Below are positions 1 to 64,000 of a stretch of 64,000 bases of DNA, in pieces. This stretch comes from Terriglobus albidus. GTDB taxonomy: Bacteria > Acidobacteriota > Terriglobia > Terriglobales > Acidobacteriaceae. Both the position numbers and the translations under genes were made by a program. The stretch's first letter is position 1, and each line of letters starts with the position of its first letter. Location: the NCBI RefSeq assembly GCF_008000815.1, contig NZ_CP042806.1, positions 2,914,001-2,978,000 of the forward strand, written 5' to 3'. Below the pieces are notes generated by a model that was given only the letters and a program-made list of their open reading frames with translations, had not been told where the DNA came from and did not search any database.

Positions 1-1177
1 CGGGATCGACGCGTGAGGCATACCAGGCGGGAGCGCTTCCAAAGAGGAATCCGGCCAGAGTTGTAGCGATAAGCGTAAATAGAAGGACCGGGAGATTAAG
101 CGTGAGGTCGGCCTCTTTCGGTAGGGTCCCTTCAGGCATGATCGCAATGAGACCGCGAAGCAACGCATAACCAACTCCCACACCGAGCAGGCCGCCGGTT
201 GTCGCCAGAAGCAGGCTCTCGGTAATGAGCTGCTCAAAGATGGTTCGGCGGCTGGCGCCGAGCGCCGCTCGCACGGCTAGTTCTTTCTGTCGCGCAAGAC
301 CACGCGCCAACAGCAGGTTGGCGACATTCACGCAGGCAATCAGGAGGATGAAGGCGACAGCTCCGAGCAGGAGCCAGAGCGTCTGCTTGCGTTCACTTGG
401 AAGGAAGTCATTCTTGAGAGGTTCGACAAAGACTCCCCAGCCTTTATTGCTCTTCGGATTGTCCTGGGCAATGTGGAGGGCAACCGAATCCATGTCCTTT
501 TGGGCTTGCTGTACGGTCACTCCCGGTTTCAGGCGGCCTATCGAGAGGAGCCAATGGAAGTCATGATTGAGTTGTTCCGGCTTGAAGACGAGGGGCACCG
601 CGAGCTGGTCATTGCCGCGGTCATCGAGGCCCGGCGACAGAACGCCCACGACGGTATATGGCTGTCCATCAATCCGCATGGACTGACCAATAATCTTGCG
701 ATTCTCACCAAGATGCATCCAAAGCTTGTGAGTAAGAATCACTACGTGGTTTTTGCCATCGACGCCTTCTTCCGGCAGGAAGTCTCGCCCAAGAAAGAAA
801 GGTCGTCCGAACATGGTGTAATACCCAGTCGTCACCTGTCTCCCATCAATGTTTTCAGGCTGTTCTTTGCTCGCGATATTGAAGGAGCTTCCAGTAAAGG
901 CGTGGAGGTCCCGAAGCGTGGAATTTTCCCGCCTCCAATCGGTAAAGTCTCCTGCGGAGATTCCGTTGTGGAAACCTTGAATCTTAGACCAGACGACGAC
1001 CAATTGATCGGGTTCTCGATAAGGAAGAGGAGCCAGCAGCGTCGCATAGTCAATGGTGAATATCGCCGTGTTCGCGCCAATGCCGAGAGCGAGGGTCAGC
1101 AGGATTGTGAGCGTCAGGCCTGGATTTTTCGCAAAGCCGCGGAGCGAGTAAAGCAGGTTACGGAGGAAACTCGACAT
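1..1177 (-). CDS. ADOP-family MacB-like ABC permease (C-terminus cut off by window edge)
   Basis: The reverse strand is open from an ATG at 1177 to the window edge. The translation starts MSSFLRNLLYSLRGFAKNPG and continues with a first membrane helix (LTLTILLTLALGIGANTAIF), a long extracytoplasmic MacB_PCD-like region, and then FtsX-like helices (LLLGAVAFILLIACVNVANLLLARG, followed by the hallmark RQKELAVRAALGASR). This order is the signature of acidobacterial duplicated orphan permeases, which resemble MacB but have no ATPase next door and usually have two FtsX halves of about 800 residues in total. Only about 392 residues are visible, so the second half must lie to the left. GAGAGG precedes the ATG. 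It is divergent from the GntR regulator. Substrate unknown; export of a peptide or drug is the family guess. Confidence 0.85.
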   Translation of the reverse strand, partial: MSSFLRNLLYSLRGFAKNPGLTLTILLTLALGIGANTAIFTIDYATLLAPLPYREPDQLVVVWSKIQGFHNGISAGDFTDWRRENSTLRDLHAFTGSSFNIASKEQPENIDGRQVTTGYYTMFGRPFFLGRDFLPEEGVDGKNHVVILTHKLWMHLGENRKIIGQSMRIDGQPYTVVGVLSPGLDDRGNDQLAVPLVFKPEQLNHDFHWLLSIGRLKPGVTVQQAQKDMDSVALHIAQDNPKSNKGWGVFVEPLKNDFLPSERKQTLWLLLGAVAFILLIACVNVANLLLARGLARQKELAVRAALGASRRTIFEQLITESLLLATTGGLLGVGVGYALLRGLIAIMPEGTLPKEADLTLNLPVLLFTLIATTLAGFLFGSAPAWYASRVDP

Positions 1178-1324
1178 CGTAAAACCTCTCGATTTCGTCT
1201 CGAGCGGTTCCTGCCCAAGATCTATTGATGCAGAGAAGAAAATAATTATCTCCGGGCCATTGACGCCGGTCAACCTACACAAAAGCGACGATTAAGCCTG
1301 TTATCGATGCCTTTCAAAATTTAT

Positions 1325-1366
1325 TTGCTCGAGATCAAATTATGTGTACTATGCGTACTAGTACAC
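1325..1366 (+). promoter_or_regulatory. Promoter and perfect dyad operator of the GntR-ABC operon
   Basis: GTGTACTA (1344-1351) and TAGTACAC (1359-1366) form a perfect 8-bp inverted repeat with a 7-bp spacer. A plausible -35 (TTGCTC, 1325-1330) and -10 (TACTAT, 1347-1352; 16-bp spacer) put the -10 and the start point inside the dyad. YtrA-type GntR regulators typically repress their own ABC operon from such a site, so autorepression is the likely arrangement. The promoter assignment is inference; the dyad is directly visible. Confidence 0.65.
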
Positions 1367-1369
1367 GTC

Positions 1370-1768
1370 ATGATTCCGTTTCGGCTTACCCCAAAACCCG
1401 GCGTTCCCATCTATGAGCAGGCAGTGTATGCCGCTACCCGTGCGATTGTCGCGGGTCAGATGCGTGTGGGCGATCCTTTTCCTTCCGTGCGCACGCTCTC
1501 TCGTGAGCTGAAGATCAATCCAAACACGGCCCACAAAGTGATTGCACAGCTGCTAAGCGACGGTCTGCTGGAATCTCATCCTGGCATTGGCACCGTGGTG
1601 GCAAAGCTTCCGCACTCCAGCTCAAGTGAGCGGACGGAGCTGTTAAATCGGCAGATTGAAGAGTTAGTGGTAGAAGCCAAACGGCTGTCGATCGATGTAG
1701 ATGAGGTCACCGCAGCGATTGAGAAACACTGGCAGCGCTTGTCACAGCATGAAGAGGCCCATCGATGA
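1370..1768 (+). CDS. GntR-family (YtrA subfamily) transcriptional regulator
   Basis: A 132-residue protein with an N-terminal GntR winged helix (roughly residues 10-75; typical phrases GVPIYEQAVYAATRAIVAGQ and PSVRTLSRELKINPNTAHK) and only a short helical tail. That is the compact YtrA architecture, without the large effector domain of FadR or HutC types. The frame is open back to 1307, but the family N-terminus (MIPFRLTPKPGVPIYEQ) begins at 1370. There is no Shine-Dalgarno before 1370 and a predicted start point only about 10 nt away, so translation is probably nearly leaderless. Its stop overlaps the next gene's ATG (ATGA). It probably represses the ABC transporter that follows in response to an unknown envelope signal. 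Confidence 0.85.
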   Translation: MIPFRLTPKPGVPIYEQAVYAATRAIVAGQMRVGDPFPSVRTLSRELKINPNTAHKVIAQLLSDGLLESHPGIGTVVAKLPHSSSSERTELLNRQIEELVVEAKRLSIDVDEVTAAIEKHWQRLSQHEEAHR

Positions 1769-2700
1769 CGATCGTTGCGCCGGCAATTGAAGCCCGCCAG
1801 TTGAGTAAGCGCATTGGAAAGAACACGCTGCTTGCGCCGCTCGACCTCACGGTTCCGCGTGGAGCAATCCTTGCGGTGATTGGCGCCAATGGTGCAGGCA
1901 AAAGCACACTGATCAAACTGCTGCTCAACATGTGGGAGCCAACTACCGGCGAAGCCACCGTGTTGGGCATACCGTCGACCTCACTCCGCGGCGCAGCGTT
2001 ACAACGGATCGGATATGTCTCTGAGAAACAGGAGATGCCGGAATGGATGACGGTCGGCGCTTTGATGGACCACTTACGGCCGATGTATCCGGTCTGGAAC
2101 GACAGAGATCTGCTCGACGAGTTACAGCTTCCGTTGGATCGCCGGATCAAACACCTCTCCAGGGGAATGCGGATGAAGGCCGCTCTGGCAAGCGTGCTGG
2201 CGTTCAAGCCGGAGCTGTTGATGCTGGATGAACCATTTACCGGGCTTGATACTGCCATTCGCACGGAATTAGTGAAGGCTCTGCTCGGTCGGGCACATGT
2301 CGAGAACTCAGGTGATGCTACGACGATCGTGATCTCGTCGCATGACCTGGATGAGATGGAGAGTTTTGCGACCCACGTGGCGTTCCTGCATGAAGGTGAG
2401 TTGTTGTTTGCGGAGCCGATTGAAAAGCTGCTGACTCGATGCCGCGAAGTGACGGTTAGGTTCGGACAAGTGACGGCGGAGCGATCTATTCCGACGCTCG
2501 CCGAGGGTTGTATTGCAGCGGAGGCATCAGGCGCCATGTTGCGATTCGTCGATATGAAGGTGAATGTCGACGATCATGAAGGGGCTATCCGCGCGCTGAT
2601 GCCGGATGTTGTGGATGTGCAGTCAGAGCCGATGAGTCTCCGATCCATCTTCCTGGCATTGAATCAGGAGAGCCGTGCAAACGACAGGAGCCGCGTATGA
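1765..2700 (+). CDS. ABC transporter ATP-binding protein
   Basis: A 311-residue ATPase of the CcmA/YtrB kind. Visible motifs in order are Walker A GANGAGKST (about residue 44), signature LSRGMRMK (about 133), Walker B LLMLDEPF followed by TGLD, and the switch region SSHD. The last 90 residues form the accessory domain found in exporters of this class. It overlaps both neighbours by 4 nt (ATGA), so all three genes are translationally coupled. It energises the permease encoded next. YtrA-linked transporters commonly respond to cell-wall-active agents, but the substrate here cannot be read from sequence. Confidence 0.9.
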   Translation: MTIVAPAIEARQLSKRIGKNTLLAPLDLTVPRGAILAVIGANGAGKSTLIKLLLNMWEPTTGEATVLGIPSTSLRGAALQRIGYVSEKQEMPEWMTVGALMDHLRPMYPVWNDRDLLDELQLPLDRRIKHLSRGMRMKAALASVLAFKPELLMLDEPFTGLDTAIRTELVKALLGRAHVENSGDATTIVISSHDLDEMESFATHVAFLHEGELLFAEPIEKLLTRCREVTVRFGQVTAERSIPTLAEGCIAAEASGAMLRFVDMKVNVDDHEGAIRALMPDVVDVQSEPMSLRSIFLALNQESRANDRSRV

Positions 2701-4145
2701 AACAGGCGATCTCATTGCTGTGGAAAGATTTGCGTCACCTGTGGCCGGAGCTAAGCGTCTACATTCTTCTGCTAACGGTTATGACGGTGGTCACGCCGCA
2801 GACATGGCTGGGCAGAGAACAGGCGGGTAGCTCGCTTGGCATGTTCGCCGATTTGCTGGTCTTCCTGCTTGCTGTCTGCTGGTTAGTACTCATTACACGC
2901 GTCGTGCATGGAGACCGGTTAGCGGGTGACGAGCAGTTTTGGGTGACACGGCCTTATACCTGGAGATCGCTGTTGGGTGCAAAGCTCCTGTTCGTTCTGT
3001 TATGCCTTATTACACCCTTTGTGCTGATGCAGTGGGCCATGCTGCATGCCGCAGGACTCAACCTGCTTGCGGCAAAGGCTGGTATGGGGCTCACGCTGTG
3101 GATGTTTGCTCTGATCGTCTGGCTCCCATTTGTCGTGATCGCCGCGGTGACGGAAAGCCTGGCTATGGCCTTCACGTTTCTGGCCGGAACCCTGATTGTG
3201 TGGGTGGGTGTGTTGATGTGGATTCTGTCCGCTTCGGCGATGCGCACGTCGCCTCCCTATGTCTTTGAGCTATTCAGCGCAATCTTTGGCAGTGCACTAC
3301 TGGCGATTCTGATCTACCAGTATTCCAGGCGGCGCACGCCCCATGCTCGTCTTGCAAGTGCAACCACACTAGCGCTGTTTCTCCTGCTGGTCCTCGGATA
3401 TGACAAGGGCCAATTTGGCGCACCGGTACGAGCGTTGATACGTCATTACTATCCGGTAGCGACGGCGGGGCCGCTGCACCTGACGTTTCTGCCTGGTCCT
3501 CTTTCCCATGACGAGCGCCGCGAGTCGCCCCAGCTTCCCCACGGTTATATCGAGGTAAAGCTCCCGGTTCACATAGAAGGAGTTCCAGCAAACCACCGGC
3601 TTCACGGCGCGAGTATCTTGGTGGATCTCAGAACTGACCATGGGAGCTATGAATCTCCGTGGCAGTCCGCGACGCTCGACGATCAGACCATTAGTTTCCT
3701 GATGCGCGAGAATGTCTTCGACCGTTTCGCGAGCGAAAGTACGACGGTACATCTTGAGATAGCTGTCGAAGAGCTACAGCCGGCGAGGTCGGGAACGATG
3801 GTGGCTGCAGACCGATTTCCTGGGCCTGCCAATGGAGTGTGTGAGCTGATTCGAGGCAGAGTGTATTGCCGCTATGCATACTGGATGAATACTCCCACCA
3901 GGATCGAGGCAAGGACCCATACCGGATCGTGCGATCAGGAGGGTCCCAGAACCCTCTCAACGGTCAGCCTGCATATGGCGCCAGACGGAACGAAACCCGA
4001 TCCGGTCGCGAGCCAGGCACTTCTTTTTCAGGGACAAGTCTGTCAGGGAGATTCCTTGACCTTTATGGAGTACGCCTCCGGTAGGAACCTGCGGCTCCTG
4101 CTGGATATACCGCAGATCAAGTTGGCAGAGTATCGCACTCACTAG
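2697..4145 (+). CDS. ABC transporter-associated membrane permease
   Basis: A 482-residue protein. The N-terminal half holds about six hydrophobic helices (for example LSVYILLLTVMTVVT, FADLLVFLLAVCWLVLI, WMFALIVWLPFVVIAAV and TLALFLLLVLGY). From about residue 250 it becomes soluble and beta-rich, and is probably extracytoplasmic. This resembles ABC-2-like permeases that pair with YtrB-type ATPases, although I recognise no named family. The soluble tail is unusual and may act as a sensor or substrate-binding part. It is the last gene of the operon and is followed by a strong hairpin. Confidence 0.75.
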   Translation: MKQAISLLWKDLRHLWPELSVYILLLTVMTVVTPQTWLGREQAGSSLGMFADLLVFLLAVCWLVLITRVVHGDRLAGDEQFWVTRPYTWRSLLGAKLLFVLLCLITPFVLMQWAMLHAAGLNLLAAKAGMGLTLWMFALIVWLPFVVIAAVTESLAMAFTFLAGTLIVWVGVLMWILSASAMRTSPPYVFELFSAIFGSALLAILIYQYSRRRTPHARLASATTLALFLLLVLGYDKGQFGAPVRALIRHYYPVATAGPLHLTFLPGPLSHDERRESPQLPHGYIEVKLPVHIEGVPANHRLHGASILVDLRTDHGSYESPWQSATLDDQTISFLMRENVFDRFASESTTVHLEIAVEELQPARSGTMVAADRFPGPANGVCELIRGRVYCRYAYWMNTPTRIEARTHTGSCDQEGPRTLSTVSLHMAPDGTKPDPVASQALLFQGQVCQGDSLTFMEYASGRNLRLLLDIPQIKLAEYRTH

Positions 4146-4170
4146 AGTAGCTGGTCGAGGGATTGCAAAA

Positions 4171-4220
4171 GGAGTGGAAGGTTGGAAAGCCCAAATACGG
4201 GCTTTCCAACCTTCCACTCC
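4171..4220. terminator. Perfect 22-bp hairpin between convergent operons
   Basis: Arms at 4171-4192 and 4199-4220 are exact reverse complements around the 6-nt loop AAATAC. It is preceded by AAAA and followed by TTGTTATTT, so it can terminate in both directions. It lies between the ABC operon (plus) and the metal-efflux operon (minus), which end towards each other. A perfect 22-bp stem is long for a terminator and may be a recent repeat-type insertion. Confidence 0.75.
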
Positions 4221-4263
4221 TTGTTATTTCCACTGCTCGAATGAGCAGCACAAAGCAACGGGA

Positions 4264-4590
4264 TTACATTGCTCCTGGCGCGATGATGGAATCCACCTGG
4301 ATGGTCGTTCCCGACACCTTACCCATGACCATCGCCTTTTGTCCTGCGAACTTGTCGATCTGGCTTTTATCTCCCTTCAGGATATAAACCTTAGTTCCAA
4401 CCACAAGCGCATAATCTGACCCCTGCTTCGCGCATGCACGCGTGCATTCCGCAGGCTTGTCTTTCATCATGTGCTTTGTACCGCACATGGAATCCGTAAC
4501 AGTTCCGGTGAAGGATTGGGCAGATTGCGCGAAAGTGGCAACGGCTGCGAGAACGAGTGTGCCCATGGCCATGACGACTTTGAGTTTCAT
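4264..4590 (-). CDS. Small exported protein of the metal-efflux operon
   Basis: A 108-residue protein with a signal peptide (MKLKVVMAMGTLVLAAVATF, cleavage near AQSAQS) and a mature domain with a Cys-containing motif (TDSMCGTKHMMKD, then ECTRACAKQGSDYAL). The C-terminal half looks like a small OB-like barrel (KVYILKGDK, GKVSGTTIQVDSI). Similar small periplasmic proteins are frequent in acidobacterial genomes. I know no assigned function, but the clustered Cys, His and Met residues and the location suggest metal binding. Its ATG overlaps the stop of the CusA-like gene, so it is the last cistron of that operon. Confidence 0.7.
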   Translation of the reverse strand: MKLKVVMAMGTLVLAAVATFAQSAQSFTGTVTDSMCGTKHMMKDKPAECTRACAKQGSDYALVVGTKVYILKGDKSQIDKFAGQKAMVMGKVSGTTIQVDSIIAPGAM

Positions 4591-7500
4591 TGCATTTCTC
4601 CTTTATTGGATGTGGGTTGAATGGCAACATCGTTGCGGGTTGAGGTGGAACCATCATGGCTGGAATAGAGCATCCCTCGCTTTAGAGCGCGCTCCTTCAT
4701 CATGACGAAGAAAACCGGTACAAGAATCAGGACGTGGATGGTCGACGTGATCATGCCGCCAACGATCGGCGCGGCAATCGGTTTCATAACATCTGAGCCA
4801 ATGCCAGACTCCCAAAGAATTGGAGCCAGACTGGCCAGCACGGCAGAGACGGTCATCAGTTTTGGCCGTAGGCGATGAACTGCGCCATCGATTGCAGCTT
4901 CTTCGATATCAGCATTCGTGAGTTGCTTTTTGGTCTGCAGCTTATGATCGAGCGTTTCGTGGAGGTAAACTACCATCACCACGCCTGTTTCCACGGCAAT
5001 ACCGAACAATGCAATGTAGCCCACGGCGACAGCGACACTGAAGTTGTAGTGAAGCAGCCACTGCAATAGCAAGCCTCCACTCATGGCATAGATCGTCGGA
5101 AAGATCAGGACCAGGGCCTCCGCGACCGAGTGGAAGACCAGATACAACAGCAGGAAGATGACGACGAATACTACTGGCAGGATGAGCCGCAGACGCTGCT
5201 TTGCGCGCAGTTCCAGTTCATATTCTCCAGACCACTGGAAGGAATAACCCGCAGGCAAGGTTAGCTTCTCATGCAGAAGCTTGCTGGCCTTATCCACAAA
5301 TCCGCCGTAATCAGTGTTTTTCAGATCGATGTAGATATAGCCGGTGAGAGCGCCATCTTCATCGCGAATCATGGCGGGACCGCGACTGAAAGAGATACGC
5401 GCTACCTGTCCAAGTGGAATCTGCGCTCCGGAAGGTGTACCGATCAGCACCTTGTTCATCTGCTCAACGCTGTCACGAAAATCGCGCTGATAACGAACAT
5501 TGATGGGATAACGCTCCCGGCCCTCGATATTTTCCGCAATATTCTGGCCACCGATACCCGACTGCACGGCGATTTGTACATCGGCAACCGACAGACCATA
5601 TCGTGCAGCCTCAGTTCTGTTGACATCAATGTTGACGTAGAAACCCTGTGCTACTTTTTCCGCAAAGATCGAGCGCATCTCCGGAAGGCCGGAGAGCACA
5701 TTCTGTATCTGCGATGCGGCCTGCTGAATGCCGTTCACATCTTTTCCCTGAACCTTGAGGCCCAAAGGGGTCTTGATGCCGGTCAGTTCCATGTCCAGAC
5801 GATTCTCGACCGGCATTGTCCAGGTATTAGAGAGGCCAGGAAACTGAAGCTTCTCGTCCATCTCCTGAATGAGCTTTTCGTAGGTCATATCGGCCGGCCA
5901 TTGCTCACGAGGCTTGAGCATAAGCGTCGTATCGTACATATCGAGAGGCGCGTTGTCAGTCGCGCTGTCGGACCGGCCTACAGCGCCGAAGACGCTTGCC
6001 ACCTCAGGAAAGCTGCGGAGAATTTTATCCTGCCGCTGCAACAAAATTTTGGCTTGCTCGATGGAAATACCTGGCAGGGCGGTCGGCATGTACAACGTTG
6101 AGCCCTCATAGAGAGGCGGCATGAACTGGCTTCCCATTTTCGTCGCCAATGGGAAGGTCACGGCCAGAAAGATCAGGTTTATGGCGATCGTCAGCCAGCG
6201 ATGACGCAGGCACCATCGAATGATAGGAAGATAGATCGCCCTGGTGAAACGCGAGATGGGATTGGCGTCCTCTGGCTGGAGCTTCCCGCGCATCAGCATG
6301 ACCATCAGCACCGGCACCAGCGTGATGGCAAGGATGGATGAACCGCCGACAGCCAATGTCTTCGTCCAGGCAAGGGGGCGAAACATGCGTCCCTCCTGCG
6401 CTTCGAGCAGGAAAACCGGCATAAACGAGACGACGATAATCAACAACGAAAAGAACAATGCCGGCCCTACCTGTTTGGCTGCATTGATGAGGATCGTCTT
6501 TCGCTCAGGTTCGGTGACCGGTTCCACTGTATTTGCCTGACGTTCCGAAAGATGGCGGTAGCCATTCTCGACCATCACAATGGACGCGTCGACAAGCACA
6601 CCAATCGCCAGAGCAATACCACCCAGCGACATGATGTTCGAAGTCACCCCAAGCCAGTACATCGGAATGAAGGCGGCCAGAACAGCGATCGGCAGAGCGA
6701 GGATGGCGATAAGCGCGGAGCGGAAGTGGAAGAGAAAGACGAGGACGACAACGCTGACGATGATTGCCTCTTCCAGCAGGTCGCGCTGCAGGGTCTTGAT
6801 GGAAGCGTCTATCAGGGCAGACCGGTCATAACCTGTCGTGATCTGAACGCCAGGTGGAAGAGACGGCGCGATCTCACGCAGCTTCGCTTTGACTCCATTG
6901 ATGACATTAAGAGCGTTCATGCCCTGACGCATGACGATGATTCCACCTACTGTTTCTCCGTCTCCATTCCACTCCGCAACCCCCTCGCGGATATCCGGCC
7001 CAAAGCTTACCGTCCCAAGATCCCGCAACAGGACTGGAGTTCCGTTTCTGCTGCTGACAGCGACGCTTGCAAGGTCTTCCAGTGAGCGCAGATAGCCAAG
7101 TCCACGGATCATGTACTCGGCTCCGCTGAGATCGAGCACACGCCCGCCAACTTCATTGGTGCTCATCTTCACTTTCTCGATGACAGTAGAAAGGGGAATT
7201 CCGTAGGCAAGTAGCTTATTCGGATCGAGCTGGATCTGATACTGCCGGACGTAACCGCCAATGGTTGCTACTTCCGCAACTCCAGGGACCGTCTCCAACG
7301 CGTAACGTAAGCGCCAATCCTGCAGGCTGCGCAAATCGGCAAGACTATGTTTACCGCTCTTGTCCACGATGGCGTACTCGTAGACCCAGCCCGCCCCTGT
7401 AGCGTCGGGGCCGATTGCAGGATGCACGTTCTCCGGAAGTCGTCCGCTGATCTGCTGAAGGTATTCAATGACGCGCGAACGCGCCCAGTAGAGATCCGTT

Positions 7501-7799
7501 CCATCCTCAAAAACCACGTACACATAAGAGTCGCCGAACATGGTCTGCGCGCGGACGGCCTTGACGTGCGGGGCGGCAAGCAGGCTAGTGACGATGGGAT
7601 AGGTCACCTGGTCTTCAATGACATCCGGTGGTTGCCCCATCCAGTTTGTGTGGACGATGACTTGGACATCGGATATATCCGGCAGTGCATCGAGAGGAAT
7701 GTGCTGCAGCGACCAGATGCCGGCAAGCGTAAGCATCAGAACCGCGGTAAAGACAAGGAAGCGATTCCGTGCGCAGATCTCGATAATCTTCGACAGCAT
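4587..7799 (-). CDS. cusA: Heavy-metal efflux RND pump, CusA-like inner-membrane subunit
   Basis: A 1070-residue HME-RND transporter of normal family length: one N-terminal helix, porter domain, helices 2-6, second porter domain, helices 8-12. The proton-relay region GVLVDASIVMVENGYRHL in TM4 carries the conserved Asp. Methionines in STLYMPTALPG, PLDMYDTT and LDMELTGIKTP fall where the CusA Met triad (573/623/672 in E. coli numbering) is expected, favouring Cu(I)/Ag(I) over Zn/Co/Ni. That substrate call is inference. The start ATG overlaps the upstream cusB-like stop by one base. It sits in the inner membrane and docks with the adaptor and outer-membrane channel encoded upstream. Confidence 0.92.
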   Translation of the reverse strand: MLSKIIEICARNRFLVFTAVLMLTLAGIWSLQHIPLDALPDISDVQVIVHTNWMGQPPDVIEDQVTYPIVTSLLAAPHVKAVRAQTMFGDSYVYVVFEDGTDLYWARSRVIEYLQQISGRLPENVHPAIGPDATGAGWVYEYAIVDKSGKHSLADLRSLQDWRLRYALETVPGVAEVATIGGYVRQYQIQLDPNKLLAYGIPLSTVIEKVKMSTNEVGGRVLDLSGAEYMIRGLGYLRSLEDLASVAVSSRNGTPVLLRDLGTVSFGPDIREGVAEWNGDGETVGGIIVMRQGMNALNVINGVKAKLREIAPSLPPGVQITTGYDRSALIDASIKTLQRDLLEEAIIVSVVVLVFLFHFRSALIAILALPIAVLAAFIPMYWLGVTSNIMSLGGIALAIGVLVDASIVMVENGYRHLSERQANTVEPVTEPERKTILINAAKQVGPALFFSLLIIVVSFMPVFLLEAQEGRMFRPLAWTKTLAVGGSSILAITLVPVLMVMLMRGKLQPEDANPISRFTRAIYLPIIRWCLRHRWLTIAINLIFLAVTFPLATKMGSQFMPPLYEGSTLYMPTALPGISIEQAKILLQRQDKILRSFPEVASVFGAVGRSDSATDNAPLDMYDTTLMLKPREQWPADMTYEKLIQEMDEKLQFPGLSNTWTMPVENRLDMELTGIKTPLGLKVQGKDVNGIQQAASQIQNVLSGLPEMRSIFAEKVAQGFYVNIDVNRTEAARYGLSVADVQIAVQSGIGGQNIAENIEGRERYPINVRYQRDFRDSVEQMNKVLIGTPSGAQIPLGQVARISFSRGPAMIRDEDGALTGYIYIDLKNTDYGGFVDKASKLLHEKLTLPAGYSFQWSGEYELELRAKQRLRLILPVVFVVIFLLLYLVFHSVAEALVLIFPTIYAMSGGLLLQWLLHYNFSVAVAVGYIALFGIAVETGVVMVVYLHETLDHKLQTKKQLTNADIEEAAIDGAVHRLRPKLMTVSAVLASLAPILWESGIGSDVMKPIAAPIVGGMITSTIHVLILVPVFFVMMKERALKRGMLYSSHDGSTSTRNDVAIQPTSNKGEMQ

Positions 7800-9382
7800 T
7801 ACATGCCTCCTGTCACGTTCATGCGCACTTGCTTCGTCGCGATCGGATGGCCGCTCTTCTGCGCTGTGATCGTCACCTGCCAGCTGCCGCCGGAGCCGAG
7901 CGCACCGCTCCCCTCATAGAGTCCATTGCCTCTATCCGTCAATGTGGCGTTGGTATTCATAGCAGACATCCCCATTGCCGGCATCGCAGCCATGTAGAAC
8001 GTCACCGATATGGTTGCGCCGGTCACCGACGCCCCTTTGTTGTCCGTGAGCTTCACCCGGAAGACGTTGTTGCCTTTCTGCGCCGGACTGGGATCGGAGG
8101 TGAAGTCGATGGTCGCTTGAGATGCCTGAGACTGGCTTCCAGAGGCGGCAGCGCCACCAGAACCGGGAACAGGAGGCACAAACGAACCCGCCGCCGCCTG
8201 CAACTGACTCTCGGAATCGATAAGGAAGTTCGCCGAGGTGACGATCGACTGATGCGGCGTCAGCCCTTTGAGGACGACAAAGTCATCGCCGACGCGCGGA
8301 CCGACCATGATCTCCTTCGGCTCAAGGCTTCCATTGCCATGATTGAGAAACACAAGCTCCCGCGTTCCCGATTGGAAAACGGAGGAAGCGGGCACAACAA
8401 GCTGACGGCCCAGACTGCTTTTGATCTCCGCGTTGACGAACATACCTGGCTTGAGTTTCAGTCCAGGGTTGGCTATTGCCAGGCGCACCCGAACGGTGCG
8501 TGTCGCCATATCTACCTGCGGCAGAATTTCCTCGATACTCCCTCCAAAGGTACGTCCCGGGTACGAATCCACCGTGATGGCAACGGCATCGCCGGGTTTC
8601 AGCCGGCCGATATCATTCTGAAAGATCTGCGCGTTGACCCAGACGCGGGAGAGGTCGGCCATGGTATATAACCTCGTCGATGGCTCCACGTAGAGATTGG
8701 GCAACGCGTTGCGCTCAGTGATGTATCCCGAAACCGGCGAGTAGAACGTCAGCTCGGTAACCGGCTTACCTGTCTCTTTCAGTTTGGCGAGCTCGCTCTG
8801 CGGCACATCCCATTGTTCGAGTCTCTGTTCGGCTGCGCCGGACAGTGTTGCCGCACCTGCCGCCACACCATCGATATGGCTCGATTGCAGGAGCTTCTGG
8901 TTCTGCTGTGCAAGCAGGTACTCCTGTTGGGTCGCCACCAGATCGGGGCTGTACACCGTGAATAGGGGATCGCCCTTGCGCACATACTGATAGGTTGCGT
9001 TGGCAAAGACCTTGCGGATGTAACCGGGAAACCGTACCTGCACGTAAGAGAGCAGTCGCTCATCAATCTCCACGGTACCGGTTGCACGAATATCATCACT
9101 GAGCTGTTTGTATTCGGCAGTACCGAGCTTTACGCCGATGCTCTGCATCCGTTCGGGTGTAAGCTGCACCGGAACCAGAGTGGCATCTTTCGACTCAGGC
9201 ATGGGCGTGGCAACCTTCGAGGGATCGGTATCGGGTCCGGCAGCGACCTGCATATCGTCCGCCATGGGTGTTTTAGCCATTGGCGACGGTTGATTCTGAT
9301 GGGAACGGTAGGCCCATATGCCCGCTGCTACTGCCAGAAAAGACATCCAGACGAGTGAGGTCCTCAAGACATATTTGTTCAT
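7799..9382 (-). CDS. cusB: RND efflux periplasmic adaptor, CusB-like, with Met-rich C-terminal domain
   Basis: A 527-residue membrane-fusion protein. An N-terminal anchor (VWMSFLAVAAGIWAYRSH) is followed by a Met-containing linker, a barrel/lipoyl/hairpin core (YVQVRFPGYIRKV, TFYSPVSGYITERNALPNL, RVWVNAQIFQNDI) and a beta-barrel region (VNAEIKSSLGRQLVVPASSVF). After about residue 410 a low-complexity linker leads to a FixH/YtkA-like beta-sandwich of about 100 residues containing YMAAMPAMGMSAM, a likely Cu/Ag relay. This extra domain makes the protein longer than E. coli CusB (about 407 residues). It is ATGA-coupled to the cusC-like gene. Confidence 0.9.
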   Translation of the reverse strand: MNKYVLRTSLVWMSFLAVAAGIWAYRSHQNQPSPMAKTPMADDMQVAAGPDTDPSKVATPMPESKDATLVPVQLTPERMQSIGVKLGTAEYKQLSDDIRATGTVEIDERLLSYVQVRFPGYIRKVFANATYQYVRKGDPLFTVYSPDLVATQQEYLLAQQNQKLLQSSHIDGVAAGAATLSGAAEQRLEQWDVPQSELAKLKETGKPVTELTFYSPVSGYITERNALPNLYVEPSTRLYTMADLSRVWVNAQIFQNDIGRLKPGDAVAITVDSYPGRTFGGSIEEILPQVDMATRTVRVRLAIANPGLKLKPGMFVNAEIKSSLGRQLVVPASSVFQSGTRELVFLNHGNGSLEPKEIMVGPRVGDDFVVLKGLTPHQSIVTSANFLIDSESQLQAAAGSFVPPVPGSGGAAASGSQSQASQATIDFTSDPSPAQKGNNVFRVKLTDNKGASVTGATISVTFYMAAMPAMGMSAMNTNATLTDRGNGLYEGSGALGSGGSWQVTITAQKSGHPIATKQVRMNVTGGM

Positions 9383-10638
9383 CGCAGTGTCGCTCCGGTT
9401 AATGATTCGAGGTGGGCCAGCGCGGTCTCGTGATCCAGAAGAGTCTGCGCGTATTCAAGCTTCAGCGTGAGAAGGTCGGTAAAGTACAGCAACACATGCG
9501 TGAACTGATCTTTGTTCGAGGCGAATGCGCTGAGCACGGCTCGATATACCGCATCAGACTGTGGAACCAGCCCCTCGCGGTACTCCCTCAACAACTCCTC
9601 GTCCTTTGTTACCTGCACATACGCCTGTTGAACTCGTGAGAGCTGCTGTGCAAGATGCGCGTCAAAGGTCTTCTGCGATACGGTGAGTTGTTCCTGCGCT
9701 TCGGCAATCTCCGCGTCCACCCGCTTCTTGCGGGGAAAGCGGACATTCAGATTGAATTCGTAGTAGTCGCGATATCTGCGGTCGGTGTTCTGATACATAT
9801 AGCCGACTTCAAAGTCAGGCTTGCCTTCGCGTTTCGCGGATGCAACCTGCGCATCCTGCTTTTGAATTGCATTCGCATCAGCCCGAATTTGCGGGTTGCT
9901 CTTCTTCACCAGAGACGACAACTCGCCAGCGGTGGTCTTCAATGGGGTTTCTGTCAGATCGTCGGTGATGACATCGGGTGATTGCTGGTCGCGGTTGAGC
10001 AGACCCTTCAGATGGGCCTGGATCTGGCCCATCTGTTGATGGTGCATGGTGATCTCGCGCAGGATCCTGGTTCGGTTCAACTGTGCTTCCAGCACATCCT
10101 GTTGCATCCCCTGGCCGACCTGATAGTGTGCAGTCGCGTCCTGAATAAGCAGATCAAGGACAACCTTGTTTTGCTGCAGGATGCCGAGCGTCTGTTGCAG
10201 GTAGGCAAGTTGGAGATAGTCAGATTTCACGCCATCGGCAATCCCGACTTTGGTGATATCGATCTCGGCCTGCTTCGTGTCTGCGTCACGCTCCGCTACC
10301 TGCCCGCGCAGCCTCAACTTCCCGGGATAGGGAAGCTCCTGTGAAGCCCCAATTCCGATGTAGGCAAAGTCGCTGTTCGTGTACCCGGCAAAGGGCTTCG
10401 GGCTGCCGACGCTGAGTTGTTGATAGGTGAGTTTGGGATCAGGGAGCGCTGTAATCTGTGGCGCCATCTGTCGTGCGGCTTTTGCAGTATGCTCCGCCGA
10501 TGAAATTTGTGGGTTGTTCGCCGCAGCTTCGGCTAAAAGCTGCGACAAAGGGGTGCGTGTACTCGCGGCTGTTTCCTGTGCGCTGCCAGGAAAGGTAACG
10601 GCGAGTACGAGCGTGGCGGTCAAGAAGACCACGTTCAT
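9379..10638 (-). CDS. cusC: TolC-family outer-membrane efflux channel, CusC-like
   Basis: A 419-residue outer-membrane factor with a signal peptide (MNVVFLTATLVLAVTFPGSA, cut near SAQ-ETA). It has two long helical OEP repeats, for example LLAEAAANNPQISSAEHTAK and the second-half start LVKKSNPQIRADANAIQKQD. It has no lipobox, unlike E. coli CusC. Its position directly upstream of the CusB- and CusA-like genes and its coupling to the adaptor show that it is the outer-membrane exit duct of the same tripartite pump. Confidence 0.88.
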   Translation of the reverse strand: MNVVFLTATLVLAVTFPGSAQETAASTRTPLSQLLAEAAANNPQISSAEHTAKAARQMAPQITALPDPKLTYQQLSVGSPKPFAGYTNSDFAYIGIGASQELPYPGKLRLRGQVAERDADTKQAEIDITKVGIADGVKSDYLQLAYLQQTLGILQQNKVVLDLLIQDATAHYQVGQGMQQDVLEAQLNRTRILREITMHHQQMGQIQAHLKGLLNRDQQSPDVITDDLTETPLKTTAGELSSLVKKSNPQIRADANAIQKQDAQVASAKREGKPDFEVGYMYQNTDRRYRDYYEFNLNVRFPRKKRVDAEIAEAQEQLTVSQKTFDAHLAQQLSRVQQAYVQVTKDEELLREYREGLVPQSDAVYRAVLSAFASNKDQFTHVLLYFTDLLTLKLEYAQTLLDHETALAHLESLTGATLR

Positions 10639-10731
10639 AGTGACTCCGATCTCGATTGCGGTTCAGAACATCACCGGCCTGCGCAGACACGAATGCGCAC
10701 AGGCCCGTGAACGCAGAGCGAGTGGAGCGGA

Positions 10732-11103
10732 CTAGATTCGGAGAACGGAGATTGAACCTGGCGGAGATTGAAGGGGAGAAGAGCTAGGATGCTCCACCCA
10801 GCCGGCGGCAGCCAGCGTTGGGCGGAACAACTCCGCCGCAGTCAGCCAGACCGTGGCGACAAAGGCCGGGTGATAGGTAGCTGCATTTACCGCAAGTGCA
10901 TCATTGCGGGTGCTTTGAGGAGCTTCCTGGCAGCAGCTGTGTGATGCCGGCATCCCCATCTGCTCGCACTGGTGGTGCATTGCCCGGCAGCAGGCACGCT
11001 CCTCGGCGTCCATCTGCACGTCGGAAACCATGCAGGCCATCGCCGGAGCGAGATAGCTCGTCAGCAAGAGAAGGACGATGGCGAATTGGCGGAAGGTGCC
11101 CAT
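10732..11103 (-). CDS. Small exported Cys/His/Met-rich protein heading the efflux operon
   Basis: A 123-residue protein with a signal peptide (FAIVLLLLTSYLAPAMA) and a dense putative metal-binding patch just after it: ACCRAMHHQCEQMGMPA followed by SHSCCQ. The rest is Ala/Pro-rich with no recognised domain. AAAGG lies 7 nt before the ATG at 11103; the frame is open upstream to 11121 without a better site. It precedes the cusC-like gene by 93 bp in the same direction. I infer a periplasmic copper/silver chaperone or sensor for the pump; no family name is claimed. Confidence 0.6.
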   Translation of the reverse strand: MGTFRQFAIVLLLLTSYLAPAMACMVSDVQMDAEERACCRAMHHQCEQMGMPASHSCCQEAPQSTRNDALAVNAATYHPAFVATVWLTAAELFRPTLAAAGWVEHPSSSPLQSPPGSISVLRI

Positions 11104-11176
11104 GCGGACGCCTTTCATCATAGCCGACGCTCGTATTCTTCTCCAGGGGTAAAGAGAAGGACGATCGGACGGAGCG

Positions 11177-11236
11177 GCAATGAAAACGCCGCCGGGTGCC
11201 CCTCCGGGATATCCAGCAACAGGGAAAACACTCTAA
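11177..11236. repeat. Partial copy of the GCAATGAAAACG / TGCTCTA repeat
   Basis: This stretch shares GCAATGAAAACGCCGCCG exactly with the full element at 16298-16399 and ends in a degenerate form of its terminus (CAACAGGGAAAACACTCTAA). It begins 1 nt past the stop codon of the CE15-type esterase gene on the minus strand, the same placement as the full copy. Confidence 0.6.
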
Positions 11237-11237
11237 G

Positions 11238-12536
11238 CTATGGTTTCGTACCATGTGCACTGGCCTTCAAGCGCTCATCAAGGAATTGGAGATAGTGACT
11301 CCAATCAAATGCTGTAACGTCGTGGCCTCCATCCCTAACGTGGTAACGAACGTCATACATTCCGATTGTTGTTCCCGTCGGCGGCATATCTTGTGGAGGC
11401 AGACCTTTTCTTCCCAATAACTCGTAGACTGGGCTCACAGCCAAAACTGAAAGAAATTCTCCCTTGGGATCAGAGAACGGGTCGTCGATGGCGCTCCCGA
11501 CGTAGAGTAAACGTGGAGAAATCAGGGATAACAGTAAATGCCCATCAACGGGAAGCTCTTCGATGTGCCCGAGATACCGCTGATAGTTCGGGCAGAACCA
11601 GTATGGAAATGCGAGCATAAGGTGATCCGTCGATTCTCCAACTTTTCGGCGAGACAACGTCGCTCCTGCCTGACCGCTCTCGTTCGACAGAACCGCAGCA
11701 AACCGTTGATCTTGTGCTACTGCCCAGAGGGCCGTCTTACCGAATCGTGAAAAACCGAATGCGACAAAGCGGCTGCGATCGATGGATGGATCTTCTGAAA
11801 GGATGTCAATGATCCTGCTCATAGACCAAGCCCAAACTGCGATTGCGCCGGGTGAATTGCGATTGGGGAGCCGCTGACCATTTCCAAATAGCAGGGAACG
11901 GGCGCCATAAGCAATTCCCCCGATAAAATCGGGCTCGACATCGCCGGCATACATGGTGGCAAGACCATACCCATGATGAAGAATCTGTTCTAACTGCCAC
12001 TGATCTGCGGCCGAGCCACGGGTAGCCTCGCCTGGGGAGGCGAGGCGGTGAGGCGAAAGTTCCTTCGCAAGTGGAGGGCCATCCGTCTGCACTGGAGTCC
12101 AGATCGGAGTCAATCGCACTCCTTTGTCTCTGCTGACTGTCTGGTTCCCTTCGAAATTCAAACCGACAATGACGGGAACGGGGCCAGATGATCGCACTGG
12201 AAGATAAAGCAACAGATGCCAGGTGCGGCGGACCGTAGAGCCAACTTCGATGACAAGTTGTCTGCGAATAGCAAGTCCCTCAAACGCTGTTTCGGTAGTC
12301 ACCTCTGCAATACGCATCGGTATGGTGGCTGTCGAGATTTGACCGTAGACATTCTGGGCAAACAAATTCAGGAGTTCTTCTCTGCGCCTGGAGAAATCTG
12401 CAGGACTCTTGACGGGTGTTCCATCTGCGAACGTCAACGGCTTGGGTTCAGCACTTGTAGAGCCAGGCGCTTGCCCATTGATACCGGGGAGAGAACAAAC
12501 GAGCAAACAAGCCGACAGTACGATGGAACGGGTCAT
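11238..12536 (-). CDS. Secreted CE15-type glucuronoyl esterase / alpha-beta hydrolase
   Basis: A 432-residue protein with a Sec signal peptide (VLSACLLVCSLPGINGQ). The early motif FADGTPVKSPADFSRRREEL and the nucleophile elbow GFSRFGKTALWAVAQDQRF, then LSNESGQAGATLSRRKVGES, match the carbohydrate esterase 15 family, where Ser in G-x-S-R-x-G-K is catalytic. The end (RDGGHDVTAFDW) probably carries the catalytic His. CE15 enzymes cleave esters between lignin alcohols and 4-O-methyl-glucuronic acid on xylan, which suits a soil acidobacterium. The gene stands alone, with the repeat remnant immediately after its stop. Confidence is high for the fold, lower for the exact substrate. Confidence 0.82.
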   Translation of the reverse strand: MTRSIVLSACLLVCSLPGINGQAPGSTSAEPKPLTFADGTPVKSPADFSRRREELLNLFAQNVYGQISTATIPMRIAEVTTETAFEGLAIRRQLVIEVGSTVRRTWHLLLYLPVRSSGPVPVIVGLNFEGNQTVSRDKGVRLTPIWTPVQTDGPPLAKELSPHRLASPGEATRGSAADQWQLEQILHHGYGLATMYAGDVEPDFIGGIAYGARSLLFGNGQRLPNRNSPGAIAVWAWSMSRIIDILSEDPSIDRSRFVAFGFSRFGKTALWAVAQDQRFAAVLSNESGQAGATLSRRKVGESTDHLMLAFPYWFCPNYQRYLGHIEELPVDGHLLLSLISPRLLYVGSAIDDPFSDPKGEFLSVLAVSPVYELLGRKGLPPQDMPPTGTTIGMYDVRYHVRDGGHDVTAFDWSHYLQFLDERLKASAHGTKP

Positions 12537-12588
12537 GACGTAGCCTCAAAATTTGGATCGTTGATGGCCTGAAGACAAAAAGCGATGG

Positions 12589-12607
12589 CCGGATCTCACC
12601 GATCCGG
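12589..12607. terminator. Small inverted repeat downstream of the winged-helix gene
   Basis: CCGGATC-TCACC-GATCCGG is a perfect 7-bp stem. It lies between the winged-helix gene (ending at 12826) and the start of the esterase gene (12536), both minus. No U-tract follows, so its role as terminator is only possible. Confidence 0.35.
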
Positions 12608-12620
12608 TCATGCCAGAGGC

Positions 12621-12641
12621 ACCACAGGAAAATGCTCTAAA
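12621..12641. repeat. Terminal fragment of the TGCTCTA repeat
   Basis: ACCACAGGAAAATGCTCTAA matches the end of the full element (ACAGGAAGAATGCTCTAGG). On the minus strand it begins TTAGAGCATTTTCCTGT, and the TAG closes the NHL-like remnant reading frame just upstream. Confidence 0.5.
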
Positions 12642-12760
12642 GCCGATACGCCGAAGGCGATGCCGAGGCTCCGCTTCTTCCGGCGAAGGGGGTAGCGATT
12701 CCGGTAGAGACGTCGATTTTGAAAACCTTATTGGCATTTCCGCGAACGCAACATAGGCTT
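12640..12760 (-). pseudogene. Possible remnant of an NHL-repeat protein
   Basis: On the minus strand one frame reads GNANKVFKIDVSTGIATPFAG, close to the NHL beta-propeller blade pattern N-K-V-x-K-(I/V)-D-x-x-T-G-x-x-T-x-x-A-G. The upstream half of a blade (AYVAFA) is in another frame, so a single shift is needed to join them. The open stretch ends at a TAG supplied by the adjacent repeat fragment. There is no start or full blade set, so if real it is a decayed gene end. Confidence 0.35.
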
Positions 12761-12825
12761 TCGGAGGAGCTCCGTCTATATCCGGTATCCGGCGTAGAAA
12801 GGCTGCGGAAGATGGCCGAAACCGA

Positions 12826-13260
12826 TTACAACGCTGCCCGGGAGGAGGAACTGAATCTCCGCCAGATCTGGCCTAGAGAATGGACGAATCCCGACCCTCG
12901 CGAGGGGCGCTTCCACGGGTTACTTTCCGGAGAAGCCAGGCCCTGCTGGGAAATGCTTGCGGCGATCCGGTAGCCATAGCGGGGGACCGTTTCAACATAT
13001 TCTCTTCCGTCGGGCATCTTACCCAACGTTAGCCTGAGAAGATAGATCGTTTGGACAAGGGTATGGTCTTCCACGTCGTCGGAGCCAGGCCATGCTTCGC
13101 GCAGCAGGGTTTCTTTCTTTACCGCATTACCTTCCCCCTGGAGCAGGACACGGAGCAGGCTGAGTTGCTTAGAGGGCGCAGGGATAATCTGCACTCCGCG
13201 GGATAGGGTATCGGGAGAGGTCTCGAAAATGTAGTCACCGAAAATATAAACACTTCTCAC
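12826..13260 (-). CDS. Short winged-helix (OmpR/CadC-type) DNA-binding protein
   Basis: A 144-residue protein starting at GTG with GGAGAA 9 nt upstream. Residues 5-100 form a Trans_reg_C winged helix: APSKQLSLLRVLLQGEG, KETLLREAWPGSDDVEDHTL, QTIYLLRLTLGKMPDGREYV and the wing ETVPRYGYR. CadC-like proteins in this phylum usually continue into a membrane helix and a TPR or WD40/TolB-like sensor part. Here the protein ends after about 40 polar residues, so it is a minimal or truncated form. The partial gene at 63497 is a paralogue with the same DNA-binding domain. Target unknown. Confidence 0.75.
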   Translation of the reverse strand: MRSVYIFGDYIFETSPDTLSRGVQIIPAPSKQLSLLRVLLQGEGNAVKKETLLREAWPGSDDVEDHTLVQTIYLLRLTLGKMPDGREYVETVPRYGYRIAASISQQGLASPESNPWKRPSRGSGFVHSLGQIWRRFSSSSRAAL

Positions 13261-13627
13261 GGGCCTTCTCCGCGGAGGTCGAAGTGATCTTTCAGGTTCC
13301 CTTGTAACGCGAAAGAAATCATAACACGTACCTACCTATAAAAGACATTTTTATGGTGTTTTCATTGGGCATCGATCAGTCTGAACAGTAATTCGGCGCG
13401 ACTCCCCTTGTTAGGGGCATGTAATACACTCTGGAAAAACCCCTTCCCGGCGGGAAACTTCCGCAAAAAGGTAATCTGGGCTTAGTCAACGAAACTATGC
13501 CTGCATTCCGGTGTCTAATGACTTCTATCTCTATGAGTTCGTCTCAATGTATAACTTACGGATTATTAGCGAATGGAATACTTGACGTAATTTGACGCAG
13601 GCAAGCCTTCGCGCAGGGCCAGAAAAC
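13261..13627. other. Gene-free stretch between the winged-helix and universal-stress genes
   Basis: I see no convincing coding region in these 367 bases. It is noticeably AT-richer than its neighbours near 13330-13360 and 13490-13575, consistent with the promoter of the winged-helix gene. It contains the small perfect inverted repeat TTCCCG-G-CGGGAA (13444-13456) flanked by A-runs, which could terminate a transcript. Confidence 0.5.
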
Positions 13628-14551
13628 CTATCCGCGCGCGGAAATATCGGGCACCGCGAGGACTGGGCATTTCGCCACATGTAAGACCTTACTGAGCGTG
13701 CTATGCGGAGAGTGGTCTGCCAGGGCCCGGTGGTGGCCGGTCCCCGTAACAATAAGGGTCGCATCGCAATTGTTTTCCATCGCCAATATCTCTTCCGCAG
13801 GGTCGCCATACGCGAGCTCCATGTGAGGGCGGCACCACAGGTCTGCGGCTTCCGGCAGGAGAAACTCGAGTTGCAGCCTGCTTGCGTTCTCACATTCTTC
13901 GCGGCGGCCTCCTGCTACGGACTCCTTCTTCTCCATGGCATGAAACATGGTGAGCAGCGATTGGAACTGCTCGGCCAGCGCTGCTGCGTATCTGGCGGCG
14001 CGTGTGCCGGTTGTAGTCAGGTCGGTCGCAAAGAGGATTGAACGAAATAAATTGGATGTTCGCTGACACCTGGGTCCCGCTATGAGCACAGGGCAAGGAA
14101 CATGCCTCATGACACTTTCGGCCACCGATCCGAGTGCGATACGAGCTATTCCCAGCGAGGCATGGGTGCCAAGTACAAGAAGGTCGATCTTTTTCTCTCG
14201 GACAGTTCCCAGAAGCACCTCTTCCGCACCACCGAATGCAACGACTTTTTCGATCGACGCGACGTTTGTCCGATGTAACCGAATAACCTTGTCGAGCTCC
14301 TCTTTCGCTGACTGGACAAGGGCGTCGACTGCCTCCGGAACAATGCCGGCCGAGGCCATGCTGGGCAGCATCAGCGAGATGGCATGGGCAATGGAGAGAT
14401 GAGATCCGAACTGTTCCGCGAACTCCAATGCGATATCGAATGCCAGCTGCGCTGGCTCAGAAAAATCGGTTCCAACGAGGATTCTCTCGAAGGAGATTGG
14501 CGAAGCTGTCAGATGATTACCGGACGGTTTTTGAGATCCTGAGATGGTCAT
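13628..14551 (-). CDS. Tandem universal stress protein (two UspA domains)
   Basis: A 307-residue protein with two UspA domains. The first begins FERILVGTDFSEPAQLAFD and carries an ATP-binding signature near its end (GTHASLGIARIALGSVAESV). The second begins LFRSILFATDLTTTGTRAA; its nucleotide loop is degenerate (GTGHHRALADHSPHSTLSK). The start at 14551 is chosen because GGAGGG lies 7 nt upstream; the frame is open to 14581. It sits with CBS-domain and phosphoribosyltransferase genes on the same strand, a grouping typical of stress or dormancy loci. It probably binds ATP in the cytoplasm. Confidence 0.85.
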   Translation of the reverse strand: MTISGSQKPSGNHLTASPISFERILVGTDFSEPAQLAFDIALEFAEQFGSHLSIAHAISLMLPSMASAGIVPEAVDALVQSAKEELDKVIRLHRTNVASIEKVVAFGGAEEVLLGTVREKKIDLLVLGTHASLGIARIALGSVAESVMRHVPCPVLIAGPRCQRTSNLFRSILFATDLTTTGTRAARYAAALAEQFQSLLTMFHAMEKKESVAGGRREECENASRLQLEFLLPEAADLWCRPHMELAYGDPAEEILAMENNCDATLIVTGTGHHRALADHSPHSTLSKVLHVAKCPVLAVPDISARG

Positions 14552-14709
14552 TGCTGGACCCTCCGGAGAACGCGACGTCACACTACCCCAGTCGAGGGGG
14601 ATACTGCAGTGATTGAGGTCACATCAGGAGGGGCGGATTGGACAAGCTCCATGCAGGCTGAACGAGAGCAAGGGCGCATGGAGCTACGGTTACGCCCTCG
14701 TTTTCGTGG

Positions 14710-15153
14710 TCAGGCAGCCAAAAGGGGATCAGGTCTTGAGATGGTTGAAACGGTCGATTGCAGGTGCTGCGCGTCATCGTGCAAGGCAACATCCGCTTGA
14801 GACACTATGCCGATGCAGGACCCGAGTTCGTCGACGACAGGGACCCGGCGAACGCGATGCAGACGCATTTTTTCTTCGCAGACGTCGAGGGGATCGTTAG
14901 CCCGGCAAGTAATGGGGTTCATCGTCATTACATTGAAAACAGGGACAGCTGCATTTCGTCCCATTGCAACCAGTTTCATGGCGAGATCGCGGTCGGTGAC
15001 AATCCCGATGAGATGCCGGCTGTTTTTATCGCTGACAACCGGAATAGCGCCCACATGGTGCCTTCGCATAAGTTCGGCCGCGCGTTGGCACGATTCCGTT
15101 GAAACGCATGCCACGACAGACTTACTCATTGCATCCTTTACTGTGATGTTCAT
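14710..15153 (-). CDS. CBS-domain-pair protein
   Basis: A 147-residue protein made almost wholly of two CBS motifs: VKDAMSKSVVACVSTESCQ to LIGIVTDRDLAMKLVA, then VMTMNPITCRANDPLDV to GIVSQADVAL. Such stand-alone pairs bind adenosyl nucleotides (AMP, ATP, SAM) and act as energy sensors. GGGAGGG precedes the ATG at 15153 by 10 nt, favouring that start over the upstream in-frame codon. Same-strand neighbours are a tandem universal stress protein and a phosphoribosyltransferase, which supports a stress-related role. Confidence 0.85.
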   Translation of the reverse strand: MNITVKDAMSKSVVACVSTESCQRAAELMRRHHVGAIPVVSDKNSRHLIGIVTDRDLAMKLVAMGRNAAVPVFNVMTMNPITCRANDPLDVCEEKMRLHRVRRVPVVDELGSCIGIVSQADVALHDDAQHLQSTVSTISRPDPLLAA

Positions 15154-15372
15154 ATCAGTTAGTCCCTCCCGCATGTCAGGCCCAATGATCTCTAAAGAAC
15201 AATTGCGAATCTGTGCAATGGCCTGAGGCGCATCAGGCTTGCTACGTTCTTAACGTTCCAGCCATGACGATCTTTCTTTCGTGGTATTCATATTCGTCCT
15301 GAGATGCGCCGGGTGGATGTGATACGGGTCACCGTTCCAGGGACCGACGGGCAAGCCTCCACCTTCCGCATT

Positions 15373-16023
15373 TCACGAAGCCATGCGCATCGGATTTTGA
15401 TCCAGAAGTGTGACTACTTCCTGATCGGTGGTCTGTCCAAAATCCTCATAGAACTGGCCCACCGCATAAAAGTCAGTAGGTTCACTTACAACAAACAGCT
15501 CATCGACCTCGCGGGAAAGCCATGCACGGGTAGATTGCGGGGCGACCGGAACCGCGACTATCAGATGCGCAATGTTCATGGAACGAAGCGACCGCACCGC
15601 CGCCAGGATGCTTGACCCGGTTGCAATGCCGTCATCGACGAGGATGACGGTCTTTCCCTGTAAAGGGAAAGCGGGTCTTGCGTGCCGATAGAGTTTGGCA
15701 CGTTCGTCTAGTGCAGTCCTGGCCGCGCGAGTGATCTCCTCCACCTTTTCGGAGGTGATTCCTGCACTACGCATCACGGAATGGTCAAAATGGCATCCCT
15801 CACCTACTGAAACGGCGCCAAATGCATACTCTTCGTGACCTGGGACTCCGAGCTTACGGGCAAGAAAGATATCGAGAGGGAGATGTAATACATGGGCTAT
15901 ATGAGATGCGACGGGAACGCCCCCGCGTGGAATTCCGAGAACAACGGTATCCGGCCGATTTGCGAACTTTTCGAGAAGCTGCACCAGCTGCATGCCGGCA
16001 TCGGTACGGTCTTTGAACTTCAT
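15373..16023 (-). CDS. Phosphoribosyltransferase-family protein
   Basis: A 216-residue type I phosphoribosyltransferase fold. The PRPP-binding motif is clear (VILVDDGIATGSSILAAVRSL) and the N-terminal flank is VVLGIPRGGVPVASHIAH. Such proteins occur in stress loci beside universal stress proteins and are often annotated only as phosphoribosyltransferase; the base substrate is unknown and a regulatory role is possible. GAGGAGAGG precedes the ATG. It lies 13 nt after the 44-residue membrane protein and is probably co-transcribed with it. Confidence 0.82.
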   Translation of the reverse strand: MKFKDRTDAGMQLVQLLEKFANRPDTVVLGIPRGGVPVASHIAHVLHLPLDIFLARKLGVPGHEEYAFGAVSVGEGCHFDHSVMRSAGITSEKVEEITRAARTALDERAKLYRHARPAFPLQGKTVILVDDGIATGSSILAAVRSLRSMNIAHLIVAVPVAPQSTRAWLSREVDELFVVSEPTDFYAVGQFYEDFGQTTDQEVVTLLDQNPMRMAS

Positions 16024-16036
16024 TGCCTCTCCTCGC

Positions 16037-16171
16037 TCAGGTCACTGTGGGAGTCGAGTGAGCACTCCTCTTTTTCTTCCTTCTTAGATGAGTGAGCAGG
16101 GCGCCGCCTGTTCCTACAATGATGAAAAGAACGCCAATAACGGTAACCAGAATGGGAATAAGTGTCTGCAT
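16037..16171 (-). CDS. 44-residue single-span membrane protein
   Basis: An ATG at 16171, preceded by GGAGG (5'-GAAGGAGGGGCC), opens a frame that ends at TGA 16037. The product starts MQTLIPILVTVIGVLFIIVG, one clear hydrophobic helix of about 22 residues, then a basic cytoplasmic tail (HLRRKKKRSAHS). The strong ribosome site and 13-nt spacing to the phosphoribosyltransferase gene support translation. No family is recognised; small stress-induced membrane proteins have this layout. Confidence 0.6.
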   Translation of the reverse strand: MQTLIPILVTVIGVLFIIVGTGGALLTHLRRKKKRSAHSTPTVT

Positions 16172-16297
16172 TGACGGCCCCTCCTTCTACGGGGGAGGTT
16201 CTCCGGATTGGAGCTATCTGTAAGTATCCGCGATTCAGACACAAAGGAAGGTGACGCCAATCACAATCGGCTGGTTTTCCTGGTGGCCTCGTTCCGC

Positions 16298-16399
16298 CCT
16301 AGAGCATTTTCTGTAGGTGCAGTGCCGTGCATCTGTGGGTGTTTCCGCAATGAAAACGCCGCCGCACGCTCCTCCCGGCAACAGGAAGAATGCTCTAGG
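16298..16399. repeat. Full-length 102-bp palindrome-ended repeat element
   Basis: The ends are CCTAGAGCATTTTCTGT (16298-16314) and ACAGGAAGAATGCTCTAGG (16381-16399), reverse complements apart from two small differences. The interior shares GCAATGAAAACGCCGCCG with a partial copy at 11177. It has no coding capacity, which fits a MITE-like or REP-like unit. The TAG inside its left terminus (minus strand) is the stop codon of the histidine kinase gene. Confidence 0.65.
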
Positions 16400-17546
16400 C
16401 AGGTAGAGTGAATGAGAATTCGCGTCCTATGCCCGGATGGCTTTTAATGAACAGCTCGCCGCCGTGCATCTTGATCAATTGATGGCAGATGGCCAGATCG
16501 AGGTTGGTACCTTCTTTGACGCTTCCTGTCGTTATCTCTGCCTGATAAAAGTTTTCGAAGATCCGGTCCAGTTCATTGGACGGATTTCCTGCTCCGTTGT
16601 TGAGTACCGAGATCCGAACCCCTTCTTCTTGTTCGATAGCCCGAATCAATACTGCTCCTCCGTCCGGGGTGAACTTGATTGCATTGCTGAGGAGCTTCAG
16701 GAGTATCTGGCGTACGCGTGTGGAGTCCGCGGAGACCCGTAGGTCCGATCCCCATTCCGACTCCAGGGCAACACTCTTTGCAATAGCCCGATCGCGAACC
16801 GAGTCGACGATCTCTTGCAGAAGATGCGTAATATCGATTTCTCGGGTGTGAAGATAGACTGCGCCGGCCTCGATCCTGCTCAAATCGAGAACGTCATTTA
16901 GGATTGCCAGCAGATGTTCCGAATCATATTGAATGTGCTCAAGCATACGTATCTGTGTGGGGGAAAGCGGACCGTGGATCCCCTCACCGAGAAGACCTGC
17001 AAGACCGAGGATGGTATGAAGAGGAGCTTTGAGTGCGTGGCTTACGTTAGCTATAAATTCGCTTTTCAAGCGGCTAAGACGTTCTGACTCCTGCTGCCGC
17101 GCGACCATTTTGCTGAGATAGCCTTCGTGAATGGTGCGCAGCTGTTGTTCGGCGATTCGCCGTTCCGATATATCCCGCATCACGGCGATCATGGTTCCGT
17201 CATCATCTTTGTTGGTGTTGAGTGTGATCTCTATTGGAAACTCTGATCCATCTTTTCTTTGGCCGTTGACCTCCAGGCAATGTGCGGAGCACCGCCTTTT
17301 TGACCGCATAAAGACTGAAAGGCCGACTATCTGTTTGCTGCGATGTGCGGGAGCGATCAGCTGTTCTATGGGGTGCCCCAGTAGGTCTTCGCGGCGATAC
17401 CCGAAGAGTCTTTCCGTGGTTCTGTTTGCCGTCACAATGTCGCCATATCGATTGATCTCCAGGATTGCATCGGGAGCCCGGTCAACCATCTCACTGGATA
17501 TCTCTTCAGTTTGGGGGAGGTCAGCACTACGCTTCGAATTTTCCAT
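16395..17546 (-). CDS. PAS-domain histidine kinase with eroded catalytic motifs
   Basis: A 383-residue soluble protein: PAS domain (about 22-135; APDAILEINRYGDIVTANR, ending VMRDISERRIAEQ), HisKA (about 160-225) and HATPase_c (about 270-383). The phospho-acceptor His is present, but the H-box reads SHALKAPLH instead of SHE-LR-P. The N-box is intact (KLLSNAIKFTP). The G1 box is LNNGAGNP, with Asn where the ATP-binding Asp of D-x-G-x-G belongs, and G2 is GTNLDLAI instead of GTGLGLAI. ATP binding and phosphotransfer are therefore doubtful. The stop codon lies in the repeat element, so the end may be truncated. No response regulator is adjacent. Confidence 0.82.
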   Translation of the reverse strand: MENSKRSADLPQTEEISSEMVDRAPDAILEINRYGDIVTANRTTERLFGYRREDLLGHPIEQLIAPAHRSKQIVGLSVFMRSKRRCSAHCLEVNGQRKDGSEFPIEITLNTNKDDDGTMIAVMRDISERRIAEQQLRTIHEGYLSKMVARQQESERLSRLKSEFIANVSHALKAPLHTILGLAGLLGEGIHGPLSPTQIRMLEHIQYDSEHLLAILNDVLDLSRIEAGAVYLHTREIDITHLLQEIVDSVRDRAIAKSVALESEWGSDLRVSADSTRVRQILLKLLSNAIKFTPDGGAVLIRAIEQEEGVRISVLNNGAGNPSNELDRIFENFYQAEITTGSVKEGTNLDLAICHQLIKMHGGELFIKSHPGIGREFSFTLPA

Positions 17547-17603
17547 AGAAACCAGACATGCAGGACGCCGGAACGCAGGTCCCGTCTTTTTAGGATTTCC
17601 TGT

Positions 17604-19493
<1,890 letters not shown>

Positions 19494-19552
19494 GGGGTCT
19501 CCTGACTCAAGATCACGTGATCTGATGTAGATGGGCCGCACTCCCGGCGGCG

Positions 19553-20521
19553 TTAGGCTGTGTGTTTGGTGATGGTAAGTGCTTCCCGCTCAAGGAACCA
19601 TTGCACCGTTTTCGCGATACCGTCCTTGAAGTTGCAAACTGGCGCGTACTTGAGCGTCCGTTTCGAAAGACTGAGATCGGCTTCAGAGTGCTGGACGTCT
19701 CCGAGCCTCGGCGCCGTATAGAGCGCTCTTTTCTTGAAGCAAAGGAAGTGTGCCAGAAGATCGTACGTCTGGTTAAGGGTATGACTCTGCCCTGTACCGA
19801 TGTTGAAGACCTTCCCGGAGACATCAGCGGCAGGAGTATTGCAGGCCAGGAGATTCGCGGCGACCACGTTGTCGATGAAGGTGAAGTCCCGGCTCTGATT
19901 GCCGTCGCCAAAGATCAATGGAGATTCGCCTTTGAGCATCTCAGAAGCAAACTTTGCGATAACGCCGGAGTAAGGTGAATCGGAACTCTGCCGGGGGCCA
20001 AACACGTTGAAGTAACGCAGGCACACGCCCTCCAACCCATAGACATGCCAGAAACTACGGACGTAGTACTCGCCTGCGAGTTTTTGTGCCGCATACGGGG
20101 AGAGCGGGTCCGGCAACATCTCCTCATGTTTCGGCTGCGACGACTTATTGCCGTAAGCGGAGGACGATGCGGCATAAACCACTCGGGAAACGCCTGCATC
20201 CCGTGCGGCCAGCAGGACGCTCAGTGTTCCATCGACATTGGCAACATGCGTTGAGAGAGGATCGCGGACAGAGCGCGGAACGGATGCGAGTGCTGCCTGG
20301 TGTAGGACAAAGTCTACACCGCGGCAGCACTCGCGCAGGCGGCTGGTTTCGTTCACATCCATGACGCGGAAATCGAGGTCCCGAATAATGCCATCAAGAT
20401 TATGAACGTCACCGGCAGTAAGGTTATCTACGCCAATCACCTCGTGCCCTTGTTGTAAAAGTTCATGCGCGAGGGAAGATCCGATAAATCCTGCTACACC
20501 AGTGATGAGATAACGTGCCAT
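19553..20521 (-). CDS. NAD-dependent sugar epimerase (UDP-GlcNAc/UDP-Glc 4-epimerase type)
   Basis: A 322-residue extended short-chain dehydrogenase. The NAD loop is TGVAGFIGSSLA, and the catalytic tract is SSSAYG followed by SPYAAQKLAGEYY. The start at 20521 has AGGAG 9 nt upstream; the longer frame to 20581 would run through the promoter. The closest type I recognise is the WbpP/Gne-like UDP-N-acetylglucosamine 4-epimerase used in polysaccharide synthesis. It heads a minus-strand transcript with glmS and is preceded by a -24/-12 promoter. Confidence 0.85.
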   Translation of the reverse strand: MARYLITGVAGFIGSSLAHELLQQGHEVIGVDNLTAGDVHNLDGIIRDLDFRVMDVNETSRLRECCRGVDFVLHQAALASVPRSVRDPLSTHVANVDGTLSVLLAARDAGVSRVVYAASSSAYGNKSSQPKHEEMLPDPLSPYAAQKLAGEYYVRSFWHVYGLEGVCLRYFNVFGPRQSSDSPYSGVIAKFASEMLKGESPLIFGDGNQSRDFTFIDNVVAANLLACNTPAADVSGKVFNIGTGQSHTLNQTYDLLAHFLCFKKRALYTAPRLGDVQHSEADLSLSKRTLKYAPVCNFKDGIAKTVQWFLEREALTITKHTA

Positions 20522-20564
20522 CCTGCGGACTCCTGGGGCCAATTCTGAGAATCGCGATGGTAGG

Positions 20565-20580
20565 TGCATTTCAAATGCCA
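20565..20580 (-). promoter_or_regulatory. Sigma-54-type promoter of the epimerase-glmS transcript
   Basis: Reads TGGCATTTGAAATGCA on the minus strand: GG and GC are exactly 10 bp apart, with TGGCA and TGCA matching the -24/-12 consensus. The predicted start point is near 20554, giving a leader of about 33 nt that contains the AGGAG site. The dyad at 20709 lies about 160 bp upstream. Confidence 0.65.
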
Positions 20581-20708
20581 TCGCAAATCAGCCCAACGAC
20601 GGCTCTTTAAATTCACAATTTCCGCAACTGGCGTACGGATGCGCAAAGAGCACAAGGACTTGCGGCACACAGTCGCGAATACCCACGGACAACACTTCTG
20701 TAAAAGTG

Positions 20709-20722
20709 TGCAAACGGTTGCA
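20709..20722. promoter_or_regulatory. Dyad TGCAA-N4-TTGCA (putative activator site) between divergent EPS genes
   Basis: TGCAA-ACGG-TTGCA inside GTGTGCAAACGGTTGCATC. It lies between two outward-facing sigma-54-type promoters, about 120 bp upstream of the predicted plus-strand start point and about 160 bp upstream of the minus-strand one, normal enhancer distances for NtrC-type activators. Confidence 0.55.
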
Positions 20723-20808
20723 TCGAATCAGGAGCCCGGGGGCGCTGCAAATCCTGTTTCCTGCCTGTAATCCGTGTATAGCCGCCACTTTGGAGCAAGC
20801 TCAGGTTC

Positions 20809-20824
20809 TGGCTGCCGGCGTGCA
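20809..20824 (+). promoter_or_regulatory. Candidate sigma-54-type promoter of the aminotransferase gene
   Basis: TGGCTGCCGGCGTGCA has GG-N10-GC with TGGC and TGCA conserved. The predicted start point is about 20835, 57 nt before the ATG. It is weaker than the 20565 and 55669 sites. Confidence 0.45.
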
Positions 20825-20891
20825 AAGAAGCCGTGATGAGAGTGACCTGCGCCTCATAGAGGCCGGCGGATCCACCGGAAGGGAAGAGTCA

Positions 20892-22040
20892 ATGCAGAAG
20901 ATTCAAATGCTTAATCTGGAGCGCCAATATGCCTCACTTCGCGAAGAGATCGACAGAGCGATTGAAAACGTGCTGGAAAAGCAACATTTCATCCTCGGAC
21001 CCGAGGTTGCCGCTCTTGAGTCGGAGGTGGCGAACTATTGCCAGGTGGGGCACGCGGTAGGCGTCGCCTCGGGAACCGATGCGCTGCTCCTGGCCATGAA
21101 GGCCGCCGGGGTTGGCCCCGGAGACGAGGTCATTGTTCCGGCTTTTACCTTCGTTGCCACGGCGGACACCGTGAGTTTGCTGGGCGCGACGCCGGTATTT
21201 GCCGACATCGATCCGGTCACTTACACCATGGACGTGAAGGGGCTTGAAGCACTGGTGGGACCGGCGACAAAAGCGATTATTGCCGTGCACCTCTATGGAC
21301 AGGCGGCAGATATCTTCGCGATTGCGAAGTTCGCGCGCGCGCACAATCTCGCCTTTATTGGGGATACGGCACAAGCGCTCGGCGCCAAATATGCCGGAGA
21401 CGCGGTCTGCTCGTTTGGCGATTTCGGATGCCTGTCCTTCTTCCCCAGTAAGAACCTCGGCGCGTACGGAGACGGCGGTATGATCGTGACCAAGAGCGCC
21501 GAACAAGCCGCCTATTTGCGAATGGCGCGCGCTCACGGCAGCGCGAAGAAATATAAGAGTGAATTTCTTGGGTGGAACAGCCGCCTCGATGAGATCCAGG
21601 CGGCAATCCTGCGGGTCAAGCTACCACATCTCAATCGATGGAACGAGCAACGGCGTGAACGCGCAGCTCTCTATCACCAGGTGCTACGGGATATCGATGA
21701 GGTAATCCTTCCGGAGACTGTGGAGGGAAGGACTCACGTGTTTCATCAATATACGATCCGGGTTCCGAATCGTGACGCCGTGCAGAACGAACTACGCCAG
21801 TTAGGGGTGGAAACAGCGGTGCATTACCCCATTCCGTTGCACCTGCAGCCCATGTATGAGCACCTGGGATATAAAAAAGGCCGTTTACCCGAGGCGGAGA
21901 GGGCCGCCGGAGAGGTGCTTTCATTACCGATATATCCCCATCTGCTTCCTGAAGAAATCCACTACGTCGGCGAAGCATTGAAGCAGGTCATGGCAAAACC
22001 AGAGATGCGAACCAAGGTGATCCTGGCACAGGTGAGCTGA
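20892..22040 (+). CDS. DegT/DnrJ/EryC1/StrS sugar aminotransferase (WbpE-like)
   Basis: A 382-residue PLP enzyme. The start at 20892 has GGAAGGGAAG just upstream; the frame is open to 20706 but that stretch holds promoter elements. Motifs: ASGTDALLLAMKAAGVGPGD, VPAFTFVATADTV, then SFFPSKNLGAYGDGG with the Schiff-base Lys. WbpE/WlbC-type members put an amino group on C3 of UDP-GlcNAc3-oxo-uronate. That assignment is supported by WbpA-, WbpB-, WbpD- and WbpI-like genes elsewhere in the locus, but sequence alone cannot exclude another keto-sugar. It ends 1 nt before the priming transferase gene. Confidence 0.88.
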   Translation: MQKIQMLNLERQYASLREEIDRAIENVLEKQHFILGPEVAALESEVANYCQVGHAVGVASGTDALLLAMKAAGVGPGDEVIVPAFTFVATADTVSLLGATPVFADIDPVTYTMDVKGLEALVGPATKAIIAVHLYGQAADIFAIAKFARAHNLAFIGDTAQALGAKYAGDAVCSFGDFGCLSFFPSKNLGAYGDGGMIVTKSAEQAAYLRMARAHGSAKKYKSEFLGWNSRLDEIQAAILRVKLPHLNRWNEQRRERAALYHQVLRDIDEVILPETVEGRTHVFHQYTIRVPNRDAVQNELRQLGVETAVHYPIPLHLQPMYEHLGYKKGRLPEAERAAGEVLSLPIYPHLLPEEIHYVGEALKQVMAKPEMRTKVILAQVS

Positions 22041-22041
22041 T

Positions 22042-23382
22042 ATGAAGATTTGCGGAAAAGCATTGCCTCCGAGGGCAGCGCTGCTCCTCTCGCTGGACTT
22101 TGTTGTTCTGGTGATTGTGGCGCCGCTGCTCTTTGTCCTGCCGCTGGTCGCGGGATCGAGCGGCAAGCCCACCGGATCGGTTCTGCTTGGCCTGCTGCGG
22201 CTGATGCTGGTAGGGATTGTCTGTCAGGTTATCTTCTACTATCACGATCTCTATAACCTGCAGACCGTTCGAATTCCCAGAACTACGATTGTGCAGGTTC
22301 TGCGCGCCTTTGCTCTCTTGTTTTTGCTGCTGGCAGCGGGAGTATTTCTTCTGCCCTGGTTGACCCCCGTGCTTTCAAAGGTGTTGTTGTTCGCCAGCTT
22401 CCTTGCGGTTGTGACGCTGGTTTCCAGAAGGCTGGCGCTGCCTCGCAACCGGCAGCGGGTTCTTGTCGTGGGGGCCGGCGATGAGGCCGCGGAACTACAG
22501 GCGATTGTTCTTTCAAGTCCGGAATGGAATATGGAGGTAGCTGAAATTACACCTCCTGCCATGCTGACCAAGGCGCTTCAAGGGGAGAAAAGGGTAAGCG
22601 AAGGCTTCGAACGTATCATCGTGACGAACGTGAAGGCGCAGTCTGACGACAACCTGGAAACCTTGCTGAGTTGCAAGATGGCCGGCATGGAGATCGAGGA
22701 CGCTCAAGCCTTCTTTGAGAATGCGACTGGAAGAGTCCGCGTCGATCATCTGAGTGCGGAGCAATGTATCTTCTCAGACCGCTACAGCAACCGGATCGGG
22801 AAGCGGTTTGCGAAACGGATCTTCGATCTTCTGGTTGCCGGAATGCTATTGGTTGCTACCAGTCCGGTCGTTCTTATTGTTGCGTTGGTGGTTTACCTGC
22901 AACAGGACGGTCCGGTGTTTTACCGGCAGCAGCGTATTGGGCTGTTTGGAAAGCCGTTCAGCATTTTGAAGTTCAGAACGATGTCGCCGGTGACATCAGT
23001 TCAGAAGACCGGGTGGGCGGGGAATGAGACCCACCGCATTACGCGGCTTGGGAAGCATTTGAGGAAATATCGTATCGATGAGTTGCCGCAGCTCGTCAAC
23101 GTACTGCGCGGCGAGATGAGTTTGATTGGGCCAAGACCCGAGCAGCCTCATCTATGTGAAGTACTCGAGCAGCATGTGCCGTTCTACAAGCACCGCCATT
23201 CGGTTCCCCCTGGGCTGACAGGCTGGGCGCAGGTGCGGTACCACTACGGTTCCACGATCGAGGAATCAAAACGCAAGCTTGAGTATGACTTGTTTTATGT
23301 AAAACATCTTTCACTGTGGCTCGATTGTGCAATCGCGCTGGAGACGGTGAAAGTGGTCCTGGTGGGGCGAGGCGCTGTCTAA
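22042..23382 (+). CDS. Polyprenyl-phosphate sugar-1-phosphate transferase (EPS priming enzyme)
   Basis: A 446-residue member of the bacterial sugar transferase family. The N-terminal part has about four helices (LLSLDFVVLVIVAPLLFVL and so on), a Rossmann-like middle part, a further helix (FDLLVAGMLLVATSPVVLIV) and the cytoplasmic catalytic domain: FYRQQRIGLFGKPF, LRKYRIDELPQLVNVLRGEM, IGPRPE, PPGLTGWAQVRYHYG. The middle signature (FFENATGRVRVDHLSAEQ) and the end (KVVLVGRGA) resemble the EpsB-type transferases common in sigma-54/PEP-CTERM EPS loci. It attaches the first sugar phosphate to undecaprenyl phosphate at the inner membrane. It is last in its transcript and followed by a hairpin. Confidence 0.92.
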   Translation: MKICGKALPPRAALLLSLDFVVLVIVAPLLFVLPLVAGSSGKPTGSVLLGLLRLMLVGIVCQVIFYYHDLYNLQTVRIPRTTIVQVLRAFALLFLLLAAGVFLLPWLTPVLSKVLLFASFLAVVTLVSRRLALPRNRQRVLVVGAGDEAAELQAIVLSSPEWNMEVAEITPPAMLTKALQGEKRVSEGFERIIVTNVKAQSDDNLETLLSCKMAGMEIEDAQAFFENATGRVRVDHLSAEQCIFSDRYSNRIGKRFAKRIFDLLVAGMLLVATSPVVLIVALVVYLQQDGPVFYRQQRIGLFGKPFSILKFRTMSPVTSVQKTGWAGNETHRITRLGKHLRKYRIDELPQLVNVLRGEMSLIGPRPEQPHLCEVLEQHVPFYKHRHSVPPGLTGWAQVRYHYGSTIEESKRKLEYDLFYVKHLSLWLDCAIALETVKVVLVGRGAV

Positions 23383-23389
23383 AAGAAAA

Positions 23390-23416
23390 CGGGGAGCGCA
23401 GACTTCGCGCTCCCCG
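23390..23416. terminator. Bidirectional terminator between convergent genes
   Basis: CGGGGAGCGC-AGACTTC-GCGCTCCCCG is a perfect 10-bp GC-rich stem with a 7-nt loop. It is preceded by AAAAGAAAA, which gives a U-run to transcripts on the minus strand. It separates the sugar transferase (plus) from the giant repeat protein (minus). Confidence 0.85.
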
Positions 23417-23430
23417 GTGCAGAGAGGATT

Positions 23431-26400
23431 TTATTGGTAGGCCCCCATCGACGGCGTAGAACCTCGAGAGGCGCCTACGATGTCGATGGTGGAGGTTGTG
23501 CTTGTAGTTCCAGTGGACTTGGCAGGCGACTGTGACTGCAGCGCGAAGTTGCTGGTTGAGACGAAGAGCGGATTCGAGCTTATTGACGATGAATCCCAGG
23601 ATGGAGCTGTGCCCGCACCGTACCACAGGTTACGGGAGCCGCTGACATTCGTCGATCCACTTTCGACATAGGGCTGCGAACTGGATGGCTGGGAACAGAT
23701 GTTGTTCGTCAGGTGCATGCCGGCTCCACTGCTTACGACACCAAAGCAACCGTTCTGGTTTCCAAGCGTGTAAGCTCCTGCATCAACCACGGTGTTGTTA
23801 TAGACCTCAACATTACCGCTGCTTGTGCCTGCAGCAGGGTCGGTGTTGATGGCGATGCCGGCTTCATTGGCAACTCCGTATGGATTGGAAGCGAGCGCAA
23901 CGTGTGCCACGACATTGTTATAGATCTCGACCGTTCCCTGTGACGGATTTACAGAAGCAAGTGCAATACCGTCGCAATAGGAATTGGTTACAACGTTGTC
24001 GTGAATATGCAGGTCGTACTGGTTGCTGCCGAGGGTGGCGTGGAACATGATGCCGCGGCAGTATCCCTTGAAGTTCTGACCAACATTATTCCAGCCCACG
24101 TCGGCATGGTTGACGTTACTCGAGAAGTAGACCGCGTGGTAGGTCTTGTCGACGTTGCCGCCGGTGTCGTGCACATTGTTACCGTGGACGGCCCAGGTTT
24201 CCGATGGATCAGTGGTTTCTCCAAGGAGGCATGCCGTTCCGCCCAGACCCGAGGGCGGTGCAGGGCAGGAGAGGCTGTTATTGATGATGCGGGCATTTCC
24301 AGCTTCAGCATCGATTGCCGAGCTTTGGCCTACGATATTGAGGTTTGCGATGGTGACGTACTTACCCCATCCGTGAACGCCATACGTAATGGAAGAGCTG
24401 CCCACGTTCACCGTTCCGCCGGGATAACCCACGATCGATAGCTGGCTGGTCGGAGAGGAGCCGCCAATATCCGTGGAGATCGCCGACTTGTATCCGCGGC
24501 CATCATCGAAGCTGACATCCGTACCCGGAAGCAGATAGATGACAGTATTACGTACCGGGGTCATCGAGTCGGACGAAGTGACTGAGTTGAAGGCTGCACG
24601 CCACGACTTGAAGGGCGAGGTGAAGCTGCCCGTGTTGGTATCGGCTCCGTTCGGTGAGACAAACACAATGTCTGTCTGTGTGACTGTGAAGGGCACGCCA
24701 TTCGAGGCCGCGCCATTTACGGTGACGACAATGTTGCCGGTCGTCGCCGCACTACCGAGTTGCGCAATGATGGTCGTATCGCTCCACGAGCAGAGGCTGC
24801 AGTTCGTGATCAACTGTCCGCCGAGGGCGACAGTACTGCTGCCCTGAGTTGAACCAAAGTTGCTGCCGAAGATGCGGACGTAGACGCCGTTCCCGTTGTC
24901 TCCGCCGGTGCCGCTGCCAACGTTCAGATCGGTGTAATTGATGTGCGGTCCTCCCGACGAGCCTGAGGAAGAAGCCGTATTGACCGTCACAACAACCGTA
25001 CCTGTGGTGGATGCAGCGGGAGAGCTGGAATCAGTGGCTTTGATGGTGAGCGTGGAGGCGCCCGCAGTTGTGGGTGTGCCGGAGAGTGAGCAGTTGGTCA
25101 GTGTGAGACCTGCAGGAACTGTGCCGCTGGTCAAGGTGCAGGTGTACGGTGCCGTGCCTCCGGAGACACCGATTGTGCCGGTGTAGGCGGAGCCCACCGT
25201 TGCTGTGGTCGGCGAGGTAAGCGTTAGCGTAACCGCGGCATTCACGGTGACAGTGACGGTGCCAGTCGTCGAGTTCGCAGGGCTGCTGGAGTCGGTAGCC
25301 TTGACGGACAGGGAATATGTTCCTGCCGTGGTTGGCGTTCCGCTGAGAGAGCAGCCGCTGAGCGTCAGCCCTGGTACCGAGCCACTTACAAGAGCGCAGG
25401 TGTATGGTGCGGTGCCACCGGAGACTCCGATTGTGCCGGTGTAGGCCGTCCCTACGGTAGCAGCCGCTGTGGGAGAGGTAAGTGTCAATGTCGTGGCTGC
25501 TGCTGCTTTCACTGCGACAGTGACGGTTCCGGTCGTGGAGTTCGCAGGGTTGCTGGAGTCAGTGGCCTTGACGGAGAGCGAATAAGTTCCCGCCGTAGTT
25601 GGCGTTCCGGTGAGAGAGCAGCCACTAAGCGTCAGCCCTGGGACTGAACCACTGACAAGGGAGCAGGCGTATGGTGCAGTGCCACCGGAGACTCCGATTG
25701 TGCCGGTGTAGGCCGTCCCTACGGTAGCAGTCGCCGTGGGAGAGGTAAGTGTCAATGTAGCGGCAGCGGCGGCTTTCACGGTAACCGAGACAGCGCCGGT
25801 CGTCGAGTTTGCGGGGCTACTGGAGTCAGTGGCCTTGACAGAGAGTGAGTACGTTCCGGCGGTAGTCGGCGTTCCGGTAAGGGAGCAGCCGCTGAGAGTG
25901 AGCCCTGGTACCGATCCGGTTACAAGTGAGCAGGCGTACGGTGCGGATCCACCGGAGACGCCAATCGCGCCGGTGTAAGCAGTGCCTACGGTGGCGGAGA
26001 CGGGCGAGCTGATGGAAAGCGTGACAGACGCTGTGCCGATGATGTTCAGTGGCACGGTCGCTGTCGTCGTATTTGCCGGCGAAGCAGAGTCCGTTGCCTT
26101 GATGGACAGGCTATAGGATCCAGCAACAAGCGGCGTTCCGCTGATGGTGCAGCTATTGAGCGTAAGTCCGGAGGGCATGCTTCCACTAGCCAGTGAGCAG
26201 GTATACGGAGCTGTGCCCCCCGAGACACCGATGGTTCCGTTGTAAGCGACACCAACGTTTCCAGAGGGTGGTGCAGTGAGGGCCAACGTTACTGGAGCAG
26301 CGGCAATGCTGAGTGTGACTGGTCCAGTTGTAGCGTTGGCCGGACCGCTGGAGTCAGTTGCCTTGATAGAGAAGGTCGAGTTTCCAGCAGTCGTGGGAGT

Positions 26401-28287
26401 TCCGGTCAGCGAGCAACCGGTCAGCGTCAATCCATTAGGAATCGTTCCGCTCGCCAGTGTGCAGGAGTAAGGTGCTGTTCCACCTGCAACTCCAATAGCA
26501 CCGTTATACAGTGCTCCAACGGTGCCCGATGGCGGCGAAGAAAGGGTTAGTGTCGCCGGTGCTGCGATGACGGTCAGCGTGATGGAAGCGGTTGCCGAGT
26601 CAGTGGGGTGGTTGGAATCCGTCGCTTTTACGACGAGGCTTGTGCTGCCTGCGGCCGAGGGGGTTCCGGTAATTGTGCAGTTGTTGATGCTCAAACCCGA
26701 AGGAAGAGTTCCGCTGACAATCGAGCAGGCATAGGGAGAAGTTCCTCCGGTGATGCCGATAGTGTCGTTGTATGCCTGGCCGACAGTGGCTGTGGATGGC
26801 GAGGTAATTGTTAGTTGGGTCGTGGAGCCCTGGATGACGACGGAGATCTTCTTCTTCCCCTGAGCCGTGGGTTTGGATGAATCCGTTGCGCTGATACCAA
26901 GTGTGTAGACACCTGCTGTTGTTGGAGTGCCCTGAAGCGTGCAATTGTTCAGAAGGATGCCGGCGGGCAGTGTTCCGTCAGTCATGCTGCAGGTGTAGGG
27001 GCCCTTTCCACCGGAGACGCCAATGGAAGCAGAGTAGCCGACACCAACGGTTCCTGAGGCTGGAGAGGTAATGTCCAGTGTGGCTGCGTCCGCGATAGTG
27101 AGCGCCAGGCTCTTGCTCGAAGCTGATGTGCCGGCCGCATCTGTGACTGCGAACACCAGCGAAGAGTTGGCGGCAGCGGTAGGTGTTCCGCTGATAGCGC
27201 AATTCGAGAGCGACAAACCGTTCGGTAAGCTGCCGGATGCAACTGCGCAGGCATAAGGAGACACTCCTCCCACAGCACTGATTGCTGCAGTGTAAGAGGT
27301 ACCAACAGTGCCTGACGGCAATGATGTCGTCGTGACGGTCAGCGTCGACGCTGCGACGGTAAGTGTAAGAGGAGTGGAAGTCGATGCCCCGGTGGCGTCC
27401 GTGACAGTTACTGTGACCGCGAATGTGCCCGCATTGGCAGGCACGCCACTAATGGCGCCAGTGGAAGAGAGCGTGAGACCAGTAGGAAGCGAGCCTGAAG
27501 AGGCAGCCCAACTATACGAAGAAGAGCCACCGGTGGCGGAAAGCTGAGTCGAATACTCTGCACCTACCGTTCCGCGCGGAAGAGATCGGGACGTAATCGT
27601 GATGGGAGATACCGTCGAGCCAACACGGATCGTCCTTGGAGTAACAACGTTTGTCTGCGCATCGCTGGCGTCGGTCGTTTTGAAGGTGAATGTATATGTG
27701 CCGGCAGCAGTGGGCGTACCTGCGATTTTGCTTGTGGACGGGTCAAAGGAGAGGCCCGCCGGAAGGTTCCCGGAAGAGATCGATGATTGAACCGGATTCG
27801 ATCCGCCCGCAGTCGTCACCAAACCCGAATAGGGAGAGCCCACTGTGGCTGAATCCAGATTCGCAGTTACCGTCAGCGCCGGATTGACGGTAACTGCGAT
27901 GGACCCAGCGTCGCTTGCCGTGACCAGAGTGGCATTGATGGTCGTATGGAGCGGGGATGATACCGTCTGCGGCGCGACGTAGGTGATGTATCCAGATCCC
28001 GGAGTAACGGTGCCGCAACTTCCATCAGAGCATCCCGTTCCATTGACGGCCCAGGAGGTGCTTGACGTGGTTGTTGCTGGAATCTGGATCGATTGGCCGG
28101 CGTTCAGAGTAATCGTTGACGTAGCTGAAGCTGCGTTGACTCTGGATCCCCCCCATCCGCACCCATTGGTGCCCAGGAGAAGGAGCGTCAGAGTTAGAAG
28201 AAATAAGGGAAATCCGAAAGAGCGGTCGCAAAATGCGATTTGATGTTGAGTGATTCTTGTAAAGCAAACAGAAATTTCCTTGCGCAC
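23431..28287 (-). CDS. Giant secreted protein: 11 Ig-like (He_PIG) repeats, IPT/TIG and right-handed beta-helix
   Basis: About 1618 residues. A hydrophobic signal (FPLFLLTLTLLLLGTNGCGW) has a possible lipobox Cys. Then come one Ig-like region, eleven repeats of about 86 residues sharing ATVGxAYTGTIGVSGG and GTPTTAGTYSLSVKATDSS, an IPT/TIG domain (VYVRIFGSNFGSTQGSSTV) and a beta-helix starting DIVFVSPNGADTNTGSF. Repeats 3-11 each carry two Cys that could form a disulphide. Repeats 8-10 are almost identical. The start is a GTG at 28287 with AGGGAG upstream; the frame is open to 28392, which would run through a dyad operator. Probably an outer-surface EPS-binding or lyase-like protein; no catalytic residues are recognised. 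Confidence 0.85.
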   Translation of the reverse strand: MRKEISVCFTRITQHQIAFCDRSFGFPLFLLTLTLLLLGTNGCGWGGSRVNAASATSTITLNAGQSIQIPATTTSSTSWAVNGTGCSDGSCGTVTPGSGYITYVAPQTVSSPLHTTINATLVTASDAGSIAVTVNPALTVTANLDSATVGSPYSGLVTTAGGSNPVQSSISSGNLPAGLSFDPSTSKIAGTPTAAGTYTFTFKTTDASDAQTNVVTPRTIRVGSTVSPITITSRSLPRGTVGAEYSTQLSATGGSSSYSWAASSGSLPTGLTLSSTGAISGVPANAGTFAVTVTVTDATGASTSTPLTLTVAASTLTVTTTSLPSGTVGTSYTAAISAVGGVSPYACAVASGSLPNGLSLSNCAISGTPTAAANSSLVFAVTDAAGTSASSKSLALTIADAATLDITSPASGTVGVGYSASIGVSGGKGPYTCSMTDGTLPAGILLNNCTLQGTPTTAGVYTLGISATDSSKPTAQGKKKISVVIQGSTTQLTITSPSTATVGQAYNDTIGITGGTSPYACSIVSGTLPSGLSINNCTITGTPSAAGSTSLVVKATDSNHPTDSATASITLTVIAAPATLTLSSPPSGTVGALYNGAIGVAGGTAPYSCTLASGTIPNGLTLTGCSLTGTPTTAGNSTFSIKATDSSGPANATTGPVTLSIAAAPVTLALTAPPSGNVGVAYNGTIGVSGGTAPYTCSLASGSMPSGLTLNSCTISGTPLVAGSYSLSIKATDSASPANTTTATVPLNIIGTASVTLSISSPVSATVGTAYTGAIGVSGGSAPYACSLVTGSVPGLTLSGCSLTGTPTTAGTYSLSVKATDSSSPANSTTGAVSVTVKAAAAATLTLTSPTATATVGTAYTGTIGVSGGTAPYACSLVSGSVPGLTLSGCSLTGTPTTAGTYSLSVKATDSSNPANSTTGTVTVAVKAAAATTLTLTSPTAAATVGTAYTGTIGVSGGTAPYTCALVSGSVPGLTLSGCSLSGTPTTAGTYSLSVKATDSSSPANSTTGTVTVTVNAAVTLTLTSPTTATVGSAYTGTIGVSGGTAPYTCTLTSGTVPAGLTLTNCSLSGTPTTAGASTLTIKATDSSSPAASTTGTVVVTVNTASSSGSSGGPHINYTDLNVGSGTGGDNGNGVYVRIFGSNFGSTQGSSTVALGGQLITNCSLCSWSDTTIIAQLGSAATTGNIVVTVNGAASNGVPFTVTQTDIVFVSPNGADTNTGSFTSPFKSWRAAFNSVTSSDSMTPVRNTVIYLLPGTDVSFDDGRGYKSAISTDIGGSSPTSQLSIVGYPGGTVNVGSSSITYGVHGWGKYVTIANLNIVGQSSAIDAEAGNARIINNSLSCPAPPSGLGGTACLLGETTDPSETWAVHGNNVHDTGGNVDKTYHAVYFSSNVNHADVGWNNVGQNFKGYCRGIMFHATLGSNQYDLHIHDNVVTNSYCDGIALASVNPSQGTVEIYNNVVAHVALASNPYGVANEAGIAINTDPAAGTSSGNVEVYNNTVVDAGAYTLGNQNGCFGVVSSGAGMHLTNNICSQPSSSQPYVESGSTNVSGSRNLWYGAGTAPSWDSSSISSNPLFVSTSNFALQSQSPAKSTGTTSTTSTIDIVGASRGSTPSMGAYQ
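24960..27300 (-). repeat. Tandem in-gene repeats of about 255-270 bp
   Basis: The Ig-like modules of the giant protein are visible as DNA repeats. The most similar three occupy about 25200-26030, where phrases such as gtgccaccggagactccgat recur. The period matches one protein module. High nucleotide identity suggests recent duplication or gene conversion and makes assembly length here uncertain. Confidence 0.75.
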
Positions 28288-28352
28288 GCGCTCGTTCTCC
28301 CTGAAAAAGGTGAGGTGAAAAAGATGTTGATGAGGCCCGACTGGTGAACGTG

Positions 28353-28366
28353 TGCAAAGCTTTGCA
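28353..28366. promoter_or_regulatory. Perfect 14-bp palindrome TGCAAAGCTTTGCA between divergent genes
   Basis: TGCAAAGCTTTGCA, in context GTGTGCAAAGCTTTGCAATC, is self-complementary and has the same TGCAA-N4-TTGCA form as the sites at 20709, 48859 and 55749. It lies between the giant repeat protein (minus) and the acetyltransferase (plus) and may control both. Confidence 0.55.
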
Positions 28367-28514
28367 ATCCTGTCTCCGCTGACGCCAAACACCTAAGTCG
28401 TTGATTTCTCGTCTACCTTTTGGCTGGTCGCGGAAGATTTATTCCCCGGACTAGGAAAAAAATTCCGGTCCCTGGGCTCGGTGAATGGACTGTGACGTGC
28501 TCGGAGACAGGCGG

Positions 28515-28530
28515 GGGCCAGTCCGTTGCC
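28515..28530 (+). promoter_or_regulatory. Weak candidate sigma-54-type promoter of the acetyltransferase gene
   Basis: GGGCCAGTCCGTTGCC keeps GG-N10-GC and TTGC but deviates at the first base of the -24 element and the last of the -12. The predicted start point is near 28541, about 180 bp from the palindrome at 28353 and about 11 nt before the TTG start chosen for the gene. Confidence 0.3.
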
Positions 28531-28551
28531 TCAACGAGCTGGAATGTTGCA

Positions 28552-29115
28552 TTGGTTACAGAGTTCAAAGAAGATCTGGGGCGGTATCGGGCCTATGGAG
28601 AGTCTTACCGGCGAATCCTCCTCAATCCTGCGGTCTGGTGTATCTTCTGGTACCGCCTGGGCCGTTGGATATATAGCCCGGACAGGAACCTGCTTGTCAG
28701 AAGTTTGGGCAAGCCTCTCCATCTGATTGGGGCGACTTGGATCGAGGCGTTTTTGCAGATGCGGATCAACGTCCGTGCTGAGATCGGTCCCGGTCTCTTG
28801 ATCGCCCACTGCGGCGGAATCACCCTACATCCCGAAGTCGTCATCGGACGGAATTGTGATATTGCGCATCATGTCACGCTGGGCACGCGAGGCGCCGGCG
28901 CGCAAGGAGCTCCTAAGCTTGGAAACAATGTCTACATCGGTACGAATGCCGTTCTGATTGGCTCTATACGGGTAGGAGACGGGGCCAGAATCGCGGCGAA
29001 CTCACTCGTCAATCGTGATGTTCCTGCCGGAGCGACTGTCATGGGAGTGCCGGCGGTTGTCGTAAAACAGAGGACCGCAAAACAAATCGCAGAAGAATCA
29101 GAGGTGACTGTATGA
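28552..29115 (+). CDS. Serine acetyltransferase-like hexapeptide transferase
   Basis: About 187 residues of the CysE-like left-handed beta-helix family. The typical N-terminal phrase is VTEFKEDLGRYRAYGES, followed by FWYRLGRWIY and hexapeptide turns (GLLIAHCGGITLHPEVVIG, IAHHVTLGTRG, KLGNNVYIGTNAVLIG, ANSLVNRDVPAGATVMGVPA). The catalytic His pair is visible (AHCGG, DIAHH). In EPS loci these enzymes usually acetylate a sugar or lipid intermediate rather than serine. The start is uncertain: the frame is open to 28420, and I chose TTG 28552 because the family begins here and the upstream part looks non-coding. It overlaps the next gene by ATGA. Confidence 0.8.
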   Translation: MVTEFKEDLGRYRAYGESYRRILLNPAVWCIFWYRLGRWIYSPDRNLLVRSLGKPLHLIGATWIEAFLQMRINVRAEIGPGLLIAHCGGITLHPEVVIGRNCDIAHHVTLGTRGAGAQGAPKLGNNVYIGTNAVLIGSIRVGDGARIAANSLVNRDVPAGATVMGVPAVVVKQRTAKQIAEESEVTV

Positions 29116-30395
29116 CGAAGTCAAAACATCCTCTGCTGCTTTTTGCTGCCCCCTATTTTGCTCCGGCATATCACGGTGGCGTTGTTCAGATTTATCTCGG
29201 CCTGCTGACCCGGCTAAAACGATACAGAGTCATTGTCGTTGGCGATCGATCCAATACGTCACTGATGGCATTAGAGGAATGGGACACATTGGCAAAGCAA
29301 CGCTACGGCCTGGATGTGGAGCGGATCGATGCATTTGAATTCCATATGGGTGACCGAAAGATGGGACCGCTGGGCAGGCTTGTGCAGTTAGCCCGGTTCC
29401 TGCGACATGGGCGACGGCAATGGCAGGAACTCTGCAAGAAATACTCACCCGATGCTGTTGTCTGTGGTGGTACGTACTCCGCCGGATGGTTGATGAAGAA
29501 TCTTCCTCGACGTACGGCGCTGGTGAACTACATTCATGGAGAGGAGCTGACGATGGCGGTTAAGCCTCGCTTCCTGGCTCCATACATGCATTATTGGCAA
29601 CACCGCTGCATTCGACGAGCCGATATGAATCTTTCGGTAAGCAGCTATACGGCACACTTGGTATCTCGAATGACAGGAGCTCCCGTGGAAAAATCAAAGA
29701 TCCTTTCCAACTTTATCGACCTCAATCGGTTCTATATCTCGGGGAAGCGCGCAGAACTGCGCGCCGGCTACGGTTGGCAGGAGAAAACCGTTCTTCTGAC
29801 AGTGGCAAGGCTGGAGAAGCGGAAGGGAATCGATCAGGTGCTTCGCGGGCTTGACGTTTTGAGGCGGCAGGAGAAACTGTCTTCCTCATGGAGATATGTA
29901 ATCGGAGGCAAGGGACCAGAACGCGACGCTCTGGTCCAGTTGGTAAAAGAGCTGGAACTTACGGAGTATGTCGAATTTCTTGGCTTCGTTCCCGACGAGG
30001 ACCTTCCCGGACTCTACGAGAGTGCAGATGTGTTTGTGCAGCCCAACCGGGAGATCAATGGCGATACAGAAGGATTTGGAGTTGTCTTCCTGGAGGCAAA
30101 CGCTTGCGGTCTGCCAGTCATTGGAGGCGAGGCCGGCGGTACTGCGGATGCAATTGGTCATGGTCGGACAGGATTCCGGGTGAACGGCGAATTGGTGTAT
30201 GAGATTGCTGCTGCGATCTCTATCCTGATGGAAAATGACGAGCTGCGCACCCGCCTGGGGCAGCAGGCGGTGGAATGGGCAGCTAACTTTGATGTGAACA
30301 AAGCGGTCCATCGGTTTGAGAACCTGATGGACGAAGCTTTGTTTAAACATGGTGCGGCGCCCAAAAACCTTACATCAGTAAGCGCCGATATCTAA
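29112..30395 (+). CDS. Glycosyltransferase family 4 (GT-B)
   Basis: A 427-residue GT-B enzyme. The N-terminal acceptor domain opens LLFAAPYFAPAYHGGVVQI. The donor domain has TVARLEKRKGIDQVLRGLD, VIGGKGPERDALVQLVKEL, VEFLGFVPDEDLPGLYESAD and the retaining E-x7-E motif region EGFGVVFLEANACGLPVIGG. It transfers a nucleotide sugar to the growing lipid-linked oligosaccharide at the cytoplasmic face. It is translationally coupled to the acetyltransferase, and its last 21 bp overlap the tail of the convergent beta-helix gene. Confidence 0.9.
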   Translation: MTKSKHPLLLFAAPYFAPAYHGGVVQIYLGLLTRLKRYRVIVVGDRSNTSLMALEEWDTLAKQRYGLDVERIDAFEFHMGDRKMGPLGRLVQLARFLRHGRRQWQELCKKYSPDAVVCGGTYSAGWLMKNLPRRTALVNYIHGEELTMAVKPRFLAPYMHYWQHRCIRRADMNLSVSSYTAHLVSRMTGAPVEKSKILSNFIDLNRFYISGKRAELRAGYGWQEKTVLLTVARLEKRKGIDQVLRGLDVLRRQEKLSSSWRYVIGGKGPERDALVQLVKELELTEYVEFLGFVPDEDLPGLYESADVFVQPNREINGDTEGFGVVFLEANACGLPVIGGEAGGTADAIGHGRTGFRVNGELVYEIAAAISILMENDELRTRLGQQAVEWAANFDVNKAVHRFENLMDEALFKHGAAPKNLTSVSADI

Positions 30396-31946
30396 GCGGC
30401 CTTTCTCTCGCGGTTGCCCCAGCAGGTTCCACGTCAAGTCCAACGACGTACCCTTGCCAATGGCGGGGCTTCCGGAGGTTGGTACAAAGTCGCCGTGGGC
30501 AGGATCGCGCAGTAACGGATTAGCAATCGTGAAGCCTGCATGGGCCGGTGAGGAGGCCGCTCCATTGAGCCACCAAACCAGGTTTGACTCCGCTCGCATT
30601 GGCACCAGTGTGCTATTTGGAGAAAACAGGGGAATCTTCGAATCGAGAACGATCAGGTTGTTTCGCAGACGAACGGCCTGGGATGGCGATCCCCGCGAAA
30701 AAGAGATCGCGCCTGAGTCCGTGTTGCGGCGGCCCCCGCATCGGTACATCGTATTGTTATAGATCTCGACCGTGCCGGTCCCGGTCGAACCGTAGTTTGC
30801 GCCGCCTTGAACATAGATACACGAATAGTTGGAACCCCCATCGGGCGGATCCGGCCCTTGACCGACGTTATAGAAAAGGTTGTTATAGGCCTCCACCGTT
30901 CCTCGGGACGGATCTATCGTCGCGAAGTTTATGCCGTCGCATACGACATCGTGAATGATGTTGTCGTGCACATGCAGATCGTATTGGTTACGGCCGGTGC
31001 CGCGGTCCGTTGGGGTGGAGTGAAATTGAATGGCCCGGCACCCATGAACATTGGAGATCTTGTTCCATCCAATATCAATGTGATTGCTGTCGGTACTGAA
31101 GTAGAGCGCGTGATAGACCTTGGTCGTGCCGGGTTGTGCGATGTCGTGAATGATATTTCCCAGGAAAGCGACGTCAGATGCCTGGGAGAACTCAATACAG
31201 CCGGTAGGACCGAATCCGTTTGGGCAGGTAAAGTCGTTCCCAACAACTCTCCAGTCGGTCGATGCGGTTACATCCAGCGCTTCCTGATAACCAACGAAGT
31301 GAATATTTCCTATCACCCAATGATCGGATGTGCGTTCCACGTTAGGCGTGCGTGCTGCAATACGTGGTGCGTTGGCGGAGCCGATGGTGACATGTGCTCC
31401 GGGATATGCCAAAAGCGCAATGGGTGCGTCGTGGCGACCGCTGGACATGATGTTGACTGTCGCTTCGTATCGGTCTAAACCTGCATCACTGAACCCATCC
31501 CGGACATACAGGATGTCGCCGGACTTTAGTTTACCGACGGCCGAGCTTAGCTTTTCCCGCGTCTTTGCTGCTAGGAACAGGATTCGACCAGGGCGGACCT
31601 TAAATGGAATCCCGTTTGAGACAGGTCCGCTGCCGGTGTGCAGAAGAATCTGACCCGATTTTGCATTCCGTCCAAGTTGGAAAGAGATCCTATCCTCTGA
31701 CCAGACCGGATAGGACACAGCCGCTACGTCACCTATCGTGACGTAGCTTGTGCCTCTCGACGATCCAAAGCCGGAGCCGTAGATCGTAACAAAGGCTCCT
31801 TGATCGTTTTGACCTCCCGCGGCTGGACCGCTGAGCAGATCGCTGAAAAAAATTCTGGGAACAGGCGTGCGCGTTTGGCTGTCACCGGGCAGGGCGGGGA
31901 TCAGCAAAGCCAGCAGGATAAACAGCGTTCTAGTGCCAGGTCGCAT
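30375..31946 (-). CDS. Secreted right-handed beta-helix protein, short paralogue of the giant protein
   Basis: About 523 residues. Signal peptide (RTLFILLALLIPALPGDSQ), one IPT/TIG-like domain (VTIYGSGFGSSRGTSYVTIG), then a parallel beta-helix ending DIGAY. The core matches the giant protein at 23431 almost phrase by phrase: YHALYFSTDSNHIDIGWN, NQYDLHVHDNIIHD, CDGINFATIDPSRGTVEAYN. It lacks the Ig-like repeats. The fold is that of pectate-lyase-type polysaccharide lyases and epimerases, so EPS cleavage or modification is plausible. The start is uncertain: the frame is open to 32150, and I chose the Met before the signal peptide. It overlaps the deacetylase gene by 17 nt. Confidence 0.82.
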   Translation of the reverse strand: MRPGTRTLFILLALLIPALPGDSQTRTPVPRIFFSDLLSGPAAGGQNDQGAFVTIYGSGFGSSRGTSYVTIGDVAAVSYPVWSEDRISFQLGRNAKSGQILLHTGSGPVSNGIPFKVRPGRILFLAAKTREKLSSAVGKLKSGDILYVRDGFSDAGLDRYEATVNIMSSGRHDAPIALLAYPGAHVTIGSANAPRIAARTPNVERTSDHWVIGNIHFVGYQEALDVTASTDWRVVGNDFTCPNGFGPTGCIEFSQASDVAFLGNIIHDIAQPGTTKVYHALYFSTDSNHIDIGWNKISNVHGCRAIQFHSTPTDRGTGRNQYDLHVHDNIIHDVVCDGINFATIDPSRGTVEAYNNLFYNVGQGPDPPDGGSNYSCIYVQGGANYGSTGTGTVEIYNNTMYRCGGRRNTDSGAISFSRGSPSQAVRLRNNLIVLDSKIPLFSPNSTLVPMRAESNLVWWLNGAASSPAHAGFTIANPLLRDPAHGDFVPTSGSPAIGKGTSLDLTWNLLGQPREKGRLDIGAY

Positions 31947-33045
31947 GGCTCGGGCGCCAGAAGAGAGTGTGTGCAAGGCTGTTTTCATTGAATGTCCCAT
32001 CAGAGGAGAGTAGCGATCCATCCCAGATATTGACTCGGGGGATTGAGAGCGATTCGCATCTTCCTGGCCACACACCAGGCACCGTCGTGAATCCGTACCG
32101 ATATCCGGCTTTTTGTGCGGCAGCCTGAACGGAGCTATCGACATCTCCATTGGGGTACGAAATCCATGCGGAACTGCCGGTGCCCTGCCAGACCTTTGTG
32201 TTGAGAGCGAGCCACGAGTTGCGGAGCTCCTCTGCTACAGCCCTGCCACCAAGGTGTGTCAGAAGTGGATGCGTGCACGTATGGGAAGCGAGCATGTGAC
32301 CCTGCTTTGCAAGAGAGCGCATTTCCTCCCATGTCATAAGCCGCTCATACGGATCGCTGGCGATGCGATCGAGAGTCGGGTCCAATCTGAAGAGCGCTTC
32401 GTCAACCCGCTCAAGAATCTCCGCTGCGCTGAACTGCTTCAGCCATGACAAGACCCTCTCCTCGGAACCCGATACGATCTCCGGGCGTGGGCGATTGTTT
32501 GACCGGGCATGGAAGCTCTCCAGGAAACTCTTCCAGAGATCGCTACGGTGCGTCTGCTGTGTGAGACCGCGCAGCCAAAGCACATGTTCGGGCCAGAACG
32601 GATGGGAACATCCTGCATAGGCTGTCACAACAAAGAAACATGCCTTGATATTGAAAGCGGCCAGGTAGGGAGCAGCCACCTCATAGTTATCGGCCCATCC
32701 GTCATCAAAGGTCACGAGGACCTGAGGACGCTCGCTACGCACGCGTGTGTGTGACAGATCAGTGGGGGCGATGATATCGGTCTCAGCACGAAGGTACTGC
32801 AGCAACGCTCGAAAACCGCTTTCGCGGAGCACCATGCCGCGAGGCGACCGGCATTGATGCATCTGGCCGTCCGGGATGATCCGGTGCAGCATCAGCACAA
32901 TAACGCCGTGCTTTCTTGCAATATTGCTGCGTGCCGCCTGAAGCTGACCGCATGCATCGAGTGTCTGGATCCTGATCTGACGCAGTACAGTTCTCAGGGA
33001 CGTGCCGTTGTTGTTGCTTCTCTCAATGTGCACGTGATACCTCAC
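31930..33045 (-). CDS. Polysaccharide deacetylase (NodB domain), first copy
   Basis: About 371 residues. NodB motifs: VLVTFDDGWADNYEVAAPYL (metal-binding Asp pair), ASHTCTHPLLTHLGG (His motif), ISYPNGDVDSSVQAA. N-terminal HGVIVLMLHRIIPDG is standard. A GTG at 33045 with GGAG 9 nt upstream is preferred to the open frame reaching 33114. No signal peptide is evident, so it may act on lipid-linked intermediates or be exported otherwise. It would remove acetyl groups from N-acetyl sugars. It overlaps the 3' end of the upstream glycosyltransferase gene by 23 nt and the beta-helix gene by 17 nt. Confidence 0.87.
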   Translation of the reverse strand: MRYHVHIERSNNNGTSLRTVLRQIRIQTLDACGQLQAARSNIARKHGVIVLMLHRIIPDGQMHQCRSPRGMVLRESGFRALLQYLRAETDIIAPTDLSHTRVRSERPQVLVTFDDGWADNYEVAAPYLAAFNIKACFFVVTAYAGCSHPFWPEHVLWLRGLTQQTHRSDLWKSFLESFHARSNNRPRPEIVSGSEERVLSWLKQFSAAEILERVDEALFRLDPTLDRIASDPYERLMTWEEMRSLAKQGHMLASHTCTHPLLTHLGGRAVAEELRNSWLALNTKVWQGTGSSAWISYPNGDVDSSVQAAAQKAGYRYGFTTVPGVWPGRCESLSIPRVNIWDGSLLSSDGTFNENSLAHTLFWRPSHATWH

Positions 33046-34228
33046 GTTCTGGTCTCCAGGAGACGTAACGTTCGCCCCGCACAAACTGGACGATTGCTGC
33101 GAGCGCCGCGGCATTCACAATACAAAAGTAGAGAGGAAGGGCAAGGGGCCTGGAGAGCCTCTGGACCGGAACGAAAGCTGTAAGCAGGGCGACAGCATAC
33201 ACGCCTGCCTGGGCAACGAAGATGAACCGGTAAAGAGGGATGTGGATCAGAAGAGACGAGGATAGAAATACACCCAGGAGGAAGACGGGGACACTGTATC
33301 GGAGCAACTTATGGGAATACAGCTGCAGCGCGATCCACGGGTGTTTCCAAGGCAAGAGAAGCGAGCCTACGCTGCTGATCCCATGAAGAGCTCTGGTAAT
33401 GACGCGCACCCGCATCGAGAACTCTTTGCGTGAGGTACTTGCAGTTGACTCACGTGCGACAGCACGAGGTTCCAGCTTGACCTTCGCGCCTTGCAGCAGG
33501 ACATGCATCGGCTCTACGAGGTCACTGATGATGTGTGGTTGAAGCGGTGTGTACAACGATCGACGAACTGCGTAGATGCAACCGCAGCAACCTGTAATGC
33601 TGGCGATCTCCGATTGCATCTTACGGATGCGATTGTCGTAACCCGCAAAAGCCTGTGCACCGGAATTGGACGAGGACTCTTTCTCCGGATCGAAATAGTA
33701 GTAGCGGCCCGAGACCGCACCAACAGTCGGATCGGAAAAGTTTCCGGCGATGTACTGAAGTGCGTCCGCCTGATACTCCGTCGTAGCATCGGAGAAGACG
33801 ACGATGTCACCGGTGGCATATTGCACGGCAACGTTTTGCGTATATGTCTTTCCCCGCTGTTGTGGGATGACGACCAGGCCAACTCCCTGTTCTGAAAACG
33901 ACCGGACAATTTGAACAGTTTCATCTGTGCTGCCGTCGGACGCGACAAGGATCTGTAACCTGTCAGGGGGATAGTTGAGTGCAAGACAGTCGGTGAGCTT
34001 TTTACCGATGTTTCTGGCCTCGTTGTGAGCGCAGATGAGTATCGTGATGCTCGGCGCGTTCGATGGTTCTGAAGGACGGCTCCGGCGAAACTTTGTCAGC
34101 GCCCAGAGCATGAGCGGATAGCCGGCATAGGCGTATGCGATAACGACGACACACGCCCAGAAAGCCAAAATGGCATAACGGTCGAAGTGGGGACCGAGCA
34201 GGCCGGCTTTAGGCAGATAGAAGAGCAT
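33023..34228 (-). CDS. Membrane glycosyltransferase family 2
   Basis: About 401 residues. An N-terminal helix (AILAFWACVVVIAYAYAGYPLMLWAL) is followed by a GT-A domain: PSITILICAHNEARNIGKKL, VASDGSTDETVQIV, GDIVVFSDATTEYQADAL (DxD-like), SITGCCGCIYAVRRSLY. About three C-terminal helices follow (VPVFLLGVFLSSSLLIHI and others). This layout resembles processive synthases such as IcaA and HasA, though it is shorter, so a role as EPS side-chain or chain transferase is possible. AGG lies 6 nt before the ATG at 34228; the gene overlaps the upstream GT4 gene by 20 nt. Confidence 0.88.
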   Translation of the reverse strand: MLFYLPKAGLLGPHFDRYAILAFWACVVVIAYAYAGYPLMLWALTKFRRSRPSEPSNAPSITILICAHNEARNIGKKLTDCLALNYPPDRLQILVASDGSTDETVQIVRSFSEQGVGLVVIPQQRGKTYTQNVAVQYATGDIVVFSDATTEYQADALQYIAGNFSDPTVGAVSGRYYYFDPEKESSSNSGAQAFAGYDNRIRKMQSEIASITGCCGCIYAVRRSLYTPLQPHIISDLVEPMHVLLQGAKVKLEPRAVARESTASTSRKEFSMRVRVITRALHGISSVGSLLLPWKHPWIALQLYSHKLLRYSVPVFLLGVFLSSSLLIHIPLYRFIFVAQAGVYAVALLTAFVPVQRLSRPLALPLYFCIVNAAALAAIVQFVRGERYVSWRPEREVSRAH

Positions 34229-35408
34229 CGTATACCTCAATATGCCGTCGAACCATCGTCTCGATCGAGAACTGCTGCTCTACAAGAGCCCTTGCTGTAT
34301 TCGTAAGGCGATCTCCCCGAGGGGGGAATGACAAGAGGGACAGAACGGTGGCAGCTGCGGTGAGATGGTCCTCACAGGGAACAAGATAGCCGGTGACACC
34401 ATCTGTCACTACCTCTGACGTCCCACCAACATCTGTGGCAATTACCGGGACTCTTGCCGCCATCGCCTCGATGACGACATTCGGAAAACCTTCCGTTCGA
34501 GACAGTAAGGTAAAGATGTCAGAGCTCATCAAAAGGGACGGAACGTCGGAGACGCGTCCAAGGAAGAATACGTTTGAGGACAGACCCAGTTCCTGAACTC
34601 GGTTCTGAAGCACGCGATAGTGCTCCAGATCTGTCTTATCCCCTGCGATCACAAAGGCTATCTCGGGATATTCATTATGGACGATGGCGGCGGTCTCCAG
34701 AAAGACGTCCAGGCCTTTCCATGGATTGATATTGGCTATCGTGGTGACTACCGGTACGTCGAGCGGTATGCCGAAGGCTTTGCGCACCTGGTCTCTATCG
34801 ATACGGTGGTTATAAGTAGCCAGATAGACACCGTTGTAGATGACCTCCATCTTTTGCGGCACGATGGCATCCCGCTGCTGATGCCAACCTGCGACTCGTT
34901 TTGAGACGGCGAACACTCTGCTGTAGAGCGGTGCGCAGAGTTTATAGAGCAGCATATGCTTTCGTGTTCTCAGAAGCCCCATGTCACGGCGGCTGGAGCA
35001 GATCTTTCGTACTCCGGATAGCCGGCAGACCACGGCGCCAAACAGATCGGAACTTTCAAAGTAAGTCTGTGCAATGGCAATGTTCTTCTCACGAATGATC
35101 TGCCGTATCTTGCGTGCAACGCCGATAGCTTTCCATGAAAGGCAGGAACGGATTGGCAGAACAATGACCTCGGCTCCATAGGTATAGGCTTCCGGGCTGG
35201 GATTCTCACGGAAGGTGATGATGGAAACCGTATAGTCAAGCTTTTTCAGGCGATTTGCGAGCTCAAACATCATCCGTTCTGCCCCACCCATCTCCGTCAA
35301 TTGATCGATCAGGAAAAGGATGGAGCGATCGGAAGTGCTTCTGTCAACTCTTCCAGGAAATGGGATCGTCTTCCGCATTGGGAGCGCGTTGTTCGTAAGG
35401 GGGGTCAT
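34209..35408 (-). CDS. Glycosyltransferase family 4 (GT-B)
   Basis: A 399-residue GT-B enzyme with N-terminal SILFLIDQLTEMGGAERMMFEL and a C-terminal donor domain: TIANINPWKGLDVFLE, VIAGDKTDLEHYRVL, VFFLGRVSDVPSLLMSSDIF, and the retaining motif RTEGFPNVVIEAMAARVPVIA. The GGAERM phrase is typical of EPS transferases. It overlaps the polymerase gene upstream by ATGA (start 35408) and the GT2 gene downstream by 20 nt. Sugar specificity cannot be read. Confidence 0.9.
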   Translation of the reverse strand: MTPLTNNALPMRKTIPFPGRVDRSTSDRSILFLIDQLTEMGGAERMMFELANRLKKLDYTVSIITFRENPSPEAYTYGAEVIVLPIRSCLSWKAIGVARKIRQIIREKNIAIAQTYFESSDLFGAVVCRLSGVRKICSSRRDMGLLRTRKHMLLYKLCAPLYSRVFAVSKRVAGWHQQRDAIVPQKMEVIYNGVYLATYNHRIDRDQVRKAFGIPLDVPVVTTIANINPWKGLDVFLETAAIVHNEYPEIAFVIAGDKTDLEHYRVLQNRVQELGLSSNVFFLGRVSDVPSLLMSSDIFTLLSRTEGFPNVVIEAMAARVPVIATDVGGTSEVVTDGVTGYLVPCEDHLTAAATVLSLLSFPPRGDRLTNTARALVEQQFSIETMVRRHIEVYDALLSA

Positions 35409-36811
35409 GACATCACCTTTTCATCTGTCAATGAGGCAGCGGGAATCGCCCATGGCGCTTTCGCGATAGAGGCTGCTTGTGGATGCTGCAGTTGTTTACG
35501 GCTTTCGGCGGTGAGGGACGATCCGCAGATGACGCACCCGAGGAGTATCCAGAGATTAGAGTCCACCTGGATAAACATCCATCGATCCCCGAAGAGGTTC
35601 ACGATTGTGGCAGCTACGATCATGGCTGCGTAACCCAGACCAATAAGCGACAGCAGCGAATCTCGTGCTCTTGTAAAGAGCCGCATACCTTCACGCAAGA
35701 GCAGCAGGAGTTGGAGAATGAAGAGACAGAGGCCGACAAGGCCGGTCTCCACGAGCATCTTCAGATAAAAATTGTGAGTGTCTTTATAAGAGCCGACCCG
35801 GCTGAGCTCGGCATACGTGAGAAAGCCTGTGCCAAACACTGGATTTTCACGAAACAGAACCATGGCATCGCTCCAAAGCATGACCCGCTCCTGAGCAGAT
35901 GCGTCAAGTTCAGCCTCCATGCTGACGTCGGAGCGCGAATAGGTCATGGCAATACGCTCACGGACTGCCAGGGGAAGGATCGCCTGCCATCCAATCGCCA
36001 GCAGCAGAATTGGAATGAATAGAGCGCGTACCCTGACAACAGCAAGAAAACACAGAATGACCGCGAGAGCCAGATAGGCTTCACGCGAATAGGAGAACAG
36101 GAGACAAACCGTATTTGCCACGGCGACCGTCAGTGCAAATAGCCTGAGACGAGGATTCTTTTTTATGACAATCAGTGGAAGGACGAAGGCGGTTGCTTCC
36201 ACCAGATAGGAGGCCAGTCCGTTCTCCCCGGCGTAGCCGAGCGGGCCTGCATCCCGTGTTTCCTCAGAATAGTGTGTGAAGTCGCGGCCGAATGATGATT
36301 TCAGGTAGCTATAGTCAACCGCCACCGAGGTGAGGCCACACAGAATGATAATGGTGACGATCTGCCGTTTGGTTCGAATGGCACGGACAACGGCGAAGGC
36401 CAGAAGCGGCATAACGATGAAGTTCTTGTAATCGACGAGACGATGGTCCGAAAACCAGATGGGAAGCTCTCCGCCCAGGTAAAACGCTCCTCGCCATAAC
36501 GACAAGAAATAGAAGATCGCAATGCATACGAGAAAAATTGCGATACGTGGTCGATAGGCAAGCTTGGACGGGGGCCGTATCACTGTGCCAATGAATACAC
36601 AGAGGAGCAGGATGTCGACGATGTTGGAGCCGAGCGGAAACGCATGCAGGTGGTACCGGGTTGTCTGCAGGGGAAGCAGAACTGAAAGGATATAGATCCC
36701 GATCTCCGATCTCCACGCGAGGGTGAGGAGTGCTCCGAGCACAACCGATCCATAGAGGGCGATGCTACGCACCCCGATAGTTGTCTGTGGATTCAGGTCA
36801 ACGAGGATCAT
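35405..36811 (-). CDS. O-antigen ligase/polymerase family membrane protein (Wzy-like)
   Basis: About 468 residues with some ten to twelve hydrophobic segments. The Wzy_C signature is clear: FGTGFLTYAELSRVGSYKDT, HNFYLKMLVETGLVGLCLFI. A periplasmic loop around residues 280-340 precedes it. Proteins of this family either polymerise lipid-linked repeat units (Wzy) or ligate polymer to a carrier (WaaL). With a Wzx flippase and a co-polymerase in the same gene run, Wzy is the likelier role. GGAG precedes the ATG at 36811, which overlaps the flippase stop (ATGA). Confidence 0.87.
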   Translation of the reverse strand: MILVDLNPQTTIGVRSIALYGSVVLGALLTLAWRSEIGIYILSVLLPLQTTRYHLHAFPLGSNIVDILLLCVFIGTVIRPPSKLAYRPRIAIFLVCIAIFYFLSLWRGAFYLGGELPIWFSDHRLVDYKNFIVMPLLAFAVVRAIRTKRQIVTIIILCGLTSVAVDYSYLKSSFGRDFTHYSEETRDAGPLGYAGENGLASYLVEATAFVLPLIVIKKNPRLRLFALTVAVANTVCLLFSYSREAYLALAVILCFLAVVRVRALFIPILLLAIGWQAILPLAVRERIAMTYSRSDVSMEAELDASAQERVMLWSDAMVLFRENPVFGTGFLTYAELSRVGSYKDTHNFYLKMLVETGLVGLCLFILQLLLLLREGMRLFTRARDSLLSLIGLGYAAMIVAATIVNLFGDRWMFIQVDSNLWILLGCVICGSSLTAESRKQLQHPQAASIAKAPWAIPAASLTDEKVMS

Positions 36812-38355
36812 TGGGATACTCCTTGACCCGCGTTCGACGTCTCGCACTCTTCAAGGATTGCGATCTTGGCGGTATCATTGCGAAACGCAAATCTGGATAC
36901 CAGCTGCTTCCATGCGGTAAGCCAGAGTTTTCGGAAGCTGGACGAGATGGCCAGCATGCTTAGCAGGAAGATGATGGTGTAGCTGGCGAGCCGTACCAGA
37001 AGCGTGACAACGGTCAGATGAAATGTAGTAAAAGACGGAAGAGGATAAGCAAGAGCTACAGCCGCAACACCGCTAAGAATCAGTGAAGCGCTGGGCGTGA
37101 GTGGAAGAAACTTTCTATTGATAACGATGAGGCTGGCCACCATGACGACGTAGCCTAGAAAGGTGGCGAACGCTGCTCCCATAAGTCCGAACCGGGGAAC
37201 CAGATAGAGGTTCAACGCGATGTTGAGCACCGCAGCCGAAGCCGCAATGCCTGCAAGCAGTGTGGTTCGTTTTTCGAGGATCAGGCCCACATTGAAAAAG
37301 ATGTGGAGGGCATAAATCATCAATGAGGGAATAAGGATTGTGAGTAACCGGTCCGCCCCGGCAAATCGTGCCGATGCGAGAAGCGTCAGCATCTCCCGCG
37401 AACACAGGGCGCATGCGCCGACGATGAAAAGGGCTGCGAGACTGAACCAGGAGACTGAGGTGGAAAGGAACCGTTCGGTCGCCGGTTTGCCCTCTTCATT
37501 CCATATCCGCATATAGATCGGAAAGATGGCGAGATTCAGAGGCGTCATCACTGTGTCCTGCAAATACCCGGAGACCCCATAGGCCGCGGAATAGAGGCCT
37601 AGTTGATGATCGCCAAGGTAGCGTTGCACGATGATTCGGTCGCCTGAATCCAACACCAGGCTGGAAAGCTCATAGATGATGAGGGGAGCTCCAAAAAGGA
37701 GCGAGTCGCGGATCAGCGTCCAGTCCATCGCGGAGATGTGGAATAGTCCTCGTCTCAAAAAGCTGATGAGCTGCGCCGCGACGATGGCGAACTCACTTGC
37801 CAGAACTCCAAGCAGCACAGGGAAGGCATGGTGAAGGCCGGTAAATGCGAGAATCACAAAGGCCGCAAGGGTGCTGACCTTGGTGGTGATCTCGACGATC
37901 GTATGAAGACGACTCTTGCCTTCATTCCGGAGGAAGCTGAGCAGGATCGCCTGTAAGGTCCGAAAGAAAACGACCGCCGGTGCAACCATAAGGCACTGGT
38001 ACAGGAGCCGGTCTCCGCGAAAGACAGGGGTAAAGAGCAAAAATGCGTAGTACAGCAGAGAGACCAGAACCACAATACAGGCCGGGCAGATAAGCAGCGT
38101 CGTGTAAAGACGCCTCTGCTCCATAGAAGAGGATGTGCCGGCTTTGAAGAAACGTGCCGCTGAATATTGAAGTCCACACTTCGAAAGGACAACCAGCACC
38201 AGAACGATCCGCAGAGTAAGCGACAGGACACCGTATTCACTGACCGAGAGCAGCCGCGTCAGCAGAGGAAAGGTGATAAGCCCCAGCAAAATGAGCGATC
38301 CCCGGCCCATCAGATAGTTGGCCATGTCCCGGAAGAGTGTAGAGCGCGCGTTCAT
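36808..38355 (-). CDS. Polysaccharide flippase (Wzx / MATE-like oligosaccharide exporter)
   Basis: A 515-residue protein with about 14 hydrophobic segments. The N-terminal pattern FRDMANYLMGRGSLILLGLITFPLLTRLLSVSEYGVLSLT is the classic polysaccharide biosynthesis protein signature, and ELSSLVLDSGDRIIVQRYLG lies in the expected central loop. It flips undecaprenyl-linked repeat units across the inner membrane. It overlaps both neighbours by ATGA. Confidence 0.92.
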   Translation of the reverse strand: MNARSTLFRDMANYLMGRGSLILLGLITFPLLTRLLSVSEYGVLSLTLRIVLVLVVLSKCGLQYSAARFFKAGTSSSMEQRRLYTTLLICPACIVVLVSLLYYAFLLFTPVFRGDRLLYQCLMVAPAVVFFRTLQAILLSFLRNEGKSRLHTIVEITTKVSTLAAFVILAFTGLHHAFPVLLGVLASEFAIVAAQLISFLRRGLFHISAMDWTLIRDSLLFGAPLIIYELSSLVLDSGDRIIVQRYLGDHQLGLYSAAYGVSGYLQDTVMTPLNLAIFPIYMRIWNEEGKPATERFLSTSVSWFSLAALFIVGACALCSREMLTLLASARFAGADRLLTILIPSLMIYALHIFFNVGLILEKRTTLLAGIAASAAVLNIALNLYLVPRFGLMGAAFATFLGYVVMVASLIVINRKFLPLTPSASLILSGVAAVALAYPLPSFTTFHLTVVTLLVRLASYTIIFLLSMLAISSSFRKLWLTAWKQLVSRFAFRNDTAKIAILEECETSNAGQGVSQ

Positions 38356-40262
38356 CGTGTCGCCTCCGCCGGGAAGCAGCCCTTTCCATGTGCCGCGGTG
38401 TTTTGGAGGACGGTGAACTGCGAAGTTTTGTAGAGCACCTGAAAGGCAGGGTCTTTCGGGGCATTCTCCAGAAGGGTTGCATATGCCGTCCGGTACTCCT
38501 GGGATGCGTTGATGTGCGACCAGTCGTTATCGAGGATCAGGTATTCGTAGACAGGATGGTGATATTGCGAGAGCCGGTGAGTCTGGTAGAGGCAATCGCG
38601 ATTTGCCAGGGAGGGCAATAGATAGCGAGGCGCCGCGACTGAAGCTCCATCAGGAATAAGCCGGGCGACTTGCCGGGCTTCCTGTGTCCAGGGTTTTGAG
38701 CGCAGCTCGCTGGCCTGATCTTCTCCTGTCACAAAGATTAGACTCGCGACACAGAGTGCGAGGCAGATCGCCGGGGCAACGGCGTTGCTTTTGATCCACA
38801 ATCTTGAGATTCCTTTGAGAAGTCCGCGTGTGCGCGTACCGGCAAGCAAAGCACTGGCGAAAAGCAGCACGGCCGGAATGATCGAATATTGGGCATAGAT
38901 GACGGTCGTGATGCATTTTCCCGCCCCGGCAGCCAGATTGATTCCGATAAATGGCAGCGAAGCAAGGACGAGTGCATTGCCGAAAGGCAGGACGAGTGCC
39001 GTAGGCGTCAGCAGTTCCTTCAGATACACAACATTGCCGCGAGGAAGGAGTGTGCTTTGAGGACTGCTGCATACATGGACAAGCATTTGCTTCGGAGTTG
39101 CGCCGAGGTGGCTGAAGCATGCATCTGTGACAAACGACGAGCCGTGCAGCGCATGAGGAAGCACGATGAAGTACGAGACGTAGGCCCAGACAAGTCCAGC
39201 GACGAACGGAACGCCGATCCAGCGAATAGACCTTCGCTGGATCAGCGCAACTATCGAGAGAGCGAGCGCAAAGATTGCGAGGTCCTCTCTTACGGCCAGG
39301 GTGAAGGCCAGTGCGACACAGAATGGTAGAAAGCGAGACTGTTGGAAAAAGTAAACCGCAAACAGCAAGGGAAGTGCGACAAAGCTCAACGGATAGAAGT
39401 CAAACGTCGATTGATAAAAGATGGTTGGTACCAGGAAAAAAGCAACTGACCAAAGCCGGGAAGTGCTTTCACTGCAGTATGTGCGGGCTATTTTGTATAT
39501 CGGATAACAGCAGGCAAGCATGGCCGCATTACGTAAGACAAGCAGCGTTACAGGGCTGGGAAAGAGCCCATAGAAGGGCACGAAGAGAAACATGATGGGC
39601 GAGTTGTGCCCTGCAAAGTCCGTGGTTACCGGATAGGAATAAAGCAGATCCTGCAGCAGGGAACCCCAGAAGAGATGACCGTGCAGGGTTGTATGCATGA
39701 TCTGCGCGAAATAGGCGAGATCCTGCCCCACATACCCGAAGACGTAAAACTTGCGGATGGCAAGACCCGTCAGCGTAATGGAGAGCATGGCAAGTGCTGC
39801 GATGGGCCAATAGGTCTTTCGTTCCGCCCAGTCTCGGATTCCTTCGGCCTCGCGGCGACAGAAGTGATAGAGCGCGAGCCAGAGTATGGTCAGTGTGGCG
39901 AGCAACAGATAAGAACGAAGAACCGGTGGTCGCAGCCGCGCCGTATATTCAGGAAGAAACAGGAACAGTAGAGCGAATGCCATGGAACACTTCGCCAGTT
40001 CGCGGCGAAGCGTGCGCGAGCCGCTGCCATCGAGCATGGCAACCAGCAACGAAGTGACTGAGAAAAATGCGAAGGCTGATACACCAGTGATGGCAGCCCA
40101 GATGATTCCCCGCGCTCCAAGCGGGCGAAGAAATGCCAGCCAACTCCAGACGGCGATGGCGGAGGAGCCGAGGGCGATGGGCAGCCGGATGGCCCATCGC
40201 TCTGCGATGCTCTTCCCATGGTCCTGCTCGTATCTTGCTGAAACAGGCACAAGAGTCGCCAT
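38352..40262 (-). CDS. DUF2079-type polytopic membrane protein
   Basis: About 636 residues with twelve or more helices. The start at 40262 (ATG after GAAAGGGCGAAGAATT) is chosen because the longer frame to 40478 would lie inside the neighbouring gene. The signature VGQDLAYFAQIMHTTLHGHLFW, followed by GHNSPIMFLFVPFYG and AVREDLAIFALALSIVALIQ, fits DUF2079, a family that looks like GT-C glycosyltransferases. A role in transferring a lipid-linked sugar to the polymer is inferred from fold and context only. It is coupled to the flippase gene by ATGA. Confidence 0.75.
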   Translation of the reverse strand: MATLVPVSARYEQDHGKSIAERWAIRLPIALGSSAIAVWSWLAFLRPLGARGIIWAAITGVSAFAFFSVTSLLVAMLDGSGSRTLRRELAKCSMAFALLFLFLPEYTARLRPPVLRSYLLLATLTILWLALYHFCRREAEGIRDWAERKTYWPIAALAMLSITLTGLAIRKFYVFGYVGQDLAYFAQIMHTTLHGHLFWGSLLQDLLYSYPVTTDFAGHNSPIMFLFVPFYGLFPSPVTLLVLRNAAMLACCYPIYKIARTYCSESTSRLWSVAFFLVPTIFYQSTFDFYPLSFVALPLLFAVYFFQQSRFLPFCVALAFTLAVREDLAIFALALSIVALIQRRSIRWIGVPFVAGLVWAYVSYFIVLPHALHGSSFVTDACFSHLGATPKQMLVHVCSSPQSTLLPRGNVVYLKELLTPTALVLPFGNALVLASLPFIGINLAAGAGKCITTVIYAQYSIIPAVLLFASALLAGTRTRGLLKGISRLWIKSNAVAPAICLALCVASLIFVTGEDQASELRSKPWTQEARQVARLIPDGASVAAPRYLLPSLANRDCLYQTHRLSQYHHPVYEYLILDNDWSHINASQEYRTAYATLLENAPKDPAFQVLYKTSQFTVLQNTAAHGKGCFPAEATR

Positions 40263-40281
40263 AATTCTTCGCCCTTTCCTG

Positions 40282-43200
40282 CTACTGCTGAACACTGATG
40301 TTTGCAAAGCTGACCGGCTGCGATGAAACATCCAGGGCGACGGCGCCAGAGGTGAGCGTGCTATCGGATGCCGAAATGATAAGGCGGTTGTCGTAGTACA
40401 CCATGATCTGGTTGCCTGTGAACTGCAGACGGACCGTATGACGGGCCGTATCCATAACGATCGCGGGCGACTGTGCAAGCAGGGTCAGCCCGGCAGAGTC
40501 GATTGCCCAGCCCGTACCGCGGAACAGTTTGATAACGTTGTCTGCGGGGTATAGCCAGACCGCATAAGACGCACCGGTAGAGAGATTCACGCGGCCACGT
40601 ATGCCACCCGGATAGTTGGAGTGGTTTGCCAGGGTAATATCTGCTGAGAAGACGTAGTCGGTCCAGGTGGAGCTACCCGCGTATTGCTGGGTGTGGCCGC
40701 CTCCGTTGTAATTGAAAGAATTGTTCGACACCGTCCAGTTTGAGGCGAGCCCAAGCGGAGAAGCTGTCCATTGCGACGAACCAGCGCCGAAGTTATCGCT
40801 GAAGAGCTGCGTTCCCAGATGAAGCGAGACAGGCAGTGTGAATGAGTTGGTCGCATTGCTCGAGCTGACAGTAACGTTCGCCATTACGGTTCCTGCAGCG
40901 AGTGCAGCGCTGGACGATGTGAGTGTCAACGGACCTGGTGCGCCCGCAGACGCCGGCGACGGCGTCAGCCACGAGCTGTTGCTGGTTGCGGTCCACGGCA
41001 TACCGCCTGTCCCGGTGTTCTGAACGGAGACCGTAGACGGCGGCGGTGAGGAGCCGGTAGGACTGAAGAGATACACGCTGGAAGGCGTGACGCTGATGAC
41101 GGCCGTTGGTTGTGAGGTGACGCTGAAGGTCACCGGAATTTGAATCGACGCACCGGCGGACGGACTCAACGTAAGCGTGGCTGAATAGTTTCCAGCAGCC
41201 AGGCTCGCCGCACTCGCTGTGACTGCAATCGACGCGGGAGTGGAGCTTCCCTGCGTTGGCGAGCTGGTAAGCCAGGCCGCGGTGGAAGAGGCCGCCCAGG
41301 AAACGCTGCTCGGGGATGAGGTAAGCGTTACTGTCTGAGCGGCTGCCGTGGCGCCGGGAGAGGCGCTAAAGGCTAAGGACGTTGGAGAAGCAGCTGCCGT
41401 AGTTTGCGGAGCAACTGCATTCGTGATGGTGACGCTGCTGTAAGTAACAACCTGGTTCGAAGGATCCAGGGCTATCAGGCCAGAGGTGTAGGTAGGGTCT
41501 GTGGCCGAGAAGAGCTTCGTTCCGTCGCGATAGACCGATATCGTACTGCCAAGGAACGATAGCTTATAGGTGTGAGCGCTGGTGTCAAAGAGGACCTGGT
41601 TGTTGCTTCCGATCAAAGTGTATCCATTGGAAATGTTCCAGTTGACCACCTTGAAGAGATTGACCGTGTGATCGGCCGGGTAGAACCAGAGAGCGTAGCC
41701 GGATCCATCGGCCGGGTTAACACGACCCCTGATCCCGCCAGGGTAATTGGAGGCCGGCAGCGTCAGCGTTACAGAGAGGTCGTAGTCCGTCCATCCGGCA
41801 TTGCCGGCATAGAGCGGAGCTTCGCCACCGCCGTTATAACGAAGAGCGCTGCCGGTTGATGACCATCCGGAAAGGCCGCCGAGAGGCGAGATCGTCCATC
41901 CGCTAAGACTCGATGTGGATATGACGGTGGGCGGTGTGAGCACCTCAAACGTAACAGGAACAGATACGGACAGCACAGGATTGGTTGAGCTGGCTGTAAC
42001 TGTTCCACTGTAGGTTCCAGGCGATAGTGAGCCTGCAACGACAGAGACATTCAGTGTGCCTGGCGTGCCGCCGGTGGTCGGAGAGACGCTGAGCCAGGAA
42101 GCATTATCCGAAGCGGTCCAGGTAACATTGGTACCGCTTGGATTGGTGATGGAGAGCTGCTGCGTTGTAGCTGTTGTCGTGCCGGAATTCTGGCTGAAGG
42201 ACAACGAGGTCGGGCTTGCGACCAGTGACGCGTTGCTCGGCGTAACGGTAAGTGAGACTGCGACTGTCTTTGGACTGCCCGCTGCTGTGGCTGAAGTGAA
42301 GGTGATGGTCGCACTGTACGAACCGGCAGCCAGGCTGGAGCTATTGACGGATACCGTTACGGTATTGCTGCCCGCTATACCGCTTGCCGGACTTACGCTT
42401 AACCAGGACGCATTATCCGACGCCGTCCAGCTATAGGAGCCGGAACCGATGTTCGCAACCGTGACGGTCTTCGATGCCGGCGATGACCCCGAAGGTGTCG
42501 TAAAGCTCAGTGTGACAGGTGTAACCTGCATCGTGGCAGGCTGCGTGTTGGTGAAGCTGTATGTTCCACCATTGCTGAAACCAGGAACGGCGAGAAGCGT
42601 CCCTTCATCGTCGCCGTAGAAGACATACGCTTTGGTCGGAATGAGGCGGCCGTCGGCGTCGGTTGCTGACCCAGTGAAGTTCAGTGTGATGGACGAAGAG
42701 GTGACTGTCCCGCTGCTAAGCAGTGAATGGTTGCGGGCACGAAGATAGTCACCCATGCCATCCATGTATTGGTGAATTCCTTTGTTCGTCTTGAACCATG
42801 TCGAGAATTGGGAGATGAAACTCTGCCGGTCAGACGTCGTCGTAAATTCGAGATTGCCGCCGTCGTGGGTGTAGATCTGAACTGGCATCATGCCAGACCA
42901 GAAGTGCCACATGTAGTACTCCCATTGATTGAGGCTCTGAGCGACGGTATAGCCGTTCTGCGAGCTTGGCCAGACGGCGTCAGGACGACTGAAGCGGCCG
43001 CCGGAAAGTCCTACCTGAGAAGCGAAGGCATAGAAGGTCTGTGCAGGTTTACCAGCGACGCTATGTACCACCATGTCATCTGCATAGAAGAAGGGAAAAG
43101 TTTCTTCGTAGTCCACTGCATAAACCGGTGGCTGTTCGTAGATGCGGAACGGTCCATAGGGAATTCTCTGGGCCGTTGTCTTCGGATAGTTGAAGTAGTA

Positions 43201-44496
43201 GGCGCCGGGATTCTGAGGTGTTGTGATGTAGCGAATTCCGAGACTGTTCCACATCTCGTATCCGGCGTTGTCAGTGATGTCCCAGTAGTGCCCTACCATC
43301 GAACGGCCAAAGGCGGGGAACGTATCCGTTCCGCCCTGCCCGAGCTTCCATTGAAGAGCCGACGTTACATTCGATTGCCACTGCGCATCGGTATTCGCAA
43401 TACTCAGATTCCAGTAAAGGTCACCGCCCGAACCATAGGCCAGACCGTGCGGTGTCGCATGCAGAAAGCCGGAGTTGACGGCGCTGATCAGTTGGGCGCG
43501 TTCTCCACCAGGCGTGGACAGTGAGGAGAGCTGCATGTTTAGTTGAGGGAGCCAGGGACCGCCTGTGCCGTCAGAGGCGACAGTGCCGGTCAGCGATGTG
43601 TTCCACATATCCGGAATGCGAGACATGAGGCCGGGTTCGTTGTCGTCCATCTGAATCGCCGCAATGCGCGGATATCCGCGAAGTACGAAAGGCTTGCGAG
43701 CTGCCCATACCAGGCTTCGCCAGAACAGATCGTCAACACCTTCGACAAATCCGAAGCGATCGGCGTGCAGGTAGTCATAGGTGGTGAAGTCGACGATGCG
43801 TCCCTGCCCGTAGGTGCTGGCCAGAATCAGGGGGTCGGTTCCGAGCTGCGCCACGACCGTCGCGGTCGCGCCGGTGAGAATCGTCGCATTGGAAGCGATC
43901 GTCGTTGTTCCGTTGCCGTGATAGTTGTAAGTGATGGCGCCGGCCGGGTCGCCGAGCCAGTGGCGCTGGAGTGCTGCGATGTAATGCGGCGTTGATCCAC
44001 CCACCTGGACCGCCGCGGGAACAGTAATGCTTGTCTGCGCGGCCCCTAACGTGGCGCCGGTAGCATGAAACATCGTCATAATATGATTCTGCGTACCGAT
44101 CGCCTGATCGCTGTCGAGGTTCACAAATCCCGTACCGTTTGCGACAGCGGTCATAATTGCGTTCTGCCACGCAGCGCTCGGATTCAAACCGTTATGGCCG
44201 GCAATAATCAACTGTGATGCGGTCAGATCGGTAGCCGAGGTCTGGCTGATATCGACGACCCTATATGGAACCTGCAAATGAACGAGATATCTCTCAGGAC
44301 CCATTTGATAGGATCCTGGGCTGGTGCTGCTGGTGTTATACCCGGATGTAACCGACGAGTTCACCAGCACGACCACGGTAAGATCCTGGCTTTGGGCGAC
44401 GGCGCGGGATACCAAAAGCAGCGCAAAAGCAAAGACCATTCCACAGAGTACGAGCAGGCGAAAATGACGAAAGATCGATCTATTTGACGTGTTCAT
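40282..44496 (-). CDS. Large secreted multidomain protein with BACON repeats and two jelly-roll modules
   Basis: 1404 residues with a signal peptide (LLVLCGMVFAFALLLVSRAVA-QSQ). Residues about 35-620 form a large globular domain with GAHN-like and Asp-rich phrases (IAAIQMDDNEPGLMSRIPDM, MVGHYWDITDNAGYEMWNSL) that I do not recognise firmly; it recalls deacetylase-like or glycoside hydrolase-like barrels. Four BACON-type beta-sandwiches follow (WTASDNASWLSVSPASG twice, and WAASSTAAWLTSSPTQG, WTATSNSSWLTPSPASA). Two paralogous jelly-roll modules of about 190 residues share SNYPGGIRGRVN and WTDYDLSVTL/WTDYVFSADI. It probably binds and remodels surface glycan. It lies 19 nt before the DUF2079 gene. 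Confidence 0.8.
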   Translation of the reverse strand: MNTSNRSIFRHFRLLVLCGMVFAFALLLVSRAVAQSQDLTVVVLVNSSVTSGYNTSSTSPGSYQMGPERYLVHLQVPYRVVDISQTSATDLTASQLIIAGHNGLNPSAAWQNAIMTAVANGTGFVNLDSDQAIGTQNHIMTMFHATGATLGAAQTSITVPAAVQVGGSTPHYIAALQRHWLGDPAGAITYNYHGNGTTTIASNATILTGATATVVAQLGTDPLILASTYGQGRIVDFTTYDYLHADRFGFVEGVDDLFWRSLVWAARKPFVLRGYPRIAAIQMDDNEPGLMSRIPDMWNTSLTGTVASDGTGGPWLPQLNMQLSSLSTPGGERAQLISAVNSGFLHATPHGLAYGSGGDLYWNLSIANTDAQWQSNVTSALQWKLGQGGTDTFPAFGRSMVGHYWDITDNAGYEMWNSLGIRYITTPQNPGAYYFNYPKTTAQRIPYGPFRIYEQPPVYAVDYEETFPFFYADDMVVHSVAGKPAQTFYAFASQVGLSGGRFSRPDAVWPSSQNGYTVAQSLNQWEYYMWHFWSGMMPVQIYTHDGGNLEFTTTSDRQSFISQFSTWFKTNKGIHQYMDGMGDYLRARNHSLLSSGTVTSSSITLNFTGSATDADGRLIPTKAYVFYGDDEGTLLAVPGFSNGGTYSFTNTQPATMQVTPVTLSFTTPSGSSPASKTVTVANIGSGSYSWTASDNASWLSVSPASGIAGSNTVTVSVNSSSLAAGSYSATITFTSATAAGSPKTVAVSLTVTPSNASLVASPTSLSFSQNSGTTTATTQQLSITNPSGTNVTWTASDNASWLSVSPTTGGTPGTLNVSVVAGSLSPGTYSGTVTASSTNPVLSVSVPVTFEVLTPPTVISTSSLSGWTISPLGGLSGWSSTGSALRYNGGGEAPLYAGNAGWTDYDLSVTLTLPASNYPGGIRGRVNPADGSGYALWFYPADHTVNLFKVVNWNISNGYTLIGSNNQVLFDTSAHTYKLSFLGSTISVYRDGTKLFSATDPTYTSGLIALDPSNQVVTYSSVTITNAVAPQTTAAASPTSLAFSASPGATAAAQTVTLTSSPSSVSWAASSTAAWLTSSPTQGSSTPASIAVTASAASLAAGNYSATLTLSPSAGASIQIPVTFSVTSQPTAVISVTPSSVYLFSPTGSSPPPSTVSVQNTGTGGMPWTATSNSSWLTPSPASAGAPGPLTLTSSSAALAAGTVMANVTVSSSNATNSFTLPVSLHLGTQLFSDNFGAGSSQWTASPLGLASNWTVSNNSFNYNGGGHTQQYAGSSTWTDYVFSADITLANHSNYPGGIRGRVNLSTGASYAVWLYPADNVIKLFRGTGWAIDSAGLTLLAQSPAIVMDTARHTVRLQFTGNQIMVYYDNRLIISASDSTLTSGAVALDVSSQPVSFANISVQQ

Positions 44497-44547
44497 AGTG
44501 GTTTCCTTACTGAGTGGTCGTAAACTTCAATACTTTCCGCGCCGGTG

Positions 44548-45354
44548 TTAGCGATAGCCATATCCGTATCCGTACCGGCCTGAGAGCGAAACATTGTTGT
44601 AGATAACGAAGTTCAGCCGTTCACCGAGGTGCTCTACGGCGCGTTCTACCAACATTCGTGGTGTTCCGCGTTCGCGAACAACAAGAAGCACAAGATCGGC
44701 GTTCGGCAGGATCTCCTCGACGTCGGCGACAGCCAGCACCGGTGGGCCATCGATGATGATCCATGAAAAGGTTTGTCGCGCCCAACAGATCACATCCTGC
44801 AGCGCTTGGGAACGGAGAAGCTTTACCGGCTTCGCTGCCGGTTTATTCAGTCCCAGATAGAACAGGGGAACATCGCTGAGCCGCCGCACCGCGGATCTGG
44901 CAGTAGCCTCTCCTTTGATGACATCCACCAGGCTGGAGGGCGGCGGAGTTGGGATATAACGACTCTGACTTGGCCTGCGCAAGTCAAGTTCAAGAAGCAG
45001 AGTGCTGTGACCCGCTTCCGCCAGGGCCCATGCCAGGTTATAGGCGTTCAGGCTCTTGCCGTCGGCGGGGCCGGGACTCGTGATGAGTGCCGACCCACCC
45101 GAAGAGCGAACATTGGACAGCCGATGTTGCATGAGCCGGAATTGTTCGGCGGCAACTCCATTAGGATCGGCCTCGAACACGGAGATGTCACGCGCCTTAC
45201 CGCCGCTTTCGAGGCGCTTAATATCATCAAGCTCAGGAGCGGCATGGAGAATAGAGGCATCATATGGCGCGGATGCGAGATCAGCACTTGTCCTCAGAGA
45301 ACGTACGTTACGGCTACGCGGATCACTTGCAGGCTGAAGAGAGAGTGAGATCAC
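44548..45354 (-). CDS. Bacterial tyrosine-kinase domain (BY-kinase, CpsD/CapB-like)
   Basis: A 268-residue stand-alone BY-kinase. Walker A is TSPGPADGKSLNAYNLA, with Leu instead of Thr after GKS. Walker A' is LLLELDLRRP, with Glu at the first Asp of DxD. Walker B is WIIIDGPP. The C-terminus ends in a tyrosine cluster, GRYGYGYGYR, the usual autophosphorylation tail. It acts at the cytoplasmic face with the co-polymerase encoded immediately upstream, with 1 nt between stop and start, as in CapA/CapB pairs. A GTG start with AGGGGG upstream is used. The two substitutions are conservative and activity is still likely. Confidence 0.88.
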   Translation of the reverse strand: MISLSLQPASDPRSRNVRSLRTSADLASAPYDASILHAAPELDDIKRLESGGKARDISVFEADPNGVAAEQFRLMQHRLSNVRSSGGSALITSPGPADGKSLNAYNLAWALAEAGHSTLLLELDLRRPSQSRYIPTPPPSSLVDVIKGEATARSAVRRLSDVPLFYLGLNKPAAKPVKLLRSQALQDVICWARQTFSWIIIDGPPVLAVADVEEILPNADLVLLVVRERGTPRMLVERAVEHLGERLNFVIYNNVSLSGRYGYGYGYR

Positions 45355-45355
45355 C

Positions 45356-46831
45356 TTATTGGCCCCCTAGGAGATAACGCGCCGGTGCGAGTACGCGACG
45401 CATCTGCGTTCGTTCCATCGTTGGTGTAATGCCGAGAAGTGGAATGCCGGGAAGGCAATCTCTTAACTCCAACTCGGACTTTACGGTGCTATCCATCATC
45501 TCGCTGACAAAGGCGGTACCGCCGGCCAGTATCAGTGCTAGACAGAAAGCGCCGATGAGAAGCGGCATGCGCTTCGGGCCTGTCGGAATATCAGGAACGC
45601 GCGCAGAGTCGAGCATCGTAAAGCTGCCCCCTTTCTGGTCGTGCTCCAGCTGGGCCGCCATCTGCGCCGAGTAGTTCTTCTCGAGCAGGGAGCGATAGTG
45701 ATCTTTTGTCGTGTCGTAGTCGCGTAACAATTGCGAGATCTCTTGTTCGCGGAGAGGTGCGGAATCAACTTTTGACTGATAGCGGCTGATCGAGGCCTGG
45801 ATATTTCGCTGTTCGCTCACCAGACGGGCCCGATCGCGACGGATCAGTTGCAACTGTGGGTTCGCGGTGGGCTGCGCGTCGGGTGATGAAAGCGCCGCTG
45901 CATCGACTACCGGAGTTGCCGCGATCCGTTCATCCAGAGCATGGATTTCGGCCTGTTTTTGTATGACGTCAGGAAAGCTATCCGTATAGTGCTTGCGCAG
46001 TTCTGCGAGTTCTGCCTGGGCCGCCAGTTTTTCGCTTACCAGCCGTTGGCGGGGATTGGAGGATGGCCCAGGTGTACGCTGCGATACTGGATCCGGAGAG
46101 GCCGAGGCTGCAAGAAGAGCTTCGTGGTCCAGGCGACTTTGACCTTCGACATTTGCTTGAAGCTCCACCTGCAGACGTGAGAGCGTTTGCATGTTGGCCT
46201 GCAATTGATCGGGTAGTTCTCCGAGATGCCTCAGCTTGTAAGCGCTAAGCTGGTTTTCCAAAGCATCTAGTTGAGTCTTTGTCGTGACCAGTTCATTCGC
46301 CAGAAATGCGGTTGTTCCCTGGGCCTCCTGCTCGCGGTCCTGGAGATTCCATGTAATAAACGAATCTGCGAGCTTATTTGCAACAGCTGCAACCTCTTTG
46401 GCCGAATCTCCGGTATAGCTCAACGTGAATGCGCTCAGGCCATCGGCGTTATGTTTCAACTCGATGCCTATGTTTTTACGCATGCGCTCGATAAGCTCTT
46501 CGCGGCTTACTTTGCCGCGTAGCTTCGGAAAGAGCTGGAAGTCGTCCAGAATCTTTTCCAGTCGGGAAGCGCTGAGAATCTGCTGGCTTAGCGTGTTCAG
46601 GCGGTCGCTTGCACCCATCGAGACTGCACTGCTGACGTATTTGTCAGAGATTCGCTGCGGGTTTACCAGAATCTGCGTTTGAGCCCGATACACATTCGGC
46701 ATCTGCTCGATATAGGCGGCCGACCCCGCGAAGACGACGACAAGGACGATGAGAATCAGTCGCAAGCGGTACTTCAGCGCACCGAACAGCATCGGGATGC
46801 GCACGGAAAGTGGGGTATGCTCATCTGACAC
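45356..46831 (-). CDS. Polysaccharide co-polymerase (Wzz/GumC-like chain-length determinant)
   Basis: About 491 residues. First helix RLILIVLVVVFAGSAAYI, then the Wzz domain (PNVYRAQTQILVNPQRI), a long periplasmic coiled coil (about 170-360; TTKTQLDALENQLSAYKLRH), a GNVR-like stretch ending in a proline-rich motif (VPDIPTGPKRMP) and a second helix (LLIGAFCLALILAGGTAF). No fused kinase domain; the kinase is the next gene. A GTG at 46831 preceded by GGAGG at 5 nt is a much better start than the ATG at 46843. It controls chain length and couples the Wzy-type polymerase to the outer-membrane exporter. Confidence 0.9.
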   Translation of the reverse strand: MSDEHTPLSVRIPMLFGALKYRLRLILIVLVVVFAGSAAYIEQMPNVYRAQTQILVNPQRISDKYVSSAVSMGASDRLNTLSQQILSASRLEKILDDFQLFPKLRGKVSREELIERMRKNIGIELKHNADGLSAFTLSYTGDSAKEVAAVANKLADSFITWNLQDREQEAQGTTAFLANELVTTKTQLDALENQLSAYKLRHLGELPDQLQANMQTLSRLQVELQANVEGQSRLDHEALLAASASPDPVSQRTPGPSSNPRQRLVSEKLAAQAELAELRKHYTDSFPDVIQKQAEIHALDERIAATPVVDAAALSSPDAQPTANPQLQLIRRDRARLVSEQRNIQASISRYQSKVDSAPLREQEISQLLRDYDTTKDHYRSLLEKNYSAQMAAQLEHDQKGGSFTMLDSARVPDIPTGPKRMPLLIGAFCLALILAGGTAFVSEMMDSTVKSELELRDCLPGIPLLGITPTMERTQMRRVLAPARYLLGGQ

Positions 46832-48104
46832 GGGGACCTCCATGCTGTTTCGACCAGGTGAACGTCACAAAAAAGACCGTTCTTGCCAAATCGACCGAAG
46901 AGACGGTGCGTTGAAAATGTCGTGCCGTAAATGACCATTCCGCCCATTCCGAAAGATGACGGTGGAACTCGCCCGACACGAAATATCCATCGATGTCTGA
47001 GCTTGTATTCGTCAACGCTCCGCCATGGTAGCTGGTATAACCACCGTCGACTGAAACAGTGAACCGTCTGGGATTGCCAGCCTGCGCTCCGCCATAGACA
47101 GAGGTCTCCCAAAGGGACCCTGCGACGACACCATTACCGCGTTTACGGCTTGTGCCTATGTAGATCCGGTTTCCTCGAGCGTTCTGCGCTGAAACGGCAA
47201 ACGCGTATTGATAGTTGCCGGTGCATTGCGCAGAACCGAAAACCGGACCGCCCGAGCCTTCGACCCGCACAGCCGTGGTCATCTGGTACGTGGACAAGCC
47301 TTCGAGCGCGGCGGTTACGCAGGTGCCCGCTCCGAAGTTTTGTTGTACTGCATCGCTTCGAACCCCAACGAGCAGGCGGCGACTCCATAATTCGCGATAA
47401 GCCGCATTTATCTCGTATTGCCGGGTGGAGGGAGCAGCCCCAAGGAAATTATGGAAGCCTGCGCTTGCGCCGAAAGATAGCGCGCTTACTTCAGAAGTTT
47501 CGTGGTCGACAAGAAATGTTACGTATTGCCGCAGCGTGTCACCGGTGATGAGTCCCGTTTGTACGCCGTTATTGTCGATTGCTGAATTTACAGAAGCAAG
47601 ACTGACGCTGCTTCCAGCGCGCGCCGCATCTGCGCCGTATGCATTTGCAGCGTTCAGACCCCATACGGTACGGGGGCTGGTGATCTCAGTCATGCCAACG
47701 GTTGTCCAGTGATACTGTTGCATTTTGATATCACTTGCCGGGAACTGAAGTACGGTCGCGTCGTGCGTAAGATAGCTGGAGAAGCGGTGTCCCACGGAAC
47801 TGATGCCGACGTGGCCCTGTATTCCAAGTGTGTTGGACTTCAGGTCGGGTGTGTTGTTTACGGCAGTATCCCGGCCATAGGAGAGGGCTGCTCCGAGGTC
47901 GAAATATGACCGTTCTTCACGCGGGACCGCAGCGTCTACCCATCCCGGGCGGATCTCCTGTTGTGTCGAGGTTTGGCTATTGTCTGCCTCTGAGGATTGC
48001 TGGGTCTGAGAAGGTGTTTGCTTGTGTGCAGTTTGAGCAACTACACCGGCCGGGGGAGTAAGGCAGATAAGGCAGAGCAAGGAAACAGGGCAGAGTGCTT
48101 TCAC
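46821..48104 (-). CDS. Outer-membrane beta-barrel protein of the EPS export system
   Basis: A 427-residue protein with a signal peptide (VSLLCLICLTPPAGVVA-QTA), a Gln/Ser/Thr-rich linker and many alternating strands (YFDLGAALSYGRD, LGIQGHVGISSVGHRFSSYL, RRLLVGVRSDAVQQNF), ending with an aromatic-terminated strand (TVFFVTFTW) close to the C-terminus. I recognise no named family, but barrels of this kind are encoded next to the exporter in many acidobacterial and PEP-CTERM-type EPS loci. The GTG start overlaps the Wza-like stop (GTGA). A structural or pore role in export is inferred. Confidence 0.75.
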   Translation of the reverse strand: MKALCPVSLLCLICLTPPAGVVAQTAHKQTPSQTQQSSEADNSQTSTQQEIRPGWVDAAVPREERSYFDLGAALSYGRDTAVNNTPDLKSNTLGIQGHVGISSVGHRFSSYLTHDATVLQFPASDIKMQQYHWTTVGMTEITSPRTVWGLNAANAYGADAARAGSSVSLASVNSAIDNNGVQTGLITGDTLRQYVTFLVDHETSEVSALSFGASAGFHNFLGAAPSTRQYEINAAYRELWSRRLLVGVRSDAVQQNFGAGTCVTAALEGLSTYQMTTAVRVEGSGGPVFGSAQCTGNYQYAFAVSAQNARGNRIYIGTSRKRGNGVVAGSLWETSVYGGAQAGNPRRFTVSVDGGYTSYHGGALTNTSSDIDGYFVSGEFHRHLSEWAEWSFTARHFQRTVSSVDLARTVFFVTFTWSKQHGGPRVR

Positions 48105-48742
48105 GGGATCACCACTGTGTCGCCAGGATTGAGCTGCAGATTATGATTCGGATCCGAACCTTGAAGCAGAGACTTGTAGTTCACCCAGATACCGCCAGCT
48201 GGCCCGCTTGCACGGAGTACATGGATCTTTTTCTTGGAGGCAAATTGGGTGAGACCACCAGCCTGTGCGATCAACTGAAGTACGGTGATCGGGGTATTCA
48301 ACGGGTAGGCGCCGGGACGTGTAATTTCTCCGGTGATGTAGACCATTCGGCTGTGTATCTCGGTTACTGTGACCGTCACACGCGGCTGCACCACCATTGA
48401 TTGGAGGCGGGTTTGGATCAGGTCTTCCAACTGGGACGGTTCTTTACCCACGACATACACTTCGCCAAGCAATGGGAGTGAGATCTTGCCATCGGGGCGG
48501 ACAACGACCGTCTGGCTCAGGTCTTTTTCCTTCCAGACCTGGATGTTGAGGACATCTCCGCTTCCAATCGTGTACTGCGGCGCAGCAACGGCAGGCGCAG
48601 TGCGAGGGTCGGCTTTCGGCACGCTCGAAGCGTTGGTCTTGCCTGCATCTGCCACGCGCTGTTGTCCATAGCAAATTCCGGTGCAGAGAAGAGCCACGGA
48701 CACGGCTCGCAAGCACCATATGGTATGAGACCTGGGCTTCAT
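48101..48742 (-). CDS. Polysaccharide export protein (Wza/GumB-like)
   Basis: About 213 residues. Signal peptide (SVALLCTGICYGQQ), Poly_export domain (YTIGSGDVLNIQVWKEKDL, VVVRPDGKISLPLLGEV) and one SLBB domain (VYITGEITRPGAYPLNTPI, LQLIAQAGGLTQFASKKKI). It is short compared with E. coli Wza (about 380) and lacks a clear lipobox and amphipathic C-terminal helix, more like GumB. The ATG at 48742 has GGAAGG 9 nt upstream; the longer frame to 49087 runs into the neighbouring gene and is rejected. It forms the periplasmic/outer-membrane exit with the barrel encoded next. A sigma-54-type promoter sits 20 nt before the ATG. Confidence 0.9.
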   Translation of the reverse strand: MKPRSHTIWCLRAVSVALLCTGICYGQQRVADAGKTNASSVPKADPRTAPAVAAPQYTIGSGDVLNIQVWKEKDLSQTVVVRPDGKISLPLLGEVYVVGKEPSQLEDLIQTRLQSMVVQPRVTVTVTEIHSRMVYITGEITRPGAYPLNTPITVLQLIAQAGGLTQFASKKKIHVLRASGPAGGIWVNYKSLLQGSDPNHNLQLNPGDTVVIP

Positions 48743-48772
48743 AATTGCCATCCTTCCGATGCTTAAAGAAGA

Positions 48773-48788
48773 AGCAATCAAAAAGCCA
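48773..48788 (-). promoter_or_regulatory. Sigma-54-type promoter of the export genes
   Basis: TGGCTTTTTGATTGCT on the minus strand: GG-N10-GC, TGGC and TTGCT match the consensus. The predicted start point is near 48762, giving a 20-nt leader that carries GGAAGG. A 7-bp dyad (48856-48875) lies about 100 bp upstream, inside the end of the preceding glycosyltransferase gene. Confidence 0.65.
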
Positions 48789-48824
48789 AATGGGCCATCT
48801 ATTTGGGAGCGTTTAAGGCAGATA

Positions 48825-50189
48825 TCAGGCTTTGCGGAGGGATGCCTTCGGAAATGTGTGCAGGACCTTGCACACTTTCGGCTGCGCTGCTTTAGCGGCG
48901 ATTGCCATCCGATATACGTCGATCGTTTGCCGCGCGATCTGATCCCAACCGACATACCTGCGAGGGTTATTCGCTGCTCCCGCGAGAAGGTCGAGATAGA
49001 TGTTTCTGCCTGCCTCAGCTCGCGGCTGCTGGTATAGATTTGTGATGCCGTCGACCGCTTCTTGGAGTGCGAAGGAAAGTGCTGCAACGTCTCCGGGAGG
49101 CACCAGCAGTGCGTTCTGGTTTGGTTCCAGATACTCCCGGAATGGCGGCAGGTCGGAGGCGATAATTGGCTTCCGGTAGCACAGGCCTGTCAGCAGAGCG
49201 CCGCTGGTTGTTATTGAACGATAGGGATACACCAGCAGATCGGCAGCCTGGTAGTAGGAAGGCAGTCGGCTTGTGGGAATGTAGTGAACGTCTGCTCGCA
49301 GGGTATCCGGCAGGGCAGCGGCTGCTGCTTGAACCTCGGCCTCGACCTCCGATGAACCCGTACCTGCAATGACCAGCAGCGGCATAGCTGTCGATCGATT
49401 TCTCCATCGAGGCACGCTGGCCGTCCACGCCTGGAGCAGAAGATCTAATCCCTTATAGGACGCCATCACTCCCTGCCAGAGGACGATAGGTCGGTCTGGA
49501 GGAAGCTTCAGGGTTGCACGGGCATCGCTGGGATTCCTTTGATCCGCGGATTCGAAGAGAGGCCCATGCGGTATGACAGAGATAAAGATGGAAGGTATAT
49601 CGAATCGAGCCTCCAATGCATCTGCGATATCCCGCGAGTGGCAGATCAGGTGATCCACGCTGCGATAGAGGCGGCCGTATATGCTCTCCAGGCGATTCCC
49701 GGTGTCGTGTGGAAGCAGGTTATGAACAGTGTGCACAACCGGGATGTGGCATCTCCGGGCGGCACGGAGCAACTCGAAGTCGCTTCCGATATTGTGGTTC
49801 AACAAAGGTAACTGCTGCAGGTGGATGATGTCGGGGCGCTTTGAGGGAGTGCTCTCCAGCGTTCTTGCGAGTGCAATGGCGTTCGAGATAGCGGCGGCGC
49901 AACGCAGGACACGCCGCAGTGATGAGGGCCAGCCATTTGCAAGCTGGTCAAAGCGGAAAGGACCCGGATCAGGAGATAAACCCACTTGAGAAAAATACTC
50001 AGGCTCGCGAGAGACACTGGCACTGAGCAGGCGCAGGGAGACATTTGCTGAAGCGAGCGCACGGGCGAGTGAGGCGGTATACCAGGGGGTAAAACACAGA
50101 GGATCACTTAGCCATACGCGCAGGGATGAGCCATCCGGTTGCGGGCCTTCTGTCGCCTTATGCGATGTCGCGATCGGTACCACGCCCAT
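48825..50189 (-). CDS. Glycosyltransferase family 4 (GT-B)
   Basis: A 454-residue GT-B enzyme. N-terminal VWLSDPLCFTPWYTASLARAL and VVHTVHNLLPHDTGN; donor domain with VLWQGVMASYKGLDLLLQAW, VIAGTGSSEVEAEVQ, SRLPSYYQAADLLVYPYRSI and TSGALLTGLCYRKPIIASDL. The second Glu of the usual E-x7-E motif is not obvious (SGALLTGL), so it may belong to a divergent subfamily. It overlaps the upstream GT gene by 32 nt. It transfers one sugar of the EPS repeat unit. Confidence 0.85.
   Translation of the reverse strand: MGVVPIATSHKATEGPQPDGSSLRVWLSDPLCFTPWYTASLARALASANVSLRLLSASVSREPEYFSQVGLSPDPGPFRFDQLANGWPSSLRRVLRCAAAISNAIALARTLESTPSKRPDIIHLQQLPLLNHNIGSDFELLRAARRCHIPVVHTVHNLLPHDTGNRLESIYGRLYRSVDHLICHSRDIADALEARFDIPSIFISVIPHGPLFESADQRNPSDARATLKLPPDRPIVLWQGVMASYKGLDLLLQAWTASVPRWRNRSTAMPLLVIAGTGSSEVEAEVQAAAAALPDTLRADVHYIPTSRLPSYYQAADLLVYPYRSITTSGALLTGLCYRKPIIASDLPPFREYLEPNQNALLVPPGDVAALSFALQEAVDGITNLYQQPRAEAGRNIYLDLLAGAANNPRRYVGWDQIARQTIDVYRMAIAAKAAQPKVCKVLHTFPKASLRKA
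48856..48875. promoter_or_regulatory. Dyad GTGTGCA-N6-TGCACAC (putative activator site)
   Basis: GTGTGCAGGACCTTGCACAC: perfect 7-bp half-sites, and the core TGCAG-GACC-TTGCA differs from TGCAA-N4-TTGCA by one base. It lies within the coding end of the upstream glycosyltransferase gene, about 100 bp upstream of the start point predicted from the 48773 promoter. Confidence 0.55.
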
Positions 50190-51330
50190 AAAATGCGCCT
50201 GCTTTCTCGAAAGGGCTGAGTCTCATCAGCAGATGACGCTTTGCCATGGCTTCCTTGTACGTTGAGAGATAGCCGTCGAGCATGACCGAAACGTCGAAAC
50301 ATGCGGTCGCTTTTTCTGCCGCACGAGCCGCCAATACTTGTTGCTTCTCCGGTGAAGAAAGCAGCAACAGGATGGCGTCTGCCAGCAGATCGGGATCATT
50401 AGGTGGTACAAGCATGCCTGCCTTGCCGCCTTCCAGCAAACGAGGAATTTCGCCAACCGCCGAGGCGACGATGGGTTTTTCAGAGGCCATTGCCTCCAGT
50501 ACTGCCAGAGGCATTGCTTCGATTCGCGATGGCTGTATGACAATCGTGCAGCGCGACAGAAAACGGGCGGTGTCGTCACAGAACCCAGGTAGGTGGAGAG
50601 CGTGAGCGACGCAGAGCTCGGCCGCCAACGCAAGAAGACGCTCCCGTTCGGGACCTTCTCCTGCCACGACGCACTGCAGTTCGGGATAGGCTGCCAATAG
50701 TTTGGGAAGCGCCCAGACCAGAACGTCGACTCCCTTTTCTTTCGAAAGTCTCGAAAGGCAGCCGAGAATAATACGCCCGGACCGGCTGGGCGTCTGCGAT
50801 GCGGCCTTATATGTAGCGACCTCAATGCCATTGGGGATCTGCCGTATGCGCCGGCCCGGCACACCGGCTCGTCGCAGATTCGACCGAACGCCATGCGATA
50901 CGGCCACCACACGGTCAAAGTGACGAAGAAGAAACCTGTCGAGCGTAGCGTATTGCCGAAGAGATGCGGTCCGATTGGTCCAGTTATGACAGGTTGCAAC
51001 AAGTGCGCAGCCGGCCAGGCGGGCAGCGACGAGCCCATAGATATTCGCCTTATAGCCGTGGGTGTGCAGCACTTCGATACGGTTCCTCCGGAGCCATCTG
51101 GCCAGAAGCACAATGGTTCTAAGGCTCCATCTGCCTGTGCAGCCTAGATTGAGTACCCGCAGGCTCTGACGTTCGGCTTCCTCGACAAAACGCGAACAGG
51201 ATGCGCTGGTGCCGTTGAATACGCCGAGGTAGACCTCGGCTCCGGCGCGTTGAAGAGCGGCCGACAGAAGGCAGATCATTCTTTCCGTGCCGTAGAAGCC
51301 GGAACTTGAGACAAGTTGGAGAACCCGCAT
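50158..51330 (-). CDS. Glycosyltransferase family 4 (GT-B)
   Basis: About 390 residues. The start at 51330 (MRVLQLVSSSGFYGTERMI) is the family N-terminus; the frame continues to 51534 into the deacetylase gene and is rejected. Donor domain: GCLSRLSKEKGVDVLVWALP, VVAGEGPERERLLAL, LHLPGFCDDTARFLSRCTIV, and the retaining motif RIEAMPLAVLEAMASEKPIVA. The HTHGYKANIYG phrase is common in EPS transferases. It lies 19 nt downstream of the deacetylase gene. Confidence 0.9.
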   Translation of the reverse strand: MRVLQLVSSSGFYGTERMICLLSAALQRAGAEVYLGVFNGTSASCSRFVEEAERQSLRVLNLGCTGRWSLRTIVLLARWLRRNRIEVLHTHGYKANIYGLVAARLAGCALVATCHNWTNRTASLRQYATLDRFLLRHFDRVVAVSHGVRSNLRRAGVPGRRIRQIPNGIEVATYKAASQTPSRSGRIILGCLSRLSKEKGVDVLVWALPKLLAAYPELQCVVAGEGPERERLLALAAELCVAHALHLPGFCDDTARFLSRCTIVIQPSRIEAMPLAVLEAMASEKPIVASAVGEIPRLLEGGKAGMLVPPNDPDLLADAILLLLSSPEKQQVLAARAAEKATACFDVSVMLDGYLSTYKEAMAKRHLLMRLSPFEKAGAFYGRGTDRDIA

Positions 51331-51349
51331 ATACCACACCCCACATCGT

Positions 51350-52114
51350 TCAGCCTGGCATCGCCCGGAACAGGGAAGACCAGATATGCTGATAGCCCCT
51401 GTCTCCGATCGTGCGTTTAGCAAGTTGACGGAACAGATACATACCGCGAAGCCGGCTGACAGCGAAAAGATCGCCTTCAAGGTAGGCGGCAATCGTGCGG
51501 AGTGAGGTCTTACGGCGTACCGCAAATCTTCCAATCACCGCGGGAAGCTGCACGCTGTTCTTGACTGTAGCGGTGCGGTACATGCCAGGTTCCGAGGTAT
51601 AGACTTCTTCGTATCCCGCCACGGCACAGGCACGAATCACGGTTTCATTCCAGCGCCCACCAGGCATTGAAATCGATGTGACGGCCCGGCCGATCTTGTC
51701 TTCGAGAATCAACCTGGAATTGCGAACCTCCTGCTCCAACTGGGAGGGGTTGCAGGCCGATAAAAAGATGTGAGTGGCGCCGTGGGAGCCGATCCGATGA
51801 CCTTGTTCGGCGATCGACCGGACGTCGTTCCAATTGATATATCCGTGTTTCGATTCCATCCAGGCTGTAGGAATGAAGAAATGGCCCTGTACGTCGAGCT
51901 CATTCAAAATGGGAACTGCCCATCGCATATGCGACACATGGCCGTCGTCAAACGTTATATGTGCCGATTGTTTGATCTGTCCCGCCCCATGAGCGGCAGC
52001 CCACATGTGGCTCATGAATATATCGGGCGAGATGCAATAGACATCCGCCGAATTCTGATCGTCGATCTCGTGATAGGCCAGGACATGCGGAACAATGGTT
52101 GATGGAAGGTTCAT
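51350..52114 (-). CDS. Polysaccharide deacetylase (NodB domain), second copy
   Basis: A compact 254-residue NodB enzyme: VLAYHEIDDQNSADVY at the N-terminus, catalytic motif AHITFDDGHVSHMRWAVPIL, His motif GSHGATHIFLSACNP, and SISMPGGRWNETVIRA. It has no signal peptide. Only distantly similar to the copy at 31930, so it is not a recent duplicate. The family removes N-acetyl groups from sugars, which would add positive charge to the EPS. It overlaps the upstream 67-residue gene by ATGA. Confidence 0.88.
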   Translation of the reverse strand: MNLPSTIVPHVLAYHEIDDQNSADVYCISPDIFMSHMWAAAHGAGQIKQSAHITFDDGHVSHMRWAVPILNELDVQGHFFIPTAWMESKHGYINWNDVRSIAEQGHRIGSHGATHIFLSACNPSQLEQEVRNSRLILEDKIGRAVTSISMPGGRWNETVIRACAVAGYEEVYTSEPGMYRTATVKNSVQLPAVIGRFAVRRKTSLRTIAAYLEGDLFAVSRLRGMYLFRQLAKRTIGDRGYQHIWSSLFRAMPG

Positions 52115-52314
52115 AGTGAGCCGTCCTCTGTGCCTTGATGGAGCATCTGTGCCTTTGTCGGCACAGGGATCTTGCTCCGTTTGGCACGCTGGATTACCTC
52201 AGAGAGGAGGAACAGGCATCCGGAAATCAGAAGAAGTGAGATTACCGGACGGCCGAGCAATAGATGATCGATTGCCTGGAGAATGGCCTCGATGGAGATC
52301 ATGGAGATATGCAT
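52111..52314 (-). CDS. 67-residue single-span membrane protein
   Basis: An ATG at 52314 with GGTAGGTG upstream; the product has one hydrophobic helix (PVISLLLISGCLFLLSEVI) followed by a basic stretch (QRAKRSKIPVPTK). It fits exactly between the FAD enzyme (stop 52324) and the deacetylase start (ATGA overlap), which argues that it is translated. No family is recognised. It could tether the deacetylase or FAD enzyme to the membrane; that is a guess. Confidence 0.65.
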   Translation of the reverse strand: MHISMISIEAILQAIDHLLLGRPVISLLLISGCLFLLSEVIQRAKRSKIPVPTKAQMLHQGTEDGSL

Positions 52315-52323
52315 AGGGGACAC

Positions 52324-53733
52324 CTACCGTGCGAAAGCGGGCCTGAGAGCCTCTTCCGTCCCTTTCGGTGCTAACGTCTCGACCTGCTGCTGCAACGGGA
52401 TATCTTTCATGAGTTCGTCGCATGTAGCCTGGGCGATGGACGTCATCGCATTATTGTTGAGAGTGTCATTCAGGATCTGCGAGGTATTCGCTACATAGAC
52501 ACCGGCAACCGGCGTCCGTGCCGGAGGCAGAACCTCGGAATACCCTAGCGTTGGTACGGGCTGAACGACCCGCTCGCGGAAGACAAAACGATGTTCAATG
52601 TCTGCTTCCTTGAGGTCGGGGTGCATCCGCGAAAGATCGGTCCAAACATGCTGCCAGACTGCATCGTCGGAGGCCTCGAACAACTTATCGTCGGGCGCAG
52701 TATAGCGGGGCAGATACACGAGATGGCGATTATTGGTCTCCTGCGTGGGATCGATCAGGTTCGTCATTTCAATGACGCCCGTGAAGCCGATCTTTTCTGT
52801 AACATTCGTTACGTAGAACGGGCTCAGACGCTTCTTCAGAACGAGGACAACGCAGATAAGACCGAGGTACATTACCTGTCCCAGGCGGGCTTTATATGCG
52901 GCATCTTCTGTGTCGAGCAGATCGGCGATGACCTTGTTGGGAGCCGTCAAAATGGCGCCGTCGAAGTACATATCTTTGTGGCAGGCTTTGACATGGATAC
53001 GTCCTTCCTGCGTAGTGCCATTCGAGGAGATACACCGGATCTTCACTCCCGTGTTCGTCGAGCCTCCAAGTGATACAACAACCTGCTGCAGCTTCTGAAA
53101 AACCGTGCTATACCCGCCACGAACATAGCCGAGCTGCTCCTGCTGTCCCGGGCCGCGTTGCCGCGTCGACGCAAGGCGAACGATCGTACCCCAGAGGAAT
53201 GCCGCCGATGCATACCTGCGCAACTCGCCGAGTTTGCAGCGGAACAGCGGCTCCCATATCTGGTCGTACACCTTCCTGCCGAAGATATGGCGGGTCCACT
53301 GAGACAAAGGAATGGATTCCAGGGCAAGGCCGTCTTTGATCTTTGTGACATAGAGGGTCATCAGCGCCAGGCGGAGCTTTGATGCGAGCGAGAGATGACG
53401 ATAACGCAGTAGATCTACCGGGCTGGTCATCTTGTGCAGGGCGCCTTGGGAAAACAGGCCCACTTCGGTCTTGGTCCACTGGAGTTGATCACTCAGCTCC
53501 AGGTCGGCGAGAAGACCCAGCAGGGCTTTGTCCGAAGTAAGGATGCAGTGATAAAACTTGTCCCAACGGAATGGGCCGAAGTTGTGGGTGCTGGTCAGGC
53601 CGCCCAGATCCGACCGGCTTTCCAGGATCGTTACCTTATATCCGGCGCGCAGTAGGCGGAAGGCGCATACCATGCCTGTAAAACCGCCGCCCACAACGGC
53701 GATATGGGAAGGGCGCAATGTGCCTTGTTGCAT
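52324..53733 (-). CDS. FAD-dependent amine-oxidase-fold oxidoreductase
   Basis: About 469 residues. The FAD motif IAVVGGGFTGMVCAFRLLRAG, then ESRSDLGGLTSTHNFGPFRW, is typical of protoporphyrinogen-oxidase/UDP-galactopyranose-mutase-like proteins; the C-terminal GVYVANTSQILNDTLNNNAM closes the FAD site. GGGGAG lies 9 nt before the ATG at 53733. Relatives are common in glycan loci next to glycosyltransferases and small EamA or GtrA transporters, where they may oxidise a lipid-linked sugar; the substrate is unknown. It starts one base after the stop of the EamA-like gene. Confidence 0.82.
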   Translation of the reverse strand: MQQGTLRPSHIAVVGGGFTGMVCAFRLLRAGYKVTILESRSDLGGLTSTHNFGPFRWDKFYHCILTSDKALLGLLADLELSDQLQWTKTEVGLFSQGALHKMTSPVDLLRYRHLSLASKLRLALMTLYVTKIKDGLALESIPLSQWTRHIFGRKVYDQIWEPLFRCKLGELRRYASAAFLWGTIVRLASTRQRGPGQQEQLGYVRGGYSTVFQKLQQVVVSLGGSTNTGVKIRCISSNGTTQEGRIHVKACHKDMYFDGAILTAPNKVIADLLDTEDAAYKARLGQVMYLGLICVVLVLKKRLSPFYVTNVTEKIGFTGVIEMTNLIDPTQETNNRHLVYLPRYTAPDDKLFEASDDAVWQHVWTDLSRMHPDLKEADIEHRFVFRERVVQPVPTLGYSEVLPPARTPVAGVYVANTSQILNDTLNNNAMTSIAQATCDELMKDIPLQQQVETLAPKGTEEALRPAFAR

Positions 53734-53734
53734 G

Positions 53735-54106
53735 TCAGATACTCCCCGCGACGAGTGCGGCGCCGCATGTAATAAGTCCAATGGCCAGCCAGTGTGACCG
53801 GGATACGTGCTCGTCAAGCAGAAGGGCTGCCAGGCTTGTTACCAGAACGTATCCGAGGCTGAGGAGGGGATAAGCGTATGAGATATCGAGGTGGCGCAGC
53901 GCCATGAGCCAACACACGGTTGCCAGTCCGAACAGAATGACCCAGAGACCAAGCCATGGAATGGCGACAAGGCGGCCCGCGTTCTGCTTCTTGGCAAGGG
54001 TGTTGGTCAGATGTTTCAGGGTAATCTGTGCGAACGACCCCGAGGTGATACTTGCGGCGAGTATTCCCCAGGAATATGCCAGCGATGGCGTAGTATCGGC
54101 ATTCAT
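53735..54106 (-). CDS. Half-size EamA/SMR-like membrane transporter, second of a pair
   Basis: A 123-residue protein with four helices (SWGILAASITSGSFAQITL, WLGLWVILFGLATVCWLMAL, YAYPLLSLGYVLVTSLAALLL, HWLAIGLITCGAALVAGSI). It has the SMR/ArnE-ArnF layout. The adjacent gene encodes a second four-helix protein, and the two overlap by ATGA, so a heterodimer like ArnE/ArnF is likely. ArnEF flips undecaprenyl-phosphate-linked aminoarabinose. Here a modified sugar carried on a lipid may be the cargo, perhaps made with the FAD enzyme downstream; that is inference. Confidence 0.78.
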   Translation of the reverse strand: MNADTTPSLAYSWGILAASITSGSFAQITLKHLTNTLAKKQNAGRLVAIPWLGLWVILFGLATVCWLMALRHLDISYAYPLLSLGYVLVTSLAALLLDEHVSRSHWLAIGLITCGAALVAGSI

Positions 54107-54486
54107 CTGACTATTCCTCTATCGGTTTTGGAAAGCAACGCGATGCCAACCGCCATGACGGTAATACCGGTCCAGCGCCAAGGCCCCATCGATTCATGCA
54201 GAAGATAGTGGCCCAAAAAGCCCAGCAAAATGTAGTTAACGGCAGCGAGAGGATAGAGGTAACTGATGTTCTTTTGCGCGACTGCGGCAAACCAGAGCAG
54301 CGTTCCAACTCCGTAGACGCAAAGTCCGATCAGCACCCCCCATGGGAGACTCAGTGGCCACTGGAGAGCCAAGAGACCAAGTCTACCTTTCCCCAAAAGG
54401 CCAACCTTGATCAGTATCTGCCCGGCCGCAGCCATGGCCACTGAGCCTCCCACCAACATCTCTGTCTTGTAGCGAATGGTTCGCAT
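54103..54486 (-). CDS. Half-size EamA/SMR-like membrane transporter, first of a pair
   Basis: A 127-residue four-helix protein (MLVGGSVAMAAAGQILIKVG, GVLIGLCVYGVGTLLWFAAV, ISYLYPLAAVNYILLGFLGH, WTGITVMAVGIALLSKT). The motif SYLYPLAAVNYILLGFLGHY matches the equivalent SYAYPLLSLGYVLVTSLAAL of its partner at 53735. It lies 24 nt downstream of the Gfo/Idh/MocA gene. Confidence 0.78.
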   Translation of the reverse strand: MRTIRYKTEMLVGGSVAMAAAGQILIKVGLLGKGRLGLLALQWPLSLPWGVLIGLCVYGVGTLLWFAAVAQKNISYLYPLAAVNYILLGFLGHYLLHESMGPWRWTGITVMAVGIALLSKTDRGIVR

Positions 54487-54510
54487 GAAGATCCTGCAGT
54501 TTCTTCCCGT

Positions 54511-55629
54511 CTAGGAGTGCGCCACGACTACCGGCATGCCTGGGACCATCGGCAGGCTCGGCGTCCATTGCCGGTTAATGGTTTGCGGTGGGTGGAGTGC
54601 TTTGGAAACGGCTCCCGAATGAAGCGATACGGGCAGGCCATCCATTTCCAGAGATTTTTGAGCCGCTTCTAGAATGCGGACGACACGTAGGCCATCCTGA
54701 GAGTCGCTCCTTGGTGTGATGCGATGCTCGACACAGTTAATGAAATGTTGGAACTCAAGTTTGAGCGGTTCGGTCGCGATCAGATGAGGTATCTGAATAT
54801 CACCGAAACGCACCTGAATCGCTTCGCCGTAAGAGCATGTAGCCGGGCTCTGCGCGCCGCTGTCGTAGATCCGGAGTTTCTCCGAAGCTGCTGCGTCATC
54901 GAAGACGAGCATCTTCTTGCTGCCAACGACGGTCGTGCTGCGCATCTTGTGCGGGTCGAGCCATGAGATGTGGATATGCGCCATCCGGCGATTCGCGAAG
55001 AACAGGCTAAGGAAAACGACGTCTTCAATGCCATCCTGGATAAACGATTGTCCCCTGGCGCTCACATCGACCGGATCCTCGCCGAGTATGTAGAGAATCT
55101 GGGAGAGATCGTGCGGCGCAAAGCTCCAGAGGGCGTTCTCATCACCACGAATGCGGCCGAGATTTACCCGCTGCGTGTAGATGTAGTAGATCTCGCCCAG
55201 ATCACCAGACTGGATGATCTCGCGGATGCGATTGACGGCGGGATGGTATTCGAGAAGATGTCCAACCATAAGGATCCGTCCCCTCGCTGCCGCAAGTGCC
55301 GACAGCTCCTCCGCATCCCGGACGTTAAGGGTAAAGGGTTTTTCTACAAAGACGTCTTTGTCAGCAAGAAGCGCTTTTTTGGCGAGGGGATAGTGCGTAA
55401 TTGCTGGCGAGCTGATGACGACAGCTCGAATCTCGGCGTGTTGCGCGAGCATTTCATCAAGTGATGCAACGGTTTGCACATTCCAGTTGCGTTCTGCCAT
55501 TGAGCGGCGGGCCTCATTCAGATCGCTGCAGACTACCAAGTCGCACTCGGGCATTTCATAGAGGCACCGGGCGACGTTGCAGCCCCAGGCGCCGAGACCT
55601 ACAACTCCTACCTTCAATCGAGCTCCCAT
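54511..55629 (-). CDS. Gfo/Idh/MocA-family sugar dehydrogenase (WbpB-like)
   Basis: About 372 residues. NAD-binding N-terminus KVGVVGLGAWGCNVARCLYE, then SSPAITHYPLAKKALLADKD and DVFVEKPFTLNVRDAEELSA with the catalytic EKP motif, and MVGHLLEYHPAVNRI. AAGGAG lies 9 nt before the ATG at 55629. In the UDP-ManNAc3NAcA pathway WbpB oxidises C3 of UDP-GlcNAcA; the divergent WbpA-like gene and WbpE/D/I-like genes support this, but Gfo/Idh members vary in substrate. It is the first gene of the 25-kb minus-strand run and has a near-consensus sigma-54 promoter. Confidence 0.85.
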   Translation of the reverse strand: MGARLKVGVVGLGAWGCNVARCLYEMPECDLVVCSDLNEARRSMAERNWNVQTVASLDEMLAQHAEIRAVVISSPAITHYPLAKKALLADKDVFVEKPFTLNVRDAEELSALAAARGRILMVGHLLEYHPAVNRIREIIQSGDLGEIYYIYTQRVNLGRIRGDENALWSFAPHDLSQILYILGEDPVDVSARGQSFIQDGIEDVVFLSLFFANRRMAHIHISWLDPHKMRSTTVVGSKKMLVFDDAAASEKLRIYDSGAQSPATCSYGEAIQVRFGDIQIPHLIATEPLKLEFQHFINCVEHRITPRSDSQDGLRVVRILEAAQKSLEMDGLPVSLHSGAVSKALHPPQTINRQWTPSLPMVPGMPVVVAHS

Positions 55630-55668
55630 CGTGGATGTCTCCTTGTATGAACCGTATGCAGACACAGG

Positions 55669-55684
55669 AGCAATCTCCATGCCA
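55669..55684 (-). promoter_or_regulatory. Near-consensus sigma-54 promoter heading the 25-kb EPS gene run
   Basis: TGGCATGGAGATTGCT on the minus strand matches TGGCAC-N5-TTGCW at all but the sixth base. The predicted start point is near 55658, leaving a 29-nt leader with AAGGAG. The best match among the candidates in this window. Confidence 0.72.
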
Positions 55685-55748
55685 TTTCGGATCGCACCTT
55701 AGAGGGAGCAGAAGACTGCCATTTCAGCCCGGAAATAGGCAGGTTACG

Positions 55749-55762
55749 CGCAACTCTTTGCA
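55749..55762. promoter_or_regulatory. Dyad YGCAA-N4-TTGCA between divergent EPS operons
   Basis: CGCAA-CTCT-TTGCA (minus strand TGCAA-AGAG-TTGCG), one base off the shared dyad. It lies about 97 bp upstream of the minus-strand start point and about 147 bp upstream of the plus-strand one predicted from the two sigma-54-type promoters. Confidence 0.5.
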
Positions 55763-55875
55763 TACTTTTCCCGTCCCTGGGCCGTGTATTCGGGCGGGGA
55801 AAGGGGGTGCGATAGCGCGGATAAGCAGTTACAGGGGGGCGCTCCAGCGATATCGCTAAGTCAGGCCTGAGGATT

Positions 55876-55891
55876 TGGCATATCCCGTGCA
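55876..55891 (+). promoter_or_regulatory. Sigma-54-type promoter of the nucleotide-sugar operon
   Basis: TGGCATATCCCGTGCA has GG-N10-GC with TGGCA and TGCA conserved. The predicted start point at about 55902 is only 3 nt before the ATG chosen for the dehydrogenase, so that mRNA would be practically leaderless. Confidence 0.5.
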
Positions 55892-55904
55892 ATGTCTTCG
55901 CGGC

Positions 55905-57272
55905 ATGAACCTAGTAACTGTGTCCACGCAAACTCGTCAAGCGGAGCGTCAGCTCGAGAAGCTCCAAGCGAAGACCGCAAAGGTCGGCGTTATCGGCCTT
56001 GGATATGTTGGTCTCCCCCTATCCCTTCTTCTATCGGAAGCGGGCTTTACAGTGCAGGGCTTCGATATTGACGCCCGCAAAGTGGACCAGTTGGAAGATG
56101 GGAAGAGCTATATCTTCCGCATTCCGGCGACGGAAATTGAAATGGCTCGTTCACAAGGATTCCGTGCAACGACCGATTTCAGCAAAATCAGCGAACAGGA
56201 CGCCATCATCATGTGCGTGCCCACGCCGCTGACGGATCATCGGGATCCCGACCTCTCGTTCATTCAGAAGACAGCGGAATCCATCGCTCCATGGCTGGTC
56301 CGCGGCCAATTGGTCGTTCTGGAGAGCACGACTTATCCGGGTACAACCGAAGAGGTGCTGATCCCAATCCTGGACCGTGGCTGCCCCGAAGGTCTTCAGG
56401 CCTATGAGCCGGGCATGGATGTAGACGCGAATGTCTTCTATGTTGCGTTCTCGCCTGAACGTGAGGATCCGGGCAATAACACTGTGGCTCGCCGCGATAT
56501 CCCGAAGGTTATCGGCGGGCATGGCGCAGTTGCCGGAAAGCTGGCAGGCGCGCTCTATGGGAATATTTTTGGCCGCACAGTTGCGGTCTCATCGACGCAG
56601 GCGGCAGAGATGACCAAGCTGCTTGAAAACATTTACCGGTGCGTAAACATCGCGATGGTAAACGAACTCAAGCTGCTTTCACTCCGGATGGGAATCGACA
56701 TCTGGGAGGTCATCGATGCCGCCGCGACCAAACCGTTCGGCTTCCAGCCGTTCTATCCCGGTCCTGGCCTGGGTGGTCACTGTATCCCAATCGATCCCTT
56801 CTATCTGAGCTGGAAGGCTCGGGAGTGGAACTTCCACACCCGCTTTATCGAGCTGGCCGGCGAGATCAACGAGGGAATGCCTCGTCACGTGGTGCACTCG
56901 GTCTCAGAGGCTTTGAACGCGCACCGCAAATCGATGAACGGGGCAAAGGTCCTGGTTCTCGGTGTCGCTTACAAGAAAGATATCGACGACCTTCGTGAGT
57001 CTCCATCGCTCGAGATTATCGAGATGCTGCAGGAGGAGAAGGCAACGGTCGACTACAACGATCCATACTTTCCAACTGTTGGCCGGGGCCGGCATTACGA
57101 CCTGGGCATGACATGTACCCCTCTGGATCGTCTGGCTGACTACGACTGCGTCGTCATAGCCACTGATCACTCCGACTACGACTACGAGGCGATCGTGCGC
57201 AATTCTCAACTTGTTGTTGATACGCGTAACGCTACTCGCGGAATCGTGTCTTCCAAGATCGTTCGTTGCTAA
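55905..57272 (+). CDS. UDP-N-acetylglucosamine 6-dehydrogenase-like nucleotide-sugar dehydrogenase (WbpA-like)
   Basis: About 455 residues of the UDP-Glc/GDP-Man dehydrogenase family. NAD motif KVGVIGLGYVGLPLSLL, linker VVLESTTYPGTTEEVL, central AEMTKLLENIYRCVNIAMVN, catalytic-Cys motif GPGLGGHCIPIDPFYL and C-terminal domain VLGVAYKKDIDDLRESPSLE. The N-terminal sequence, including FDIDARKVDQLEDGKSYI, is closest to the WbpA/UDP-GlcNAc type. It oxidises C6 to a carboxylate in two steps. No Shine-Dalgarno precedes 55905, and the frame is open to 55875. It heads the operon 55905-61115. Confidence 0.88.
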   Translation: MNLVTVSTQTRQAERQLEKLQAKTAKVGVIGLGYVGLPLSLLLSEAGFTVQGFDIDARKVDQLEDGKSYIFRIPATEIEMARSQGFRATTDFSKISEQDAIIMCVPTPLTDHRDPDLSFIQKTAESIAPWLVRGQLVVLESTTYPGTTEEVLIPILDRGCPEGLQAYEPGMDVDANVFYVAFSPEREDPGNNTVARRDIPKVIGGHGAVAGKLAGALYGNIFGRTVAVSSTQAAEMTKLLENIYRCVNIAMVNELKLLSLRMGIDIWEVIDAAATKPFGFQPFYPGPGLGGHCIPIDPFYLSWKAREWNFHTRFIELAGEINEGMPRHVVHSVSEALNAHRKSMNGAKVLVLGVAYKKDIDDLRESPSLEIIEMLQEEKATVDYNDPYFPTVGRGRHYDLGMTCTPLDRLADYDCVVIATDHSDYDYEAIVRNSQLVVDTRNATRGIVSSKIVRC

Positions 57273-57309
57273 GCAAAGGTGCCTCGGGGATAGGCAAGGA
57301 GAGATTTGA

Positions 57310-58149
57310 ATGCACGACACGCGACATAGCCTTAGCCGTCCTCGAGTTGCTGTAGTCATACCTGTTTGCAATGAGCAGGAATCGCTGCAGGTGCTCAGGA
57401 TCAGGCTCGCAGAGTTACAGCGGGGTCTGCAGGATCGCTACATTACCTTTTACCTGTTTATCGACGACGGAAGTACGGACCGTACCGTGGCGCTTCTGCC
57501 GCGGACGGCACCGTACGGAACCTCTTACAGAGTCGTTTCACACCCCAACAATCTCGGTATCGGCGCCGCATTCCGCACCGGATTTGAGATCGCGGCGAGC
57601 GCAGACGTTATCTGTACCCTCGATGCAGATTGCAGTTACCGTGCGGACCAGCTTGCCCAGATGGTTCATTTGATTGTGGATGGGAAGGCGGATGTGGTTG
57701 TGGCATCTCCGTATCATCCGCAAGGCTCCGTCGAGGGGGTCGCGCCGTGGCGGCATGCTCTCAGCCGTTATTGTTCGCGGCTCTATCGCATGATCTCACC
57801 GGTTAAGCTCTACACCTATACCAGCATGTTCCGCGCATATCGCGGTTCTTTCATTAGGCGAGCGCATTTCCGGAGCAACGGATTTGTGTCTACGGTGGAG
57901 ATTCTGATGAATGCGTCCTATCTTGGGTATCGGATCCACGAAGTGCCAATGACGCTGCATCGACGTACTACCGGATGCAGCAAAATGCGGATCCTTCGCA
58001 CAATCAGAGATCACTTGAAACTGGCTCTGGATTGTATCTTCGCTGGAAACAACGGGTATCCGTCCTTCTGCAAGCCCGAGGCAAAGCAGGACGGGCAGGA
58101 GAAAAAAGAAAACGTCGGGCGAATGATGAAGATTGTCGGAAGCCGTTAG
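57310..58149 (+). CDS. Glycosyltransferase family 2 (DPM1-like)
   Basis: A 279-residue GT-A enzyme. VAVVIPVCNEQESLQVLRIR, IDDGSTDRTVALLP, SHPNNLGIGAAFRTGFEIAA, ICTLDADCSYRADQLAQMVH (DxD) and VVASPYHPQGSVEGV are the dolichyl-phosphate-mannose-synthase-like signatures. It has no C-terminal membrane helices; a basic tail ends it. AAGGAGAG lies 6 nt before the ATG. It either adds a sugar to the repeat unit or makes a polyprenyl-phosphate sugar for a GT-C enzyme such as the DUF2079 protein. Confidence 0.88.
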   Translation: MHDTRHSLSRPRVAVVIPVCNEQESLQVLRIRLAELQRGLQDRYITFYLFIDDGSTDRTVALLPRTAPYGTSYRVVSHPNNLGIGAAFRTGFEIAASADVICTLDADCSYRADQLAQMVHLIVDGKADVVVASPYHPQGSVEGVAPWRHALSRYCSRLYRMISPVKLYTYTSMFRAYRGSFIRRAHFRSNGFVSTVEILMNASYLGYRIHEVPMTLHRRTTGCSKMRILRTIRDHLKLALDCIFAGNNGYPSFCKPEAKQDGQEKKENVGRMMKIVGSR

Positions 58150-58201
58150 TCCACGCACGTTCGGCAGGATCGTCTGATCCGCTGGAAAGATAGAAGGTTT
58201 T

Positions 58202-59002
58202 ATGAGTTTTGAATTTGTTGCATCTGAAAATGCTCTTCTCCTGGAGCAGGAACGAAACAGAAGATACCCCAACGTGCACTTCGGCCGGAATGTAGTTGTG
58301 GGCCAGAACGTCAGCATTGGGGAAGGTACGGTAATCGGCAATCACGTAGTACTTCACGACCACGCCACCATCGGTAAGGACGTCAGGATCGATGACGGGG
58401 CAATTATCGGCAAGAAGCCTTTGAAATCCAAAGCCAGCGCTATGACCGGGTCCAAAGAGCTGGGGCCGGCCTTTTTAGGCAACGGTTGTCTGGTTGGAAG
58501 CAATGCCGTGATCTATTCAGGGGCGATTGTCGAAGACGGGGTTCTGATTGCCGACTTTGCCAGCGTACGCGAAGACACTGCGATTGGCGAACTCAGCATC
58601 ATCGGCCGAGGAGTCGCCATTGAAAACCAGGTCAGGGTAGGGCGATGCTGCAAGATTGAAACCGGCGCCTACATCACCGCAAAATCCGCGATTGGTGACC
58701 AGTGCTTTGTCGCTCCCGAGGTGACGTTTACTAATGACAACTTCGTCGGACGCACGCAGGAGAGATTCAAGCACTTCGGTGGAGTAACTATGCAGAAAGG
58801 CGCCCGCATTGCTGCGAACGCCACGATTTTGCCCGGAGTGCTGATTGGGGAAGATGCCTTGGTTGCAGCGGGATCTGTAGTAACACGCGATGTTCCAGCG
58901 CGCATGGTCGTCATGGGGGCGCCGGCAAGAGTAGTCCGCCCGGTAGATATTGATCAGTTGTTGCCGTACGAAAGCAACGTTAAGCCGGGAGAAACACCGT
59001 GA
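58202..59002 (+). CDS. Hexapeptide-repeat N-acetyltransferase (WbpD-like)
   Basis: A 266-residue left-handed beta-helix protein: PNVHFGRNVVVGQNVSIGEG, VIGNHVVLHDHATIGKDV, CLVGSNAVIYSGAIVEDG, then FVAPEVTFTNDNFVGRTQER and GARIAANATILPGVLIGEDA. The FTND insert and the closing VAAGSVVTRDVPARMVV resemble WbpD/WlbB enzymes that acetylate the C3 amine of UDP-GlcNAc3NA. It is longer than WbpD (about 190) because of extra N-terminal coils. The stop overlaps the GTG start of the 2-epimerase gene (GTGA). Confidence 0.85.
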   Translation: MSFEFVASENALLLEQERNRRYPNVHFGRNVVVGQNVSIGEGTVIGNHVVLHDHATIGKDVRIDDGAIIGKKPLKSKASAMTGSKELGPAFLGNGCLVGSNAVIYSGAIVEDGVLIADFASVREDTAIGELSIIGRGVAIENQVRVGRCCKIETGAYITAKSAIGDQCFVAPEVTFTNDNFVGRTQERFKHFGGVTMQKGARIAANATILPGVLIGEDALVAAGSVVTRDVPARMVVMGAPARVVRPVDIDQLLPYESNVKPGETP

Positions 59003-60111
59003 AGATACTTTCCATAGGTGGAACGCGGCCGCAGTTCGTCAAAATGGCAGTTCTTGTAAAAGCCATCGAGGCGTATAACCGCGAACACCAGGGTGCAATC
59101 GAACACAGGTTGCTGCATACAGGGCAGCACAGTGACCCGATGATGTCAGCGGTATTCTTTCAGGAACTCGGTCTGCCGAAGCCGCGATTGCTGGAGACCG
59201 TCAGGATGGGGACGCCTGGAATTCAGACTGCGCTCATGCTTGCCGGTGTCGAGGCGGAACTATTGGAGTGGAGGCCGGACGCTGTAATCGCGTACGGCGA
59301 TACGAATTCGACCCTCGCCTCTGTGCTGGCGGCGGCGAAGCTTCACGTTCCCGTAATTCATCTTGAGGCAGGATTGCGCAGCTTCAATCGGATGATGCAG
59401 GAAGAGCTAAACCGAATCGTCGCGGACCATATCTCGGACCTGCTGCTATGCCCGACACAGAATGCCGTAAAACAGTTGGAGTCGGAGGGGCTCGGTGAGC
59501 GTGCGGTATTCGTGGGAGACGTAATGCTTGATGCTGTCAGCCTCTTTGGCAAGGATGGACAGTCTGCCGTACAGCGCGAGCTCCACTTAGGAACCCAGGA
59601 ATATGCTCTCGTTACGATTCATCGAGCCGAGGCGACCGATGAACCCGAACGCCTTAACGGCATTCTTGATGCGCTAAAGAAGATGGATGTTCCCATTATT
59701 TTCCCGATGCATCCGCGGCTGCGAAAGCGTCTGCTTGGAACGAGCAACTCCGATCTGTTTCTTGCGGATCATGTGCACGTTGTCGAGCCAGTCGGATACC
59801 TGGACATGCTGGCACTGCAGCGCAATGCCAGGTTTATCATGACCGATTCCGGCGGCCTGCAGAAGGAGGCCTACTTCATGGGGGTACCGTGCCTGACGCT
59901 CCGTGAGGAAACCGAGTGGATCGAGACGTTGCACGGTGGGTGGAACATACTGGTCGGCAATGAGACTGGAAAGATCCTGGATGGAGCTCGCCGTCTGGAA
60001 CGCTTCGGACGCAACAGTGTTCAGGGGCCCAGGGATCTGGTCGAGTTCGGTGAAGGCCATGCAGGAGAACGTAGTATCGATCGAATTATGGAAATGGTGA
60101 GGGCTGCATGA
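58999..60111 (+). CDS. UDP-N-acetylglucosamine 2-epimerase family (WecB/WbpI-like)
   Basis: A 370-residue epimerase with the family signatures: SIGGTRPQFVKMAVLVKAIE, HRLLHTGQHSDPMMSAVFFQ, VIAYGDTNSTLASVLAAAKL, IHLEAGLRSFNRMMQEELNR, ALVTIHRAEATDEPERL, FIMTDSGGLQKEAYFMGVPC, LREETEWIETLHGGWNILVG. In a WbpA-B-E-D context it would be WbpI, converting UDP-GlcNAc3NAcA to UDP-ManNAc3NAcA; on its own it would be WecB-like (UDP-ManNAc). GTG start; ATGA overlap with the next gene. Confidence 0.9.
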   Translation: MKILSIGGTRPQFVKMAVLVKAIEAYNREHQGAIEHRLLHTGQHSDPMMSAVFFQELGLPKPRLLETVRMGTPGIQTALMLAGVEAELLEWRPDAVIAYGDTNSTLASVLAAAKLHVPVIHLEAGLRSFNRMMQEELNRIVADHISDLLLCPTQNAVKQLESEGLGERAVFVGDVMLDAVSLFGKDGQSAVQRELHLGTQEYALVTIHRAEATDEPERLNGILDALKKMDVPIIFPMHPRLRKRLLGTSNSDLFLADHVHVVEPVGYLDMLALQRNARFIMTDSGGLQKEAYFMGVPCLTLREETEWIETLHGGWNILVGNETGKILDGARRLERFGRNSVQGPRDLVEFGEGHAGERSIDRIMEMVRAA

Positions 60112-61115
60112 CAAAACGTGTACTTATTACTGGGGCTGCCGGCTTCCTGGGATCGCATGTAACCGATCGGATGCTTGCAAAGGGTTATGACGTCGTAGCT
60201 GTTGACGATATGTCGCATGGGAACTCCGCGAATCTTGAGGCTGCGAAGCAATACCCTGGATTTGAATTCCACTCCGCGGATGTTTGCGATTACGCCGCCT
60301 TGCGGCAGGCAGCAGGAAAGGTGGACATTGTCCTTCATCTGGCGGCATACAAGATTCCGCGCTACGAAAACCCAAAGAAGACTCTGATGGTGAACTTCCA
60401 CGGGACGCACAATGCATTGCAGATTGCCGTCGAGAACAATGCGCGCTTTGTGATTACATCGACCTCGGATGTGTATGGCAAAAATCCCACGGTGCCTTTC
60501 TCCGAGGATGGGGACTCCGTTCTCGGACCCGCGACGGTGGCGAGGTGGGCCTATGCGGCTTCGAAGATGTTCGATGAACACCTCGTGCTTGCCATGGCGG
60601 AAGAAGCAGGGATCAATGCGACCGTTCTGAGGATATTTGGTTCGTATGGACCACGTCAGAACCTCAGCTGGTGGGGAGGACCGCAGGCTGTCTTCATCAG
60701 CGCTATTCTGCGGGAGGAGGTCATACCCATCCATGGTGATGGCCTGCAGACGCGATCCTTCACGTTTGTCCAAGACACGGCGCGCGGCATCGTAGCTGCC
60801 GCCGAATCCCAGAATGCCAACCGCGAAATCGTCAACATTGGAGACAATACTGAGATCTCGATTCTGGATTTGGCGCACACCATTCATCGCTTGAGTGGGA
60901 AAGAGGGATCGCTGCGGATTACATTCGTCCCTTATCACGAGATCGCAGGACGTAAGTACGAGGATGTTCGCCGTCGTGTACCGGATATCCGAAAGGCAGA
61001 ACGCCTGCTTGGTTTCCGCGCGGAAGTTCCTCTCGGGGTTGGTCTGATGAAGACAATCGCGTGGCAGAAGGAACAACTCGAGGCCAATGGAAGCCTCAAA
61101 GCCGCGCTAGTCTAA
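60108..61115 (+). CDS. NAD-dependent epimerase/dehydratase
   Basis: A 335-residue extended short-chain dehydrogenase. NAD loop TGAAGFLGSHVTDRMLAKG, catalytic region TSTSDVYGKN and WAYAASKMFDEHLVL, then FGSYGPRQNLSWWGGPQAVF. It resembles UDP-glucose/UDP-glucuronate 4-epimerases and decarboxylases; which reaction cannot be settled. It is the last gene of the operon and differs from the epimerase at 19553, so it probably acts on another sugar. Confidence 0.85.
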   Translation: MTKRVLITGAAGFLGSHVTDRMLAKGYDVVAVDDMSHGNSANLEAAKQYPGFEFHSADVCDYAALRQAAGKVDIVLHLAAYKIPRYENPKKTLMVNFHGTHNALQIAVENNARFVITSTSDVYGKNPTVPFSEDGDSVLGPATVARWAYAASKMFDEHLVLAMAEEAGINATVLRIFGSYGPRQNLSWWGGPQAVFISAILREEVIPIHGDGLQTRSFTFVQDTARGIVAAAESQNANREIVNIGDNTEISILDLAHTIHRLSGKEGSLRITFVPYHEIAGRKYEDVRRRVPDIRKAERLLGFRAEVPLGVGLMKTIAWQKEQLEANGSLKAALV

Positions 61116-61210
61116 AGTCCCATCTAGGCCTTAGACCAGGCTGTATCGAACGATCAGCTTCGATTGTTATGAAGTTGGACTAGTTCCTGTCCATACTGAC
61201 TCCATGAGTA

Positions 61211-61357
61211 TCTTCCCCGGCGAACTAGCTTCGCGGGAAGACATGTCATATGCCAATTAGGACTACGCCTCGAGTCTAAGCCCGCTGATGCAAGAGAAGC
61301 ATAAATGGGCTTTAGCCCTGCGCCTTCCGTTTGAGGAAAGCCCAGCGCTAAAGCCCA
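61211..61357. terminator. Two hairpins between convergent EPS operon and regulator gene
   Basis: TCTTCCC (61211-61217) pairs with GGGAAGA (61235-61241), and GCGAA/TTCGC pair inside. Further on, TGGGCTTTAGC (61306-61316) and GCTAAAGCCCA (61347-61357) form a perfect 11-bp stem. The second looks like the GGGCTTTAGCCC-type intergenic repeat seen in acidobacterial genomes (recalled, not checked). The remaining sequence of this 291-bp gap holds no gene I can support. Confidence 0.55.
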
Positions 61358-61406
61358 GTCTTCGGGAGGTCGATAAATATCGGTACCCGGCTTGCCGGTA
61401 TATTTC

Positions 61407-62867
61407 TTAGTGACCCGCTGAAAACCTCATTGGCGCTCTAGCTTCCTTCAAGTGATACTGGTCGATCTTGTAAAGCAAGGTGCGATAGCTGATGCGAAGC
61501 GCTGCGGCGGCGTGCCTGCGGTTCCAACGAGCCGCTTCCAGCGCCTGCTGTATCAGCCGGCTTTCGGTCTGGTCCTTGAAGTTCCGAACGATGGAGCGCA
61601 TATGAGTCACACTGGCATCGGGCTCTCCTTCAACCGTTGGGCAGACCTGCTCCGTGATGGTGGCACGGCCCATCACCTTGCTCTCGATATCGGCGACGGA
61701 GGCATCGCTGCCCTTAAGAATCTGAATGCGTATGACGGCATTGGACAGCTCCCTCAGGTTTCCGGGCCAGTGATATTCCTGTAGCAAAGAGACGATGCGT
61801 GGTGAGATATAGACCGGATCTTGCTGGAACTGAGCAGCCTGCCGCTTGACCATCTGTTCCACCAGGAACGGAATCTCCTCCCGCCGTTCCCGCAACGGAG
61901 GAATATTGATCGTAAAGGCGCTGATGCGATAGTAGAGGTCCTCGCGAAAGAGCTTATCTGTGATGGCATTCTCGATATTAACGTTCGTGGCAGCAATCAC
62001 CCGGACGTCAGCGGTTGAGACGGTCCTTGCGCCGAGACGGGAGTAACGGCCGTCCTGCAGGACATGAAGCAACTTAGCCTGCATCGGAGCGCTCATCTCA
62101 CCGATTTCGTCCAGCAGGAGGGTGCCGCGGTCGGCCAGTTCGAACTTACCAGGCTTCGCCTTGACGGCTCCGGTAAAGGCGCCCGCCTCATAGCCGAAGA
62201 GCTCGCTTTCAAGGAGGTCCGGCGGGAGAGCGGCGCAATTGACAGAACTGAAGACGTGCGACGAACGGCGAGAGTGCTTGTGGAGGAGATTGGCAACGAC
62301 GTCCTTACCAACGCCGCTCTCGCCGAGGATCAGTACAGGCACATCCACGGCGGCGAGGAGGCGAATGTTCTCATAAATTCGCATCATAGCCGGTGAGGCC
62401 GCGAGGAAGTAGCGGTTATGGCCGATCTCTTCCAGATGATAGCGTCCAGAGGTCGGCCGGACATCATGATCCACCTCGCGAGTTACTTCAAACTCCTCCG
62501 CCAACTGGGAGAGTTCCGTAAGCATCTCTTCGAGTTCAGGGCGTTGAACCGGGACTTTGAGGAAGTGGTGAATCCCAAGCGTCTCTGCATCCTGAACCCA
62601 CGGGCTCAGACCTAGGGGGGGCGCCAGCCAAATGCGATGCGCACCCACCTGCTGACTAAGTCTCGACAAAGAAGTCTCATCTCTGGGGGGACGTGCGGAG
62701 ACGTCCAAAATAACAGCATCGAAATGGCGTGTCTGGCAAGCCGCCAAGGCTTCTTTCAGGGATTCGAAGACCTCAACAAGATGTCCCTCGGATTGAAGCG
62801 TTGCCTCGGCAGTCTGAATAAATGGCCTTGAGCTTGTAATAATTGCGACTACTTTAGTCCTTAGCAT
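61407..62867 (-). CDS. Sigma-54-dependent Fis-family transcriptional activator (PrsR/NtrC-type)
   Basis: About 486 residues: a receiver-like N-terminus (about 1-125), AAA+ domain (about 165-395) and Fis-type HTH (about 440-480; ARWNRRHAAAALRISYRTLL). The AAA+ part is complete: GESGVGKDVVANLLH (Walker A), YEAGAFTGAVKAKPGKFE (GAFTGA loop for sigma-54 contact), TLLLDEIGEMSAPMQAKLL (Walker B) and an R-finger region (NLRELSNAVIRIQ). The receiver keeps the Asp of AVILDVSA and the Lys of FLKVPV, but has TSSRP where the acidic pair should be, so ordinary phosphorylation is doubtful. AAAGG lies 9 nt before the ATG at 62867. It faces the EPS locus and is the natural activator of its -24/-12 promoters. 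Confidence 0.92.
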   Translation of the reverse strand: MLRTKVVAIITSSRPFIQTAEATLQSEGHLVEVFESLKEALAACQTRHFDAVILDVSARPPRDETSLSRLSQQVGAHRIWLAPPLGLSPWVQDAETLGIHHFLKVPVQRPELEEMLTELSQLAEEFEVTREVDHDVRPTSGRYHLEEIGHNRYFLAASPAMMRIYENIRLLAAVDVPVLILGESGVGKDVVANLLHKHSRRSSHVFSSVNCAALPPDLLESELFGYEAGAFTGAVKAKPGKFELADRGTLLLDEIGEMSAPMQAKLLHVLQDGRYSRLGARTVSTADVRVIAATNVNIENAITDKLFREDLYYRISAFTINIPPLRERREEIPFLVEQMVKRQAAQFQQDPVYISPRIVSLLQEYHWPGNLRELSNAVIRIQILKGSDASVADIESKVMGRATITEQVCPTVEGEPDASVTHMRSIVRNFKDQTESRLIQQALEAARWNRRHAAAALRISYRTLLYKIDQYHLKEARAPMRFSAGH

Positions 62868-63004
62868 CACGGATACCTTTAAGTACCTCAATATGTTGAA
62901 AATGGCTCGTTTTTTTTAGGTGAACAGGCGTATGGTGTACCCCAGATTCCAAGGCGCACCTGTGCCGGCTGTTGAGACGCCTACTTCTCAGGCGATTAGG
63001 CCTT

Positions 63005-63322
63005 TCATCGCCTGGAAGTTTGGTCTTTCGTTTGCTGTCCCGCATAGCAGGATCCCCAACGAAGGAGGGAAGATACGTTCTGTGCCCAGACCTCGGAGAG
63101 CGAGATGATCCAGGCTACCTGTAGTACCCCCATTGCAGCTATCCATTCACCGGAGGGGCCGGTCTTGTCGAGAATTGTCCAACAAATCGAGAAGACACTG
63201 ATCCCAGTCAACGTAAGTACAACCGACGGAAGATATGAACGCCAGTTCAGCAACCTTTGCGGAACATGGGAGGTATACAAGGCAGGGCCGTAAAGCGCCC
63301 GAAGCATTCCAGGAGAAGCCAT
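63005..63322 (-). CDS. Hypothetical small membrane protein
   Basis: About 105 residues starting at an ATG with AAAGGA 9 nt upstream. Two hydrophobic segments (YLPSVVLTLTGISVFSICWTI and WIAAMGVLQVAWIISLSEVW) are separated by a short polar loop, with a basic, Gln/Thr-rich tail. No family recognised. It is divergent from the winged-helix gene at 63497. The frame is open to 63373. Coding potential is moderate only. Confidence 0.45.
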   Translation of the reverse strand: MASPGMLRALYGPALYTSHVPQRLLNWRSYLPSVVLTLTGISVFSICWTILDKTGPSGEWIAAMGVLQVAWIISLSEVWAQNVSSLLRWGSCYAGQQTKDQTSRR

Positions 63323-63496
63323 AATGTGTGTCCTTTGGAAGAAAACCAAATGCAGTACAACGAGCCCGATCACGATAGGAGATAAGACCCGATAAAAATG
63401 AAACTGGCCTACCGTATCTAGAAAGGGCGAATTTAGTCCTCAAAACCGTAATTGATGCTGGTCAATTGATCCATTGTTATATCCAGGTCTTTTCCA

Positions 63497-64000
63497 ATGA
63501 AAGAGATACAGTTTTTTGGAGAATATACGTTTGAGAAATCTCCGCTACTTGTCATGCGCGGAATTGAGATGATTGATCTCACGCCAAGGCAATTAGAGAC
63601 TCTATCCTTGCTGCTTGATGCCAAAGGAGAGGTCGTAAGCAGAGAGACATTCCTGGACAAGGTCTGGGGGGACGTTATTGTCGAAGAACATAATCTGACT
63701 CAGACAATCTTTCTGCTGCGCAAGACCCTTGGTAAGTTACCAAATGGTCAGGAGTACATAGAGACGGTACCCAAAAAAGGGTACCGAATGTCACCATCCG
63801 CATTATCTCTTTCGACAATGCGCGAGCCCTCTCCCTCCCTGTGGGACAAGGCGAAAATGAAGATTCCCTCGCCGGCTTTGCCGAGCGTTCCCTTGATGGA
63901 AGGAACGCGCTCCAGAAGCATTATTAAGAGGATGTTTCTGATACAAGCTGCCGTCATAGTTGTCACGATGGCAGCTACGCTGCTCCGTGGCTTTCAGGCA
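63497..64000 (+). CDS. CadC-like winged-helix regulator with membrane segment (3' end cut off)
   Basis: From ATG 63497 the frame stays open to the window edge (168 codons). Residues 5-95 form a Trans_reg_C winged helix: LTPRQLETLSLLLDAKGEVV, ETFLDKVWGDVIVEEHNLTQ, LRKTLGKLPNGQEYIETVPK. After a Pro/Ser-rich linker a hydrophobic segment begins (MFLIQAAVIVVTMAATLL), so this is the membrane-anchored CadC-type architecture whose sensor part lies to the right. It is paralogous to the short protein at 12826, which lacks the membrane part. Confidence 0.82.
   Translation, partial: MKEIQFFGEYTFEKSPLLVMRGIEMIDLTPRQLETLSLLLDAKGEVVSRETFLDKVWGDVIVEEHNLTQTIFLLRKTLGKLPNGQEYIETVPKKGYRMSPSALSLSTMREPSPSLWDKAKMKIPSPALPSVPLMEGTRSRSIIKRMFLIQAAVIVVTMAATLLRGFQA

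Follow-up and report, generated by a model that had tools for sequence, protein, structure and literature searches.

The dyads of the form TGCAA-N4-TTGCA in the EPS gene cluster of Terriglobus are very probably the enhancers of a sigma-54 regulon, with the NtrC-type protein encoded at 61407 as the most likely activator. Within the window, by which we mean the whole 64-kb stretch of DNA that was analysed, such dyads are present at 20709, 28353, 48859 and 55749, exactly at the positions and with the letters given by an earlier, sequence-only reading, and the left extension GTGTGCA is indeed common to the first three. This inventory of four sites was incomplete, however, as it overlooked a fifth dyad, an exact copy at 55465, inside the oxidoreductase gene. 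The dyads, the predicted promoters and their target genes are as follows.

20706..20725 (core 20709-20722), no strand: dyad R1 GTGTGCAAACGGTTGCATCG, between the divergent epimerase (-) and aminotransferase (+) genes; matrix score 24.3
20565..20580, minus strand: sigma-54-type site TGGCATTTGAAATGCA, toward the epimerase gene
20809..20824, plus strand: sigma-54-type site TGGCTGCCGGCGTGCA, toward the aminotransferase gene, ATG ~20892
28350..28369 (core 28353-28366), no strand: dyad R2 GTGTGCAAAGCTTTGCAATC, upstream of the acetyltransferase gene
28394..28406, minus strand: IHF-type site AATCAACGACTTA, between R2 and the R2 promoter
28486..28501, plus strand: sigma-54-type site TGGACTGTGACGTGCT, toward the acetyltransferase gene, ATG ~28544
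48856..48875, no strand: dyad R3 GTGTGCAGGACCTTGCACAC, upstream of the export (Wza-like) gene; matrix score 27.4
48773..48788, minus strand: sigma-54-type site TGGCTTTTTGATTGCT, toward the export gene, ATG ~48742
55746..55765 (core 55749-55762), no strand: dyad R4 ACGCGCAACTCTTTGCATAC, between the divergent oxidoreductase (-) and nucleotide-sugar dehydrogenase (+) genes
55669..55684, minus strand: sigma-54-type site TGGCATGGAGATTGCT, toward the oxidoreductase gene, ATG ~55629
55876..55891, plus strand: sigma-54-type site TGGCATATCCCGTGCA, toward the nucleotide-sugar dehydrogenase gene, ATG ~55905
55462..55481 (exact core 55465-55478), no strand: fifth dyad TGATGCAACGGTTTGCACAT, inside the oxidoreductase coding sequence
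19553..20581, minus strand: NAD-dependent epimerase gene, R1 target; the ORF starts upstream of the likely ATG ~20521
20892..23382, plus strand: DegT-type aminotransferase and EpsB-like sugar transferase genes, R1 target
28544..30395, plus strand: serine-acetyltransferase-like and glycosyltransferase genes, R2 target
45356..48742, minus strand: export gene through chain-length determinant, R3 target, a probable operon judging by gene spacing
54511..55629, minus strand: GFO/IDH/MocA-type oxidoreductase gene, R4 target
55905..61115, plus strand: nucleotide-sugar dehydrogenase gene onward, R4 target, a putative operon
61407..62891, minus strand: NtrC-type activator, the proposed binder, with a degenerate receiver, an AAA+ domain with GAFTGA and a Fis-type HTH

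The homology of the epimerase begins at residues 12-21 in six syntenic relatives. The stretch 55905..61115 encodes a nucleotide-sugar dehydrogenase, a glycosyltransferase, a hexapeptide protein, a UDP-GlcNAc 2-epimerase-type protein and an epimerase/dehydratase. The preceding ORF (48825-50189) contains R3 in its 3' end, and a large surface-protein gene lies on the opposite side of R2.

Occurrence of the dyads

The exact core TGCAA-N4-TTGCA occurs three times in the window (20709, 28353, 55465), where 100 shuffles gave a mean of 0.07 and a maximum of 1. Likewise, the extended pattern GTRTGCAA-N4-TTGCAYAC with at most three mismatches is found at five places only, namely the four reported sites and 55465, against a mean of 0.63 and a largest count of 2 in the shuffled window. 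The organism's own genome (6.4 Mb) contains 10 exact cores, three of which fall within the window, and six matches to a reversed-pattern control. In contrast, loose matches were not in excess: the 14-mer with two mismatches occurred 30 times in the window versus 30.1 by chance, and the extended pattern with at most three mismatches occurred 32 times in the whole genome versus 33 for the control. The notion that the motif is commoner than chance therefore holds for exact and extended matches in the window but fails for loose ones, and the signal resides in the exact and extended matches, their position and their conservation.

The dyad consensus is approximately AAAGTRTGCAA-N4-TTGCAYACTTT. The training set of the scoring matrix comprised 17 distinct sites, representing R1-R4 of five genomes (G018, G007, G004, G013, G003); R2 of G003, present in mismatched forms only, was left out, and intragenic sites were never used. 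With this held-out matrix, built from other species only, the five window sites rank 1-5 in the 64 kb with scores of 27.4-18.8, while the next-best score is 12.7. Clusters of exact cores in two other genomes (G002, 2857355-2865901; G006, 3374212-3396073) were rejected, with matrix scores below 13.

Sigma-54-type promoters and their spacing

The upstream activating sequences of sigma-54 promoters are inverted repeats located roughly 70-200 bp upstream of the -24/-12 promoter, and promoters were scored here with weights for the consensus TGGCACG-N4-TTGCW. The distance from dyad centre to the GC of the -12 element in the window is 149 and 107 bp for R1, 140 bp for R2, 91 bp for R3, and 85 and 134 bp for R4. 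Hence, the four intergenic dyads have six sigma-54-type promoters at distances of 85-149 bp, within the range of upstream activating sequences. The sequence-only reading had placed three sites about 100-160 bp from sigma-54-type starts; this placement was right in kind, but it applies to all four sites, which lie 85-149 bp from a -12 element. Its observation that two sites, 20709 and 55749, sit between divergent promoters was correct.

These distances are conserved across genomes, as judged from a search 60-200 bp from each dyad for promoters scoring at least 15. For instance, the distance from R1 to the epimerase promoter is 149-153 bp in all nine genomes (with TGGTC replacing TGGCA in three of them), and that to the aminotransferase promoter is 104-109 bp, again in 9 of 9. 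The R2-acetyltransferase distance is 139-152 bp in 9/9 genomes, the R3-export distance 91-93 bp in 7/7 and the R4-oxidoreductase distance 81-85 bp in 7/7. On the other side of R4, the nucleotide-sugar dehydrogenase promoter lies at 129-135 bp in six of seven genomes, G001 having an insert in between. The search also returned extra, unconserved candidates in some rows.

Conservation within Terriglobus

In six syntenic relatives the dyads hold the same places, with the half-sites kept and the 4-bp spacer variable in most; conservation is weakest in T. roseus (G003). Eight relatives carry the R1 core in exact form at the corresponding place, with a variable spacer. R2 has an exact core in eight of nine genomes including the window, T. 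roseus carrying mismatched forms only. R3 was found in 7/7 genomes, each time with a single mismatch, which falls on the inner base of one half-site, and R4 occupies the same place in 7/7 genomes with one or two core mismatches each. A motif search of orthologous loci, which the sequence-only reading had proposed as a check, thus came out in its favour, since the dyads recur in place together with their promoters except at R2 of T. roseus and on the plus side of R4 in G001.

The fifth dyad lies 199 bp downstream of the oxidoreductase promoter. Its exact core is present in six genomes including the window and missing from G003; the half-site codons are fixed, the spacer codon is free, and it reaches a matrix score of 21.0 despite the lack of intragenic sites in the training set.

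Extended dyads with at most one mismatch number 10 across 19 Terriglobus genomes, versus one for the control. They occur in six of the seven genomes with an ortholog of the 61407 protein and in one of the 12 without; this single genome, G010, bears a cluster fragment. Cluster fragments with dyads were found in the fragmented assemblies of G008 and G010, in neither of which a 61407 ortholog was found.

Other genera of the Acidobacteriaceae

For EPS loci of other genera, 40 of 61 candidate places were taken (mostly, not strictly, the top-listed ones), and exclusion of the organism's own second EPS locus left 39. A dyad scoring at least 18 was present in 13 of these 39 loci, versus a mean of 0.48 and at most 3 with shuffled matrices, and 26 loci had none at that threshold. 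The corresponding numbers were 23 loci versus 7.2 (most 16) at a threshold of 13, 18 versus 2.8 (most 9) at 15, and 7 versus 0.1 (most 1) at 20. Only 23 of the 39 loci had an activator homolog inside the fetched stretch.

A sigma-54-type site points away from the dyad at 20 of 38 dyads and toward it at 5, versus 5.8 at random. This orientation test covered the 39 loci plus seven of ten others that were added after their dyads were known, and dropped dyads less than 250 bp from a stretch end. In Granulicella mallensis, an activator 57 percent identical to the 61407 protein adjoins cluster genes, and two dyads score 28.2 and 22.1, one of them at the R1 place. Among the 79 loci (L103 onward) that measured 8 kb or more and contained an activator ORF of 350 aa or longer, dyads scoring at least 18 occurred in 14 of the 24 with an SY[RK]xLLxK-type activator helix versus 1 of the 55 without, an association that tracks phylogeny too, as loci without the helix are mostly from other phyla.

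The conserved distances, the held-out matrix, the enrichment in the family and the promoter orientation all back the earlier reading of the dyads as NtrC-type enhancers. A wider proposal, which we put forward tentatively, is that of a family-wide EPS regulon in the Acidobacteriaceae, in which pseudo-receiver or receiver-less SY[RK]xLLYK activators encoded beside EPS export operons would share one dyad code at paralogous EPS loci, and in which an enhancer retained in the coding DNA of a target gene may act on the divergent promoters from a position that is itself transcribed.

The candidate activator and other possible binders

The genome encodes both sigma-54 (rpoN, above the model cutoff) and a competent activator with GAFTGA, AAA+ and HTH. 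The 61407 protein matches PF00158 with 216.8 bits and HTH_8 with 45.2 bits, and its recognition helix reads SYRTLLYK. Its receiver scores 21.0, under the cutoff of 30.2, and has SS at the position of the acidic pair although the Asp is retained; a kinase gene at 16395 is found at the cluster in only one of six syntenic relatives. We therefore rejected its classification as a classical two-component response regulator: with the acidic pair missing and no conserved partner kinase at the cluster, its control is probably not by classical phosphorylation. Inspection of the 61407 protein for a FleQ-like c-di-GMP motif revealed none. The closest Terriglobus dyad lies 5.6 kb from the 61407 gene, so there is no hint of autoregulation in this genus.

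An alternative explanation, which we consider unlikely, is that the dyads serve another activator with the same helix, such as the homologs at 4.45 Mb in the organism's own genome, and that the 61407 protein shares these sites or acts elsewhere. The organism's own genome has 15 matches to the 61407 protein, one of them with the related helix SYKALLYK (L024). Moreover, two divergent activator homologs (L230, L232) flank an exact core in G005 and G003, and related proteins may therefore read the same core. Yet, the 61407 gene is the one that is syntenic with the dyads in six relatives, and the near-perfect extended dyad tracks the presence of its ortholog. Counting against the preferred reading are the dyad-bearing cluster fragments of G008 and G010, the family EPS loci with no dyad scoring at least 18, and the second copies in G007, G004 and G013: these paralogs share the helix and are 67-68 percent identical, but the 100 kb fetched around each contained no dyad scoring at least 18.

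Less probable still is an unrelated regulator that binds as a dimer, such as a PadR-type protein, and represses or activates alongside sigma-54. AphA of Vibrio cholerae, a PadR-family protein and no sigma-54 activator, favours ATGCAA-N4-TTGCAT according to the excerpted text of a ChIP-seq study (PMC6855506), and hence the core word alone does not identify its binder. However, the sigma-54-type sites face outward from the dyads, at a preferred spacing in other genera and at fixed spacings within the genus, and no PadR match was found among the cluster proteins searched (part of the window ORFs). Hardly credible, and largely refuted by the held-out ranking and the family EPS test, is an origin of the dyads as RNA hairpins (stems of a terminator or attenuator) or by coincidence: R3 could form a perfect 7-bp stem and loose matches are no commoner than chance, but in alignments the half-sites mostly keep their letters instead of covarying and R4 pairs incompletely, while R1 and R4 sit between divergent genes and the same word is found again in other genera.

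Proposed mechanism

Under the preferred reading, the dyads would be upstream activating sequences through which a sigma-54 regulon switches on the EPS cluster. In response to a presumed signal, an NtrC-type activator, most likely the 61407 protein, would dock on the dyad as a dimer via its Fis-type HTH, and DNA looping would carry it to the sigma-54 RNA polymerase waiting at the -24/-12 promoters 85-149 bp away. GAFTGA-bearing ATPases open sigma-54 promoters, and the ATPase of this activator would do so here. At R1 and R4, a single dyad may drive two divergent promoters.

At R2, a bend at the IHF-type site probably aids looping. The IHF consensus, WATCAANNNNTTR, occurs at +41 to +46 from R2 in all nine genomes; a scan of 484 kb from five genomes gave nine matches, five of them at R2, and three HU/IHF-type proteins are encoded. 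No IHF-type sites were found at R1, R3 and R4, and among 49 dyads from other loci a single one has such a site no more than 150 bp away (0.24 expected), so IHF is no general feature of the system.

Relation to known systems

The sequence-only reading knew of no published motif of this form for an acidobacterial EPS locus. Indeed, none is present among the matches listed, nor is any description of transcriptional control of acidobacterial EPS; however, the excerpted sources show that the core word (HrpS, AphA) and the architecture (proteobacterial PEP-CTERM genes) are already known. HrpS contacts TGCAA-N4-TTGCA at -138/-125 of the sigma-54 promoter of hrpL, as stated in the excerpted text of a review (PMC8657755). 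This core is identical and likewise lies upstream of a sigma-54-type promoter. HrpS, itself a sigma-54 activator, governs type III secretion in plant-associated Proteobacteria.

A parallel in architecture is the PrsR box, a short conserved motif upstream of the -24/-12 site of PEP-CTERM genes, for which an NtrC-like activator encoded near EPS genes has been proposed as the binder (Haft et al., 2006, PMC1569441). In the excerpted text of that paper the system is reported for Proteobacteria only, and its motif is described as 17 nt ending in TTTACA, unlike the TTGCA of the window core. The 61407 protein was not assigned to this system, as it scores 276.5 bits against TIGR02915 (cutoff 502.6) and the dyad core does not match the TTTACA motif; no PEP-CTERM target or exosortase was matched among the cluster proteins scanned. 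BerB of Burkholderia cenocepacia resembles our proposal for the 61407 protein in being a sigma-54 activator of EPS production. It differs in that it works via a second regulator, BerA, and binds c-di-GMP, and the excerpted texts give no dyad of the TGCAA-N4-TTGCA form for it (PMC5552954, PMC9684580).

Significance for EPS production in Acidobacteria

Acidobacteria are abundant in soil and produce EPS. The present analysis provides a candidate activator, a precise site model and six predicted promoters whose spacing is conserved, in a genus available in culture (T. roseus DSM 18391, T. albidus DSM 26559). With the intragenic copy, selection on an enhancer within coding DNA can be tested cleanly. 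The dyad motif is also transferable to other genera of the family, and with all of this the way in which acidobacteria switch on EPS production becomes directly testable.

Dyads of the EPS cluster

The sequence-only reading had proposed four dyads in EPS control regions, here R1 to R4, and all four are present with the proposed letters (cores at 20709, 28353, 48859 and 55749). The window spans 2914001-2978000 of a 6.4 Mb genome, and the dyads lie in an EPS cluster with the following genes.

Genes of the EPS cluster
23431-28392: large protein carrying 11 repeats of the putative Ig type (He_PIG); in some relatives homology begins only from residue 629 or 890
61407-62891 (-): NtrC-type activator
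Epimerase, DegT aminotransferase, EpsB-like sugar transferase, glycosyltransferases, nucleotide-sugar dehydrogenase
Wzy-type ligase and flippase-type protein
Wza-like export and chain-length genes, each below the NCBIfam cutoff of its best model

The exact core TGCAA-N4-TTGCA occurs three times in the window (shuffles: mean 0.07, maximum 1), and the third copy, at 55465 inside an oxidoreductase gene, had been overlooked. With up to three mismatches, the extended form GTRTGCAA-N4-TTGCAYAC is found at exactly five places in the window against 0.63 expected. An excess over shuffled DNA is thus found for these two forms within the window, whereas loose matches occur at chance frequency, both for the 14-mer with two mismatches in the window (30 versus 30.1) and for the 20-mer with three mismatches genome-wide (32 versus 33). 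A symmetric matrix of 26 bp, trained on 17 sites from five other species, placed the five dyads of the window at ranks 1-5 (27.4 to 18.8), with the next place at 12.7. The intragenic dyad ranked fourth (21.0), even though its kind was missing from the training set.

Conservation within Terriglobus

The dyads are real and conserved. Six relatives (G001, G018, G007, G004, G013 and G003) have a syntenic cluster that includes the activator and two (G008, G010) have fragments only, and their dyads occupy the same places as in the window. At R1 and R2 the half-sites are constant and the 4-base spacer varies (ACGG, ACCG, ACCC, TTCC or TCCA at R1; AGCT, AGGC, AGGA, CAAA or GTAA at R2). R3 has one mismatch per genome, in the inner base of one half-site, and R4 has one or two, its left half being CGCAA or GGCAA. 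Conservation is poorest in T. roseus (G003), with a mismatched R2, a weak R4 and no intragenic site. A second, imperfect dyad (TGTAAAAGTGTGCA, 20699-20722) overlaps R1 with an offset of 10 bp, one helical turn; it is shared with G001, G008 and G018 and absent from G007, G004, G013 and G003.

The dyad at 55465 reads V-Q-T-V-A in frame. In six genomes its GTG, CAA, GTT and GCA codons are invariant and the ACN codon that fills the spacer varies, which suggests selection acting on DNA within the coding sequence. In the oxidoreductase gene as a whole, 47 of 268 comparable codons are identical in the six genomes, and the pattern of fixed codons around a free spacer is unique among 150 comparable positions. 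Measured from the oxidoreductase promoter this dyad is 199 bp downstream; measured from the dehydrogenase promoter it is 418 bp upstream.

Promoters and the linked activator

The proposed enhancer-like placement near sigma-54-type sites was borne out, with conserved spacing at all four intergenic dyads.

Distances from dyads to sigma-54-type GG-N10-GC sites
R1: 149-153 bp leftward and 104-109 bp rightward, 9/9 genomes
R2: 139-152 bp, 9/9 genomes
R3: 91-93 bp, 7/7 genomes
R4 left: 81-85 bp, 7/7 genomes
R4 right: 129-135 bp, 6/7 genomes (in G001 an insert lies between)

An IHF-type match, WATCAANNNNTTR, lies between R2 and its promoter (+41 to +46) in 9/9 genomes. It occurs nine times in 484 kb of five genomes, five of these being R2 sites. 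The genome encodes three HU/IHF-type proteins. No such site was found at R1, R3 or R4, and there was no excess at other dyads.

The AAA+ and Fis-type HTH domains of the activator exceed the Pfam cutoffs, and GAFTGA is present; the receiver is under cutoff, with SS replacing the acidic pair. Judged by eye, among 26 EPS-linked homologs the receiver lacks the acidic pair in 10, is not aligned in 10 and keeps acidic residues in 6, and 22 have an SY[RK]-type helix. Dyads scoring at least 18 occurred at 14 of 24 loci with this helix against 1 of 55 without it (11/19 against 0/3 for EPS-linked loci alone), an association that is only suggestive because most loci without the helix belong to other phyla. 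Within Terriglobus, 6 of 7 genomes with an activator ortholog have the extended dyad with at most one mismatch, against 1 of 12 without; this sole exception, G010, has a cluster fragment. Second activator copies (G007, G004, G013) had no dyad scoring at least 18 inside the 100 kb examined around each.

Other genera and further sites

In Granulicella mallensis, an activator with 57 percent identity is encoded next to homologs of He_PIG, epsB, degT and epimerase. Two dyads occur there, scoring 28.2 and 22.1, and one of them occupies the R1 position. The chain-length protein had a match at 1e-40 in 47 of 80 family genomes. Dyads scoring at least 18 were present in 13 of 39 EPS loci (100 shuffled-column matrices: mean 0.48, maximum 3), and 23 of the 39 had an activator homolog within the stretch. 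For 38 dyads scoring at least 15, a sigma-54-type site at 40-220 bp pointed away in 20 and toward the dyad in 5; random positions gave 5.8 (maximum 13 in 200 draws). In some cases a dyad precedes an export or activator homolog by a few hundred bases. NusG-type genes adjoin an EPS-linked activator at two loci (L107, 12832-13425; L152, 8831-9484), the former exceeding the UpxY antiterminator model cutoff.

The best own-genome site beyond the cluster is a perfect 20-mer at 57866 (L033, genome 55869-59869, dyad at 2001), flanked on one side by a radical SAM gene and on the other by an unknown-function gene. Perfect 20-mers with different spacers lie beside the same unknown-function gene in G001 and G010, the latter likewise with the radical SAM gene. 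Another dyad, at a TonB-plug protein gene (4951517), is 81 bp from a sigma-54-type site, its core unchanged in G001 and G008. In G004 and G003, further dyads lie ~250 and ~220 bp ahead of the point where other export-gene homologs begin to align, so paralogous EPS loci may use one common dyad code.

A second own-genome EPS locus (L207, L099, L038; about 4.42-4.46 Mb) carries homologs of the export and chain-length genes, a Wzy-type gene and a divergent pair of activator homologs; its dyads are weaker, scoring 18.1 and 13.8. At L230 and L232 (G005, G003; position 2001), an exact core separates a divergent pair of sigma-54 activator homologs; one of these has an SYKALLYK helix, and autoregulation is possible there. 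A very strong dyad (33.7) at L223 of T. roseus (position 2004) had no query protein nearby.

Relation to known systems

Haft et al. (2006; PMC1569441) describe this architecture, for Proteobacteria only, in the case of PrsR and PEP-CTERM genes. That system differs in its motif, and the activator protein of the window falls below the PrsR model cutoff. The matches listed (titles and abstract starts, non-subscription papers) included no acidobacterial EPS/sigma-54 regulon. In keeping with the sequence-only reading, no motif of this form for an acidobacterial EPS locus appeared among these matches; the core itself is published for other regulators. AphA, a PadR protein, reportedly prefers TGCAA-N4-TTGCA (PMC6855506), and the HrpS contact site at hrpL -138/-125 is literally this word (review, PMC8657755), identical to the Terriglobus core. 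Since AphA prefers the same core, the word alone cannot name the binding protein. The identity with the reported HrpS site backs the enhancer reading and lowers its novelty. The Terriglobus dyads are best read as putative sigma-54 enhancers for the cluster-linked activator.
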